Shown here one piece after another: positions 1 through 64,000 of a stretch of 64,000 bases of DNA; within the stretch, counting starts at the first letter, position 1, and each line of letters begins with the position of its first letter. A program made the position numbers and the translations under genes. The stretch comes from Liolophura sinensis (taxonomy: Eukaryota > Mollusca > Polyplacophora > Chitonida > Chitonidae). The stretch spans positions 80,132,028 to 80,196,027 of the forward strand of contig NC_088295.1 of NCBI RefSeq assembly GCF_032854445.1. The letters run 5' to 3'. A model generated the notes under the pieces. The model made no database searches and had not been told where the DNA came from. It saw only the letters and a list, made by a program, of their open reading frames with translations.

Positions 1-292
1 AACAGAGAAAAACAAAAGATAACCACAAAACAGTATGATTGATTCCACACATCATGAGCTGGACGGTCACCCATCCACAAAATGTAGTCAAACTGGCAAA
101 CAGAGAAAAACAAAAGATAACCACAAAACAGTATGATTGATTCCACACATCATGAGCTGGATGGTCACCCATCCACAAAATGTAGTCAAACTGGCAAACA
201 GAGAAAAACAAAAGATAACCACAAAACAGTATGACTGATTCCACAAAGATGAGCTGGACAATCACCCATCCACAAAATGTAGTCAAACTCAC
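1..292. repeat. 98-bp tandem repeat, 3 copies
   Basis: The unit beginning AACAGAGAAAAACAAAAG starts at 1, 99 and 197, so the period is exactly 98 bp. The first two copies are nearly identical. The third runs directly into an open reading frame (231-592). Each unit contains an AG-ended intron-like segment followed by the first ~40 nt of that ORF, so the array looks like a multiplied 5' exon border. Confidence 0.9.
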
Positions 293-592
293 ACAGAGAA
301 CACAATACATTGTAACTTCCAATGCCCCCCTCACTTCGCACACCAAAGTACAGTGTTTACTCGATGATGGAAACTCAGGCCCAACCTTGATAACACAAGT
401 CGATGTCAATGGAAAACAAATGGATTCTTGTACAAACAATACTGCTGAAAACTGCTTAAGATTTCAGGAGATATCATGTTTAAAAAACCTGTCAATAAAC
501 ATAAACACTGATGACCCCAATGACCTTATAAAAAAGGACCTACATCACACAAATGAACCCTGGTTTTTCCAGTGTCATGTGATACAAGGAAG
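231..592 (+). CDS. orphan exon-like ORF, possible Ig-like fragment
   Basis: An open stretch of about 120 codons with an acceptor-like ACAG just before it and a donor-like GTAAAC just after (exon end about 592). It contains five cysteines and ends in a W-x3-C pattern (WFFQC) of the kind seen near the second Cys of Ig-like domains. I do not recognise the protein. It lies on the strand opposite the sphingomyelinase gene, in what should be one of that gene's introns. No flanking exons of the same gene are visible, so it may be the end of a gene to the left, a nested gene, or a decayed exon copy. Confidence 0.3.
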
Positions 593-690
593 GTAAACCT
601 GGCAACAAACTTTCTGGAAATGACATGTTTGCAGAGAAAATCTTGGCCAAGAGATGAAAGTCAATTTAAAAAGCAAGTGTTTGTATTTAC

Positions 691-794
691 CTGGTGTCTT
701 GTCTTGTTCAGGTGAGAAAAGAGGTTCTCCAGGGTGACCAGGGGTATGTCACAGTGGCGATAGTCACCCCATTTCCCTGCTGCTGCTCCAGATA
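691..794 (-). CDS. SMPD1: sphingomyelinase exon 4 (catalytic domain, AGKWGDYRHCD)
   Basis: Acceptor TTTTCAG precedes 794 and donor GTAAATAC follows 691. It joins in phase 1 to the upstream catalytic exon and ends in phase 0 after ...NKTRHQ. The sequence aligns from memory with the human GYWGEYSKCDLPLRTLESL segment. A degraded second copy of its first ~45 nt lies 70 bp upstream in the intron (about 831-880) and has lost the AG acceptor. Confidence 0.9.
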
Positions 795-3700
795 CTGAAA
801 ACATAGTATGCAGAACTATCAAAATCATTAGTAGTCAACCCATTTCCCTGCTGCTGCCACAGCTACCGCAAAACAACAAACAGATGATACAAACTGTCCT
901 ACCTGGAGGGCCATCATCTGCCCTACAGCACACAGGTTCATCACAGTCAGCATTAGAGCCCTCCTTGTACAGTCTGTCATAGTGGATGTCAGACAGGTAA
1001 AGATGATACAAACTGTCCTACCTGGAGGGCCATCATCTGCCCTACAGCACACAGGTTCATCACAGTCAGCATTAGAGCCCTCCTTGTACAGTCTGTCATA
1101 GTGGATGTCAGACAGGTGAAGATGATACAAACTGTCCTACCTGGAGGGCCATCATCTGCCCTACAGCACAGAGGTTCATCACAGTCAGCATTAGAGCCCT
1201 CCTTGTACAGTCTGTCATAGTGGATGTCAGACAGGTGAAGATGATACAAACTATCCTACCTGGAGGGCCATCATCTGCCCTACAGCACAGAGGTTCATCA
1301 CAGTCAGCATTAGAGCCCTCCTTGTACAGTCTGTCATAGTGGATGTCAGACAGGTGAAGATGATACAAACTGTCCTACCTGGAGGGCCATCATCTGCCCT
1401 ACAGCACAGAGGTTCATCACAGTCAGCATTAGAGCCCTCCTTGTACAGTCTGTCATAGTGGATGTCAGACAGGTGAAGATGATACAAACTGTCCTACCTG
1501 GACGGCCATCATCTGCCCTACAGCACACAGGTTCATCACAGTCAGCATTAGAGCCCTCCTTGTACAGTCTGTCATAGTGGATGTCAGACAGGTGAAGATG
1601 ATACAAACTGTCCTACCTGGAGGGCCATCATCTGCCCTACAGCACAGAGGTTCATCACAGTCAGCATTAGAGCCCTCCTTGTACAGTCTGTCATAGTGGA
1701 TGTCAGACAGGTGAAGAACTCGCAGCTTAGGGGAGCCTGGCTGAAAACAAGAAGTGCCCATGATTAGTTGAGGTATTTATACATAACACACAGATTCCTT
1801 CACTGATTGATTATTGGAAAATTACTTCCCCTTAGCTATTTTTTGACTGAATGGAATAAATGAAGCTATGACAACCCGTGAGTTCAAATCCCATTCCTTC
1901 TGTATCAGATTTGAATTTATGGCAGAAACTTTACACCTAGGACACTGTTCAGCCATGAGACAAAAGCAACAAGATTTTGTAAGTATTACATAAAACATGG
2001 ACCACATGACGAAATAAACAACACAAACTGAAAGACAAGGTTGCTGACCATTTACTGGAAAGCACAGATTAGTTATTAGCTCACAGGCTGATTTACCTAA
2101 ATATGTACATAGCTGACATTAGCCAGTATTTTAAATGTATCCAGATGAAAATACAAGATATATCTGCCCTATCCAATTTTCAAATGTTTTAATTAATCAG
2201 GTGACATAAAATGTAAAAATAAGCACAAAAATGATCGCATTTTTAGTAAAAGTTTTTTTTATCATGGAATGTACTTACCTTTGGTAGATGAGGGGGCATG
2301 ACAGGTGGTTTAGGGACAATTGGTAAGGGTATGGACCAGTTGCCCAGAGGATTGTAGACATGTCCACAGGTCTCCCCAAATACTAAACCACAAAGCTCCT
2401 CGGGATCCAGGGCCACATCATCCAAGACTGTCAACACTTCCACCTGAAAACAAACAACAACATACTTATGTTACTGAAGAGTACTTGTGCATCTATGAGC
2501 CACATCATCCCAATCTCTCAACACTTCCACATGAAAACAAACAACAACATACTCATGTTACTGAATACTACTTGTGCATGTTTAAGCCACATTGTCCAAG
2601 ACTGCCAAAGCTGGAAGGTGACATCTGACAAATAAAATGTGGACTTACATTTTATTTTACATTAGAATATTACCTTAAATTTATTTGGGTGATAGAACAG
2701 ACAGGCAAACTGATTAACAGATGAACTGGCCAACAGGCACACTGATTAACAGATGGACACACAGACAGACAGGCAAGCAAACTGACCGACAGATGGACTA
2801 ACCGACAGACAGACTGACAGATGGACAGAAAAACAGGCATCCTGATGGACAGAAGGACAGATTGATTGGGTGGATGTACATACAAACAGACTGACTAGCG
2901 GACGGATAAACAAACAGGCAGACTGATTGTCAGGCAAACTGATTAACAGATGGACAGACTGACTGACCGACAGACAGACTGATTAACAGATGGTCACATC
3001 GACAGGCTGATTGATTTACAGATGGACAGATTGATTAATGGATGGAGGGACAGACAGGCACACTGATTAACAGACAGGCAGACAGACAGGCAGACTGATT
3101 GATAGGCAGAATGATTGATAGGAAGACTGATTAACAGATGGACTGGCTGACAGGCAGACTGATTAACAGATGGACAGGCTGGCTGATTAACAGATGGGCT
3201 CAGTGATTAATGTCGTAGGGACAGACAGGCAGACTGATTAACCAACCGGCAGATTGATTGTTAGGCAGATTGATTAAAAGATGGACAGACGGACTGACTG
3301 ACAGGCAGACTGATTAACAGACTCACAGACAATCAGGCAGACAGGCAGACTGGTTAAAAGACATCAAGGCAGGCAGACAGGTAGACAAATCATAATGGAC
3401 TAACATTTTCATGACAGGATTATAAGCTGAAAAGACAAAAAGAAGATTATCTTCGCACGATAATTGTAGGATATTGTTCCATTAGAAATGACAGTGTTGT
3501 ATTGATACAATATTAATAGTGTCATGTATGATACCGCTTCTGTATTCAGATGCATGAAAAAGAAATTCTTGTTACATATCATTAAATGTTAAAACAATAA
3601 AACCTCACCTGGAATTCCTTCACAATTTCTTCACACACTCTGACATCTTCAATGCCAAGTGTCACACATGTCTTTGTTATGAAGTCTACCACCTCCTGAT

Positions 3701-4034
3701 GAGATTTTCCTTGATTAAATGCTATCCGGACGAAAGTGACGAGCAGCTTACAAATGTCACAGGTAAATGCAGAGTGCCTCTTCAAGGTTATTTCAATGGT
3801 TGTGGACAGCCATCTGATGTATTTAAAGGGATTAGCTGCCCAGGATTTTGACTCTTTCACTTCTACATCACTGATGTTCCGCTCTTGGTGATCATCAGAG
3901 TACCACAGAGGCTGATTTTGTTGAATGACTTTGCTATTTTGTTCAACCTTCCACACAAGAGGCGAACCGCCACAGAGATCTATGCAGGAACTAAAGGCAA
4001 CAACACACAACAAGGCTTGTCCAGGCTGGACCAT
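691..4034 (-). CDS. SMPD1: acid sphingomyelinase (sphingomyelin phosphodiesterase), 5' part
   Basis: Lysosomal or secreted phosphodiesterase that hydrolyses sphingomyelin to ceramide and phosphocholine (family knowledge). Coding exons in gene order are 4034-3609, 2443-2279, 1740-1617 and 794-691, 273 codons in all with phases that agree. The start ATG (4034) sits in a perfect ACCATGG context and is followed by a hydrophobic signal segment (about residues 7-20). A saposin-B domain with paired cysteines (CDICKLL, VCEEIV, ELCG, TCGH) covers about residues 85-170. Then comes the Pro-rich linker typical of the family, followed by LHLSDIHYD, the first metal-binding D-x-H of the calcineurin-like phosphoesterase domain. 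The exon at 794-691 (AGKWGDYRHCDIPL) continues the catalytic domain. The rest must lie left of the window. Nearest paralogues (SMPDL3A/B) lack the saposin domain, so SMPD1 is preferred. Several of its exon borders are tandemly duplicated. Confidence 0.93.
831..880 (-). repeat. degraded duplicate of the start of exon 4
   Basis: The minus-strand stretch GCAGCAGCAGGGAAATGGG occurs here and in the true exon, offset by 70 bp. The copy reads ...GCAGCAGGGAAATGGGTTGACTAC and is preceded by TTTTGCG instead of TTTTCAG, so the acceptor is destroyed. Confidence 0.75.
892..1722 (-). repeat. 119-bp tandem array of the catalytic-motif exon, 7 copies
   Basis: The exon segment from CACCTGTCTGACATCC to the donor CCAG|GTAGGACAG plus ~22 nt of intron is repeated with a 119-bp period. 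Donors fall at about 1616, 1497, 1378, 1259, 1140, 1021 and 902. Only the most upstream copy (exon 1740-1617) has a proper acceptor (TTTTCAG). The others keep the donor and the DIHYD-coding stretch but no acceptor. Since 119 is not a multiple of 3, read-through shifts frame and meets a stop in the second copy. Confidence 0.95.
1617..1740 (-). CDS. SMPD1: sphingomyelinase exon 3 (metal-binding D-x-H motif)
   Basis: Acceptor CTTGTTTTCAG precedes 1740 and donor GTAGGAC follows 1617. The 124 nt encode PGSPKLRVLHLSDIHYD and then the Cys-rich NADCDEPLCCRADDG segment. Asp and His of DIHYD correspond to the first two metal ligands of the family. It seeds the downstream 119-bp array. Confidence 0.93.
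2279..2443 (-). CDS. SMPD1: sphingomyelinase exon 2 (saposin end and Pro-rich linker)
   Basis: Acceptor TTTGTTTTCAG precedes 2443 and consensus donor GTAAGTAC follows 2279. The 55 codons encode the last saposin cysteines (ELCGLVFGETCGH) and NWSIPLPIVPKPPVMPP, which closely resembles the vertebrate linker NWNISLPTVPKPP. Both ends are in phase 0. Confidence 0.93.
2413..2614. repeat. 87-bp duplication over the exon 2 acceptor
   Basis: The block CCACATCATCC...CTTCCACCTGAAAACAAACAACAACATAC (from 2413) recurs at about 2500 and partly at 2587. The copies contain the first ~30 nt of exon 2 and its acceptor. In the second copy the acceptor AG has become AT (CATGAAAAC on the plus strand), so it is inactive. 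Confidence 0.8.
2695..3390. repeat. degenerate minisatellite (GACAGGCAGACTGATTAACA-like)
   Basis: About 700 bp built of variants of GACAGGCAGACTGATTAACAGATG with irregular 12-28 bp spacing. It lies in intron 1-2 of the sphingomyelinase gene. Long open frames across it are a by-product of the repeat. Confidence 0.9.
3609..4034 (-). CDS. SMPD1: sphingomyelinase exon 1 coding (signal peptide, saposin B)
   Basis: 142 codons from the Kozak-perfect ATG to EEIVKEFQ, then donor GTGAGGTT. An acceptor (TGCATTTACAG) lies 15 nt upstream of the ATG, so at least one 5' non-coding exon exists. The saposin-B core begins at CDICKLLVTFVR. Confidence 0.92.
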
Positions 4035-4109
4035 GGTGGGAAAACTTAACTGTAAATGCAGCAAACAATTATATTCATTCTATTGATGTTTCATGCTGGA
4101 TTGCTTTAT

Positions 4110-4350
4110 TTATTTGATTGGTGTTTTAACGCCAAACTCAAGAATGTTTCATTTTTAAGATGGCGACCAACATTATGCAGTGGGAGGAAATCGTGCAGAG
4201 CCCAAGGGAAACTCACGACCATCCACAGGTTGCTGGCAGGCTTTCCCACATACAGCCCGAGAAGAAGCCAGCATGAGCTGAACTTGAACTCACAGCGACT
4301 GCATTGATGAGAGGCTCCTGGGTCACTCATTGCACCATGCTGGCGTGATA
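4110..4350 (-). mobile_element. tRNA-derived SINE, reverse orientation (family A)
   Basis: The reverse complement carries the family-A landmarks: tRNA-like head, box-B stretch GAGTTCAAGTTCAGC, CATGCTGGCTTCTTCTCGGGC, CAGCAACCTGTGGATGGTCG, a middle with AATGTTGGTCGCCATC, and tail CACCAATCAAATAAATAAA. It ends inside the sphingomyelinase 5' region. Confidence 0.85.
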
Positions 4351-4394
4351 ACCCCCCTCGTCCACAGAGGCTCTCTCATGCTGGACTGATATTG

Positions 4395-4570
4395 ATTGAT
4401 TGTTGCCATACTTAAGAATTGGGTGGAGTAAACTAGAGGAGCCAGGTTAAACTACTAACCTTTGGCAACTTACTGACAAACTTTTCCACGTACAGTACAT
4501 ACCAGGACATACACAGACTTTCATGTCATATTTGTGAAAGACAATAAACCGGTCTTCAACAACTGTAATA
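4395..4570. repeat. dispersed repeat shared with 49655-49775
   Basis: GGCAACTTACTGACAAACTT...CCACGTAC...ACCGGTCTTCAA here matches GGCAAGTTATTGACAAACTT...CCACATGTG...ACTGGTCTTTAA in a separase intron. Probably part of another short interspersed element. Confidence 0.55.
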
Positions 4571-5062
4571 CTGCTTAACTGTTCCCTGTGAAGACTAAAT
4601 GAACAGTGAGTATGGGTTACGAGTTCCTACATATACTAGATACTTCACGCTCGATCATTGTATGAGGGACATGGATCCGTCTCCATTTTTTACTGAATGA
4701 TCCGATATGATAGTCTACACCATTTCACATCAAGATTACCGATTACCTATGGGTTTTATGAATGACCAATATCTGCTTTTCTCTTTTCCCTTACTATAGT
4801 CAATATATATTGCTGTAAAAGTCCTACAGCTAAGTGAACGCTAGAACTGAATCACTGAACGCTTATTGTCTAGGCCAACAGGCAACACAGCGTCTTACCA
4901 AGAATTATGAACACTGCTGAGCCCACTTTCACTGTACATTCTCAATCATTGATTTTTGTGCCTAATTAGTGGAATAAATCAACTTTGTTGTTTAAACAGC
5001 ATTTTCAACTAAAAACTTCCTCTACTAGAAAATCGAATTTTGAAAGTTACCCAAAGCCTTAC

Positions 5063-5150
5063 CTTCCCTTACACACAAACTCCTGTCACTCACATCAGAC
5101 ATGTGACACGCTCCTCTGATGACCCCAATAATATCGCCCGGGTGTGGATT
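5063..5150 (-). other. candidate 5' non-coding exon of the sphingomyelinase gene
   Basis: On the minus strand GGGAAG|GTAAGGC gives a consensus donor at 5062. The upstream end is not defined. It would pair with the acceptor at 4050. Inference from splice sites only. Confidence 0.35.
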
Positions 5151-5369
5151 AATGGAACTCCCCTAATATACGAATTGGTTTACGTCCCTGACGTCATGTT
5201 CGCTAAATAAAACTAATTTAGCATAGAGATGTAGAATGTGAAGAATAAATGGTTCAACTTTGTTCTCGAAAGTCCGTAACCTTTACTTTTTAATCGGATA
5301 AATATTTCAGGGGAAAATTTCCATCACACAACGACAACAACATGGAAGATGGCGGCAAATGCGACATCG
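5130..5369. promoter_or_regulatory. probable divergent promoter, SMPD1-like / PHF20-like
   Basis: It lies between the two oppositely oriented genes. A perfect cAMP-response-type palindrome TGACGTCA is at 5189-5196, and a canonical YY1-type AAGATGGCGGC is at 5346-5356, the position just downstream of many start sites. A donor-like GTAAAT at 5370 could end the first PHF20 exon. Confidence 0.5.
5300..5369 (+). other. candidate 5' leader exon of the PHF20-like gene, with uORF
   Basis: The stretch ending ATCG|GTAAAT includes an ATG at 5342. If joined to 6549, this ATG opens a 13-codon frame that stops at 6560-6562, overlapping the main start codon. The 5' end of the exon is unknown. Confidence 0.4.
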
Positions 5370-6109
5370 GTAAATTTCCACGCATTATTTAAAGATTTAT
5401 GAATTCTGGCACTAGCATTTAGATCAGCCACAAGGCATGCTATGAGAAAATGTGTAAAACTAAAGATGTTTTTTATTTGAATTTCCTTTGACCCTTTGAT
5501 CAAAGGTAATTTGTGTAAATAAGACATCGTTTGGACTCGAAAACTGAACCCGGAGTAATGTGCTGTGGTAGCAGTTTGATTTAACCTCGCCCTGGTCAGA
5601 GTCCTAGCAGCCCCTGCTCTCCAGGGCAGATGTTAATTGTGAAAAGCAGATTCTTCACTGAATTGATGTGATACCTTCTACCATCAGATGTGAACAACAA
5701 TAACAACAAAATCCTGGAGCTCATGTTAGCAGCAACTGCTCTGACAGTTACTGAACTAACATATGTACCATGGTCGGTAGAAGTTCGCCCCTACACTTTT
5801 TCAGTTTAGTTCCGATGTAGCAGTTACACTGGAATCCCGCTCCCTAATCTTATTTTCCCCTACTTTACTGCTGTTACTCACTGGAAGCGAGATATTCCAT
5901 TCATGCACTTACCTGTAAAAAATAAACATTGGATACCATGTTGTCACTTGCACAAATGAACGTCCGTTCAGAGTACAGGATGCACCAACAGCAAATGAGA
6001 GATGTGTTGTGTGTCATCTATCACACGGAACTGGGCGATTCATGTATTATGAAGACTATTTGGTGTCTAGTGACATTTTGAGAGAGAGGGAGATATTTTG
6101 TCCTAGTTA

Positions 6110-6355
6110 GTTGGGATGTGGGCGAGTCTCCGTGGCCAGCATGGCGCAATGACTCAGGCGCCTGTCACCAATTCGGTCACTGTGAGTTTAAGTCCAACTC
6201 ATGCTGGCTTCTTCTCCGGCCATATGTGGGAACATCTTCCAGTAATTTGCAGATGGTCGTGGTTTTCTCCTGGGCACTGTCCGGTTTCCTCACATTGAAC
6301 CTAGCAAATAGTGATGGTTTACTCCACACATTGTGGCTGCCTGAAATGAATGTAT
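6110..6355 (+). mobile_element. tRNA-derived SINE (family A)
   Basis: Forward copy: CTCCGTGGCCAGCATGGCGCAATGACTCAGG, then GTGAGTTTAAGTCCAACTC (box B), CATGCTGGCTTCTTCTCCGGCC, GCAGATGGTCGTGG. The 3' half decays after about 6300. Confidence 0.85.
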
Positions 6356-6548
6356 AGTCTTAAGTATTAACCAGGTAAATAAGCAAAGATAGACCTGCAA
6401 TTTATACGAGTGTTTGGCAGTTTGAAATTATGTATTGACAAAATGTTGGCTAATTAAGTAAAATATTTTATCAGAACAGTGCTAAGTAAATCCCAGATGA
6501 ATTATGTAATCTCGGAAAAATGTGTTGATCTTGCACCTTGGATTCTAG

Positions 6549-8875
6549 ATGGATACAACTGATGCATTGAAGGAGATGCCAGAAGGCCCATTGACAGGAT
6601 CAGAACCTGAAAAACCTGCTGAACACAGTTCAGAAGGGGTCACAGCCTCTGCCCTGGAGACGGAACAGGGGAAATCTCAGACTGGCTCCTCTACTACCTC
6701 AGAAAATGACAGGTCTACCAAGGTCGGAAGTGGGCAGGACAAGGGGAAAACAGCCGTTAGTGAACCATCGGCTCTCAAAAAAGTCCCCAATAGACCTGGT
6801 ATCACATGGCAGGTTGGAGAACGTATCGAGGCCATGGATTACCTCTCAAAGTGGTGGGACATCTCGTTTCTGTTCCATTTTTTTTATATTTTTGCACACT
6901 AATTGCTTAAATGGAACATTATAGCATAGACGAATGTGCTCATGTTTATATCATACATGAAGTACTAGAAAAAGACAAATACAAAACAGAACAACAGAAG
7001 TCTCATTGTATATTTTCGAGATAGAATTTATTCAGTTATCACAGTGAACAGGTTTGTGTTCCGTTAAAATGCTTGTTTTGACAACCATTTTGTGTCTGGC
7101 TTCATTAAGGTACCCTGCCAAAATGCTGGAGGTGGACCTGAGTGATCAGACTGTGCTGATCCACTTTGAAGGCTGGAACCAGCGCTATGATGAGTGGGTG
7201 GCCATGCACAGTGACAAACTACGTCCCTTGACCAGAACATCGGATCGCAAAAAGAACAAATCAAAATCTTCTGGTGTAAGTTACAGCTTCGTACAAAGGT
7301 TTTTGATGCTGTTCTTTGTTTAATTGTTACAGTTTATAGGTTAACATTGTATATGTTCTGCACAACAGTTTTAATGTCTTTCTTGATTGCACTTTAAAGC
7401 CATAACAACATTTTCATCACGTTGCCTCCTAAGCTTGCAAGATCAGCTGTTTGGTGCTTGCCTAACCTGGAATTTGGCATAAAAGTAAATACTCAAAGAA
7501 TCATCAAATTTGGATATGTGGTGTTTCTTGGAACTTACCATGGAGTTGTCAAAGTTCACAATTTTCTTATTGTTTGCAGAGACCTGCATTTGTCCCATGT
7601 AATGTTTTTTTTTAAATTGTTACATTAATAGCTGCACAGAATTGGTGATAAAGTTCTAGCCCGCTGGACAGATGGCAAGATGTACCCGGGCAAAGTCACG
7701 AGTGTAAAGTCCAAAGGTAGGTGTTTTAGACACAACAAATTTCAGATTCTGTGTATGTAAATATAAATTCTAAACATTCAGGCATCATTTCAGTTATCAC
7801 ATACTAGTATACATGTATATATTTTTAATTTCACACTGGATTTATGTGTTCATAATGTTAGAGGAGATTTGCATACATGGATACATACATGTGGTGTTTG
7901 TTTACCATAAGTGCTCAAACTGTTTACATATAAAAGAGCGTTGTGAAAAGTCAGCGTGTTTGATGCACCTTTTGTATTTGACTTTTGAATGCTTTAATAA
8001 ACATCTTGCAATCATGCAAAAGGGTTGAAAAATTACAGTAAAGCTTTGTGATAATAATGCAGGCCTTCAGCTGACTCCTGTATTTTCTCCTTAAAAATGC
8101 TTTTGTATGGTGGAAATTTGGAAACACCCCATTTGTATAATGAAGGCCAAACACATCTATACATAAATGTACTCTAAAAGTGTTTGTAATGTATGTCTAG
8201 TATAACTGACTTCAGTGGTGTTGGAATGATGGGCATGAGATGGGGGTGGGGGTGTCCCACCTAATATGCTAGGGCCCATCCACTTTTTATCTGTCAGAGA
8301 GAATTTGATTCAGCAGAAAATACAAAGTATACACTGTAACTCCTTGTACTAAAATTTCAGTTCTTCCACATTTACTGTATCAAACTGAACAACAAAGACT
8401 AGATAAAAGTCATTAATTCTGTCGATCAGATAAGGCTCTTTAATTAAGCCTCACCTATATTGCGCTCAGATAAACTTTCAAACTTCCACCGAATGTGCTG
8501 TGATAGTTGGACATCCCCACCTCCCGATGCCACTGTACTTTGTAAATTCCACCCATAAAACTGACTGCCAACATATAAGTGGAAAATTGGAGTATGGTGT
8601 TGAACAAGAATCACATAAATAAATAAATAAATGAGTAAAACTCTTTTTTTATGTATAATAGTCCTTTATTTTGTCCCTATTTTCGCTTTCATATAGGGTT
8701 AGCTGAAAGCCTGACAAATTTAGATTCACATATCATGACACATGAATAAATGTGAGAACTGTATTCATAAATGACTGTTATAGCAGAATTTTACGAGATC
8801 ATGTTCTACGATGGACACAAGAAACTGATCCCTGCTTCTAATGTGAAGATCATGTCACAAGAGATGAAAAATAAG
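6549..8875 (+). CDS. PHF20: PHF20-like exons 1-4: tandem Tudor/MBT modules
   Basis: A 77-residue acidic, Ser-rich N-terminal tail precedes the first module: [51 protein letters not shown] spans the junction of 6853 and 7110 (about residues 80-145). The second module, [42 protein letters not shown], uses 7632-7716 and 8787-8875. It keeps the W-x5-Y and F-Y-D residues that form the aromatic methyl-lysine cage in the human second Tudor domain, so binding is probably retained. The donor at 6853 (GTGGGA) is weak. Confidence 0.92.
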
Positions 8876-11800
8876 GTGTGTTCCTAGAGACTGGCTGCAT
8901 GAGGTTTCATATTGCTCTGATGTTGTAACTGTATGACATATGGACAAATCAAAGAGTATAATAATCTAGTCTTTCGTATTTATAATAATCTATAATGTAA
9001 CTCTGCAACATTTGCATGCATCATTTTATTTTTTATATCCACATCTTCTGAGGAAAGTACCAATATTTGTGTTATTTGTAAAACTTAATGTTGTATTAGG
9101 TGAAAAGGTAGAACTGACATACAGTCACATGACTGGTTTTTGAGCCATTTCAGTGTGGCAATTGTGGAGAATATTGTTGATCTACCAATAAGCTTAATAG
9201 TATAATGTAAAAGCATAGATATTTTTGAATAAAGAGGTTCCATAGTGAAATGTTATTTATTTCAACAAAGTTTTATTTGTCACCTGGATATGAAGATGGC
9301 AAATGAAACTTTGTGAAACGTCAACAATTGGATATATTAATTTATTTGGGAACAGGAGGCCTCAGATTGGCTGGCCATGTTCAGCTTTTACGTTAACGGC
9401 TCTGGATTGTTAGATTCACTAAACCTGTCATCCACACTGTCCTCAAAGTATCAATGCTGTAAGCAATGAAAACAGGTTTTCTTATGGAGTGATCTTAAAG
9501 TAACTCTGAATTCATACCAGCTCTTTATGCTGGAATAAAACAGACCTCAAGGACGAAATAAACACAAATATAACCAACACATCCACTCGTAGAGAATCCA
9601 ATCTTCGCAGTCAGTCATTTTAAAATCATGTGACTCACGTTTCAAGGATGGTCTTACTTACTTATCACAGAATTAAGATCGTAATCTTCTTTTAGAATAG
9701 TTGCTTGTTTTTCATATTTTACACAAATGTTAACTTTAAGACTCATAAGCTAGTTGTCCGTTGCCCTTTAATGGTGTCGGTCTTCTTGGTTTTAATTTGA
9801 ACGTTCGACAAGTTTAATGTCTTTTCCTGACAACGCCGAGTGTGGCCGACTTAAATCAGAAATGACTGTTAGCCAAGAATGGCTTTCTGCCTCTGGAACA
9901 GGTATATTTGTGGTCACAAATAAATAGGTAATATGAGCTCAGAACTTCTGCCGTAAAGGCAACATGTTTTTGTGGTGTGCAGCCTTGACATGTTGAGGAC
10001 AGCAGGCTCGAAAAGACCTACATTGAAGTTCCAGGCTAGCAAATTGAAGAGTATACACATGTAGATCTGTGCTTCTGAAAGCAAAACTAGGAATAACGAA
10101 ATAGATCTCAGATCTAGTGATATCTGTGCTTAAACATTATAACTGTTAAGCTTCTAAGATTATTACTTAGAGTTTTTGAAAAAAACATCTAGTTCTATTT
10201 TTCCAATTTATCCAACTCCTGCATATTGACTTACAAAAACTAATGTCACAAAGTTTCACTTCATATTATAATATTGTTGATTTAGTGTCTTTTCTGGGCA
10301 CCCTACCAATTATTTTTCTATCACTGTCCCAACAGAACTTTGAGGCTCCACCCAGAACCAATGAGATACCTGCGACCAGTGACCCGCTCAGTCCAGTCAT
10401 AACTGAGGGCAAACGAATACGAAAGTTGTCCCTGATACAAAGAGAAAGTATGTTTTTTCTTCACTTTAATTTTGGGTATTTTTAGGATTTCAGGTGAAAA
10501 ATTAGACACTATACTCCTGGTGCAGAAAAGCCTCAGATCTTTGTATTGTTCCCTTCATGTAAATACAGTGTACATGCATACTGTTTGAGGGGAAGGCCAC
10601 ACTGACTTAGTTGACAAAAGTGTTGAAAAAAATTGAAAAAAATATTTAATGCTGGCTGAAGATACTTTGAATGGTATTCCTTCACTGGACATAAATATTA
10701 GTCAGGTGCTGTCTTTCACTATAAGTGCAACCTACTGCACCAATGTACCACATGCCACAGTCAGTTGATAAAGTTGACATTTCCACATGTGTTTTGAGAG
10801 TCGTGGATATAGTCATGAGTAACATGGGTCTCACAGGCTATAAGTTACAAGCTTTGGAGGCTCAGTGCAAAGATTAATGAATTTTTACTGTACCTGAATT
10901 GTTCTTAAGAGTGACTTATCATTGGACTGTTCAGTAAGATCTTGTAGGTATATAGTCACTTTGAAAGTTAAGTTACTAGTGGAAAAGTAGAATTTGTTTC
11001 ATCTAGACTGATACCAAATTTGTGGATAAATATAGGTGTTGAACTAAATTTGTAAATACATGTAAATTTGTAATGTATGATTTGTCCCCTGTAAGATTTG
11101 AGAGACAGTTTAGAGCTGGCACAAAGCAAAGCAGAAAGTAAGAGATGTGACAAGAAGAAAAAGGACAAAGCTAAACCTGATGACAAAGCAGAAAAAGGGA
11201 AGCAAGATGCCAAAAGTGCAACAGAAACCTCTGGAAAAAGGGGTGAGGGTGGGAGCAAAGATGATGCAGGTGTAACAGCCAGTGCTGAGGAGAGTGGTAA
11301 ACAGAAGACTGGTGGGAGAGTGAGACAAGAGGACAAGGCTAGCACAGGTGGGAGGAAGGCTGCAAAGATAGGTAAGATACTGGATATCATCTGTACTTGG
11401 ATAACAACAGACACAGAAAAATGCCTGCTCATAGGTTCTGTACCATCAGCCTCTCATTAGGAAAGTCCTGTTAGTTAATCCTTTGTCAGGCTCTCCTGTG
11501 GCTGACTGGTTAGCATGCTAGCACAACACAATGGCCCAGGAGACTTTCATTATTACGGTTGCTGTGAGGTCTTCCAACTCATGCTAGCTTCTTCTCCTGT
11601 CATATGTGGCAAGATGGATTACCCTAACCAGTTTCTTCCCACTGTAATGCTGTTTGCCATCAACGGTCAAAGAAGTGAAATTTATATTTCACTTAAAACA
11701 CCAATGAAGTAAATAAATCCTTTATCTACATGTTTCTCCCATACATGTAGACAAACACAAGCTTCACAAGTGGCAATCAACAACAACCTGTGAGGTGTCA

Positions 11801-14800
11801 TTTTATGAGGAGTATGAAAAAGGCTTGATCATCTCTTAGAAATGGTGCAGATTAGCCCTTTGCAACATCAATGACATCTCTGATTAGTGGTATTAATATT
11901 TAGACTACTGAATAATCCGGAAATATAAGTATGATATTTGTGTGCTTTATTTTTGTCTTTTGCTCCTCTACAGAGAAATGTTTCACCATTAATAAAACGT
12001 TTCATATTTAAGTGGCAGTAATTCTTTCAATTACATCAATTGGTCTAATGAAGATAAATACAATATTTCTGAGATCGTATTGTTCTGATATCGCTGGGTT
12101 CACTTTTCAGAGATGAAAAGAAGAAGCAGCTCTAAAGATGGAGACTCCAAGAAATCAGAGAGAAGTCAGAAGCCAGCTCTGCGGAAGGGCGGCAAACTGA
12201 TAGTGGCTGGTGCATTCTCTAGGTTCAAGACAGGTCACTCCCCTCCCATAGGAAAAGTAAGTACCTTGTCCTGGGGGAATTGGTGTGAGGGGCTGACAGC
12301 TTTTGGCTACCTCATTTCTGGATGGGGCATAAGTCTAATCTTCGCATGTCTGGTCATGTCCTGGCATTGTACTCTAACTCTTGAGGAAAAACCCTGTTTA
12401 TTTTCAGTGACTTTGTCCAATTTTTTCCCATCCTTCCATCTGTCCATTTCCTTGTAAACATTTTGACTTAAGTCCGAGTAGATTTGAATATGCATTGTGT
12501 GATATTCTTACATTCAATAGCAAAAATAAAATATTTTCCATACTGGTTTTGTGTTGTGTATGCATATCAACATTGACATTTATGTTTGACAAAAATTGTA
12601 GAAGAGAAATGTAACTTTACAGGCAGGTCTTTTTGATAGTAACTAAATAGAAGTGTTTGCTTTATGTCTACTACAGCAGTACAATATGAACTGATAAAAA
12701 AACGTCTTGAGAAATTTATGCTTCTTACCAGTGGATGTGTAATTTCAGTTCAACTTAGAGTGGTACATCAGTTATTCTGATCAGATTTTATGAACCATAC
12801 ATCTGTTTGGCCAGCTCCTTTTGTATTTTCTCAACTATAATGTATGCAGTTACAAATGTGACTGTGTGAAATAATTGTCCAGCTCCAGACAGTAATCATC
12901 CCAGCACTGTGTAACATACGTTACTGATACTTGGTTTGATAATGTCTGATAATGTTCATCCACTCATTTGTGTTTCTGTGTAAGTATATAACCACAGACA
13001 GGGACAATACCTGCCAACTGAGCACATCAGATGTCAACATATGGGTTAAAAATAACAGGTTTATTGCTAAAATGCTAAATGTATGAATGAGAACATCGCT
13101 AGGCTATACTCTGCTGTAAAGCAAGTTCAGAAGCACACTCAAGAAAAATCAGATCAATAGATGTTTTTGAAAACGTTAGTCTAGATTACAGTTTTTGTCA
13201 TTCAGTGACCTTATTTGCTTTCTGCATATACTGTTATGGTATTGTTAATATCAAGGAATACCCCCAAATAATATAATAAATAAATAAAGCTTCGGTGAAA
13301 AGAGCATTTAATGATCTATCCAAATGTAGCTTATATTTTTTACTGTATTTGTTTTTTACTAAAGAAAATGAAGTGTAATGTTTGAATTCTGTGGTGGGCC
13401 TTTTGGACTGAATGAGGATTTTTCTGTGCACAATATTGGAATAGCTTCTTCTTGTGTTTGGCTAAAATTTATGCTAGTGAATGTCACAAGAAAAGCACAA
13501 TTTGTTGTATCAGTATAATTATGAATATTGCCTACAAAGCCCACCATAGAATTCAAGCATTTAACTGTATTTTAATTTTAAAAAAATGTAAAAAAAAACA
13601 TAAATGTAGCTGTATATATAGTTTTCAGTGGTTATTTCACTGATGCTGTCTGGATTTTGGTGTATTCTTCCACTTTAAAGGGATACAGAATTGGATGCTG
13701 ATCAGCTGACATTTGAGATAGGATTTCCTGGGTTAAACCCTGCTGCTTTGAATGCACTTGAATAAATCTGAAATACCTAATATTCAGCTAAGGCCTGGAC
13801 ATGCCTATCTCTCACACCAGCTAATCACAAATCTTCTATTCTATACCCTGACAGCCTTGATTATATCCCCTGGCTGCAATGCAGTGGACTGGTTATCTGC
13901 CCTTGGTTGTTGCTGTATAACAGTCAGCTGAGTTTCTCTTCATTTGAGGAAGCTGACAGACATGGTGTGGTAGAGGCAGTAGATGACTTTGTTTAGCCTG
14001 ACAAGTTGCCAAACTGTCACAGTCACAGTCAATATTACCACATGAGTTTTCAGAACACGTTCACATTTTATTGAAAGTTTTGATTATTATCTATCTTCAT
14101 GTTTGACACTTGTGGCACTTGTTCCATTTCTTCCTCCATTTTCTTGCAGGCTTCCTTTGCATAACATGCCAGAAACTTAGCATCTTGTTTGTTCACTGAA
14201 GCTAAGGTACATCATAGATAGATTTTCTAGAAACTTCTGTCTGCATGGCCTGCTTCAAAAACATTTATATCAACTTCATAATTCAAAAACATTGATATCA
14301 GCTGAGCAAATTTAGTCAAGTGTTGGATTTGTAAGAACATGTGTAGATTATTTACAAGGGAAGACAGTCAGTGATATCTGATATATTTGGCAATCAATGT
14401 CAGCATTACTCACTATTGTGTTTCAGAAGACCAGTTTGGATTCAGGTGGAAATAAGGGAAGTTCGGGTAATGTCCACAGGAGTAAAGGTTGTCAGACACC
14501 TGTCACTCCTACAGGTGAGACTTCAGTCTTCTTGTGTGTCAGTCTTGGACACAGTAGTTTGTTATTATTGTTTTGTCTGTCTTCCCACATTTTTGTTTTA
14601 AGTCTGTCCACTCGCTGATAGTGTCTGCATATTTATTGTGTGTCTGTTCTACATAGTGGTCATATCAATACATGTACTATGATTCTTAACCTTTTTGCAG
14701 GCTTGCAAGGTGTTTATTTAAGCATATTCTGAAGGCTTTATTTTTTGTTGACTGGTAAAATTATATGGTGTGTGAAGCCCTGTATGCCGATACACATGGA

Positions 14801-17800
14801 TATACAGCTTGTAAATGTTGCTATTTGACCAACTGAGACATGGTAGCCCTAAGCTCTTACTTGCAACCCTTCATGTTTTATATGAAAATCCTGCTTGTTA
14901 AGCTAATTGAACTTCAGCGTCACAGAGGAGAGAATTTTATAGCTGTTGTTACGGTCATGTAGGTTCTCTAAAGGGAAGTCACACATGTCACAATGTCATT
15001 TACATACATGGTAGTTATACCCCTTACCAAATCTTAATGTATTCTGTTTCTGTTCTAGTTACATCAATAATTCCAACAGAAATTAGTGTAGAATCACTTG
15101 TGCTGGATTTCACCTAATGTTCAGTGTGTAAAAATAGACTCCAAGAGGAAACAGATACTTCTGTAACCAACACCTCAAGTTTTTTCCATAAAGAGTTAAT
15201 TACACTTCACAAAAAATTCTTAATTGGCCATAAATGGTGGATGAATCAATCACAATCAAGCTTCAGGTGAAATGCTGCATGCAGTGGACTGTATGCTATA
15301 TCATGACATTATGAGTGAAAGTATTTCATTAACAGTGATGAACATAAATATTAATACCAACTCTGGATATACTGTTTTGATTCACATGTATATACAAAAT
15401 AACTAAACATGTTCATTTTGCCCATTACACTCCACTCCACTTAAGAATAATGTTGTTTAAACGTCAGTTCCCTGCTGTTCTACTGATACAATGGCATTCT
15501 AATAGAATAATGTTGTTTAAACGTCAGTTCCCTGCTGTTCTACTGATACAATGGCATTCTAATAGAATAATGTTGTTTAAACGTCAGTGCCCTGCTGTTC
15601 TACTGATACAGTGGCATTCTAATAAAATAATGTTGTTTAAACGTCAGTTCCCTGCTGTTCTACTGATACAATGGCATTCTAATTTACATTCTGTTCTATT
15701 TGTTTTCAAGATGAGCAGAAGCCACAGAGTTCAGAGAAAGATTCAGTGAAAGCTGGAAAGTCTTCAATTTTTATGGAAGCATTTCAGAAGTTTACCTCTG
15801 GGGGAAGCCAGAAAACTCACAAGTCCAACCTTGCTTACAAGAAGTCTGTGTCTGATTCAGGGCGTAGGAAGACGAACCAGGCTAGCCCCTCACGGAGGAG
15901 ATCAGCACCGGTTAGGTCTCGCAAACCTATTAACAGGAGCCCAAGAAAGCCTGTGCGCAGGCCAGTCATCAAGAAAGCGGCTGCAGTAAACCCACGAAGT
16001 CGCAAGTCTGCTCCTGCTGTGTCAGGCCAGCCTCAAGCCCCTGGTACAGATCTGACAGGTAGGACAGAGATTGTAAGCATGCCAGGTATTGTGGGTGCTG
16101 GGGGGCTGGGAATTGGCCCACATGGAGATTGTCCCCTGTCCAGCAGTAGTCCTAGCCTGGCCTCTTCACTTCCTGTAGACTGCCCCAGCCCAGCCGCCAG
16201 TCCTGCCTCCCCATGCTGGACGGCTTCACCTCGCTGGACTGCCTCACCCTGTCTGACTCCTGCTTCCCTCGCTTCGTCTACTCCACTAGCTAGACTCAAA
16301 GGTACAGGCATGCTGCTAACTCATTTACTTATCTATGAATGCTCATCTATGCTTTAATAATCATTAACACCAGCTGTCAAACTGTTACTTTAAGGGCTTA
16401 CTCTTTGGAAACAAATTTCCTTTTGAAATCTGAATTTTTTTTTTCTTCCAATTTAATTTTAATTTCTGTTACTTTATTCAGTGCAGTGTAATTTAAGCAG
16501 GGGAAAATTAGAAGTATTATTCCAGCGTTTTAAGTACTATAGATACAGAATACTTTACATGTGTTTCTTTAGATGTCATTCAGAAATGTAAATCTTGAAG
16601 TCTAACTGATGGTGGTGGGATAGCATCTTTTTTTTCCTCTTGCACAAGGAGGAATATTTGGGCTTTGGAGCATTTGCTAACCATTGCTTTACTAATAACA
16701 CAAACTATTGTGTCTAACACTAAGTTAAAATTACTGACCAGAATATACTAACAATATTCATGCTGTTTGTAATATTTAGTTTGATAATTTTTATAAAGAT
16801 AATTAATTATCTCATAAAGTTGACCGCCTTCCTAGAGGTTAAAATTCCAGAGTACAGCATTAAACACCAATCAAATAAATAAATATGTAAGTTAATAAGT
16901 GAAGATGTTTGTCCCGTGTATGACATTGCCTATATGTAGACTGTTCCTAACCTGATACTGTATTGTAGCAGGAAAGCAGGGTACAAGGAGTGCCTCTCCC
17001 AAAACGCTCACTAGTCAGCCCCTGCCTGAAACACCCATCACTGAAGGTAAGTCATTCTCATGTGTGTAACATGTGAATGAAATGTTAAAATGCCTTTTTA
17101 TTAATGATTTATATTGTTAAAATGCCCATGTGTATATAAATATTATACAAGTAGTATTTATATTGTCTGGACATGTTTACAATATATTTTTTAATGTTAA
17201 TCAGGTATGAGTTGTAGTGAAGAGGTTCTAGAGTTGTACGCACATCTATGTATAAATCTGAAAGTGAAAGTACTATGTGAAGTGGGATATAGTAATAAAA
17301 TATAGCTGCTAAAGCAGCGATGCCGGGGTTCAAGCCGGTATTGCCGGCCTATGCAGTGTTACGTACGGTTACCTGAATGGTGTCCATGTATAGATATGTA
17401 ACGAACTTAATTAGAACGCTTACATTCTTTGTAGCCATTAGTTCATTGTAAGTACACTGTATAGCATGTGTATGTAGATGTGCCAAAGGGAGTAAATCGA
17501 CTTTTGGGCAGTATTCAAAGGCATGCTTTTCCCCTAATTTTTTAACACATCTCAACAATTTTCAGCATACATACAGTACATATATAGCCCTGTGCACTCA
17601 GCCGTTTTTCGCTTTACAGCTATAGCAGTTTTGTGTTGCGTGACCGCCAGATGTGGGAAAAAGTTGCACTTTTTCACATTCAATGGGAATTTGCATCAAA
17701 ACTGTGTATTGGAGAAAAGTAAAATGACCAGATTCATGATCAGAACCACAAACTACGCCAAGCGACATACTTAAAACATTTAAATTTAAAAAATTTTAAT

Positions 17801-20800
17801 CACGTGACAAATTCAGTAAACTTAGATTGATCTCTGACATGACTGATGAGATACAAGCCCGGCGCGATCTGCCTAATGTCAATTTCCCCACATCAGTCAT
17901 ATTCCCTATTCAACTGCCCGAGACACATCTGTGTAATACCACACAGGTGAGAGAAGGTTAGCATTTAGTAGGTCAAGTCGGGCAAAATTTTGCCAGCATC
18001 TCTCTTACTCTCCACTCTATTATATATATTACTAAGTCCGGAAGGCATTTGCAATTTTCAGTTCAAATTCCCATACACATTTTTTTTACGCTTATATCTT
18101 TCATATGAGAGCATAAGTTATTGGTCGAAAATTAATACATAACCAGATACATGGCTTTGAAACTTTTAGTGCGATCTGACACTGTTTATTACTGAGGCAG
18201 TTGGCCGGTCATTCACATACCTTTGAATAGATTGGCAAGCTCCATGATGCTGCGCTATGGCCTATGACAAACAGCGACCCCTTCTCAGACTTAGGATGCC
18301 TCTTTGTAAGAAAGAATGCAAAAAGCATGGCCCTTGTAACAGCAAGTTTATACTTCCATGTATGAATCCACGACCTGCCATGCACAGACTGACTGCTTTA
18401 CTAATAGCTCGGCCGTTGTCTGAAGGTGAACACCTGGGTCAGGGAGGCATGTAGATATCTCTCAATCACCGGGACCTGGTTAGCGTGTAGTGAAGAAGAC
18501 AAGGTTTGCGCAAAACAAAGCGTTTAGAACTACAAGCACATTATTGGGGTGCAATCGTGTTGGGTGAGCCAATCACAACTGCAGTACAAACCAGATAATC
18601 AAGAGAACATATACATGATACATGTTCTTTATAGTTATCCACACATTGTATTACACTATATAGCATGTATATGTAAATTTGCCCTATGTGGTAAATCTGC
18701 ATTTGGACATTATTCAGAAGCATCCATGTCCTGTGTTTTTTGACACAGGTCAGCGGTTTTCAGCATATATGCAGCACATGTGTAGTCCTTTATACACAGC
18801 CATTTTCAACTTGACAGCTGAAACAGTTTTCTGTCACATGACCAGAAAAAATGTGGGAAATTGAACTTTTTCGCTTTTTTGATCGTAATTTGCGACATGA
18901 ATATACATCGCAGAACAAAAGCAAGACCGGATTCATGATAAGGAAACTACGTCAGGTAACATTTGCATACATGTTGCATCTTTTTTCTGTCCAAATAGCC
19001 CCCATGGAATGCTTGTTATGTGTGCTAAATTTTAAGTCATTCGGAAATTGCATTTTGGAAAAAATGGCTGTCAAATGCTTTCGCTTCTACCCAAAATCAC
19101 ACCAGATCACATGACTCAGGTCACCCAAGTTTTTACTCGGAAGAACACATATCCGGATCTATCACGTACCTTACTTTCACGCATTTCTGTTGAGACATTA
19201 TAGCTGTAGTTTTTCAATTTTGAAAAATGAAAAAATGGCGACTTTTTTTTGGCATGTATTACTTCCGGTTTGCTGACGTCTCTTGCGGCTGTGTAAAAGT
19301 TGTCTGCTTGCCTTGGGATGATGTTAGGGTTTAAGATTGCCCTTTCAGAATCAGCATCATATGATCAGATAAAACAATTTCTGGCAGTAAAATTCTTAAC
19401 ATTTTTGAAAGTATTTTGTAAAAAGCAGTTTTTTTCGTCACAGGATAATTTCACTCAATAGCGAGCTTGTACAATTTTCAACGCAGAAGGTTTCCATTAT
19501 CACCCTGAATGTACCTTGGCCTTGTGCAACTGCAGTTTGAATTTCAGCTCAATTGCATCAGCCGGTCTGGAGAAAAAGATGGTTAAAGGTTTTCATCAAA
19601 ATCCAATATGGCTGCCAAGTCACGTGATCAAAAGTTTCCAAAAGCTTAAGTGCAAAACTTCAGATCTGTAGCTAAAACATACTGAAATTTCATAATGGTA
19701 CAATTTGCCTTTTTTTGTAGAAACCTGGGACAAATTTGTGGAGAATAATAAAAATTATCTTAACGAAAACAATAGGGATTCAAGTCTGAATGGCACGAAC
19801 CCCTAAAAACACATAATCCAAACGATTTCAAGAGGGATTCAAGTCTGAGTGGCACGAACCCCTAAAAACACATAATCCAAACAATTTCAAGAGGGATTCA
19901 AGTCTGAATGGCTTGAACCCCTCATAATAAAAACAAATGTTCCTAAGAGATACCAGAGGGATTCAAGCCTGAATGGCTTGAATTCCTAATAATGACATTA
20001 AGTTAAGGAATGTACAGCAGTGAGGATTTGGAGAGTTGCCCAGGTTATACATGTATAAGCAGCTTAAATCAGTAGGGTTATACATTGAGGGGTTGCAGCT
20101 GTGAACAGTATTGGTGTCAGAAGACAGTTATGTCCAGGTAAAAATATCCATTCATGGAATGTCAACAGGTAATCAGGCCATTGACGCAGCCTGTGTGTTA
20201 TTAGATCTGTGTTTGTTTTTGCTGCCTGTCAAGTAATACTCTTTAACTTGATATGCATCATGCTTCAGTGTTGCCATTGTCAGCCCCCAAGGAGTTTGTT
20301 GTTGAGGAAGACCACAACCCTTACAAGTGTACATACGAGGCCTGCTCAAAGAGCTTCAGGAAGCAGAATCTCCTGGATTATCATGTCAAGTATTACCATT
20401 CCAATAACGGCAAGCCCCCTGCACCCCTGCCCCCACGCAAACGCAGGAAAACATCCAGTATATGTAAGTTTTAGTTTAACTAGGTACAGTATCTTGTTCA
20501 GTATGAAAGTGTTCGGATACATTTAGATGTGGGATTAACCCATTGTGCACGCAAAGATGTTTTAAATTTATATGTAATTTAAGTAGATTGTAACTCCTGT
20601 AAAATCATATTGACATCTTAACATTCTTTGCTCTGATAAATGTAGTTAAAATCAACTAAATCTAGGGTAACTTTGTTGTACACAGCCCAGGTATGTGGAT
20701 TTTTAATTGTCTGATCAGAGCACAGTTTATTTGGTTTAGTCCTCTACTTAATTGCTTATTAATTGTCATATACATATATGTATATTATAACCTGTGGAAG

Positions 20801-23800
20801 TTTTATTTATTACATTGTGAAATCCCACCTGCGATGTTTGACAGGCTCCACAGACTCGGACTCCTCAGTTTCTTTCACTCCCAGCACTAAGCCCATCCCT
20901 ACACCAACAGTGCCCAGCAAACGTCGGCGTCACTCTTCATCTATAAGTCTGCCAGCAGAGGGTGCTACTCTCCCGTCTCTCCCGGGTGTGGCTGAGGAAG
21001 TCATGACTACAGGTGGAGACGGTAAGTCCTGTGTAACTTTATCCTGATTTCTTGGTGGCAAACTGACTCTAGGCACTTCCTTCGAGTCTGCAAGCACCAG
21101 AACAGGGGCTTGTTGATGTTATCCCTTACCTGCTCCCACTAGTGCAGCTTGTGTGGGGAAGTCAGTTCTCTCCCTTCAGCAATCTGTTTTCATATAAAAG
21201 TAATCTTAGTACAAAGTAAATACTTATCAAATTCAATCAATCAAATGACAATAATTTGTTCAGCTTTGCCCTTGTAGGTGTACCTTGTGTGAGCATTGTT
21301 AACCTATTCTTTAATTGACATTTCATTACTATTAAATAACCTTTTATTTATTTTATATGACATTTCAACGCCAATCACTCGATAATGATGCTAGTATCAT
21401 GATCAAAAGATTGTGTGAAATTATATTACAGTCAAACCTGCCGTATGTGGCCAGTTAAGGGAAACAAAAAAAGTGGCCACATATGACAGGTGGACACATA
21501 CGACAAGTTGAGTAAAAGACCAAGTCAACACACAAGTGAATGAGTTCCAAATAACATACACATACTGTATTTATTTCATAAAGTCTAAAAGCACTAAGGC
21601 CAACACACATTAATATAACAAGTGGTAAGAAAAGTAAAAAAAAAAAACACACACACATGGATAAATAGAAACAGCACACTTGTAGATGACTGAAGCAATC
21701 ATAAACAGGCCTGTATATGCAGAGGATGTGGCAAGAATAAATCAATCAAGAAATCAATTAAATCAATGAAAGAAAACTTATTTTGGTCTGTGTTGGTCTT
21801 GACACAATAGCAATGGAATTTACTTTGTCCTCTAATCCCATTACGAGGTTCAGCATATCCATTTGTCCTTGCTGTATAGAGAACATCGTTAACTTTGTGA
21901 TGTACACCTGAGCATCTACAATGGAACAAGTCAGTGCTGCAGGCGTGCTTTCATCATCCTCTTCATCATCATCGTCACTGGACACACTAGCAGCTTTATT
22001 GCTGAGAAGTTCTGTGGTAGGACTATTCCAGTCACGAATTTCAGTGTCATGGGTGTGCACATTGATGTCTGTATCCGCTAGTTGTCTACATGGTGCAGCC
22101 AAAGAATTTATGAGCTAGCTTCAAAAGAGAGAGAGGAACGTCGTCGCCGTCGTCGTTGTTGTCGTCCTGTGACATTGACGCATTTTCGTCATGGCGATAC
22201 CCACATTTAGTGAAACACTTCTGAATGGTGGACTTGTCCTCTTCCTTACAGGCACTTGCTATCCAGTATTTCACATCGAGAATTGAAATTGAATTCAATA
22301 AGTCCATACTGCTTGAAAGCTCATCATTATCCATAGCTTTCAGCATGTTCTGGAGTTGTCGGCGACGGAACTTCAGTTTAGCGGCTTGGATAATTCCCTG
22401 GTCCATTGGCTGAGACTTGCTTTTTGTGTTTACTGGTAAAAACATCAGCTTGACGTTCTGACACTTCCATTGTGGCGTTGTTCACATCCCCTCTCTCTCC
22501 GCTCATCTTGCTGAACACTATGTTGTGCCTGCGCAGAAAACTTTATAGCCATCCATTCGAAGCCTTGAAGTCACTGTTGTCCAGATCAGTGGCAAATTTC
22601 AAGGCTTTTCCCCGCAGCAGTGGCCCCGTGACATTCACACGTCTGCGCTGGGCATCTTGAAACCATTCCCAGCATAGCTGATTGACGCCTTCATTCCCTG
22701 TCACTCAGCTCTGTATTTTTCGGTCAGCTGACATGTTTGACTTGTAATTCATTTGCACCTGGGTTTTTCCGACGCCAAGTTCTTCAGCGATTTTCCAAAT
22801 GCTTTTCTTCTGTTTCTCAGCAAGTTCATTGACTTGCATACGTTGTTCAAGCGTTAGAACTTTGCGGTGGAACGTCGATGACATGACGGGAGGTGGTTTT
22901 AAAATAAACACAGTTTACCTGCCATATTTATTCTATGAAAAGAATACCCCCCTCGATGATAACAACAGTGTGATTGGTCACTAAAACAATAAATCTTGCA
23001 GCTATTGGTTAATGAAGAAGCTAATTGATTGGTCAAGGAAAAGTAGCAGTTTACAAGACTGCAAATTTTCAATCCCTGCTGGCAAAGTTTGTGACCGCCA
23101 TTTTGAATTTTTCGAAGCCCCCGGTCATCGGCTAATTGTCAATGGATCAAGTCTTCTGGGCGCATGAAAGAGGTTGATATTGGATTTTTGTTATGAAATA
23201 TAGTGGCTGCTGGACGCGTTGGACAGGTGCCCACATATTACAGGTCGTTTAACATGGAAAATCGCTTTGTCGCGGCAAAGAGTGGGCGTGTAGAGCAGAG
23301 GGACGCTGCTTACGGGTGGCTGTAAGTACAGGTTTGACTGTACAGAAGTTGTTATCCATAAGAACTTGGCTTGTTCCATCATAAACCTTACCAGGTAGTG
23401 TTAAAAGCAAGGCCCTGATTTCAGACAATTTGCTCTCAGAAAGATGTACCAAGTGTCACTGATTTGTCTTCTATAGCTGACCGATTGTCACAGTCCTTAG
23501 GGGAGGGACGAGCCAGGCTTTCATCCAATCAGGAAGTGGGTGAAGAAGTGATTGATGGGGAGGAAGGGAATCGTGAGGAGGTGGTAAATTGTCACTGTGG
23601 ACAAAATGAGGAGAATGGTCTCATGATACAGGTAAGCTGTCACTGTGGCCAAAATGAGAACAGTTTCATGATACAGGTAAGCTGTCACTGTGGCCAAAAT
23701 GAGGAAAAAGGTCTTGTGATACAGGTAAGCTGTCACTGTGGCCAAAATGAGGAGAACGGTCCCATGATACAGGTAAGCTGTCACTGTGGCCAAAATGAGG

Positions 23801-26800
23801 AGAACAGTCTTGTGATACAGGTAAGCTGTCACGGTGGGCAAAATTAGGAGAACGGTCCCATGATACAGGTTAGCTGTTACTCTGGCCAGAATAACGGTCT
23901 GATTGGTACAGTTAATATCATGTCAATGCTTGGTTTTTTCTTCATAGTTTTTTTAGGGCCTCCATGGCCGAGGTAGTTAGTTTGCCAGTGCGACTCATTG
24001 ATCCAAAATCCTCTCCCCAATGTCGTTGCAGTGAGTTCAAGTCCAGCTTCACTTGGCTTCCTCTCTGGCCTTATACTTTCACTCAACTTGACGACAAAAA
24101 ATACACATGCACATTTCTGATTCAACAAAGTTGGATGGTGTGGAGTGTTGTTGAACGGAGTTGAAGAACTTATCCAGACTACTCAACACGGCTCAACATG
24201 GGGACTCAACTTCAAGTTGACACTTGTTGAGTCAACCAAAGTTGAGGGATGTTCAGTAGTTTGGACGGGGCTTAAGAGAAATATACTTTAAACAGGACAG
24301 CTTTAAACACCATTCAAATAAATAAATAAATCATAGATTTTTTCAATATTGTCAAATCGACATTGAAACTCCAAGTTAACAACAACAGAAATGAGTAAGT
24401 GAAAAAAGTAATAGTTGGTGGGGTGCCTAATGATACATAATATATAGGTTTTCCATGAATGTACAGTGATATATCATTCGTTAATTTGGGAAGAAAACCA
24501 TAGAGACACAGAAATCTGCAGCTCACAACCTGACTCGCAGCCCCAATGGGTTAGTTGATAGGGTCAATCCTTGGTTGGGTGACATGTAAGACCTTAAAAA
24601 AGAGGAAGTTGTAGCGTTCTTGCTTGGCATTCAGCATTAAGGGGATATTGCAACGACTGGTTGACACGTATCAGTATAATGGTTTGGGTGGGGCGCACTC
24701 ACTCTAAGGACTTTTTCGTCATCATATAACTGAAAAATTGTTAAGTACAACATTAAACCCTAAGCACTCAGAAGCACATCCTGATCATAACATGTCTCTA
24801 ATTGTGCATTGAGGACAATACGTTATTAGAGAACAAAATAAAAGTGTTTTATTGTTTTGTACAATACTCTTGATTATTTGTAATACCGGGCACAGCTGCT
24901 TTTGAACATGCAGCCTATCTACATAACATCAGCCAAGCAGTGATGGTGATCAGTATGCCTCTGATCTTTGACATGTTCCCTTTCTTTCCTCCCCTAGTGT
25001 GAGGTGTGTTTCTGCTGGCAGCATGCGGCCTGTTTCAACATCACCCCTCAGACTTTACCTCAGCGTTATGTCTGCTACGTCTGTCTTGATCCACCAGGTA
25101 ATACATCTGTATGTAGCAATCTTGCAGAAATGTCAAGAATTTCTGTCCAGTATTACACTGTTTTGGTTAAAACATTTTTTACTTAACTATTCCTAGTTGA
25201 TGACAGTTTTAACTGGCTTCTGGTATTACTTGATTAACATTTTCTATATTTAACATAAACTGTAGAAGAGATATCCTAATAGTTCTATACATATGACTTG
25301 TGTTGAGGATGTTTGTTGTCTTGATGGTTTCCTGTTACCATGTTTACTCCTGTTGGTTTTTCTTTGTTATATTCACCTATATTGATTTTGTTGGTTTTTC
25401 AGGTGTACGAGAGAGCAGTCGTTATGTGTACAACCACGAGGACTGGGTGCGGCATGGCTATCTGCCCGAGTTTAAATTCTGCCCTGTGGTACCTGACAGA
25501 GACTGTAAAGCTGTTGCTATACGGACCACAAATGCTCTCCTGGGAGACATTTACAACATCAAGACAGTTCTACAGGGAACCAGGCAAAAGCTGAACCTAC
25601 TGCAGTAAGTTGGCATACAGTGGCAGTAGAAGAGTTAATGTCATTGTAGTTAAAGTTCTATAGGGAACCAGACAGGAGCTTAACCTACTGCACTAAGTTT
25701 AGGTACAGAGGCGATAGAAGGGTTAATGTCATTCTAGTACAAGTTCTATAGGGAACCAAGCAGAAGCTGAACCTACTGCAGTAAGTTTGTGTATAGAGAC
25801 GGTATATGGGTTAATGTCATTATAGCACAAGTTCTACAGGGAACCAGACAGAAGCTGAACCTACTGCACTAAATTTATGTACAGAGGCGATAGAAGGGTT
25901 AATGTCATTCTAGTACAAGTTCTATAGGGAACCAAGCAGAAGCTGAACATTCTGCAGTAAGTTTGTGTATAGAGACGGTAGATGGGTTAATGTCATTATA
26001 GCACAAGTTCTACAGGGAACCAGACACAAGCTGAGCCTACTGCACTAAGTTTATGTACAGAGGCGATAGGAGGGTTAATGTCATTCTAGTACAAGTTCTA
26101 TAGGGAACCAAGCAGAAGCTGAACATTCTGCTGTAAGTTTGTGTATAGAGATGGTAGATGGGTTAATGTCATTATAGCACAAGTTCTACAGGGAACCAAG
26201 CAGAAGCTGAACCTACTGCACTAAGTTTATGTACAGAGGGGATAGAAGGGTTAATGTCATTCTAGTACAAGTTCTACCGGGGAACCAGGCAAAAGCTGAA
26301 CTTTCTGCAGTAAGTTTGTGTACAGTGGTGATAGAAGGGTTAATGTCATTGTAGTTCAAGTTCTATAGGGAACCAAGCAGAAGCTGAACCTACTGCAGTA
26401 CACTTTGTGTATAGAGACGGTACAAGGGTTAATGTCATTCTAGTACAAGTTCTATAGGGAACCAGGTGAAAGCTGATCCTTCTGAAGTAAGTTTGGGTAC
26501 AATGGTGATAGAAGGGCTAATGTCATTGTAGTTCAAGTTGTATAGGGAACCAAGCAGATGCTGAACCTACAGCAGTAAGTTTGTGTAGACTGGAGGTAGA
26601 AGGGCTAATGTCATTCTAGTACAAGTTCTCTAGGGAACCAGGCAAAAACTGAAACTAGTACAAGTTCTACAGGAAACCAGGTGAAAGCTGAACTTTCAGC
26701 TTTGAGTTTATAGACAGTGGAGGTAGAAGGGGCTATGTCATCATAGTACAAGTTCTACAGGGAACAGGGAAGCATGTGGAGATAGCAGGTTTAATGTTTT

Positions 26801-29800
26801 TATAGTAAAAGTTCTACTTTGATCAAGGCAGAAGTAAGTTTGTGTTCTGTAGAAGTAGAAGGGTTAATGTCATTTTAGTACTTCGTAATTGGTATTTTTT
26901 CTCACCTGAATGATTGCCTTTTCATGTCCAAGGTGAAAGTAATTACATATCTTGCATGACAGTGGTGACCTGCCCGCTAGCTGGGATGTGGAGAAGCATG
27001 ATAGATTATGTGGATGAAATGAAAATGTGTAGGTGGGAAGGATTTCCAATTACACCCACTCTCCAGTCTGCACATAACCACCTGCCACGTCCTTGAGCAC
27101 TACACTACATATATGTAGGACAGTTGACAAACAGCGGTATTTTATGTCAATATATATACAAATGATGTGTCATTGATTATGCATTAGCCAGATTCAGTAC
27201 TTAATCAGTGTATATGTGTTTTACAGGAAGCCGGATGACCCTGACCTCAGGCTGTGGTACAGACGATGGGATAGGGAGGTAACTCTGAGTCAGAGTACAG
27301 ATACCACCATGTCAACAGACAGCTCCACAGAGCTACCTAATGCTTCAGCCAATGGCATGGAGGAGTCCATGGATACTAGTGACTGTAAAGGGTTTGCCTC
27401 TGAACACTCCTACAGCGTGTCTAATGCTCTGACATTCCCACAACCTCCATGTGAGCTCCCACAAAGGTCATCCACCCCTTCTGTGGAGAACCAGGCTGGC
27501 CAGGCTGAACTGTTGTCGGGGGGAGGGTCAGATGTGGGCAGTAATGTGCACAAAGAAGCAGAGGAAACAATGGAGGCAGATGCAATTATGAGTGTAGAAA
27601 TAGGCAGCATGGAGGCTGCCTCCCCAGAGCATCAAACCAGTGGTGTAACTCAGGGCTCTGACTACGGGGATGTTAGGAGTGATGACCAGTCCGAGGTACC
27701 ACCCTCCAGTGACACACTCCAGGCCACTGCCCAGTCCACAGTACAGACCACAGATACGCCCACAGACCAGCTAGCTAGTGGCTCTGGCTGGGAGGTGGCA
27801 CCAGAAATAGCAGAACACAACTATCAAAAGGTAAGTTAACAACAAGATGTACCTCTTACTATAGAATTACTAGCACACTGAAATCTGGGCTCACTCCCAC
27901 AAAGCCCTCTTAACGTTAAGAGCACGTAACTACCATGGTGACATAATGCCTACAGTGCTGGTTGCTATGGTAGTTACTTGCTCTTAACGTTAAGAGGGCT
28001 TTGTGCAAGTAGGCCCTGATTTTTTTAGAATACAACTGCTTTTTTAGCCTCTGATCTTAAATGCCACAAGGATTGAGTGCGACGCTATCTGCTTTGTTAT
28101 ACTCCCCCGGAAAATCCAGATTAGAGAGCAAGAACTTGTATGTAGGTACAGTATTAATGGAGACACAGGCAAGACTGCGGACATGAGAGGGTAAATTATT
28201 CCAATCCTTGACAGTTTTAGCGAAGAAAGACAAGCAACAATTGAATGCGAGTTTCAAAAAGTGGAACATTTCCCCTGTTTCGAAGGTTGTATGTGTCTGT
28301 AGGTGCAGTATTAATGGAGATATGAGCCAGACTGCTATTCACCGAAGCACCCCCTGGTGTGATAATCAAGAATTGTTGGCATCACCTGATAGACTGCATT
28401 AAGTATCATTAATGTACCAAGTATGATGTCCCTTGAGCTTACTCTTCGGTAATAGGTGGGAATGTTTGCCAACAACCTGTGAATGGTTTCCTCAGTGCCT
28501 CGTTTGGTTTCCTTCCACCATAATGCATTACTTCATCAAAGTTAATAGTAGAATACACAATAGTAATGTCTGTATTATTTAATGTATGGAAGATGGTGAT
28601 ATACCATTCTCAGACCTAGTTACACTATGTACATGTATATTTCTTATAACTTTCAAGTCTGGTATCGGAGGCACACCTGCTGTTAATCAGACAATGGATG
28701 AAGCTTATGGTACCACAGATATGGTTGGACAGGAAGATGATGTAACTGGTTCCGTGGTTGGTCCATGCAGCCAAGACGTGCTTGGGGAGACAGAACAGTT
28801 GATGGAGTTGATGGCAGCTGCTGATCCAGTAAGACAATGCAAGGATAACCTGCTGGAGCACATAGAGGGACTACAGCTGGAGATCTGTCACAGACTCGAC
28901 TCCATAGAAGATCATGTCTCAGGTATGCAGAAGAACCGACCAGTGCTGTACTTGGATGAAATTTAGTAATGACAGTAGATGAACTGGAATGAAATGTCAC
29001 AAGATGCAAAATCTTGAATAGCTTTATTTTGAGATTAATTCTGAATGTTAATACAGAGTGGGTTGAAATCAATATTACATACTGCATTTGAGTGCAAATA
29101 TTATGCACTTTAGAGACATATCATGGCCATTAAGTATTCTTCTTCTAGCGCTGAGATTCAAATTTTGGTAAGATTTTCTCCTACCTTCCAACAAACCTCC
29201 AGGACATCTTTCTATGATGAATCAGAATCAGGCCAAATGAATAACTTTAGTCATGTTCAAAAGTTTGGGCCAAATACTTTTATGGTGAATAGCCTCTGTC
29301 GTCCTGTCATTCTTGCATCAGACCATTTTGTGTCTCCTGGTGTAAACATGAATGCACCTCAGTATAGCTGCGATATTTGTTGAAGTGGCATTATGCCATA
29401 ATCATCCGTACATGTAACAAAGTTTGTCAGGCACCTGGTAAAATACAGCTCCTTTCTTCCAATACCCAAAAACCTGACCATGGTCATATAAGTGAAATAT
29501 AGTCTAATATGGAGTATTAAAATCAATAAATAAAACTTGCTGGAGCTGAACTGGCTGTCTCCTTGTTGGGAGGTTTCTCGAGTAACCTGGTTTGGTACAG
29601 TTTTCTCTCGACCCAACTGGGTTTCCTCCACCCATAAGTCTGACCACGGTTGTCTGTGACACATTTATGTTCACAAGGATGAAACATATAAGAAAACAGA
29701 TAAACATATATAAAGAAATTGAGGGTCATTCTCAATCATCAAAAGTTCATCTTCAGTAAATTTGTGTACTGTTGTCATTGCAGCCCTGGAAAGTGTGGAT

Positions 29801-29917
29801 GCAGATCCTGTTGCTGATGGAAACATTTTAGCAGACATGCCTGTGTTGAAGAAATCTCTCAAAGCTTTAATTGGAGACTTGGGTAAAGTGAAACGCCTGG
29901 CTGCCTTCGGCATGTGA
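6549..29917 (+). CDS. PHF20: PHF20/PHF20L1-like chromatin reader
   Basis: Nuclear protein. In vertebrates it is a subunit of the MOF-NSL histone acetyltransferase complex and reads methyl-lysine through its Tudor domain (family knowledge). Exons: 6549-6853, 7110-7275, 7632-7716, 8787-8875, 10336-10447, 11096-11371, 12111-12256, 14427-14514, 15711-16058 (or 16301), 16969-17046, 20269-20463, 20845-21021, 23477-23631, 24998-25097, 25403-25604, 27227-27830, 28658-28922, 29784-29917. All phases agree and the total is 3,525 nt (1,174 codons plus stop) versus about 1,012 residues in human PHF20. Domain order is Tudor/MBT, Tudor, basic Ser/Arg linker, C2H2 finger, PHD finger, then a C-terminal block ending [14 protein letters not shown], close to vertebrate MDLGKVQQIA. 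The start is the first ATG of exon 6549. PHF20 and PHF20L1 cannot be told apart here, since one ancestral gene is expected outside vertebrates. Confidence 0.93.
8555..8634 (+). mobile_element. SINE 3' fragment (family A)
   Basis: Decayed 3' half: CCATAAAACTGACTGCCAACATATAAGTGG, GGAGTATGGTGTTGAACA, then AATAAATAAATAAAT. Only the tail half is recognisable. Confidence 0.6.
8876..10335 (+). other. PHF20 intron, no gene seen
   Basis: AT-rich intron. A decayed motif CTGGATATGAAGATGGC...GTGAAACGTC at about 9278-9330 resembles the conserved tract near Penelope-like element ends. Otherwise I see nothing in it. Confidence 0.6.
10336..17046 (+). CDS. PHF20: PHF20-like exons 5-10: basic, disordered linker
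   Basis: Exons 10336-10447, 11096-11371, 12111-12256, 14427-14514, 15711-16058/16301 and 16969-17046. They encode Lys/Glu-rich ([20 protein letters not shown]) and Ser/Arg-rich ([22 protein letters not shown]) segments with several likely nuclear localisation signals, then a Ser/Pro/Cys-rich stretch if the longer donor is used. No folded domain is seen, and no canonical AT-hook GRP is present, although vertebrate PHF20 has one here. The order and phases are certain enough. Conservation outside close relatives will be low. Confidence 0.85.
11488..11718 (+). mobile_element. tRNA-derived SINE (family A)
   Basis: Forward copy with box-A-like GTGGCTGACTGGTTAGCATGCTAG, a damaged box B (GTGAGGTCTTCCAACTC), CATGCTAGCTTCTTCTCC, then AGTGAAATTTATATTTCAC...AAACACCAATGAAGTAAATAAA. 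Confidence 0.85.
12257..14426 (+). other. PHF20 intron, no gene seen
   Basis: Low-complexity AT-rich intron with scattered stops in all frames. No recognisable exon, repeat array or complete mobile element. Confidence 0.6.
14675..14760. repeat. dispersed repeat shared with 51355-51440
   Basis: GCTTGCAAGGTGTTTATTTAAGCATATTCTGAAG here matches GTTTGCAAGGCGTTTATTTAAGCATATTCTGAAG in a separase intron, same strand, with similarity continuing to GTAAAATT. Confidence 0.8.
15444..15683 (+). repeat. 60-bp tandem array, 4 copies, next to an acceptor
   Basis: The unit AATAATGTTGTTTAAACGTC...GGCATTCTAATAG repeats four times with one or two mismatches, ending 27 bp before the exon at 15711. Each copy contains CTACTGATAC, a plausible branch-point sequence, and CCCTGCTGTTC. 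The unit length is a multiple of 3, so it makes a false open frame. Confidence 0.95.
16835..16890 (+). mobile_element. SINE 3' tail fragment (family A)
   Basis: AGAGTACAGCATTAAACACCAATCAAATAAATAAATA is the standard 3' tail. The body upstream is no longer recognisable. Confidence 0.6.
17446..17775 (+). repeat. diverged repeat, copy 1 (pair with 18640-18965)
   Basis: The segment from GTACACTGTATAGCATGTGTATGTA through CAGCATACATACAGTACAT, CAGCCGTTTTTCGCTTTACAGCT, GATGTGGGAAAAAGTTG to GATTCATGATCAGAACCACAAACTACG has an ordered, colinear match 1.2 kb downstream. Unclassified. Confidence 0.75.
18640..18970 (+). repeat. diverged repeat, copy 2
   Basis: Colinear with 17446-17775: ACACTATATAGCATGTATATGTA, CAGCATATATGCAGCACAT, CAGCCATTTTCAACTTGACAGCT, AATGTGGGAAATTGAAC, GATTCATGATAAGGAAACTACG. 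Roughly three quarters identical by eye. Confidence 0.75.
19772..19995 (+). repeat. ~58-bp tandem repeat with hairpin core, 4 copies
   Basis: GGGATTCAAGTCTGAATGGC is followed by ACGAACCCC or TTGAACCCC, then CTAAAAACACATAATCCAAAC. Copies start at about 19775, 19832, 19890 and 19950. The core TTCAAG...CTTGAA is self-complementary in the later copies. Confidence 0.85.
20269..21021 (+). CDS. PHF20: PHF20-like exons 11-12: C2H2 zinc finger
   Basis: Exon 20269-20463 encodes [18 protein letters not shown]...HVKYYH: a C-x4-C-x12-H-x4-H finger, aligning with vertebrate DHKFRCKVVDCLKFFRKAKLLHYHMKYFH. A basic PPRKRRK stretch follows. Exon 20845-21021 is Ser/Thr/Pro-rich with a second KRRRHSSS signal. 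Both joins are in phase 1. Confidence 0.92.
21376..21416 (+). repeat. decayed hammerhead/Penelope-like motif
   Basis: CACTCGATAATGATGCTAG...CATGATCAAAAGATTGTG closely resembles the reverse complement of 53261-53310. The GAAACGTC core is mutated to CAAAAGATT. Confidence 0.4.
21429..23340 (-). mobile_element. defective pogo-like (Tigger/CENP-B-type) DNA transposon
   Basis: Ends are CAGTCAAACCTG at 21429-21440 and its exact reverse complement CAGGTTTGACTG at 23329-23340, flanked on both sides by TA (target-site duplication of Tc1/mariner-pogo elements). Minus-strand remnants run in order: an N-terminal helix-turn-helix ([34 protein letters not shown], about 22911-22745), a CENP-B-type DNA-binding part ([20 protein letters not shown], about 22690-22560) interrupted by stops and frameshifts, then a jump to the final DDE segment (PMDQGII, 22400) and an acidic C-terminus to 21758. 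Most of the catalytic core is missing, so it is non-autonomous. Confidence 0.9.
23477..25097 (+). CDS. PHF20: PHF20-like exons 13-14: PHD finger
   Basis: 23477-23631 ends [17 protein letters not shown], and 24998-25097 continues [13 protein letters not shown]...[10 protein letters not shown]. Together they give an intact Cys4-His-Cys3 PHD finger (C-x-C, C-x2-C, H-x2-C, C-x2-C) with the W before the fifth ligand, matching vertebrate [27 protein letters not shown]. The intron falls between the first and second ligand pairs in phase 0. The donor of the first exon is the first of five reiterated in-frame donors. Confidence 0.93.
23584..23912 (+). repeat. 48-bp tandem array of PHD exon end plus donor, ~7 units
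   Basis: GTAAGCTGTCACTGTGGCCAAAATGAGGAG...ATGATACAG repeats. GTAAGC donors lie at 23632, 23677, 23725, 23773 and 23821, a mutated GTTAGC at 23869, and a decayed unit follows. One unit is 45 bp and the rest are 48 bp, all multiples of 3. The reading frame stays open, with each unit coding for about [16 protein letters not shown], until a stop (TAG) at 23845-23847. Confidence 0.95.
23955..24332 (+). mobile_element. tRNA-derived SINE (family A), interrupted
   Basis: The head GGCCTCCATGGCCGAGGTAGTTAG and box B GTGAGTTCAAGTCCAGC are intact to about 24073. The tail resumes at about 24274 (AAGAGAAATATAC...TTTAAACACCATTCAAATAAATAAATAAA). The SINE middle is replaced by about 200 bp rich in CAACTT/AAGTTG words, including the palindrome TCAACTTCAAGTTGA. 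Confidence 0.8.
24538..24775 (+). mobile_element. second SINE family (family B, 5S-like head)
   Basis: GGTCAATCCTTGGTTGGGTGACATGTAAGACC resembles the 3' half of 5S rRNA (GTTAGTACTTGGATGGGTGACC, from memory). It is followed by GCATTCAGCATTAAGGGGATATTGCAACGACTGGTTGAC, GTCAGTATAATG-like and the tail AAAAATTGTTAAGTACAACATTAAACCC. Another copy lies at 56575-56795. Confidence 0.65.
25403..25604 (+). CDS. PHF20: PHF20-like exon 15: post-PHD helical region
   Basis: Acceptor TTTTTCAG and donor GTAAGTTG. It encodes [23 protein letters not shown]...[23 protein letters not shown], aligning with vertebrate RPGFKYWYDKEWLSRGHMHGLAF...LLGDVQRVIEVLHGLQLKMSILQ. It ends in phase 2. Its final ~40 nt and donor seed the 88-bp array that follows. 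Confidence 0.92.
25567..26850 (+). repeat. 88-bp tandem array of exon end plus donor, ~14 copies
   Basis: GTTCTACAGGGAACCAGGCA (last part of exon 15) recurs at 25655, 25743, 25831, 25919, 26007, 26095, 26183, 26271, 26360, 26449, 26537 and 26625, a near-exact 88-bp period. Irregular copies follow at 26664, 26751 and 26810. Adjacent units alternate between CTGCAGTAAGTTTG and CTGCACTAAGTTTA, giving a 176-bp higher-order period. Intact CAGTAAG donors survive in only about half the copies. Confidence 0.95.
27227..29917 (+). CDS. PHF20: PHF20-like exons 16-18: acidic linker and C-terminal domain
   Basis: 27227-27830 starts [18 protein letters not shown] (vertebrate SREHPDLPLWCQPW) and continues as a Ser/Thr/Glu-rich disordered stretch. 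28658-28922 ends in the helix [28 protein letters not shown], close to vertebrate NLLTHVESLQDEVTHRMDSIEKEL. 29784-29917 encodes [26 protein letters not shown] and stop. These are the conserved C-terminal coiled-coil-like elements of the family. Confidence 0.92.
27882..28020. mobile_element. foldback/MITE-like palindromic element
   Basis: The arm at 27898-27938 (CACAAAGCCCTCTTAACGTT...) is repeated inverted at 27965-28005 with two mismatches in 41 bp, around a 26-bp spacer. Weaker symmetry extends to about 27882 and 28020. Each arm itself contains the perfect 16-bp palindrome CTCTTAACGTTAAGAG. No coding capacity. Confidence 0.85.
28057..28290 (-). mobile_element. non-LTR retrotransposon ORF2 tail (fragment)
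   Basis: The minus strand encodes [21 protein letters not shown] followed by a TYKFLLSNL-like end. This resembles the usual last motif of LINE reverse transcriptases (FFPRTIxxWNxLP...FKxxL). A second partial copy of the same stretch lies at 28294-28340. Fragment only. Confidence 0.5.
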
Positions 29918-30014
29918 TCTGATCTCGTTAATTATGTTTACATATGGACATTTTGAAGTACAGACATCATGCTGTAAAAGGAGATTCTTGCTATCATGTG
30001 CATATATATGCATC

Positions 30015-30213
30015 CACAATTGTGCCAGTTCTGTGTGGCTGAGACAATGCTTTGTGCATAACTTCAGATTGTGCCAGTGCTGTGTGGCTGAGACAAGGCT
30101 TTGTACATAACTTCAGATTGTGCCAGTGCTGTGTCGCTGAGACAGTGCTTTGTGGATAACTTCAGATTGTGCCAGTGCTGTCGCTGAGACAATGCTTTGT
30201 GCATAACTTCAGA
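30015..30213 (+). repeat. 49-bp tandem repeat, 4 copies, in the PHF20 3' UTR
   Basis: CTTCAGATTGTGCCAGTGCTGTG...GAGACAATGCTTTGTGCATAA repeats with period 49 (last copy 47). It lies about 100 bp after the stop codon and before the polyadenylation signal, so it is probably transcribed. Confidence 0.9.
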
Positions 30214-30369
30214 AAGTAGCAGCATTCTCAATGTATGGACTTGAATATAAACATCATGAAACTAAGTGTTGAACAGATGCTTTAATGTAACTATTTCGAA
30301 GGCTTGAGATAAAGTTCCTCCATGATTCGTTGAAACAAGGAGTCATGTTTGTATACATGTGTCATGCAC

Positions 30370-30375
30370 AATAAA
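30370..30375 (+). terminator. polyadenylation signal AATAAA (PHF20-like gene)
   Basis: First canonical AATAAA downstream of the stop at 29917, 453 nt away and followed by a TG-rich tract (GTTTTCTGTTACATTTGTTC). Confidence 0.6.
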
Positions 30376-30659
30376 CCTCATTACCAATGATTGTAAGATT
30401 GTTTTCTGTTACATTTGTTCTAGCTGTAATTTAAACAGAATTCAGCAGCTTCCCGACCTCCACCCTTTGTTGACATGCTGCAGGAAGGGTGTGATTCCAG
30501 CTCATCACAGCTGCTGTGGTCACAGATAAGCTTCAGAAACTGTTTTGATATGTTTGATTTTATCTAGATTGAGAATAGTGATAAATGTTTACTGGAACGA
30601 TTTGCCTAATACACTTGCAGGTGTGATACATTATCCCTAGCGGTCTTATAACCCTCCAT

Positions 30660-30790
30660 TTAGTCATTATTTATGGGACTAATGTGTGACGTCATACTCA
30701 AGAATATTTCACTTATGTGACAGCTGCCTGCATTGTGGTGGACAGAAACTGGGCATAGCCTTGATCATAAGCAGGTTGCTGGCTGACCTA
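30660..30790 (-). mobile_element. SINE 3' half, reverse orientation (family A)
   Basis: The reverse complement of CATACTCAAGAATATTTCACTTATGTGAC...GCAGGTTGCTGGC corresponds to the tail half of family A. The head is missing. Confidence 0.7.
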
Positions 30791-31429
30791 TCCTCCACTG
30801 GACCATTTTTTGTGTGTGTGTATTGACCAGATTATCTTGTGAAGTATTTTTATTTTATTCTGCAAGTTGAGCTTGTTGCATGTACAAACTAGAATTACGA
30901 TGAATACATAAAGATAAATTACGATAAGTTTCTTTGTATTGATGTTGATGTCAGTTTACTTTAAGTGTAGTGTGCTGTCGTATCTGGTAAAGGACATGAT
31001 AAACACATCAAAAATACATTCCAGGCAGAAAGACGCATACTGAAAAGATATATCAAGAAGTGTGAATGAAGGAGCTGATTCTGCCAAACAAATCAGTGTT
31101 TACCCTCACTCTTCACAGTTTGGGCGTGGTGACTTTGATGCAGACTACTGAAACTGAAATCTTCCAGATTAAGTCAAAACAAAATTAATATTATCACAAA
31201 AGTATTTTATTCGAAGAACAAGCTTTGTACAGGGATTTAAGTCTAAAAAAAAAAAATGTGATTTAGCAACACAGCATGAATAATGATGATCCCAGCCACA
31301 ATATGTATATTCTGTTGTGTGTTAATGTCTGCACAAGATCTGGAATACTGAGCACATGAAAAAAGCATATTGCTGCCATGTACATGTACAATACAAAATG
31401 CAATTAACATTGTAAAACATAACAGAACA

Positions 31430-31435
31430 TTTATT
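31430..31435 (-). terminator. candidate polyadenylation signal (separase)
   Basis: AATAAA on the minus strand, about 500 nt past the separase stop. An alternative at 31211-31206 cannot be excluded. Confidence 0.4.
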
Positions 31436-31937
31436 TAATCATGATTTAAATAAATAACTGGTACACACTAATATACATTGTTAAGATGAACTGTCGCTGG
31501 CATTAACTTGTTAACAACCACTGCAACAGGAGTTAGCTAGAACAAGATTTTTTCCCCAAAAAGTTTGTTTCTAATAACCCATATATATGTATATACAATA
31601 TTCTCCACATCTTAAAGAAGTCAACGCTGCTCAACCTTTGCATGCAGCACATTTAACCCTGAAATGTTGACAATACCCCGTAACATATACTGTAGTACTG
31701 GCAACAATGCCTTATAGCTTACCCCATTTTAGTTACAACAGATCACTGTTGACCACTGCACGTAACCAGACACCCTACAATAACGGAATTGATACATTAC
31801 CTGCATAGTGACATTAATTGTTACTACAGTCAGACAGCCTTTTGGTGAGAAAACTGTAGGAATATGTAGTCTCTGGAACATCTTCACTCACACTAGTCTC
31901 TTATTTTCAAAAGAGTGTAACATGTAATGAAGTTGTG

Positions 31938-34900
31938 TCATCGAAATTTGACTGGTAGACCATAAACGACAGGAGCACAGCCAATAAGATAAGGCAGTCT
32001 GCACACACTGCGGGACTTGGCTAGCAATGTGGCCAGACACTTGCCTTCACCAGGCTTAAGTAAGCTGTTTAGTAGAGCCTCTGTAAGACGGTCAATGTCC
32101 TTGTCTGTCACATCCCACAGGTTGCCCACCACGCATGGACTAAAAACAGCCAAAACAGACAAAGATTGTCAGTTTTTTCATTAAGCATATAGTACATTTA
32201 CATGTACAGGACATTAGATTATTTATCTGATTGAGTGTTTTACACTGTACTTTAGAATATTTTATTTATACCACAGCGCCTAACAGTATGGTAAGAGAAG
32301 TCGGGCAGAGTACTGGGGGAACCCAACACCATTCACAGGTTGCTGGCAGACCTTCCCGTGCATGACACGAGAGGAAGCTAACATGCACTAAACTTGAATT
32401 CACAGTAATGGCACTGGTGAGATGCTCGTGGGTCCATGTACTGCACCAACACGATAAAAGAATGAAGCTAACAAATATTCCACTGATTTTATGTCTAAAT
32501 GCAATAATATTAATATAAACTTAGTGTTGTGTGACATACATTCCCCCTATGATGGCTGGAACCTTGCCAAGCACCTGCCTAGCTTTCAGACATGAAGCCT
32601 CAGTTGAGATAGCTGAAGCTGGATTCAAATACAATGTACAATATGGCCCACCTCAGAGTTGAAGAACTTCAGCAGTAATGATTTAAATTGTTCAGCCAGT
32701 CAGGGCCCAATTCAGTTGTGATTTGTTTATATAAATGTGCTTCATTTAATTACTCAAAATATTTCACATACAAAACAACACTTAGTTTCATGGATGGAGG
32801 TGTTGATTAGATTAGTCTACTGTAAATCTTCAACCTATTCAACCACTAAAGCACTTTTTTAATGGAAATTTATGCATACAATTATGAAAATAACACCAAA
32901 AAGGATTTGTTTGGGACATTAAAAATGAAAGTTTCATAAAGCTGTGCAGACTATTTCTCTACTCCTCACAGTTCTCCTCAGAATGTTTCAAAATATTGGT
33001 CACAAAAGTATAGCAAAATAAATAATAAGTCGCATATTTAAGGCTCCATTATTTCAACAAAATTGTATTTATCATCTTCACATGCACCTTTTCAGTTTTT
33101 TCGGTGTGTCTATGCTTTTGCAATATGCTATAAAGCTTATTGGTGGATCAACAATAATTTAGCATCTTACCATCCAGCCAGGAAGTAGTTCTGCATCATA
33201 CCGTAAGGCTCCAGTTGTCCCTCCACCTGCAGCCTGCCACTACTGCAGCCCACTAGGAGGGCAGTGGCCTGACAGTGCAGGAATTGTATGTCATCCCCTG
33301 GCAGGTACTTACTGCCAGCTCCATGGCCACAGTAACTGAAACACAATACAAACATCAGGACATCATTTCACAACCAATTGCTAAATCAGAAATCTTAGTG
33401 ATAGAAGTAAGTCTCCAGTAAGTCACTAGTGTTACCATTTGGCCCATAAGTCACAGCCAGTAGACTTGATGTATGGTATGGATGTAGGTAGCAAGTTTTA
33501 GCTTAGGACTTGACTTGAGATTCAATTGAAATGTTGGTCAAGTTTTTCTGTTATCACATGTTCACAGAGAAGAAAAGAAAAAAGAAAAGGCCCTCAGGAG
33601 AAACAGAAAACAGTTCTACCAGTGGAGTAGGCCTGAATAATGCAATTGGTTCATTCGGTGTTTCATGGTACACTCAACATTCCACTTAATTGACAGTCAA
33701 GTTTAGAGAAGAAATTCAATTAAAGGAAAATAGCTCTGAAATAACTGAGCAACATTGGGATGTATCAGCTTGACTTACATAACTATGTTGTATCTTTGTG
33801 AAAAACAAAAACTGTATCCCCAGGTTAAACACCGGGCTAAACCCTCGGGAAATCACTCAGCTGACAGGGTCACCCTCCTGATGCTGAGACACGGTCATCT
33901 AACCCAGAGTTAACTCAAATAATAAAACCTTCCAAAAACCTTTCAAAGTATAGAAAGGCCAAATTTTCAGATCATCCAATTGTTTAGAATGCAGCAGATG
34001 TCACACTTTTCCCTCTTAAAAGAGCTCAGTCTGAGAGTAACTTAACGCCCTAACTATTTGATGTGAACAGAACACAACACTGACTTCACAAACGTATAAC
34101 TTTATCCTTCTGCAAAGAAAAATGGGATCAAAGTATGCTTCAGACCTTTATTTTTTAAATTTCTTACAAGATTCTAAATGGATTACCATAGATTCAATTT
34201 GCGTGAATCCACCAGAATCTAGTCTGAATCTTATACGCCCCCTCCCACCTCTCCATTAACCATATTGTTAAATTCTCAAGCTAACATACAATTACTTTTG
34301 TAACTCAGTTCTGGTTTACAGGAGTCATAACAAGAATCAGATTCCCGTGAAGAGTTAAGTCCTGTGCTTACATGTCCTGTAACACTTTGTACATCGGAGA
34401 AGAGGTTGTAGAATCACAGCCATATTGACAGCATATATATACACAACAGTATGAAACAGCATTGCTTTAATCCTGAAGAAATTACCCATCCACTACAGTC
34501 AGAGTTCAGTTCTGACACCCCGTAGTCAGTGAATCACCCCTGCAGGAGTTAGTGGAGGTACTGGAGTTACTTACACAAGGAGCTGATGATCTGTGAGAGC
34601 CGCAGTGAACTGTTCCTTGGTTGGAGCAACACCAGTCAGGCCACTCCACCCAGCTTGCCTGTGAACACAAAAGTATTATCACGTACAAATTAAGCCAATA
34701 TAAACAATTTCAAGCCATCTATATATACAAATTCGAAGTACAATGTACAAAAGAATTACTAGGGCATTTCAGACAAATGACCCAAGGTTATACATGCCAC
34801 AGTATTTCATTTTTATTTAAATCGTTTCCAAGAAAACATGCTGAATCATTTATGGACTTCCGTCATTTGTAGGAGTAACCACTGTACTTCCTGAGGCTTA

Positions 34901-37900
34901 TCAATGGAATGGAAATACAACAGAATTAGTTTTCTCTCTATTATACCTTCAAATTTATGTAATTTAACATTGCTTACTTTTTGATCCCATGCATGAATAA
35001 CTTGCCAAATGATTGTATCTGATTTATTTAGCTTATGGTTAACACTTTCAGCAATGTCAAAAGCACTTTGCTCACAGTCACAACCAACTGCTACAAGTGC
35101 TTTTGAGTACGATATCTGCAGTTATACACTACATGTATTTCAAGGAAATGGCAGGCATGGACTAACTGCTATAGCATTATTTCACACTGATGGAATGTCT
35201 TTACATCAAACCTCATTAGGAAAAACTGACAGTAAAACTACAGGTATGTATTCAAAAAGTTATTAAGTTGCTTTTCATATTCTTCATATGTTAAGCTGCG
35301 TACAGTTTTGGATATTGACAAGGAACAGCATGCATATAGGTCAGGTACAGGTGTGTGCTTACTGTTCAAACATCTTCTGGAAGTGCACCTGTGTGGCTGG
35401 GAGGTTGTTTTCTGGATTGAGGATGTAGTAGGTAGACCTGGGGTCCACTCCGTCCCTCAGTGCTGACTGCTCCTGCCCCTGTTCCAACACAAGCTGACTG
35501 TGAAGGTGGTGCAGGGAGGGCATACGACACACAGGCTGGCCTCGTAATACAGGGATACTCTCCCAGGGCAGGTGTTGCAGAAGCTGAGGGTAAGTAGAGG
35601 AACAAGTGTTCAGCAAAATAGTCAGACACATTGCTCCTGAATAGAGATGTCTAATGTTAATTACTGTGCCATCTATTGTATTTCACTTCAAATTTAGCTT
35701 TTTGTAAGTGGCACATTTTGTCCGATTCAATAGATTCATCCACCTTAAAAGGCTACTGGTAAAGGTTTTTTGTAAAGTCTGGTCTGACTAAATTTTTATC
35801 ACAAAAACTTTCATGTAAGTGTTGGCATCAAAAGCCTTTGTGCATTTCTACACACCAAGCAGAAACTTACGGCGACATTACATTAGTACCTTTATTTTAA
35901 AAGTTATTTACTTGACTGGTGTTTGATGCTATACTAAGGGTGAGTAAGTGCTTAGGGTTTAACATCGTTGCTATACTAATGACCATTTCATAGAAATAGA
36001 CCATTTCATAGACCATTTGATAGAAGCAGTCTAGACTGAAAGAAATGCATGTTAAATCTTAAAATTCAGAAATATTTGTTTTTCAAGCACAGTGTAAGAC
36101 AGAGATAAACCAGGTAGTATACTAACTGTTCAGAATAATAATAATTCATAATAATAATTTGAACAGAATAATGTGCAATACTGATAATTGCCTCAGATGG
36201 TTAAAGTGCTGACTTGATGCCATTATTTGGTCGTTGGCCAATGAGGTCCCATAGTCGAATACAGCTCTTACTGTTTTTTGCTACACCTCAAGGAGGCGTG
36301 TCAGGTACCGGCCATGGATGGTAATTTATTCTGGGCACTTTGGTTTGCTCAACCCATCAAGCTGTCAGCCATCATATATGACAAAAATTCTTGAGCCCTT
36401 ATATGACATTTAACACCTATCAATGAATCCAATAACAATAGCTCTGAAATGAGGAGTAGAATATTGATGAATACCGAGTCGAGGATAAGTATAACAGGTT
36501 GTCGTTGTGCTCCTGATGGGATCTGTTCTGCACTCTCTCGTGTCTCTGTCATGAGGTCAGTGTGTGCCGATGTCCTGGGCAGGCTTCCTGTGAGTTCTGT
36601 GATCAACTCACTGAGCTCTGTTTCTGAGCAGACAGGGCCACAGGATATCAGCGCCTGGCAAAGGGCAAGTCAGAGATTAATAAATACTTCTGTAATGGGA
36701 TTACCCTAATTCCTAAAGCCTTTTCGCATATGAAAGAGTAACTTTCAGTGAGATTTATGCACCTATTTAATCTGGTTTGGAGGTAGAAAACTACCAGTAC
36801 ACTGGTTCAGTGGACTACTTTCTGGGCTTCACAAAGAGTATAATTTCAAAATTCTATACAAAATAATGCACTCAAAATATGCCTGAATAAACATCTTGCA
36901 AAACGTACGTTTGTGGAAGAATTACTGTTACCATACTCCTCACAGCACATGTGCCTCTCTCTATGCTTGCATTATACCACTGCCACCACTAGACACACTT
37001 GACATCCGGAGCCCACGCGATGCACAATGGCTTGTGCAGACTTAGTCTCACTACTGGTGTCCTCGCACGGAACTATTTAATCAGCATTCATGAATAAAAT
37101 GACTTCAGATGTTGGTTAGAAACATGTTTTGCATACTTTGGAAAAAGAGAATGCTGGTGTATAAAAAGTATTAACACCAAAAATTTTGTGTTTTCTGACA
37201 TCACTTCCTGTGTGATCACCATGACCCCAGTGACCTTCAAGATTTCTGCACAAAATTTGCCAGTGGTGGCAGTGATGTAAGGCCACTGAAGAGAGTGATG
37301 TGTGCACCGTAAGAAGTATGAACTGTTATCTGTTCTAGAAACCTTTTTTAATCATTCCTGTAAGTTCACAGGTCCCTACCTGAACAATACCTTCCAGTAT
37401 TTGACACTTATGAATCATATTTTCAACTACCATCTGAAGTTAGACTTTAAAGGCTGAATTAGTTGAGGATTTAGGGTGAATAACAGCACACTAACCTTGC
37501 CAAGCGGAGTGGTCAAATGGTCACTGACACTAGACATAATGTTTGTCAGTACTTCCTGATCATCCTCATCGGTTAGCTGGCCTATGAGCAGGGATTTCCA
37601 GCCACGCAGGCAATCATTCTCCAAACGCAGCAGTGCCTCCTGTAAAATAATCCAGCATTAACATTTAAGTAATGAAAATAAAAACCTATCTTTAACACAT
37701 ATTTGGGTATTGATCTCTTTCTAAGAATCTATATTTTTAGTGTAATCAGGCATCCTATACCAATAAAGTTTGAACTGTTATAACCGGGATATGTCATAGT
37801 GTATGTGTAATTTATCGTAAACATATGGTTAACGTTTGTTAGTTTGCCTAGTGATTAATGTTGCCTTTAACATTTCACATCACCATGGTGTCTACATGCT

Positions 37901-38749
37901 CCAGGCCAGTTTCAAACCAGATACGTGTCCCTGTACCTGTAAATCAGCATCCAACCCTTTCCTAATTTTCCACCATTCTGTCTTATTAGAGATCTTCATG
38001 GCTTTCTGGCTGCCCTCCATGATCTCTGTGAAATGAGTCAGAACACTCTGCACCTGATGGAAATAAAATTGTGACAGATGTAGTTTGTATCAAATGTAAG
38101 GGTGCAATCCTAATGTACATGTACAAAGTGCAGGCATGCTTTTGATAAAATTTTAACCCGTTAGATGATGCACTGTGTAATAATATGAATGTCATTTTAT
38201 TGCAATGCAATTTACAACTGCTCAAAATCTTCAATAGTCACTTACCAAGACTTCTTCACATAGAAGGCACAACAATGACAAATACTGGTTACAACACGAT
38301 CTGCGCAGGAAACACTTTCTCAATTCTCCAAGTCACAAACACATGTACTGCATAACCTAAGGATTATGGTTTTCATACGACAAAAGTAGAATACTGTATT
38401 AAGTTCTCAAGTCCTCTGTACCATGCCTAGTGTTTTGTACTGGAAGTTGAAATGTGGACTGGACATATTTTTCTTAAGGTAACATTGATGGGAGGTACAA
38501 AATTTTAATTTCTAAAACCCCAAAATAAGCTTTGAGATCACATTTCAGATTTGGACTCAAGTCAGAAATGGCTTTGTGGATTTGGACCATGATTTCATTC
38601 AGGTGAGGACGAACTGTGCATTACCTGATCAGAGGTGAAAGAGATGATCCTCTTGACGAGTGGCTCTGTCCCATTCTGAAGACGGGTGATGATCAACTCT
38701 GAGTCCTCACTGCCAGACTGTACCACAGACAGCATACATACAGTCCAGT
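31938..38749 (-). CDS. ESPL1: separase C-terminal exons: protease domain
   Basis: Eight exons from WTVCMLSVVQ (38749) to the stop. EWWKIRKGLDADL, CLRGWKSLLIGQL, RQPVILILDS|LLQHLPWESIPVL, GVDPRSTYYILNPENNL and AGWSGLTG follow the vertebrate order exactly. The catalytic His is in YCGHGAGSKYL (33335 exon) and the catalytic Cys in LAGC|PCVVGNLWDVTD. The Cys codon is split TG|T between 33171 and 32139. The C-terminus LIGCAPVVYGLPVKFR matches vertebrate LIGAAPIAYGLPVSLR. All active-site residues are present, so it should be a working protease. Confidence 0.96.
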
Positions 38750-41700
38750 CTGAAACACAGTAACCAGTTCAGTTACAAGAGAAGGGACATAGAACACTGG
38801 TCCTCACTGCCAGGCCGTACCACAGGCAGCATACATACAGTCCAGTCTGGAACACAGTAACCAGTTCAGTAACAAGCGAGCCGACATAGAGCACTGGTCC
38901 TCACAGTAACCAGTTCAGTTACAAGAGAAGGGACATAGAACACTGGTCCTCACTGCCAGACTGTACCACAGGCAGCATACATAGTCCAGTCTAAAACACA
39001 GTAACCAGCTCAGTTACAAGCGAGCGGACAAAGAACACTGGCCCTCACAGTAACCAGTTCAGTTACAAGAGAAGGGACATAGAACACTGGTCCTCACTGC
39101 CAGACTGTACCACAGGCAGCATACATACAGTTCAGTCTGAAACACTGTAACCAGTTCAGATACAAGAGAAGGGACATAGAGCACTGGTCCTCACTGCCAG
39201 ACTGTACCACAGGCATCATACATACAGTTCAGTCTGAAACACTGTAACCAGTTCAGATACAAGAGAAGGGACATAGAACACTGGTCCTCACTGCCAGACT
39301 GTACCACAGGCAGCATACATACAGTTCAGTCTGAAACACTGAAACCAGTTCAGTTACAAGAGAAGGGACATAGAACACTGGCCCTCACAGTAACCAGTTC
39401 AGTTACAACAGAAGAGACATAGAACACTGGTCCTCACTACCAGACTGTACCGCAGGCAGCAAACATACAGTTCAGCCTGAAACACTGTAACCAGTTCAGA
39501 TACAAGAGAAGGGACATAGAGCACTGGTCCTCACTGCCAGACTGTACCACAGGCAGTATACATACAGTTCAGTCTGAAACACTGTAACCAGTTCAGTAAT
39601 AAGCGAGCGGACATAGAACACTGGCCCTCACAGTAACCAGTTCAGTTACAAGAGACAGAATAGCAGTAAACTGAGCATAACCAAGCCAACACTCAAAACG
39701 AGTAAAACAAAGTTAAACACAGGGACAGTATATAACTAAGTTACAAAGGAGGGAATATATCTATTTGTTTCTGTACTGATAATGAGTATTGATCTGTATT
39801 GAGTTTAATACCTTACTCAAGAATCATTTACTTACATGTATATGGCAGTGGTCAGGCTTGAGTATGAGTGGAGAAAACTGGTACAAACCACTGACTTTCA
39901 CTGAGTATGAGGAGCAGAGGAGGGAGGGAGTGTGGAACACTAGCTTACACATTGAAACATAGAACTCAGCTAAGAGTTGAAACACTAATTATTGAACCGC
40001 ACAAAAATTAAAGTGAGAAAGCACTGAATACTATTCAAAAGTCTGAAAAACAAAATAATTTATTAAACTGTATTAAACTGAAATACACGATGCAAGTATG
40101 TCTAAAATAATCAATTCTGACACGTATATATCTGGATGAGCCTACCTTTGGGGAGACACTCCAGCGTTACTATGATGTCCATCTGACAAAACTCCAGTTC
40201 ATGACCAATTGGTTTTTCTTCTAAAATCTTCCCTGCCTTCAGTAACTGTCTGCAAAGATGAAAAATATGGAAATCAAATTTTGTAAATCCACTCTGCTCT
40301 AGTATCAACATGATTTGACAAAATAAGCTGGATATTCTATATACAGAATCTTCCATGCAGGTTTATTGTAGATATGTGTCAAGTTTGAAGAAAACATATG
40401 TTAACTGTGGCCAAAAGAAGAATAAAATAACAGGAAGAATGTCATTATATTCAATCCTGGACATCCATGAAAATACCGGAATTATGACAATCATTTGTCA
40501 TTATGTTTCAAAATCAAGACTATTTACAAAGCTTTGTAAAATTCAGACTTGTATATGTTCTTTTTTTTTTTTTTTATCTACTATCTTAGGTCATCACATC
40601 TAAATTCCAATCTAAGTATACAGTACAGTGTTCCATTTTACACAAGCCTTTAGGATCTGGTTCATGTAAACTTACTTTTGCTGGGTGGCCTGGTTACATC
40701 GAGCCCTGTGCCTCAGGGTGACTGCCATGGACTCAGCCAGGTAAGAGGCTGCTTTGACAGAAGAGAGCTGTATATATTGGAGGGCCAGACACTGACAGAT
40801 GTCCCTGTACAAGGCCATGGGAGGGCAGGGACTGATCAGCCGCAAGGCTTCCTCCAACTCTGCTATCATCTCACTCACAGGGGCAACAACTGGGCTTTCT
40901 GTAAGGGAAACGTTCACACTGTTGAAAATGTTACCTTACAGTCAATAGGAACTGCCTTACATGCACATACATAAATGCAAAGATCGTGAAATGCAGTTTG
41001 TCTTTAACTTTATATCAAATTTTATGTCATGTCACATAACTTGAAGAAAGTTAGCAACTGTCAGAACACAAAAAAGTTTTTAAATGTTGAAGTTATTCAC
41101 GCGATGTGAAACTTGAAGCATAAAAAAGAATGCTCATGGGTTTATCTTCAAAATGAACAATATATCTCCTTACACATCTGATGGCATTATAAAAGAAGCA
41201 ACATCATTATCCACACCTGCTTTTATTTCTGATATTTCACTTTGTAGCTGACCAGTGGTGTTAGTCTTCCTCACAGCCTTAGGTTTGGACTTGTTTATTG
41301 GCTGCTGCTTGTACTTTGTCACTCGGCTGGCTCGCGTGATTTCAGTGTCTTCCTTGTCCCTAACCAATTTCTTTCGGCCTGTTCTGCAGCGCGTTGTACG
41401 ACTTCTCCCACTGTCTTCATCATCTGTACCAGCTCTAACCAGTTCTATAGAGGTGTCCAGGTCAAGGCTTACGGGAAGCAAGGTGTCGCTGAGATCCAGC
41501 AGCTTGAGTGATGGTGATGTAGACCGGGACATGTCATCCCCCAGGTCTAGAACAGGGTCTACGTGAGGGGGTGGGGACAATCTCATATCACCGTCATCTT
41601 CACATATAGCTATCACAGCCAAATCAAACTCTCTGTCATGTAACAACAAATCCTCATCCACAGTCCTTCCTACTTCTATCTCAGTACCAGTTTTAGGCCG

Positions 41701-44700
41701 TCTTGCCCTAGTTGTTTTTGACACCTTACTTTTTGCAGTAGTGTTTATATTTCTCTTTGATGTACGACTGGAAGATTTTCCTTTAGCAAGTACATTTTCA
41801 TCACAAGTGTCAAAGTCAAACACATTCTTGGGTGAAAGCTCTGAGACAGGAACTTTTATAGGTATGGCCGACTTTGTTTTGCAGGTTTGACTCTTCTTCA
41901 CTTCAACAATTTCTGGCATTACTGCCACTGATTTAGCTTTTCTTCTGGTTTGTTTTGGCTGTAAGTTCCCAGTGTTTGTATTGCCTACTGCATTAATTGC
42001 ATCATCTTTGACCTTTCTGGTTCTGCTCGACTTTTTAATGCTATTTTCTGGCACATGCACATCACATATTTCATCTGCCTTTGGTTTGGTATTCTTGGAC
42101 TTTGCTGATTTGATAGAGAGATTGCTTAACTGCTCACAGATATCACTGGATATATTTCTCTCTGGAACATTACTGTTATCTTCCATATCAGACTCTTCCA
42201 CTACAGCTTTACCAGATTTTGGCAATGCTTTATGCGCCTTCATCACTTTCCTTGTTTTTACTGAATCTGTTTTAACATCCTCACCATCAGAATCAGAATC
42301 AGAAACATACATAATTTTCTTCTTACTTCTCCCTGATGTAGTTCTCCGTTTTGGTTGTAATTTGATTTTTGCTTTGTTCTTTTCCTCCACATTCTGCTGT
42401 TCCTCATCATCCAGGATTAACTTCTCCAAATTTTTCACTAAGGAGAATGTTTTAAGTTTGGTTTGGGATTTGTCTAAAGTACTGTGTTGAGGGGTGGATA
42501 CATCTGAATTCTCTGTCAACAGGTGTGTAAGCTTGGGCAACCTTAGCCTTGCCTGGGCCTTACACAGCCATAACTGAGCCTGTAAGTGGACAACGTCAGA
42601 CATACCCTGGCTACACCCTGTTATCCAGGCCTGCCCTTCATCAGCAGCTTTCAGAGATAGAGTTCGTTCCCCCTGGAGAAGTTTAGCCTTGGCCATGCAG
42701 CAGGAGGTCTTTCCATGAAATATGCTGAGCCACATGAGAGGACGAGTCACAGTTTGGGCATGTAACTTCTCATGTGACACTGACTTCACAAGAGCCGACA
42801 TCTTGGGAGCAAGTTTAATCAGAAGATCCCTGGCTGCCGTAAGCGTATCCGTCGCCTTCCCTGCTGCCCCACTGCTGAGGTAGTGCTCTGACAAGGTGAG
42901 GAGGTAGTCTAGGAACAGTCTGTGTGAGGTGAGATCAGAACATGGCTCACACACACACTCTGCTGGGTGAACAATCAGGTCAGGTTCACAAGGGGTAGAT
43001 AACTGTGGAGACAGCATATCGCATTGCTCCGATACTCCTTTACCTCTGATGGTCGTGATCAGTAACTCTCCCTGACCCTCAAGCTGGGGAGAGGCAAAGC
43101 CAAAGCAGTCCCCTGCCGTGTCGACATTGGTCAGGAAAGTATAGGGTGTTTCTGCTGGCGCATCCCCACTGGCCTGTTTCTCCCTCTCCTCATAATGGAC
43201 AACCTCCTCGTTAGCATACAGCACTTCTCTGGCCTGTTTCAGGTACATGTCAGTGTCCTTTACACAACCAGACACAGAATTCAGCCTGGCCAGCTCGATC
43301 AGGAAACACACACACCTGGAAAATACAAATTAATCAACTGAAAAAGTATAAGTTTTCAACAAAATTACAGTTATAAATGAAATTTAGAAAAGACGCAATA
43401 TAGAATTTTAAAAACTCAAAAATACTGCCCAAATTTAAAGCCGAAATTTTTAAGCATTTTGCACTGATTTCACAATACTGAAACCCCAAATCAAATGGTT
43501 GTGGCAGCTATATAGTAGCTTACACACAGTTTTTTGTTTCACACTAGACTGTCTGAAACTTTCCTGATGTATCCAAGTGACAACAGAATAGACCCCCTTA
43601 TTCTTCAGACATTCAACACGTTCAACATGAAACTTCAAATAAACAAATTAACAGGCCAGGTTAAATGTATCCCGTAGCAAAAATATTAAAATGCTTTGAA
43701 ATATTACAAAAAGTCTATATTATATACAGCCATTATACATGTATGTAAAAAAAAAACACTTTTTCTCTTTGAGTAAAATCTCAACGACCCATTGTTACCA
43801 CTGGATCAGGCGAATTCACCAGTGCCTGTGCCATCAGTATTGTTACTACTGAGCCAAGTGCACTTACCATCTAGGAATGGCCAGTGCCTGAGCCAGAGCC
43901 AGCCCCTCCTCCAGGTAACATGTGGCTCTGCGAGCATATCCAGTGAGCAGGTTGACCCGTCCCAGGTGCAACAATGACAACAAGGTCTCCATTACCACCA
44001 GCCACATATCAACTGGCTGGGCACCTGATGAGTAATAATAGAGTGATAATGACACTTGAAATTACCTATCAGATGCTCTGACTTTCTAAACCCAGAGAAT
44101 CAGATGAAACGTACAGTGTCACTATAAAAGAAGAATAATGTATGATTTATAGTTCATTCTCAGTGTATTCTGAGGCCTTCAAGTACAACAAAAACCCACA
44201 TTAACAAAACAGAGGTACATGGATTTAAATGAATGTATTTAATATAAAGCAAGTAAGCATGTAAATCTACTATGTATTTCCATCACTTAGTCTGAAAGAT
44301 GCAAACGTGAAAAGCCATTGTGTGTGCAGATTCAGATATATACCTTCGTAGCTGGACTAATTTACTTTGTCAGGATATAGCAATGCTGTCCAAAAGTTGG
44401 AAACACTAAAGGGTATTATACCTTTAGCAGAGATGGGTTCGTTAAGGTCCTTGCCCAGCAGGTGATGTAGTACGGATGTGTGACATCGTAGACTCTGCTT
44501 GGCTAAGTGGCTGGAGCAGGCTTGCACCCCTAGTCGCTTCCCAGCCACCCCTTGAGTCACAGCGGTCAGTCGGGACAGCAGGCGTAGAGCAGCGCCCTCT
44601 AGTAGACACGACTCTCTCGTACGGGGCTGTATAGCCTGCACCTTCTCCAACAGGTCTGTGGCCAACTCACCACACTCATCCAACTAAACACATGAACCAG

Positions 44701-47700
44701 TACTTCACATAAATCCACAAATTCAACAGAAAGCAGAACAGTGTCAACAGATGTAGTATTGATTGGCTCACCTTTGTCCTTAAGAATGCTGTAATAAGGG
44801 CATGTGTGCAATCAGGAAAACAATGACTGCATTGTGAGACTTCACTCGGTAAAAGAATTAAAAATTCTGGTCTATAGACAATCTAATTAGATGCATATAA
44901 AAATTGGTTTGAGACCTAACTGAATAGTAATTAATCCTGTACATATTCAATAACAGTGTTTATACTGACCTCTCCCAATCTAAGAGCATGCTGGGCTTTC
45001 CTTAGGCAGAAGGTGAGATTCTGTGGGCAGTTCCAGTCCTCTAACACCTGACTGACCACACTCGGATGGTCAATCTCACCCCACAGCCGGAATAAACAAT
45101 CCGCAGTTTGAGACAGTTGGTTTGATGGAACAGCTGAACTGACTTTCTTCACAAGCTGCAGGCACTCTAAGCCCTTCAAAGGCTGGGTAAAAGAAAAAAA
45201 CCAGGTGTAAAAGAAAAAACCAGCATAAGAGAATTTAGTTATGGACAATTTGAGACAGGAAAGAAACTACAAATGTAGGGATGTCTTTCTGAATGACAAA
45301 AATGCATACAATTATCTGGAAAGTATGATGTTTTCAGTTTTACTCGACCAATCATAGAGAGAATACGTAGAAAAATCCCATCTGATTTATCAAGCGATAC
45401 TGACAACTAGGGTGTTTCGCCTAAATCGTGAATGGCCCTAGCAGATGCTGGTTGAATTGGCTCCACCCAGAAAACAAGTAATCTTCATCACAGCCACAGT
45501 GTAAGAGATGGGTTAATACTTGTATAGCTTTTAATGAGCCTTTCAATCTTACCTTGCTTATGGAGTAGTATATGACTGCACACAGGTGTAGGGACTGTGT
45601 AATGGCTGTGTAGTCTAGCTCCTCACACAGCTGGTTATCAGACACACACCTAGCCCATAGTAACAGTGCTCTATCCAGCAGACAGGTCATCTCCTGCTCG
45701 GCCATGACTGTCACATATGCACACTTTGTCTTTGCCTTCATGGCAGGTTTGTCTTCTCCACTGTCTGAATCTTCACACGGCTTTGGACAAAAGAAATTTG
45801 GGGCAGGAGTCTGAAAATATACAGTTTACAAATTCAGTAATTGATATCCTAGATGTGCTTAAACAATATTATTGACTGGAAGGTTATGCTTGGAGATAAT
45901 TGTATTCCCCCTGGCTACATAGTCTACAGAATACAAATACTGACATTTGGTTAAATGTAGATGACCTCAGGTTAAATGTAGAGAACACTAACCTAAAGCA
46001 TGCGAGGATATAAAGGGGGTGAAGTCCATGTAAAAGTACACGAACACAGTAACTGGTGGCTGGATGGATGGACGGATGCTCATATATACATATAGATTAT
46101 TTTTTTTAATCTGCTAGTAGCCAGAATGTTGTATGACATATGTTAAAGGAATAAAAAAGAGATGTAAAGAATCCATAATCTCTAATTTTTTCTTTACTAA
46201 GTAAAAGTCAAAATTCAGGGAATAAACAGTCAAAAAGATGAGGAAACTGTTACTCTAGATCCAAGCTCACATTGCATGTCAACAATTCATTTCAGCAATC
46301 TTGCACCTTAATCCGTTGACGAAACTGCTTCATCCCAGTGATGTAGAGCCAGAGGTAGGCTTCAGCAGACGTTGTGGCCACCAGAGGGATGTTGGACTTC
46401 TGCCCTGATAACAGCTCCACTGCTTCCTTTGCACATCTAAAACAGCACCTGTCAACAAATAAACATACTTAGTACAATGTTACAAGAACATGAAGCAGCA
46501 AAACAAATTTACATGTTGTTCCAGAAAAAAATAATTTACAGCATTGTAGATCCTAAAAGATTTGTTGACTTAGTCTTGTTTAACACTAAAGCAGATTTTC
46601 CCACATACAGGATTTGAAATCCTTCCAGAAGCAGTAAGTTTCTTCATTACTATTTCTCACAGATCACATTGTCCAATACCTGCAGTATGTGATTAAGAGG
46701 AAGCATAGCTCTGCACAATCTATCAAAAACACCTCAGATCAGAACCTGACACCCTCACTACGTAAATCCTCCAGTAGCTGTTGGTTACCTTTGGTCAGAG
46801 AGAGCAGGGTGTAACCAGAGCAGTTTAGTCTCCTCCACCAGCAGAGCAGCCTTTTCTAGCTTATCAGTGGTCAACTGCAGCAAGTCATGGTGGCACTTCA
46901 GTTCAGCCTCGTGTAACCTACAGCTAAAACATCAACATCATCTTCGGGGGAATAATAATACATGCAATAACACAAATGTGTCTATGTGTACCAAGGACAC
47001 ATAAAATCAACTGATAACAAAATCTACAGCCTCATAGATAAAAAAAAATAAAAATAATTTTACAAATAGGAGCTTTGATGCACATTTAGGACATGCAGTA
47101 TATTATATTAGCATATTTGAACAAACATGCAAAAGCCTAATAAAATTCATTATTGAACATGTCAAAAAATGACTTAAAGGCAAAGAAAATATTAAACAAA
47201 AGTATTTAATTCATGAAAGACAACTGGCCAGGAAAACAGTTCTACTTATTTTTTTAGAATTTTTCTGATCAACTAAAATGCATTTTACTAGGTCTAAAAA
47301 TATTCCAAAAAAATCCATCAAACTATTTTCCAGAACAATATTTAATGGTCTTTCATCTGACGTGTACTTCATACTAGAGTTCTTTATCACCATTTAGCAT
47401 TGTCCAGAACATAAAAGGGAGTCTAGACAGCTCTCTACTCAGGTTTTTATCGCATAATGCATATACTGTTTAGTGGTATGTGTTGACTTTGTGTCCATAG
47501 TGTCTTACCACTACTATATGAGTGATTATGATCTCAGCTTTCACAAGATTTTGAAGCCCTCAGGACATGTGTTGTCACATGGCCATAGTTTTGCGGACAC
47601 CAGCCGCACAAATATAGACAAAAACGTGTTACGTACACAGATCTGTAGGTTCTATACACCTTCAATTCCTTCTCCAATAATTCCCTCTTCTCCGTCAATT

Positions 47701-50700
47701 CCAAGTGTACGTCTTTCTCTAGGACACTCTCTAGGAGGGACCTGACGTTAGTTCAAACAGAAATAGATGGTTAAGGTCACACCCATTTTATCTTGGCAGA
47801 CATCAGTTTCACATTATTTTTACACGCTCTTACCATACAAGTTCATTACATTTCAGCAAGAGTCGTTACATGTAAGTACTGTGTGAGGGAAAAAAATTTG
47901 AAAAATAATATTTTTTCATGAAAAGTTTCACTGACCTGTTTAGAGTTTCCTGACTAAGTTGGTCCTTTTTTAGGAGATCTTTCTTGGCCCTGACCCATAT
48001 CTTGGCTGCAGACAACAAGTGACTTCTGTCTACCAGCACACACTGTATCACAGTCTCCATAGCTTCTCTGTGCTTACCAGAGCGGCGATAACACTCGGCT
48101 AAAGAATCATAACATTTCCACAGGCACACCTGCACAAAGGCAAAACATTAGTGCTTCCCTTTAGAACAACTCCACAAGCCTTTTCTCCATTCCCCTATGG
48201 TAACTGTTCAACGACTGTATGCATTCTCTATGAATATCAACAATAAGATAATTCTGATTGAAAACAATGTGAAATATAACACTTTCCTGTGAATGAATTG
48301 ACTAGAGGTGGAGTTTGAACCTTCCAGATGAAAGGCTACAGTCAGTTCTAATCCAAAACGTCACTGGCTCAGAGCAACAAACTCTATGTGACTGTACCTT
48401 CTGAATAACCAGGAAAGAGTAATAACAAGTATTTCATTTTTTATTCCTATAAATACATTGCAGCTTAGTGTGCTAACTGACTGAGTCAGTACTACTGCAG
48501 TCTGCTCACCTCCTGGATGCTGGCTTTCCGTTTAGCCGGGTCCTCTTCACACCATCCTGTCAGGTGTTTACATGCCACTTTGTAAAACACTGTGGCCTTT
48601 TCATCATCTTCATTAATGTAACAAACATTACCAAGTTTCTGGCCCACAGTACCTACAAATTATCAAAAGAATTTCATATTGGTTACAAAAAAAATGGTTT
48701 CATACCTCCTAACTTTATGACTTCCTAAAAAATTTGCACTGGAAAAATTATGAGGGCAGCCACAGTATGATTCAATATTGTCTGTGATAGGCTGGAACTC
48801 CCCACCGTCTTGGATAAGATCAAGTGGATTAAGCTAGCAAACTGACAATGGAAAATGGCTGATCTGAAGTATCATACAGAAGACTGAAAGATAGGGCAAT
48901 ATCATTTCCTTAAAACCAAACATCAACTGAAACATGGTCATCCACATGGGAGAGCAGTTCCTTCAAATTAGCTCAAAATGATTTTTACTTTTTCATTGGA
49001 TCCTGTTTATGACACTAGCCCTAAACTAAATTATATTTTTAAATAATACACAGGATAATTTTTCCAATCTCTTCCCTTGAGGTAAACAACATGTTTCCTA
49101 GCAGTAAAGGTTGAAGAATTACAGTACGGCTATTTTACAAGAGCTTGCCCCAACTGCCCTCTCTCACTTGTGTTTCTAAATGTTTCTGCACACAGCTTTG
49201 TCTGTGCTTTCACAAATGTGCTAACCTAAATCATGTACAGATTTCTCCTGTTTGCCTTTAATACTAATTCTATCCTGATGTTCTTCTAGCATTTGGATGG
49301 CCTCCACAGCCTCTGACAGCAAATCAGCACCTGCAAGAAAAAAGTGTCAAGCTAATGAATCTTGTTATCTCATGCCAGGGAGTAATTACTAGTAAAATAT
49401 CTCTGATTTATCTTAAATACATATAGTTACCACAGTTTTAGTCTTCATGTTTATATGAAAAAGTATCATGAATCGGGATAATCTGGTTTGTTTCCTAACT
49501 TGTTTCATTCCATGCTTTGCAAAATCTGCAGGAGGGTAAAGAAATAAAATATTTCTGCATGTACTACTTCTAATGTTATTTTTTTCATTTATGTGATTGT
49601 TCTTCTAACACCAGTTTTTAACTTAACAGATGGTCTTCAGTTTCATGGCTGGAAGAAACAGGAGTAGAGAGCACAATCCACTGATAAATGGCAAGTTATT
49701 GACAAACTTATCCACATGTGACTTACAAATATGCACACCACATTGATGGAAGACAACTGGTCTTTAAAGACCACTAAACTGCGCAGACAGACACATGAGC
49801 AACATCAATCGCTTACTACATGTATCTCCAAGGTCCACAAGCAGAGAGAGCAGTGAAATCTACACATCCACAATGGTAAACAGAATTATATTCAAACAGT
49901 CTGAAATATTTTTCATCAAAATATACATGTTTGTACTAAAACTGTAAAGTCAGTGAAGACATACCTTTGGCATATCGCTTGTGTAACAATATGTGAAGTA
50001 ATTGCAGTTGAAGGAGGTACATAGAGGTAAGAGTTTTGTCTGGCTGAAGATTCCATGCCCACGACCTCTGAACCTTACTCAGGTCTCCATTACAGAACTG
50101 TAAATGAAATCTGCTCTGACATTTCAGAACTGCCACAATCTTACACATCACATCCAAACCCTCATCACTGGTTTGATAGGCTGTATTCAGAAGGGTCCTG
50201 ACTTCACCTGTAAAACTTGCTGCCAGTAGTATACTCAAGGCTTTCATGTCCTCAATGAGTTCATCTGTTGAATATTTGCTGGGTATATTCTGATACTGTT
50301 GTAGTACTTCAGAGAATCCAGCTAGCACTGCCCGAGCACTGTTTACTAGCGTCTTATCGTGCAGATGTTGTTTCATGTGCGATAGATTGAGACAAGCCCT
50401 ACATAGGCTCAAGGAGACATAAGTATGAGGGGAAGCAGCTTTACTCTGTGTCTGCAGTTGGAGCAACAAATCTAATGTCTCTTCTGCCTTTATAATACTG
50501 CCTCTTCCCCACAGCTCTTTAAACTGATGAAGTCTGATGAGAACGACACTGCTGTGTGCCTCTGGGTACTGGTCAGTAACATGTTTACAAAAGTCATCAC
50601 ACACACTGGTCAGCAGTTCTACATCTTCCTCACAGCCATCACTGACCTTCCACTTGGACATTATTTGACCATACCGTATTAAGGCGATCAATACTTTCTG

Positions 50701-52844
50701 CGTAAAGACATCTACACCCCGCTTCTGTAGAGCGATGAATTTTAGCGCAACATGTCTAGCTCTGAAGGCTATAGTTGCTGAGGCAGGCTGTGTTTCCACC
50801 TTAGCTGCCGTGTTCCAGAGTGTGTGATACACTCTGGTGATAATGTTACTGATTGTCTTGTCTGACTCGCCACTGTCCCCCACCTCTTGCAGAATGTACA
50901 GCGCAACACTCAAACAATCTTCCAATATATTCTGAAACAACAGTGTTACATGTGCTACCACAGGTCAGAGGTCAAATTATGACAGGTAATTGTTTTTTTT
51001 TCTACCTGCTCACAAAATTCTTCACCAGTACAAAAATGTTACTGGGACTTAACATCATCTTCCTATGAACACAAAATTTCAGTTAAAAATGGTAAGGTCT
51101 AGGACTACTTTTGACATGCTGAATTTCGGTTCAAAAAAATTTCAGAAATTTAACAAATAGCACACAGGCTAAAATGCGCCAGCACCATGCAATTAGTAAC
51201 ATTTGTTATCACCTGACACCCACAAAAGTTACGCGTTTGCAACAGACAGGAACCATAATATTTCGACCAGTACATCTGATTGAAGACTGCACTTGGATTC
51301 AAATCACTTCAAAACTTCATATTAACAATCAATATTGTCATAATTTATCTCTACTGTAATTCTTCAACCTTTCCGCATGTTTGCAAGGCGTTTATTTAAG
51401 CATATTCTGAAGACATCATTCTATGTTGAGTGATAAAATTGTTCTTTTTGCAAAGACCTGAAACTGACCAATCCAACTAATGTAGTTTTGTCTCCAAAAT
51501 AAAATTACAAATGTCCATAAATTGCACTGAAAGTTGCTCTTTTTTATGCAAAAATGTTGAGGAAACAGGGTAATGCCACAGGTGGAACATTATGTTAACA
51601 AAGGTCTAATATGATCATACTAAGACTTTCTTATTCAATAAAGGTTTAGTGCTTAAAAACAAAGACTTAAACAGTCTTCTCTTGTTATTGTATGGGGTTG
51701 CGGAAGATTTCTTTGTGAAAAGAAATCACAAATTTGAGAATTCCTTTCTCAAGGAGACAAACACTACTGACTACAAACCACTGCACTGCTCCGATTTTCC
51801 TAAATTAGCTTCAGTATTACAAGTTTCCTCTCGTCAGAGGCAGAAGTAAATTCATATCGTCCACTACGTTACAGCACATTCATCTTTACACTGTGAATGT
51901 AGGTCCTAAAATCTAACATTGGCAGCATTTAAAAGCTAATATTTCGTAGTTGGTAGTCATAGATTCATCGGAATCTGCACAATAATCAGGCCTCTTTTCA
52001 GCCAATGGGTTCTTTCTAGGACATTGGTGGTGCCAACATCCTTTATCTTGAAAAAATTTGTACATTTATACAAAATAACACCAAAATTTAACAGTCATCT
52101 TCATGTTTTTACTGTGATTAAGATTCAAATCCAATGCCTTTGCAGTTCACCTTTAAGTTGAAGACAGTTTTACAATTTCGGAGCCAACCAAATGATCCGG
52201 ACCTGTGTGATCATTCCTTACAACATTCTTACCTTGTCAGACAATTTCACAAAAATGTGATAGAGAACTTGTACAAGGAATAGAGGTTGACTGAGTTGAA
52301 CTTTGGATCGCATCTGCTGAAAACAGTGGTAAGTTGTGTGTATTGCAGATATGAGCCCAGGGTCAGAACTTTGCAGACATCCAATGCTTGCACGCAGGAA
52401 ATTTGCTGAGAAGAGACCATATTTGCGCTGGGCAGAATCCTCCAGATCTTGGCTCTTCACAGGTAGCAAGTAAGCCTGCAATTTACAATTAATATCGATT
52501 CATAAGAACAACATAGAAAGAAAGTATTTTGGTACCACAACGCTGTAATTAATACAAAAGCCTTTTTTTTTATTAGAGATCAAAAGAATCATTTAATCTG
52601 AGCACATTCAAACTGAAACAAACCCAACGTTTATTTTTGAATGCATATTATATTATAATCCCATTTATTAAATGTGCAGTTAATAATCAGAGGGTTTTCC
52701 ATAACAAATTTCAAATGTACAGCAATACAAACTTAGCACTCAAAAGTATCCATATCATAAAATATGAGCTCTTACTTGGACATCCTCTGCAATGTCAATG
52801 AGGTTGTTGTCAGTCAGCCTCTTCAGCAACCATTCCCCTGCCAT
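31938..52844 (-). CDS. ESPL1: separase (caspase-like cohesin protease)
   Basis: Cysteine protease that cleaves kleisin/cohesin at anaphase onset and is held inactive by securin and CDK1-cyclin B (family knowledge). Coding exons in gene order: 52844-52776, 52475-52233, 50931-49965, 49330-49226, 48652-48510, 48129-47936, 47741-47633, [gap], 46917-46789, 46436-46307, 45810-45553, 45182-44970, 44683-44422, 44024-43868, 43315-41174 (or 41217), 40898-40676, 40249-40146, 38749-38625, 38053-37937, 37639-37496, 36654-36475, 35583-35363, 34658-34575, 33335-33171, 32139-31938. Lengths and phases agree except across the gap between 47633 and 46917, where the phase jump suggests one missed small exon or a different border. 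About 2,200 residues against 2,120 in human. Layout: N-terminal helical repeat solenoid, disordered linker, then C-terminal pseudo-protease/protease domain with YCGHGAG and AGCPC...GNLWDVTDKDID. Confidence 0.95.
32225..32465 (-). mobile_element. tRNA-derived SINE, reverse orientation (family A)
   Basis: On the plus strand: TGAGTGTTTTACACTG, CAGTATGGTAAGAGAAGTCGGGCAGAG, CACAGGTTGCTGGCAGACCTTCCC, GAGAGGAAGCTAACATG, TTGAATTCACAG, TGGTGAGATGCTCGTGGGTCC. Full length but diverged, within the last separase intron. Confidence 0.85.
35693..35755. repeat. dispersed repeat, inverted pair with 58340-58415
   Basis: AGTGGCACATTTTGTCCGATTCAATAGATTCATCCACCTTAAAAGG corresponds to the reverse complement of CCTATAAGGTGGATGATTAAGTCAATCAGACAAAATGTCTATGTCACTT. 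Confidence 0.6.
35936..35976 (-). mobile_element. SINE family B tail fragment, reverse orientation
   Basis: The reverse complement reads GCAACGATGTTAAACCCTAAGCACTTACTCA, the 3' tail of family B as at 24735-24770. Confidence 0.6.
36183..36430 (+). mobile_element. third SINE-like element, tRNA-like head (family C)
   Basis: CCTCAGATGGTTAAAGTGCT (box-A-like) and GAGGTCCCATAGTCGAATACAGC (box-B-like) precede GGCGTGTCAGGTACCGGCCATGGATGGTAATTTATTCTGGGC and a tail TGACATTTAACACCTATCAATGAATCC. It ends about 45 bp from a separase donor site. Confidence 0.55.
38695..39660 (-). repeat. 97-bp tandem array of separase exon start plus acceptor, 8 copies
   Basis: TCCTCACTGCCAGACTGTACC...(exon) and CAGTCTGAAACACAGTAACCAG (acceptor side) repeat. 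TGCCAG (TACCAG in one) falls at 38711 (true exon), 38808, 38954, 39099, 39195, 39292, 39438 and 39535. Steps are 96-97 bp, or ~146 bp where an extra 49-bp half unit (CTCACAGTAACCAGTTCAGTTACAAG) is inserted. On the gene strand each copy keeps a GTGTTTCAG or TTTCAG acceptor. Confidence 0.95.
40146..41217 (-). CDS. ESPL1: separase exons before the protease domain
   Basis: 40898-40676 encodes LISPCPPMALYRDICQCLALQYIQ...AESMAVTLRHRARCNQ, matching vertebrate [22 protein letters not shown]...TESVSITCRHQ. 40249-40146 continues QLLKAGKILEEKPIGHELEF. The acceptor at 40898 needs a phase-1 partner: donor at 41216 (CAG|GTGTGG) fits, whereas the stronger GTAAGG at 41173 would need acceptor use 4 nt further in. 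Confidence 0.88.
41174..43315 (-). CDS. ESPL1: separase large exon: disordered linker with cleavage-like motifs
   Basis: About 714 codons in one exon. The first ~270 residues are helical-repeat-like. From about 42530 it becomes Lys/Ser-rich and disordered (GRSKKKIMYVSDSDSDGED, multiple basic signals), corresponding to the vertebrate regulatory linker that carries auto-cleavage and CDK sites. Two motifs fit the separase consensus [D/E]-x-E-x-x-R: EIEVGR (41682-41665) and DTEITR (41349-41332). Confidence 0.93.
43868..52844 (-). CDS. ESPL1: separase N-terminal exons: helical solenoid
   Basis: Twelve or thirteen exons from MAGEWLLKRLTDNN (52844) to ALAQALAIPR (43868). They are Leu-rich helical repeats with no catalytic motif. 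Recognisable correspondences: SLLESVLEKD...KRELLEKELKVYRTYRS with human [40 protein letters not shown] with QALLWLYICTLEAK; and SLLHLGRVNLLTGYARRATCYLEEGLALAQALAIPR with [30 protein letters not shown]. The start ATG has an acceptor 10 nt upstream, so the leader exon lies further 5'. Donors at 49225 (GTTAGC) and 47632 (GTAACA) are weak. Confidence 0.9.
49655..49775. repeat. dispersed repeat shared with 4395-4570
   Basis: GGCAAGTTATTGACAAACTTATCCACATG...AACTGGTCTTTAAAGACC. The 3' flank CTGCGCAGACAGACACATGAGC looks like the end of a SINE-type element. Confidence 0.55.
51355..51440. repeat. dispersed repeat shared with 14675-14760
   Basis: GTTTGCAAGGCGTTTATTTAAGCATATTCTGAAG, about 85 bp of same-strand similarity with a PHF20 intron 36 kb away. 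Confidence 0.8.
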
Positions 52845-53229
52845 CGTTCTGGCTCTAAGTTCACAGAGGAGGTTCAATTAGTACATCCTGGCACTGTCAG
52901 CACCAAATCTTCTTTAACTGTCCACTGAGCACTAAAGTAATTATACATGTGATAGAAATGAAACTGAACAAAGCACTGCTCCAATTTGTGGAAAGGCATA
53001 GGCATATTTTATGACATTCTGAATGTTAACTTCCACAACTTTTCATCTTATTGGCAACTACTATAAATAACCCAAAATATTTCAATTTTTTTTTTACCTT
53101 TATTTCCGAAGCAAATAAATGTCATAAAATATTATAATTTTCCAGTATGCTATTATCCTATTTTCTAAACAAAGCTCAAAAATTTGTTTTAGTGGCATTT
53201 AGAAGTTGGCACGGAAGTACACTGGGCAA

Positions 53230-53600
53230 GGCATTGTTATGGATTTACAACTTCTTGGTTTATCGTCACGACGTTTCGATGCATATACTAGCATCATTAT
53301 CAAGTGAATGACATCATAACATAAAGTGCTTAAATATAACAGATAGAGATATAGGTTTCAACAGGTAAGAAAACAGTAGAGTTGGGTAGGGAAAAAAGTG
53401 CTCAATGGTTTAAGGGGGATTAAAATGGTAATCTTTAACTGGCCTAGGCTCGGTAGGGTGTGGTAATGGGGGCAGTCTACTAGTTAGGCAACCTGAACAG
53501 AGATCAAGGCGTCTATCTCCCTTCAGTCTATGAACTGTTAATCCTCCAAAGTGACCAGGAGCCCCACCCAGCCTAACTAGTAGACTGCCCAAGTTTATTT
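53230..53600 (-). mobile_element. possible Penelope-like element end with hammerhead-like motif
   Basis: On the minus strand CACTTGATAATGATGCTAG...GCATCGAAACGTCGTGACGA (53307-53263) has a GATGC/GCATC stem followed by GAAACGTC, the layout of hammerhead ribozymes known in Penelope-like elements. The UGAUGA core is imperfect (UGAUAA). A perfect 20-bp inverted repeat (53470-53489 and 53571-53590) lies ~160 bp away. No reverse transcriptase is seen. Confidence 0.45.
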
Positions 53601-55500
53601 AAATGCAATATTATGATCAACACATTTATGTAATGGCACATATTCTGAAAGATTTAATTTACTTCGGATCCAAAAAAAATAGTTTATTAAGTCGAAAAGC
53701 TTAAATTTTTCACGAGAGGTAACTTCATTTACAGATGTAACTCTACCTTGATTTATTTCCCTAGATAATTTTTTTTTATTTTTTACAATTGGCGATGAAA
53801 CGCATCCCCCAAAATGCAATGATTCTCATTCGTTATTTAACGGAAATGATTTCAAGCGTTATTTAATGTAAGTCAACTTGCAACAATGCTGAAACCCCTT
53901 TGTAGATTTCTGTCAAGTAATCTGTCAAGTAATCTGTCAAGAAAATAGGCATTTTCTTATGCAATAACGTAGGGAGGACCGTTTTCTTCACAACGCCGTT
54001 TGTTACCAAGAAAATCAGGTGGTCTTTAGTTTCCAATCTGTCTTACAGATTATATGTTTGGGTTTTACGATATAGTCTTTGTAGATCAATACATATTCCT
54101 GACACCTAAGCAACTATTTCTATCAGTAAAAATAGCACCACTAAATAATCTTGTGAATAAGATAATCTGATATGATAAATATGGTAAATTACTTTTTTTC
54201 AATCATTAGAACTGAGGTCACATCACAACCTCATCCCAAATATGGATGAGATTACACCTTGTCCAAGAACCCTGCATATAGCTGCCACATTAACTTACTC
54301 CAACTGCCTTATGGTTTGGCTTGTTATTGTAGCATGCGTTCAAAAATGTTAACAGGAAAATTGTACTTTTAGAAATTTTAAATGCTACATTTCATCAAAA
54401 GAATCCTTATTTTATCAATCACCTGGCCCTTGTTACATCCACCTGGTTCATTAATTTAGAGTCATATTTTGTCAAACATATCTTTCCTAAAAACCCAACC
54501 CGCTCATGGCAGTATGCCAACATGGTAGTTCTACTTATAGTCAAAGGCGAAAGTAGTAGTCTGCTTGAAAAATGTTTCATGTTAACTTAATAGATGATGG
54601 AGTGACCTTGCCTTTAGAGTAAGTTCCTGTTGTATTGTGATAATCTATTACATGCTGGCTGGGGTTGCTGGACGTAGGATGTACATTTGTGAAAAAAAAA
54701 CCTGCTCAAAAGACCAATAGTCTGCACATGTAGAATAGTGCACTTACCACATAGCTAACAGTTCATGTCACTTTAGATTCACATTCTGTAACTTGGGTAT
54801 TTCTTTTTTTTTTTCTTTTTTTTCTGTGCACTGGCCGCATATCATAGTTGGGAAGTCAATGATATGAAAAGTGCTGCCATATTTAGGCCTCAATGAAAAA
54901 AAATGTTTAGCTTCTCACAGAATGCGAACACCTCTATGTCGGATCTAACTACACAAAAACAACCTATTTTGAATCAAGTAACTCTCTGACACAGTGGCTA
55001 AGGGTATAGAAAATTAATTTTCTTACCCTGATCAGGCCTGTATATTATAACCTAGGAGTGGTTTCAGATTAAATCCTAAAAAAACATCAGTTCAGATTGA
55101 CGTTGTTGTTGCAGCACGTTACACAAGACATTTGTATTCTGAATGATACTGGCGATGTTTTTTGAGAGAAATGAACTATAATTTGGAATGGGTTTGAGAG
55201 TGTTTACCTGGCTGAAAGTTCTTACATAAACAGCCACAACAAAAAAAAGATCACTTGGTCGGGTACAGATAGAGCCATTGGCAGCTGACCTCAGATGCAG
55301 GTGGGGTTAGATCAGGTAGGTTGGATAAATTCTGCACACGACTTGGAAAGAAAATTAACACGTTGTTGTTGTTGTAACCAATATATACCGCCAAGATTGT
55401 CTACACGTTGACCCATATTAACTTATACCTCATGACTTAAATTTTTACGGCAGATCAAAAAGCAGCATCAGGCCTATATCAATCGTCCAACTTAGAGTTT
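53600..55500 (-). other. separase leader intron, no gene seen
   Basis: AT-rich intron between the inferred leader exon (donor at 55520) and the first coding exon. Poly-T runs at 54800-54830. No exon or complete mobile element recognised. Confidence 0.55.
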
Positions 55501-55520
55501 AACTACAAAATAAAATTTAC

Positions 55521-55600
55521 CGAATGGACCAGGAATGGCATCTCTTCAAAATTTCTCAAAGCTCTCAGTTTCGAAAGCCCCGCGCAGCAAGATGTCGCTC
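55521..55600 (-). other. candidate separase 5' leader exon
   Basis: The minus strand ends ...CCATTCG|GTAAATTTT, a usable donor, and could join to the acceptor before 52854. An ATG at 55541 opens a short frame that, after splicing, overlaps the true start and stops shortly after it. Confidence 0.45.
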
Positions 55601-55766
55601 CTTTAGTGATTGGCTCTTATCGTGCATTTTCGACCAATAAAAAAAAGGAAACCATGGACGCCTACAGCCCACTTTTCGGCTGTCGTGAATGGAGCATACG
55701 CTGAAAGACAGGAAGATCAAATTTGAAATTATTATTTCTCGAAGTTTTTGAGCGTCACGATTCAGT
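55560..55766. promoter_or_regulatory. compact divergent promoter, separase / CFAP410
   Basis: Opposed CCAAT boxes (minus CCAAT 55613-55609, plus CCAAT 55634-55638) lie between the separase leader and the CFAP410 ATG. TTCGAA (55570-55575), inside palindrome TTTCGAAA, sits 34 nt from the separase-side CCAAT box, compatible with the CCAAT plus CHR arrangement of G2/M genes. CpGs are more frequent than in flanking DNA. Confidence 0.6.
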
Positions 55767-58700
55767 ATGATGTGTGAGTATTCTGGGAAACTTACAGAAG
55801 CACTTGTGCTCGCACGGACGCGAGCAACTGAACTTGAGAAAGTTCGAAAACTGAACTGCTGGTAAGGGAAATGTCATCACGACCGTCTGCGTGATTAAAC
55901 TTCACTGGCAGTTACTTTCACCTATAGATTCAGTTAAAGAATTATACGTACATCTAAGATAAATAATTGTATGAAGGCGTCATTAAAGTACATAAGGATG
56001 AATGCTTGTGTGATATTTGTCTCAAAATGCATAGATTTTCACACAGACATTGATTTATAAGTGCTTGTTGACCTAGAACTTGCAGATAATATTGTTCTCA
56101 GTTTACCTTAATTGTAGTTCTGTTATGTCCATCTCATGTTATACCATTTCTGGATATGGTGTTGTAAAGACTACAAGTGCTGCGTTTACATGAGACTTTC
56201 CATGTCACTGCTTACATCAGTTCATTTATGCTTCCTAGCTCTGACGGACCATCTCTTCATCTTAAAGGATAACAACCCTGATGCCATAAATGCTACCTGT
56301 TATATAACTTTACTTGCTTTACTTGACGTCCATCACACATGAATGTTGGGGCGGATAAAAAGTGTCTGTCGGTACTCGTAGTTGACCGAAATGCTCATCT
56401 CGGCCAGATGGCCTCTCTTCAGATCGCTAGTAAATCCAACAGATCCGAAAATTACATGGCCATCGCTGCTAGGCACAAAACACAACTGCCATGTTGCTCT
56501 CGCAGGTTCTTGATAACCTGTGTTACCTCGCGAGAAAATCATTTGGTTGCTCTCGGGTCCTTCCGAAGTAACAGGACTGGTTGGCCCGGTGTCAGTATAA
56601 TGTGATTGGGTGAGGTGTCATGTGTTCCACTGATACTTCAGTGGCAGCAGTACTTTGGCAGCATGGACTTGCCCTGCCACGAGAAGGCACAATATATGTA
56701 CACACGCCTAATTACTCCTCATTGTCATGTGATTGAAAAGTTGTTAAGTGTGACCCCAAGAATACATACATTCATACATACATGTAAATTTTAGTATTTG
56801 ATTCACAAAATAAACATCAAATTTTATGTCTAAAACCACTGTAGCATATGAGTTATGTATCTTTACAGGGGCTCAGATGTGATAGATGTCAGCATTGTTA
56901 GGAAGATGCCAAACCTAGAGGTCTGCAGTCTAAGGTGAGTAGAGTAACCTTAGATACATGTCATCCCAAAATAGAAAACTGTTGCAGATTCTCCTTGCGT
57001 ATATATGTACATGGTCATTGTTAGCCATTATCCATTTCTGCATGAAAACCCTAATAACACTTAAAATATTTCTGTATCAGGGTCTACTCCAGCCTAGCTC
57101 CACCTAGCTTTACCTTTAATTCCCTACAACACCAGAGTGTAAGCATGGTACATGTACAACTATGTAGAGCTGACTCAAGCCTCATGTACATATAAAGCAT
57201 TTCATTAGAATATATTATATACATGTGAAGTCTTGTACTGTTTATACCATACATCATTGTCAAACAACAGAGCCAACATTTGATGGAAAACTTTCTATTT
57301 GTTGACATATTAGTTCGTCCCTACATCATCCGTGATTCTCCATTGTCATTGTTTGATCAGGCGGATTAAAATGTTGACATACACTTGTCAGAGGTGGATG
57401 CCAAGTCACTATATGAGATTTAAACCCTTCGCAGCTGAATTACTGCGTAGACTGATGTCATTCTTCTCTGTGAGGCTAAATTTATACCGTGTGCAGCTAA
57501 ATTACTGCGCAGACTGACGTCATATGCAATGGTGCATCATTGTGACGTCACACAATGCCAGCAGCTGACATAAAAAGCATGATTTTTTCTTTGGCTGGTT
57601 ATCTCCCCCTGACGTCAGATGGCACATTCACGGTACACGGAATACATCAGAGAACCAGACTAGAATTTTTCATAGCTCAGCTTTATGCATATGTGAGACT
57701 GGCTTTCCATGTGATAAATATTGTAGGGACAAAATCATTATCCACATGCGGAAAAGGGTATACAGGGATTTAAACCCTGTATGTAAGACTTTAACCCTTC
57801 GCCTGTGGCTGAAGGTTACAATATCACACAGGGATTAAATCCCCATATACGCTTCGCTACACGCAGATAACTTATAATATTGAGTTATACACATGGTTCC
57901 TGGTGTATCTATTTGATGTGAGCCATTGCTGTGTTATTAGTACCATTCTTTTCTCTTCTTTTTACAGTGTCAATGGCATCACTACTCTTAAAGACTTTTC
58001 ATATTGCCAGAACCTTCAAGAACTTTATATAAGAAAAAATGCAATAGAGAATTTGTCTGAGATTTGCCACTTAAAAACACTCCCAAAACTCCGGTCTTTG
58101 TGGATTGCCGACAACCCATGCTGCAACAGAAAGAACTACAGATCCACGGTGCTAAGACATTTACCTAATTTGCAGAAACTCGACAACATAGGTAAGATGC
58201 ACAATGATTATTATATTTCACTGTGAGTTTGGCCTGTAAAAATGCGCTTTCAAAAGCATCTAAAGGCCTTAAAATGATAGCTATGATATTAGCTTTTCAT
58301 TTTTTCTGATAAAAAATTAACCATTGTTCAAAATAACTCTTGAAGTGTCCCTATAAGGTGGATGATTAAGTCAATCAGACAAAATGTCTATGTCACTTAA
58401 AGAAAGTTAAATTTATGTATTTATATTTATTCATTTATATGATAGGTGTGCCTGAAGTAAACCGCTGTCCTTCTCTAATTACCCGTCAGACCAAATTGAA
58501 ATAAACCAGATCTGAACATACTTATTTATACACGTGTTATTTTCTATATCACATATACAGTACATGCATGATGATGAACATGTATTACCCTAATACTTCA
58601 AGCTCATCAATCACTTCTGCAGTTGATATTTTGTAATATCCCAAACTATTGGGTGTCAAGACATAAGTTGCACAGTTTTATGAAGCGTGCTTCTTTACGT

Positions 58701-61700
58701 AGAAAAACAAAACATTTTTTGCGTCAATTTATATTAATTGTATGCATAAATTCCACTTGCTAAAATTATATCAGTTTCGTGATTCATTGTTTCTTGTGAG
58801 AAAAATTTATTGACATTGTGCGAATTGTCATACTGACTTGCACAATTCAAGGAAATCAAATTTCATCACAAAATTGCAATGTATTGGTATGACTTGAGAG
58901 GATTTCATTGTTCAGCAATAATGCATATACATGTATACATCCAGAGAGACTTTATGGCCTCACACAAACACTAGACTTTATGGCCTCACAAAAACACTAG
59001 GCAATGGTGCAAATGGAGACATTTTTAATGAACTCTGTATCTTTAATTGAAATAGAATTGCACATTATTCCTCAAGAACATAGCTTTTACACATTGAGAA
59101 GTTCATGTAATCCCTTTCCTGAACATTTTTCTTAGCCTTAGCTGGTAAAGGCTGGTGGTTTTGAGAGTGCACAGCCATTCCATCCAACCATAAAATTGAA
59201 ATGGGAAGAGAAATATTCATAAGTAAAGCATGAAGTACTTTTTGGGGAGAAATTTTTTGTCATTTTAATATAGTACCAGAACATGTAACACTTATTAATG
59301 TAAATGACCTAAAATTTTACCGAAACATTAGCATTTTAATCGGCAAATAAATGTCATAAAGTATTGCTTTTAGTGCTAAAACTGTAATTGTCACCCCCAA
59401 AACCTCCAAACATCTTTCTAAGGTCAGTAAATCTCTCAGAATCAAGCAAAATGTGCAACTTTGTCATGGACAAACTTTTAGATTTTTTACAGTATCAAAT
59501 GAAGAAACCTTTTTGCTTTACGGTAACAAACCTGGCCAAACTTCACCTTTTTTTCTGTAACTTGGACAAGTTTTTATATATGTGACCTGCTTCACATCAC
59601 ATCCGAAATATTATTAAGCCATTTGCAAAATATTCTGATTCAATAAAATGATACATTTGTTGACGAGATAGGAATTCTGGTTGAATTCTTTTGAATCTTG
59701 TTACTTCCTGATCTTTTTAGAAGCCTGATGAAGCTTTGATCTTTTAATGTAGTCAGATGTCCATTTCCCTGGCTGTCACTTTTGAAGGATAAAACAAAAT
59801 CTACTTTTTTATTCAAAAATAAATTAACTGTGGCTTCTTTCAGTGTCAAAAGTTGATGACATATACACATATTCTGTGGGTGGTTTGAAATGGCCAGGGA
59901 ATCGGTGTTTGGGTTCTGCATTTACAAGTCCAGCTGAAGCTTGCCAGTTGGGAATAAAATGGTTTAAATATTGAATCTCAAACTGACCTAAATGAGTGTT
60001 ATATTTATATCCCTTCATATTTCAGTGTGATAGCTCAATACATAACACTATTAAAAATACATTTGTTTTCATGATTGCAAGAACAGAACAGCAGCTAAAG
60101 CTATAATTATCTTGTCTTGATCTTAGAGGTGCATCATGTTTCTATAGACACAGGTATTCACCACCTGCTCTTATTGTTTTTGATATCAACCATCTGAGAA
60201 TGGGGCTATTGTATTATAACTTCAGGATGTGATTTGTTGTAAAGCTTGTGAATGTGATTTATTTTATGTGTTTGTCATTGTTTCAGCTGTAACTGAAGAT
60301 GAAGTGAATGCAGCTGTAGAGGAAGGAGATGATTTGTGGCTGACAGATTCATTGACATCAAAGCAATCACGCAATGGATCCGAGCCTGAATCTGAGACCA
60401 CAGATGATGAGCCTTCAACTGATGACAGTAGTAAAGGCAAAGATAGCCGTCTAAATGAAGTCGTAACACTGACCATGGAAGAAACTAAGTGAGTTATGTA
60501 ACTTAACAGGATTGTACAATAGCAATTGATATGCAGGAGAAGTGTGATTTCTGTGGTAGCCAAAGCGTAAAAATACATGAATGAAACTATGTACACATGT
60601 AGGTGTGTCTGAAGGGAATTTGTTAAACATCTTACAAGCCTTAAACATAAGAATACATACATGTATACATGGGTATACACACATACCTTGTAATTAGTTT
60701 AATTGGTTTTTAAAGCTGTTTACATCATGAAAAACTTCTGGTTTGTCATGAGTACAGCCCAGGCTATGAGTTACTTGGTATAGGCCCTGTCACACCTTGA
60801 CAATTTAGCCAAGGTAAGCCAGCATATGGAAATTTCTCTGAAACGCTGGCATAGGCTGATTATCAGTAACTTATGTAAAACATTTCGAAAGCTAGAAACA
60901 TGTTCAATAAGTTCTGTGGTGATTTGGAATACATGTACATGTGTCAGTGTGCATTGGAGATAAGTTCAGTATAAGTTACACATACATTCAAAGCACATTA
61001 GTCATATCTTAGAAATAAGTTTTGGTACGCTGGAGATTATCTGGAAATATTTCGACTTACAACTAACTTAAAAGTAATGTATGTGAACATTTGTCATTGA
61101 TCGCATAACTTACCTACAACTTCTGGCCCACCTATCATATGCGGGAGGTATGAACCATATGCTAGCATACGTCAACCTTGCCGTACTACTACATATACCA
61201 GCTTGCTTCATCGTGCTTTTAACTTATACAAAACATACCCATAACTTATTTGACATGCACCAGCATATTTGCCAAATTTTTTCATACATTAGCATATGCT
61301 AGCTAAATCATCGTAGTGCCTTAAAGGCTGCTGGTTTTCCCAGTACATTGAAATGGCAAATGAATCTTCTTTAGTAAAGAGTGAGACACTTTAGTGGGCA
61401 AAGTTTTAATAACGGTAAATGACCAAGGGGCCTCTGTGCCTGAGGGGGCCCAGGAACCTCCTACCAATGCGGTCATTGTGAGTTCAAGTCCAGCTCATGC
61501 TGGCTTCCTCTCCAGCCGTATGTGGGAAGGTCTCCAGCAACCTGCAGATGGTTGTGGTTTTCCCCCCGAGCTGTGCCCGGTTTCCTTAAACCATAATGCT
61601 GGCTACCATCGTAATAAGTGAAATATTCTTTAGAACGGTGTAAAACACCAATCAAATAAATAAAAAAAATCAGTGACCTAATGTGCTGATAGACAAGCGT

Positions 61701-62095
61701 CAAAATAAATAATAATTAAAAAATGCACCCATTGTCCGTGCTTACCCAGTGTGAATTGACAGGCCCTCTCAAAATGTGTTGCCTGTTCCCCACAAAATCT
61801 TGTGGCTCTAGCTCACAAGGTAGTTGTGAAAATCAGGTAGCACTTCTTAACAAAAGCTGCAACAAACAGTTACGATGATCAGTTATATGTGTACATAGTG
61901 AAGGCTCACTGAAATTACTTCCGATCTGGATCATTTTAATGTTTACATGTGCACTGTACAGGTATGTCCATCTGTACACATTTATTTTCTTTTGTGTTTT
62001 TAAGTAAAATCCGAGCCCAGTTGGGACTCAAACCCTTACCGCAGGACAAGATGACACCTCCAAAGTCAGTTGCCTCAGGTACCACGAAATCCAGG
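55767..62095 (+). CDS. CFAP410: CFAP410 (C21orf2)-like leucine-rich repeat protein, 5' part
   Basis: Cilium/basal-body LRR protein that partners NEK1 in vertebrates (family knowledge). Exons: 55767-55861, 56869-56934, 57968-58191, 60287-60488, 62005-62095, which is 226 codons with agreeing phases. The start could be either of two adjacent ATGs. [41 protein letters not shown] matches vertebrate [41 protein letters not shown]. The 57968 exon holds the LRRs and cap ([43 protein letters not shown]). 60287 is acidic and disordered, beginning VTEDEV like vertebrate VTEEEL. The C-terminal helical segment is not found before 64000, so the gene runs off the right edge. Confidence 0.93.
56575..56795 (+). 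mobile_element. SINE family B, 3' two thirds
   Basis: ACTGGTTGGCCCGGTGTCAGTATAATGTGATTGGGTGAGGTGTCATG, then TGATACTTCAGTGGCAGCAGTAC, GCACAATATATGTACACACG, and the tail GATTGAAAAGTTGTTAAGTGTGACCCC. Same family as 24538-24775. GC-richer sequence at 56340-56560 may be part of it. Confidence 0.65.
57420..57860. repeat. intronic block with TGACGTCA cluster and inverted segments
   Basis: Perfect TGACGTCA at 57515-57522, 57543-57550 and 57610-57617. The stretch CAGCTGAATTACTGCGTAGACTGATGTCAT (57433) recurs as CAGCTAAATTACTGCGCAGACTGACGTCAT (57494). Near-palindromic AGGGATTTAAACCCT and GGGATTAAATCCCC follow at 57767-57850. It may be an unclassified mobile element or an enhancer. Confidence 0.55.
58192..60286 (+). 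other. CFAP410 intron
   Basis: AT-rich. It holds the inverted dispersed repeat at 58340-58415 and a short direct repeat GACTTTATGGCCTCACA(C/A)AAACACTAG at 58947-59000. No exon seen. Confidence 0.6.
61395..61670 (+). mobile_element. tRNA-derived SINE (family A), well preserved
   Basis: GGGGCCTCTGTGCCTGAGGGGGCCCAGGAACCTCCTACCAATGCGG, box B GTGAGTTCAAGTCCAGC, CATGCTGGCTTCCTCTCCAGCCGTATGTGGGAAGG, AATGCTGGCTACCATCGTAATAAGTGAAATATTC, tail AAACACCAATCAAATAAATAAA. The best preserved copy in the window, and the reference for family A here. Confidence 0.9.
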
Positions 62096-64000
62096 GTAAG
62101 TCCCACAACTTCAGTTATTCTTCATCCTTTAATAATTGAATTGTTTTTAGATTTCAACACATGCTTCAACACATGCTTGCTTTTTATGTGATAAGTTGTC
62201 TTTTGGTTTTAAATTGTCAATCTTTTACATTATGATTTGAGCTTGGCACATGATATATCATGTGTGAAACATTGTAATTGGCATTTGATTCAGGCTGTTG
62301 ATCCACAGTGGTACCATATTCATGTGATTGTCTTAAAGGATTGTCTCCCCTTTTGTGTTTGGTGTGCATGTCAATACCTTTAAGCTATCCACACGACCTA
62401 GTTACCCCTAATTATTGCTCAGTTTTTAAATTAATAGGTTGATGTACATGTGTAAATGTCAATTCTGGCTTCAAACTAAATAATGTATGTAAAAGCTTTT
62501 GAACTCTTTCTTGAGGCTTTTCATGTATATATTCATTACAATAACTACCACATTGTAGCTTTCACCTACATAATTTAGAAAAGTATTTGTGTGTGTCAAA
62601 CATCTGAGAGGTGCCTGCTGGCTAAAGAACATATTTAGTGGGTTCAGGAGGCTATGTAAACCAGGGTTGGGTACAGAAATATTAGATGTTAATCGTAAAT
62701 CACTAGAATGATGGGGTGAGTCATAAATGATACCATTGAAGTAAAATGTTGATGTAAAGAAACATTTATGGTTGAGATAGGCAAACAAAAATACTACATA
62801 ATGCCAATGAACTTCCTTCTTAACGGTTGGATCTTTATTATTAATCCACTTGAAGAATGAAGGATTGTTCTACAACCAAAATAAATACATATACAATCAA
62901 TAATTTTCAATCTGGTGGTTGACGCAGCATATATAACACAGTCCACCGCCATTTCTCACTGGTGAAGTTCAAATGTGTTCAGCTTTCCCAGTTACTTCAG
63001 GCATGCAAAGTCATGAGAACACTGAGCAGATGTTTGAGAAGCAGGCTTGAAACACTAAAATGATACATGTATAATTGTAATGATACATGTATAACTGGCA
63101 TGATACATGTATAACTGGCATGATACATGTATAACTGGCATGATACATGTATAATTGTAATGATACATGTATAACTAAAATGGTACATGTATAAATGTAA
63201 CAATACAAGTATATCTGGAATGATATATGTGACACTGGAATGATAAATGTGATGCTGGAATGACACATGTGACACTGGAATGATACATGTGACACTGGAA
63301 TGATACATGTGACACTGGAATGATACATGTATAATTGTAATGCTATATGTATCATTCCAGTTGTTATTCCAGCGTGTTCATTGAAGTATGAGATCAATCA
63401 TTACCATTGAATTTTATTAATTAATTCACGTTTGTGCCGATTCAAGAATATGTTTGTAAGATGACAGTCAATTTTATGGGCTGAGGAGACTAGGGAATCA
63501 TCACAATTACTGTGTTTTTGGTTCAACCATTTGAGACAGAAACTGTATCCAGGAATAATAAAACATAAATTTCATGAAGAGGATACTTCCATCAAATAAG
63601 CAATTACACGAGATGAACAAAATGACCCTCATTAGGAATGAGTGATGAAGTTCTGCATTCAGCTGAAAAAATATCAAAAATAACTTGCTAATGAGGAAGA
63701 CTGAAGGTGACCTTTTTTTCTTCAACGCTTCCATCCAATTGTCTGTCTGATCTGCTTAAATTACATGTATTAACAATTAATCATTCATAATTAGTTAAAA
63801 TTTTATGTTAAATGAGAACTTGTTGTCTTCATTTAATTTCAAAGCATAAGTGAGGCTATTTGGTGAGTACAGCCATGAATAATTGTTTGCAAAGAGCTTA
63901 CTCGTGAAATAGCATAGAAATTACTTCTAAGAGGAAATACCACTGTAGAAATGGAACATTGATTAGAGATTTTCTGCTGCATTACATCTGACAAAACCTG
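62096..64000 (+). other. CFAP410 intron to window edge
   Basis: No further CFAP410 exon recognised. It contains the 20-bp array at 63056-63345. The remaining sequence is AT-rich without recognisable genes. Confidence 0.55.
63056..63345. repeat. 20-bp tandem array (TGATACATGTATAACTGGCA)
   Basis: About 14 units of 20 bp in two flavours: TGATACATGTATAA(C/T)TGGCA or TGTAA, then TGATACATGTGACACTGGAA. The right edge ends ATGTATCATTCCAG, inverted relative to the array. Confidence 0.95.

Follow-up and report, generated by a model that had tools for sequence, protein, structure and literature searches.

Tandem arrays spanning exon–intron borders in genes of the chiton Liolophura sinensis

In the sampled genes of Liolophura sinensis (a chiton, phylum Mollusca; L. 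japonica in the deposit), tandem arrays take in a splice border roughly two- to threefold more often than random placement would give. These border arrays are probably mirage-type minisatellites, that is, local tandem duplications that span an exon–intron border and lie hidden in introns. The evidence comes from a 64,000-nucleotide stretch of DNA, analysed as a whole and here called the window, and from an independent sample of myosin and dynein genes.

Border-containing arrays in the window

All seven tandem duplications that the original prediction described as carrying part of an exon and its splice site are present in the window (Table 1), and protein homology across the exon join backs four of them. 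Four of the seven fall in an acid-sphingomyelinase gene, two in a PHF20-like gene and one, the 97-bp case, in a third gene for which searches of Pfam and PDB gave no match. Together they affect three donors, three acceptors and a decayed acceptor copy. Counted by hand from the TRF list (period of at least 30, score of at least 100), 6 of the 11 window arrays contain a border, and the arrays at 3027, 3263, 15444, 19770 and 30019 do not; the one at 15444 stops 27 bp before an acceptor, exactly as predicted.

Table 1. Arrays and exons of the window; a slash marks the splice junction
Positions	Strand	Feature	Basis
1–300	−	98-bp array, acceptor TTTGCCAG/TTTGACTAC of acid-sphingomyelinase exon	TRF, joined reading, protein alignment
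691–794	−	Acid-sphingomyelinase exon; acceptor is the origin of the 832–875 copy	Sequence and alignment to 5i81
832–875	−	Decayed second copy, acceptor border of exon 691–794	Pairwise alignment
882–1717	−	119-bp array, 7 copies	TRF, 98% match
1617–1740	−	Acid-sphingomyelinase exon, 3′ end within 119-bp array	Sequence and 5i81 alignment
2279–2443	−	Acid-sphingomyelinase exon (VEVLTVLDDV...MPPHLPK)	Sequence; homology starts at residue 11
2412–2603	−	87-bp array, acceptor GTTTTCAG/GTGGAAG	TRF and alignment
15444–15683	+	60-bp array, 4.0 copies; ends short of acceptor, acceptor not included	TRF and sequence
23477–23631	+	PHF20-like exon, ends in first half of PHD finger	Start from acceptor signal; PHD matches
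23583–23892	+	48-bp array, donor ATGATACAG/GTAAGC	TRF
25566–26692	+	88-bp array, donor CTGCA/GTAAGTT	TRF; degenerate copies to ~26860
38625–38717	−	Predicted exon, third gene	Splice signals and open frame
38695–39655	−	97-bp array, acceptor GTGGTACAG/TCTGGCAG	TRF

In the acid-sphingomyelinase gene, the joined translation of three exons plus part of a fourth matches human acid sphingomyelinase (5i81, E = 3e-55), and this homology across the join supports the predicted 119-bp donor, 70-bp acceptor and 98-bp acceptor. Each copy in the 119-bp array consists of an exon tail and the donor GTAGGA after CCTCCAG, with an upstream single-base difference in one copy; the putative functional copy is that at the 1717 end, and GT is intact in all six surplus copies. 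The 70-bp case is the copy at 832–875, which lies about 71 bp from its source acceptor and has AG changed to GG. The 98-bp array, which had been called possible, is real: it continues upstream past the window start, and some 495 bp upstream of that point is its probable functional acceptor (L037:705). The second copy of the 87-bp array has lost its AG, and the predicted 87-bp acceptor itself rests on its splice signal, with the exon homologous from its 11th residue.

The 48-bp donor of the PHF20-like gene splits a PHF20-type PHD finger (5tbn, E = 2e-13; PF20826), and homology across the join again supports the predicted site. Its unit, 42 exonic and 6 intronic bases, is in frame. In both the 48-bp and the 88-bp array the copy at the 5′ end would be the functional one, and GT is intact in 5 of 5 aligned surplus copies of the former and 7 of 12 surplus copies of the latter. 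For the putative 88-bp donor and 97-bp acceptor the basis is splice signals together with open frames; at the 88-bp donor the frame closes when CTGCA/GTAAGT is joined to GAAGCC. AG is intact in 6 of 7 aligned surplus copies of the 97-bp array. We infer that the outermost splice site is the one used, homology being unbroken with that site in the four window cases.

Enrichment at exon borders in an independent sample

Because the window tally was post hoc, we examined 34 further stretches from myosin and dynein genes (238.5 kb in all), picked solely through Pfam matches. Their 39 TRF clusters became 36 arrays after merging (two L008 pieces across an N run; three L019 pieces with a common unit), and removal of the L015 array, which lies within an interspersed repeat, left 35 for the repeat-masked tests. 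Exon matches were excluded if fewer than two paralogous genes supported them or if they were common to both gene families. The 246 sample exons gave 421 borders that pass the splice score (207 acceptors and 214 donors). Two of the sample arrays, L008 and L025, have N runs within or next to them.

In a comparison with random placement, this sample has a border in 12 of 36 arrays (8 donors and 4 acceptors) against 4.7 expected (P = 0.0013), a 2.5-fold excess; about 3% of the exon borders (12/421) bear an array. Adding two arrays read by eye brings the count to 14 of 36 (10 donors and 4 acceptors). Among arrays with a score of at least 300, 12 of 29 contain a border (4.1 expected, P = 2e-4), and the excess appears in dynein (P = 0.009) and, weakly, in myosin genes (P = 0.035). 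With GC matching, 12 of 35 arrays contain a border against 6.3 expected (P = 0.012), and part of the excess may be base composition. The predicted association beyond chance thus recurs in independent genes, but it is just two- to threefold, and 24 of the 36 arrays contain no border at all.

Some assignments depend on reading as well as on the automatic count. L020 and L019, the two arrays added by eye, are absent from the 12 because the L020 exon has no paralogue match and the L019 TRF pieces end 59 bp before the functional donor. For L005, L021:5677 and L027 (31 bp), among the 12 border units, the border rests on splice score and reading, since their paralogue matches overrun the splice site. 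Two arrays that overlap paralogue matches (L029:1394 and L029:4804) were left out, with the border 28 and 9 bp away, as was L031:4991, whose unit is donor-like and reads a stop in each frame.

Placement predicts 4.4 arrays that lie entirely within an exon and contain no border; the sample has none (P(0) = 0.009). Arrays wholly outside exon matches number 22 of 36 after merging, close to the 25.5 predicted by placement, and 36 kb from four random stretches contains 4 arrays; the non-border arrays therefore need no special process.

Decoy splice sites and repeat units

Across 20 border arrays, 167 of 198 surplus copies carry an intact decoy splice site (127 of 156 without L008), with GT kept in 104 of 122 donor copies and AG in 63 of 76 acceptor copies. 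L008 alone gives 42 of the 76 acceptor copies, and in its intron a canonical splice site recurs, almost unchanged, up to about 43 times. Identity within the splice core (365/396) matches that elsewhere in the units (8781/9462; Fisher P = 0.62, Wilcoxon over arrays P = 0.65). In donor arrays the pooled core identity is 226/244 against 5708/6185 for other bases, and in 10 of 13 arrays the core is a little more conserved than the remaining bases (Wilcoxon P = 0.08). Acceptor cores without L008 were lost slightly faster (57/68 versus 2150/2350; Fisher P = 0.045, Wilcoxon P = 0.16, the copies not being independent), which hints that decoy acceptors are selected against. Overall, the decoy sites look neutral. 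General selection against decoys, prompted by the AG losses in the 87-bp and 70-bp copies, was rejected because the cores of the 20 arrays change no faster than the rest.

Copy number lies within 6 bp of an integer in 9 of 11 non-border arrays and in 4 of 10 border arrays (2.3 expected), excluding arrays with a match below 88%, those cut at a stretch end, L008 and L025:5121. The near-integer pattern expected of in-register growth is thus clear for non-border but not for border arrays. All four units searched for dispersed copies matched their own locus only, in a search that skips very common words, and a dispersed satellite or an introner-like mobile element was rejected on this ground.

Origin of the arrays and their relation to known systems

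We propose that border arrays arise when a local, DNA-level tandem duplication takes a unit across an exon–intron border, with copies later gained and lost. The copy attached to the exon body (the first donor or the last acceptor) would remain functional, whereas the remaining copies would sit in the intron and be spliced out with it, their decoy sites drifting approximately neutrally. Both the duplication mechanism and correct splicing are inferred. Wholly exonic duplications would be purged, so that exon-touching arrays persist only at borders. The earlier idea that selection tolerates arrays hidden in introns accords with the missing exonic arrays and the near-neutral decoys, but leaves the surplus over introns unexplained. 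That surplus may reflect a modest bias near exons, in seeding or in retention, and in part base composition.

A retention bias would follow if arrays were born evenly and large random deletions removed those in intron interiors, while deletions reaching a border were purged, so that border arrays outlast the rest. This possible but doubtful cause agrees with the near-predicted number of arrays outside exon matches and with the density in random stretches; yet border and other arrays do not differ significantly in match (median 92.5 versus 91%, P = 0.49), copies (9.45 versus 6.3, P = 0.34) or length (564 versus 385 bp, P = 0.22), an age test that homogenisation blurs. Targeted seeding, with splice borders as hot spots of breakage or template switching (through R-loops, stalled transcription or nucleosome edges), we consider unlikely. 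The size of the excess favours it, and arrays that approach a border without containing one deviate in the matching direction, but not significantly: 4 of 24 lie within 30 bp (1.84 expected, P = 0.11) and 9 of 24 within 100 bp (5.9 expected, P = 0.11). The excess also shrinks on GC matching, and the 12 border units are ordinary among border windows in GC content (mean percentile 0.52) and gene-strand GC skew (mean 59th percentile), which leaves the originally suggested R-loop trigger unsupported.

The other explanations are far less credible. Retention of canonical sites in most copies, the slightly better kept donor cores and the in-frame 48-bp unit would suit functional decoys, for example in splicing regulation or as alternative exons, but pooled donor cores equal other bases in identity, acceptor cores are no higher, and just 1 of the 14 sampled border periods is divisible by 3, making such a role very improbable. 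Intron gain in Rogers' sense, in which an exonic AGGT segment is duplicated in tandem and an intron thereby created, requires duplicated donor-bearing segments; the likeness is the tandem copying of a splice-signal segment, and amphioxus mirages are discussed in these terms in the available part of PMC3087553. The chiton units, however, include intronic flank besides exon, and the introns they border contain other sequence beyond the array; we see little prospect for this model. Chance, ascertainment or assembly artefact draws on the fact that the arrays themselves called attention to the window, on the N runs at L008 and L025 and on the weak myosin-only excess. It is hard to credit given that the Pfam-chosen sample shows the excess in both gene families, and that the HiFi reads of the assembly (mean 8,347 bp at 14x; PMC11068029, available part) exceed the longest array in window and sample, about 3.4 kb.

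Mirage-type duplication also has a precedent, of which the original prediction was not aware: the phenomenon is already known as amphioxus mirages, tandem duplications of exon–intron boundaries. The accessible portions of PMC3087553 and PMC3902484 describe minisatellite-like tandem copies across the 5′ or 3′ exon border in Adh3, TnC, the globins BflGb6 and BflGb9, and PGBD5, with units of 10–72 and 150–160 bp, AG or GT kept in many copies and concerted evolution in clusters; splicing is reported as normal and length as unstable. Like these, the chiton units span the border, affect donors and acceptors and mostly keep AG or GT. Unlike them, with a described range of cephalochordates, they occur in a mollusc, with several in one gene, and were set against a placement null. 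The order of the mitochondrial genes in the chiton assembly resembles that of molluscs, and an origin in a cephalochordate, which the mirage papers had suggested, was rejected. Among the matches listed, in a search that covered little of the subscription literature, 'mirage' in this sense occurred only in those two amphioxus papers. In primate-specific human paralogues, minisatellites with units averaging 30 bp lie at exon–intron boundaries, vary among recent duplicates and alter exon structure (PMC2812944, part available), whereas the chiton arrays would keep a conserved protein if the outermost site is used. What is new is the mollusc case, the quantified enrichment and the decoy test.

Speculatively, and with more doubt than confidence, exon borders could be birth hot spots for tandem duplications in some animal lineages, chitons and amphioxus alike, tied to splice-site DNA or transcription there, with arrays that bear a splice site numbering on the order of ten thousand per genome; the figure is roughly extrapolated from the 12 array-bearing borders among 421, the 28,010 genes given for L. 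sinensis in the available part of PMC11068029 and an assumed ~8 introns per gene. A curiosity of individual amphioxus genes now appears in another phylum and with a rate, about 3% of sampled borders. Such arrays are a trap for gene prediction in these genomes and might also supply material for intron sliding and gain. Introns full of near-identical splice sites, apparently tolerated, offer a natural experiment on how the spliceosome chooses among equals.

Exon borders in the window arrays

Tandem Repeats Finder (TRF; period of at least 30, score of at least 100) yielded 11 array clusters in the window, counted by hand, and an exon–intron border lies inside six of the 11. Arrays containing part of an exon and its splice site had been predicted and are present: six border arrays and, by alignment, one decayed 70-bp acceptor copy. 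The 98-bp array, originally rated only possible, runs past the window start to a functional acceptor in L037, a stretch cut from the same genome. In each border array the outermost copy, joined to the exon body, is taken as the functional one, and the surplus copies would leave decoy splice sites in the intron.

Positions of arrays and border copies (L numbers denote stretches cut from the same genome)
Feature	Location	Border	Gene	Details
98-bp array	1-300	acceptor	acid sphingomyelinase	functional acceptor at L037:705, ~495 bp upstream
Decayed 70-bp copy	832-875	acceptor	acid sphingomyelinase	alignment of 44 columns, score 31; GG in place of AG
119-bp array	882-1717	donor	acid sphingomyelinase	7 copies, each ~last 100 bp of exon plus 20 bp of intron (TRF and sequence reading)
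87-bp array	2412-2603	acceptor	acid sphingomyelinase	start of first exon used in the join; homology from residue 11 on
48-bp array	23583-23892	donor	PHF20-type	unit of 42 exonic and 6 intronic bases
88-bp array	25566-26692	donor	PHF20-type, by position and frame	splice signals and open frames
97-bp array	38695-39655	acceptor		splice signals and open frames
L008 array	N run between 1444 and 1645	acceptor		~43 copies (TRF)
L025 array	N run after 5940
L011 array	6349-6925			intronic, abuts acceptor and exon start
L038 array	7872-8441			random stretch
L039 array	7027-7872			random stretch

Four borders of the acid sphingomyelinase gene carry copies. Three exons and a portion of another, joined at the outermost copies, encode a protein that aligns to human acid sphingomyelinase 5i81 (E=3e-55) through all three joins, which test the 119-bp donor and the 70-bp and 98-bp acceptors. 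The 48-bp donor falls within a PHD finger of PHF20 type; through the join the protein match is unbroken. Pfam and PDB searches gave no match for the gene with the 97-bp acceptor. Given the composition of the 48-bp unit, splicing at a decoy donor could extend the PHD finger with no frameshift; the second copy reads as shorter, and a later one contains TAG. Over its first half (25566-26290) the 88-bp array is a higher-order repeat of two units: copies with CAGTAAG (or CTGTAAG) at the donor take turns with copies that have CACTAA there, leaving every other decoy dead.

The window comes from an assembly whose 632 contigs total 609,464,459 bases, and lies on one of 96,433,062 bp (C1:80132028-80196027). 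The available text of the genome paper gives 632 scaffolds and 609,495,693 bp, ~31 kb apart in total (PMC11068029); the deposited name, Liolophura japonica, was later corrected to L. sinensis (PMC12441733). A single contig, C99, holds seven COX1 matches spaced ~15.5 kb, mitochondrial genomes lying head-to-tail that are probably an assembly concatemer. Mitochondrial open reading frames run COX3-ND3-ND2-COX1-COX2-ATP8-ATP6 on one strand and ND5-ND4-ND4L-CYTB-ND6-ND1 on the other; this gene order, set beside those of chiton and amphioxus, agrees with a mollusc.

Enrichment in an independent gene sample

Because the window was noticed for its arrays, enrichment was tested elsewhere, in 34 stretches (238.5 kb) chosen by myosin-head (PF00063) and dynein AAA_6 (PF12774) matches, blind to repeats. 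With the same TRF settings, exons drawn from protein similarity among paralogues, borders placed by splice-site score and each array collapsed to one unit, the sample held 36 arrays and 246 exons, whose scored borders numbered 421: 214 donors and 207 acceptors. A border lay inside 12 of the 36 (8 donors, 4 acceptors), compared with 4.7 expected when the same unit lengths were placed at random with exon interiors barred (P=0.0013); for three of the 12 the border comes from score and reading, since their units lie inside paralogue matches that overrun the splice site. The excess held in myosin (7/25, 3.3 expected, P=0.035) and dynein stretches (5/11, 1.45 expected, P=0.009), after masking of interspersed repeats (12/35, 4.8 expected, P=0.0015), with GC matching added (12/35, 6.3 expected, P=0.012) and at scores of at least 300 (12/29, 4.1 expected, P=0.0002). 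Two further donor arrays, in L019 and L020, were missed by the automatic borders and found by eye. The predicted association of arrays with borders is real and moderate. N runs, either gaps or withheld sequence, lie in or at the end of the L008 and L025 border arrays, so their copy numbers may be wrong.

Four random 9-kb stretches (36 kb, exons unmapped) held four arrays; the consensus units of the L039 and L038 arrays include donor-like motifs (GGAAGGTGAATG, reverse strand; CAGTAAGTAT).

Origin of the arrays and fate of the decoys

As the units are contiguous exon and intron DNA, border arrays would have arisen by duplication at the DNA level. Near-integer copy numbers (9/11 good non-border arrays, 2.4 expected; 4/10 border arrays, 2.3 expected) support in-register growth from a clean duplication for arrays generally, not separately for border arrays, and the two groups showed no significant difference in period, copies, identity or length. 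R-loops had been proposed as a cause, but strand skew gave no such signal. The proposal that selection tolerates arrays able to hide in introns fared better in part: purifying selection predicts an absence of arrays inside exons, and no array lacking a border was wholly exonic, compared with 4.4 expected without the exon-interior bar (P=0.009). It leaves aside the excess over introns, which would need more births at borders or slower loss. Base composition accounts for part of this excess, and either process may account for the remainder; on the strong reading, splice borders might be mutational hot spots. The L011 array abuts an acceptor and exon start, of which a decayed repeat lies on its far side, resembling the decayed 70-bp copy in the window; a border duplication may have carried that array along.

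Surplus copies were aligned to the functional copy in 20 border arrays (14 sample, 6 window). Among donor copies 104 of 122 retain GT, and among acceptor copies 63 of 76 retain AG. Splice-core identity (365/396) did not differ significantly from that elsewhere in the copies (8781/9462, P=0.62), and the core was better kept in 12 arrays and worse in 8 (P=0.65). Decoy donors look neutral (226/244 versus 5708/6185). Acceptors gave 139/152 versus 3073/3277 (P=0.23) and, without L008, the source of 42 of the 76 copies, 57/68 versus 2150/2350 (P=0.045); decoy acceptors may be lost slightly faster. Taken together, the evidence is that decoys are mostly neutral. In whole-genome searches, queries cut from the 119-, 88- and 97-bp arrays, and one from a dynein array, each matched their own place only. 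Periods divisible by 3 occur in 1 of 14 sample border arrays and 8 of 22 others (3/20 with the window arrays), a weak pattern that looks like avoidance of arrays with decoys able to add an in-frame peptide.

Relation to amphioxus mirages

The original prediction knew of no described system of this kind, but the available text on amphioxus describes one: tandem duplications of exon–intron boundaries, named mirages, in Adh3, globin genes, troponin C and PGBD5, with splicing undisturbed, unstable length and, at Adh3, somatic instability (PMC3087553, PMC3902484). Human paralogues likewise have internal tandem repeats at exon borders, according to the accessible part of that report (PMC2812944). 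Among the literature matches listed, none reported border-spanning arrays in molluscs: the available text on abalone TSSK1-like describes a 27-bp minisatellite in intron 3 with no mention of a border (PMC6905558), and the accessible parts of the chiton genome paper (PMC11068029) and a comparative chiton paper do not mention border arrays. The chiton arrays are a known kind of structure; what is new is the phylum, the measured enrichment and the evidence on decoy neutrality.
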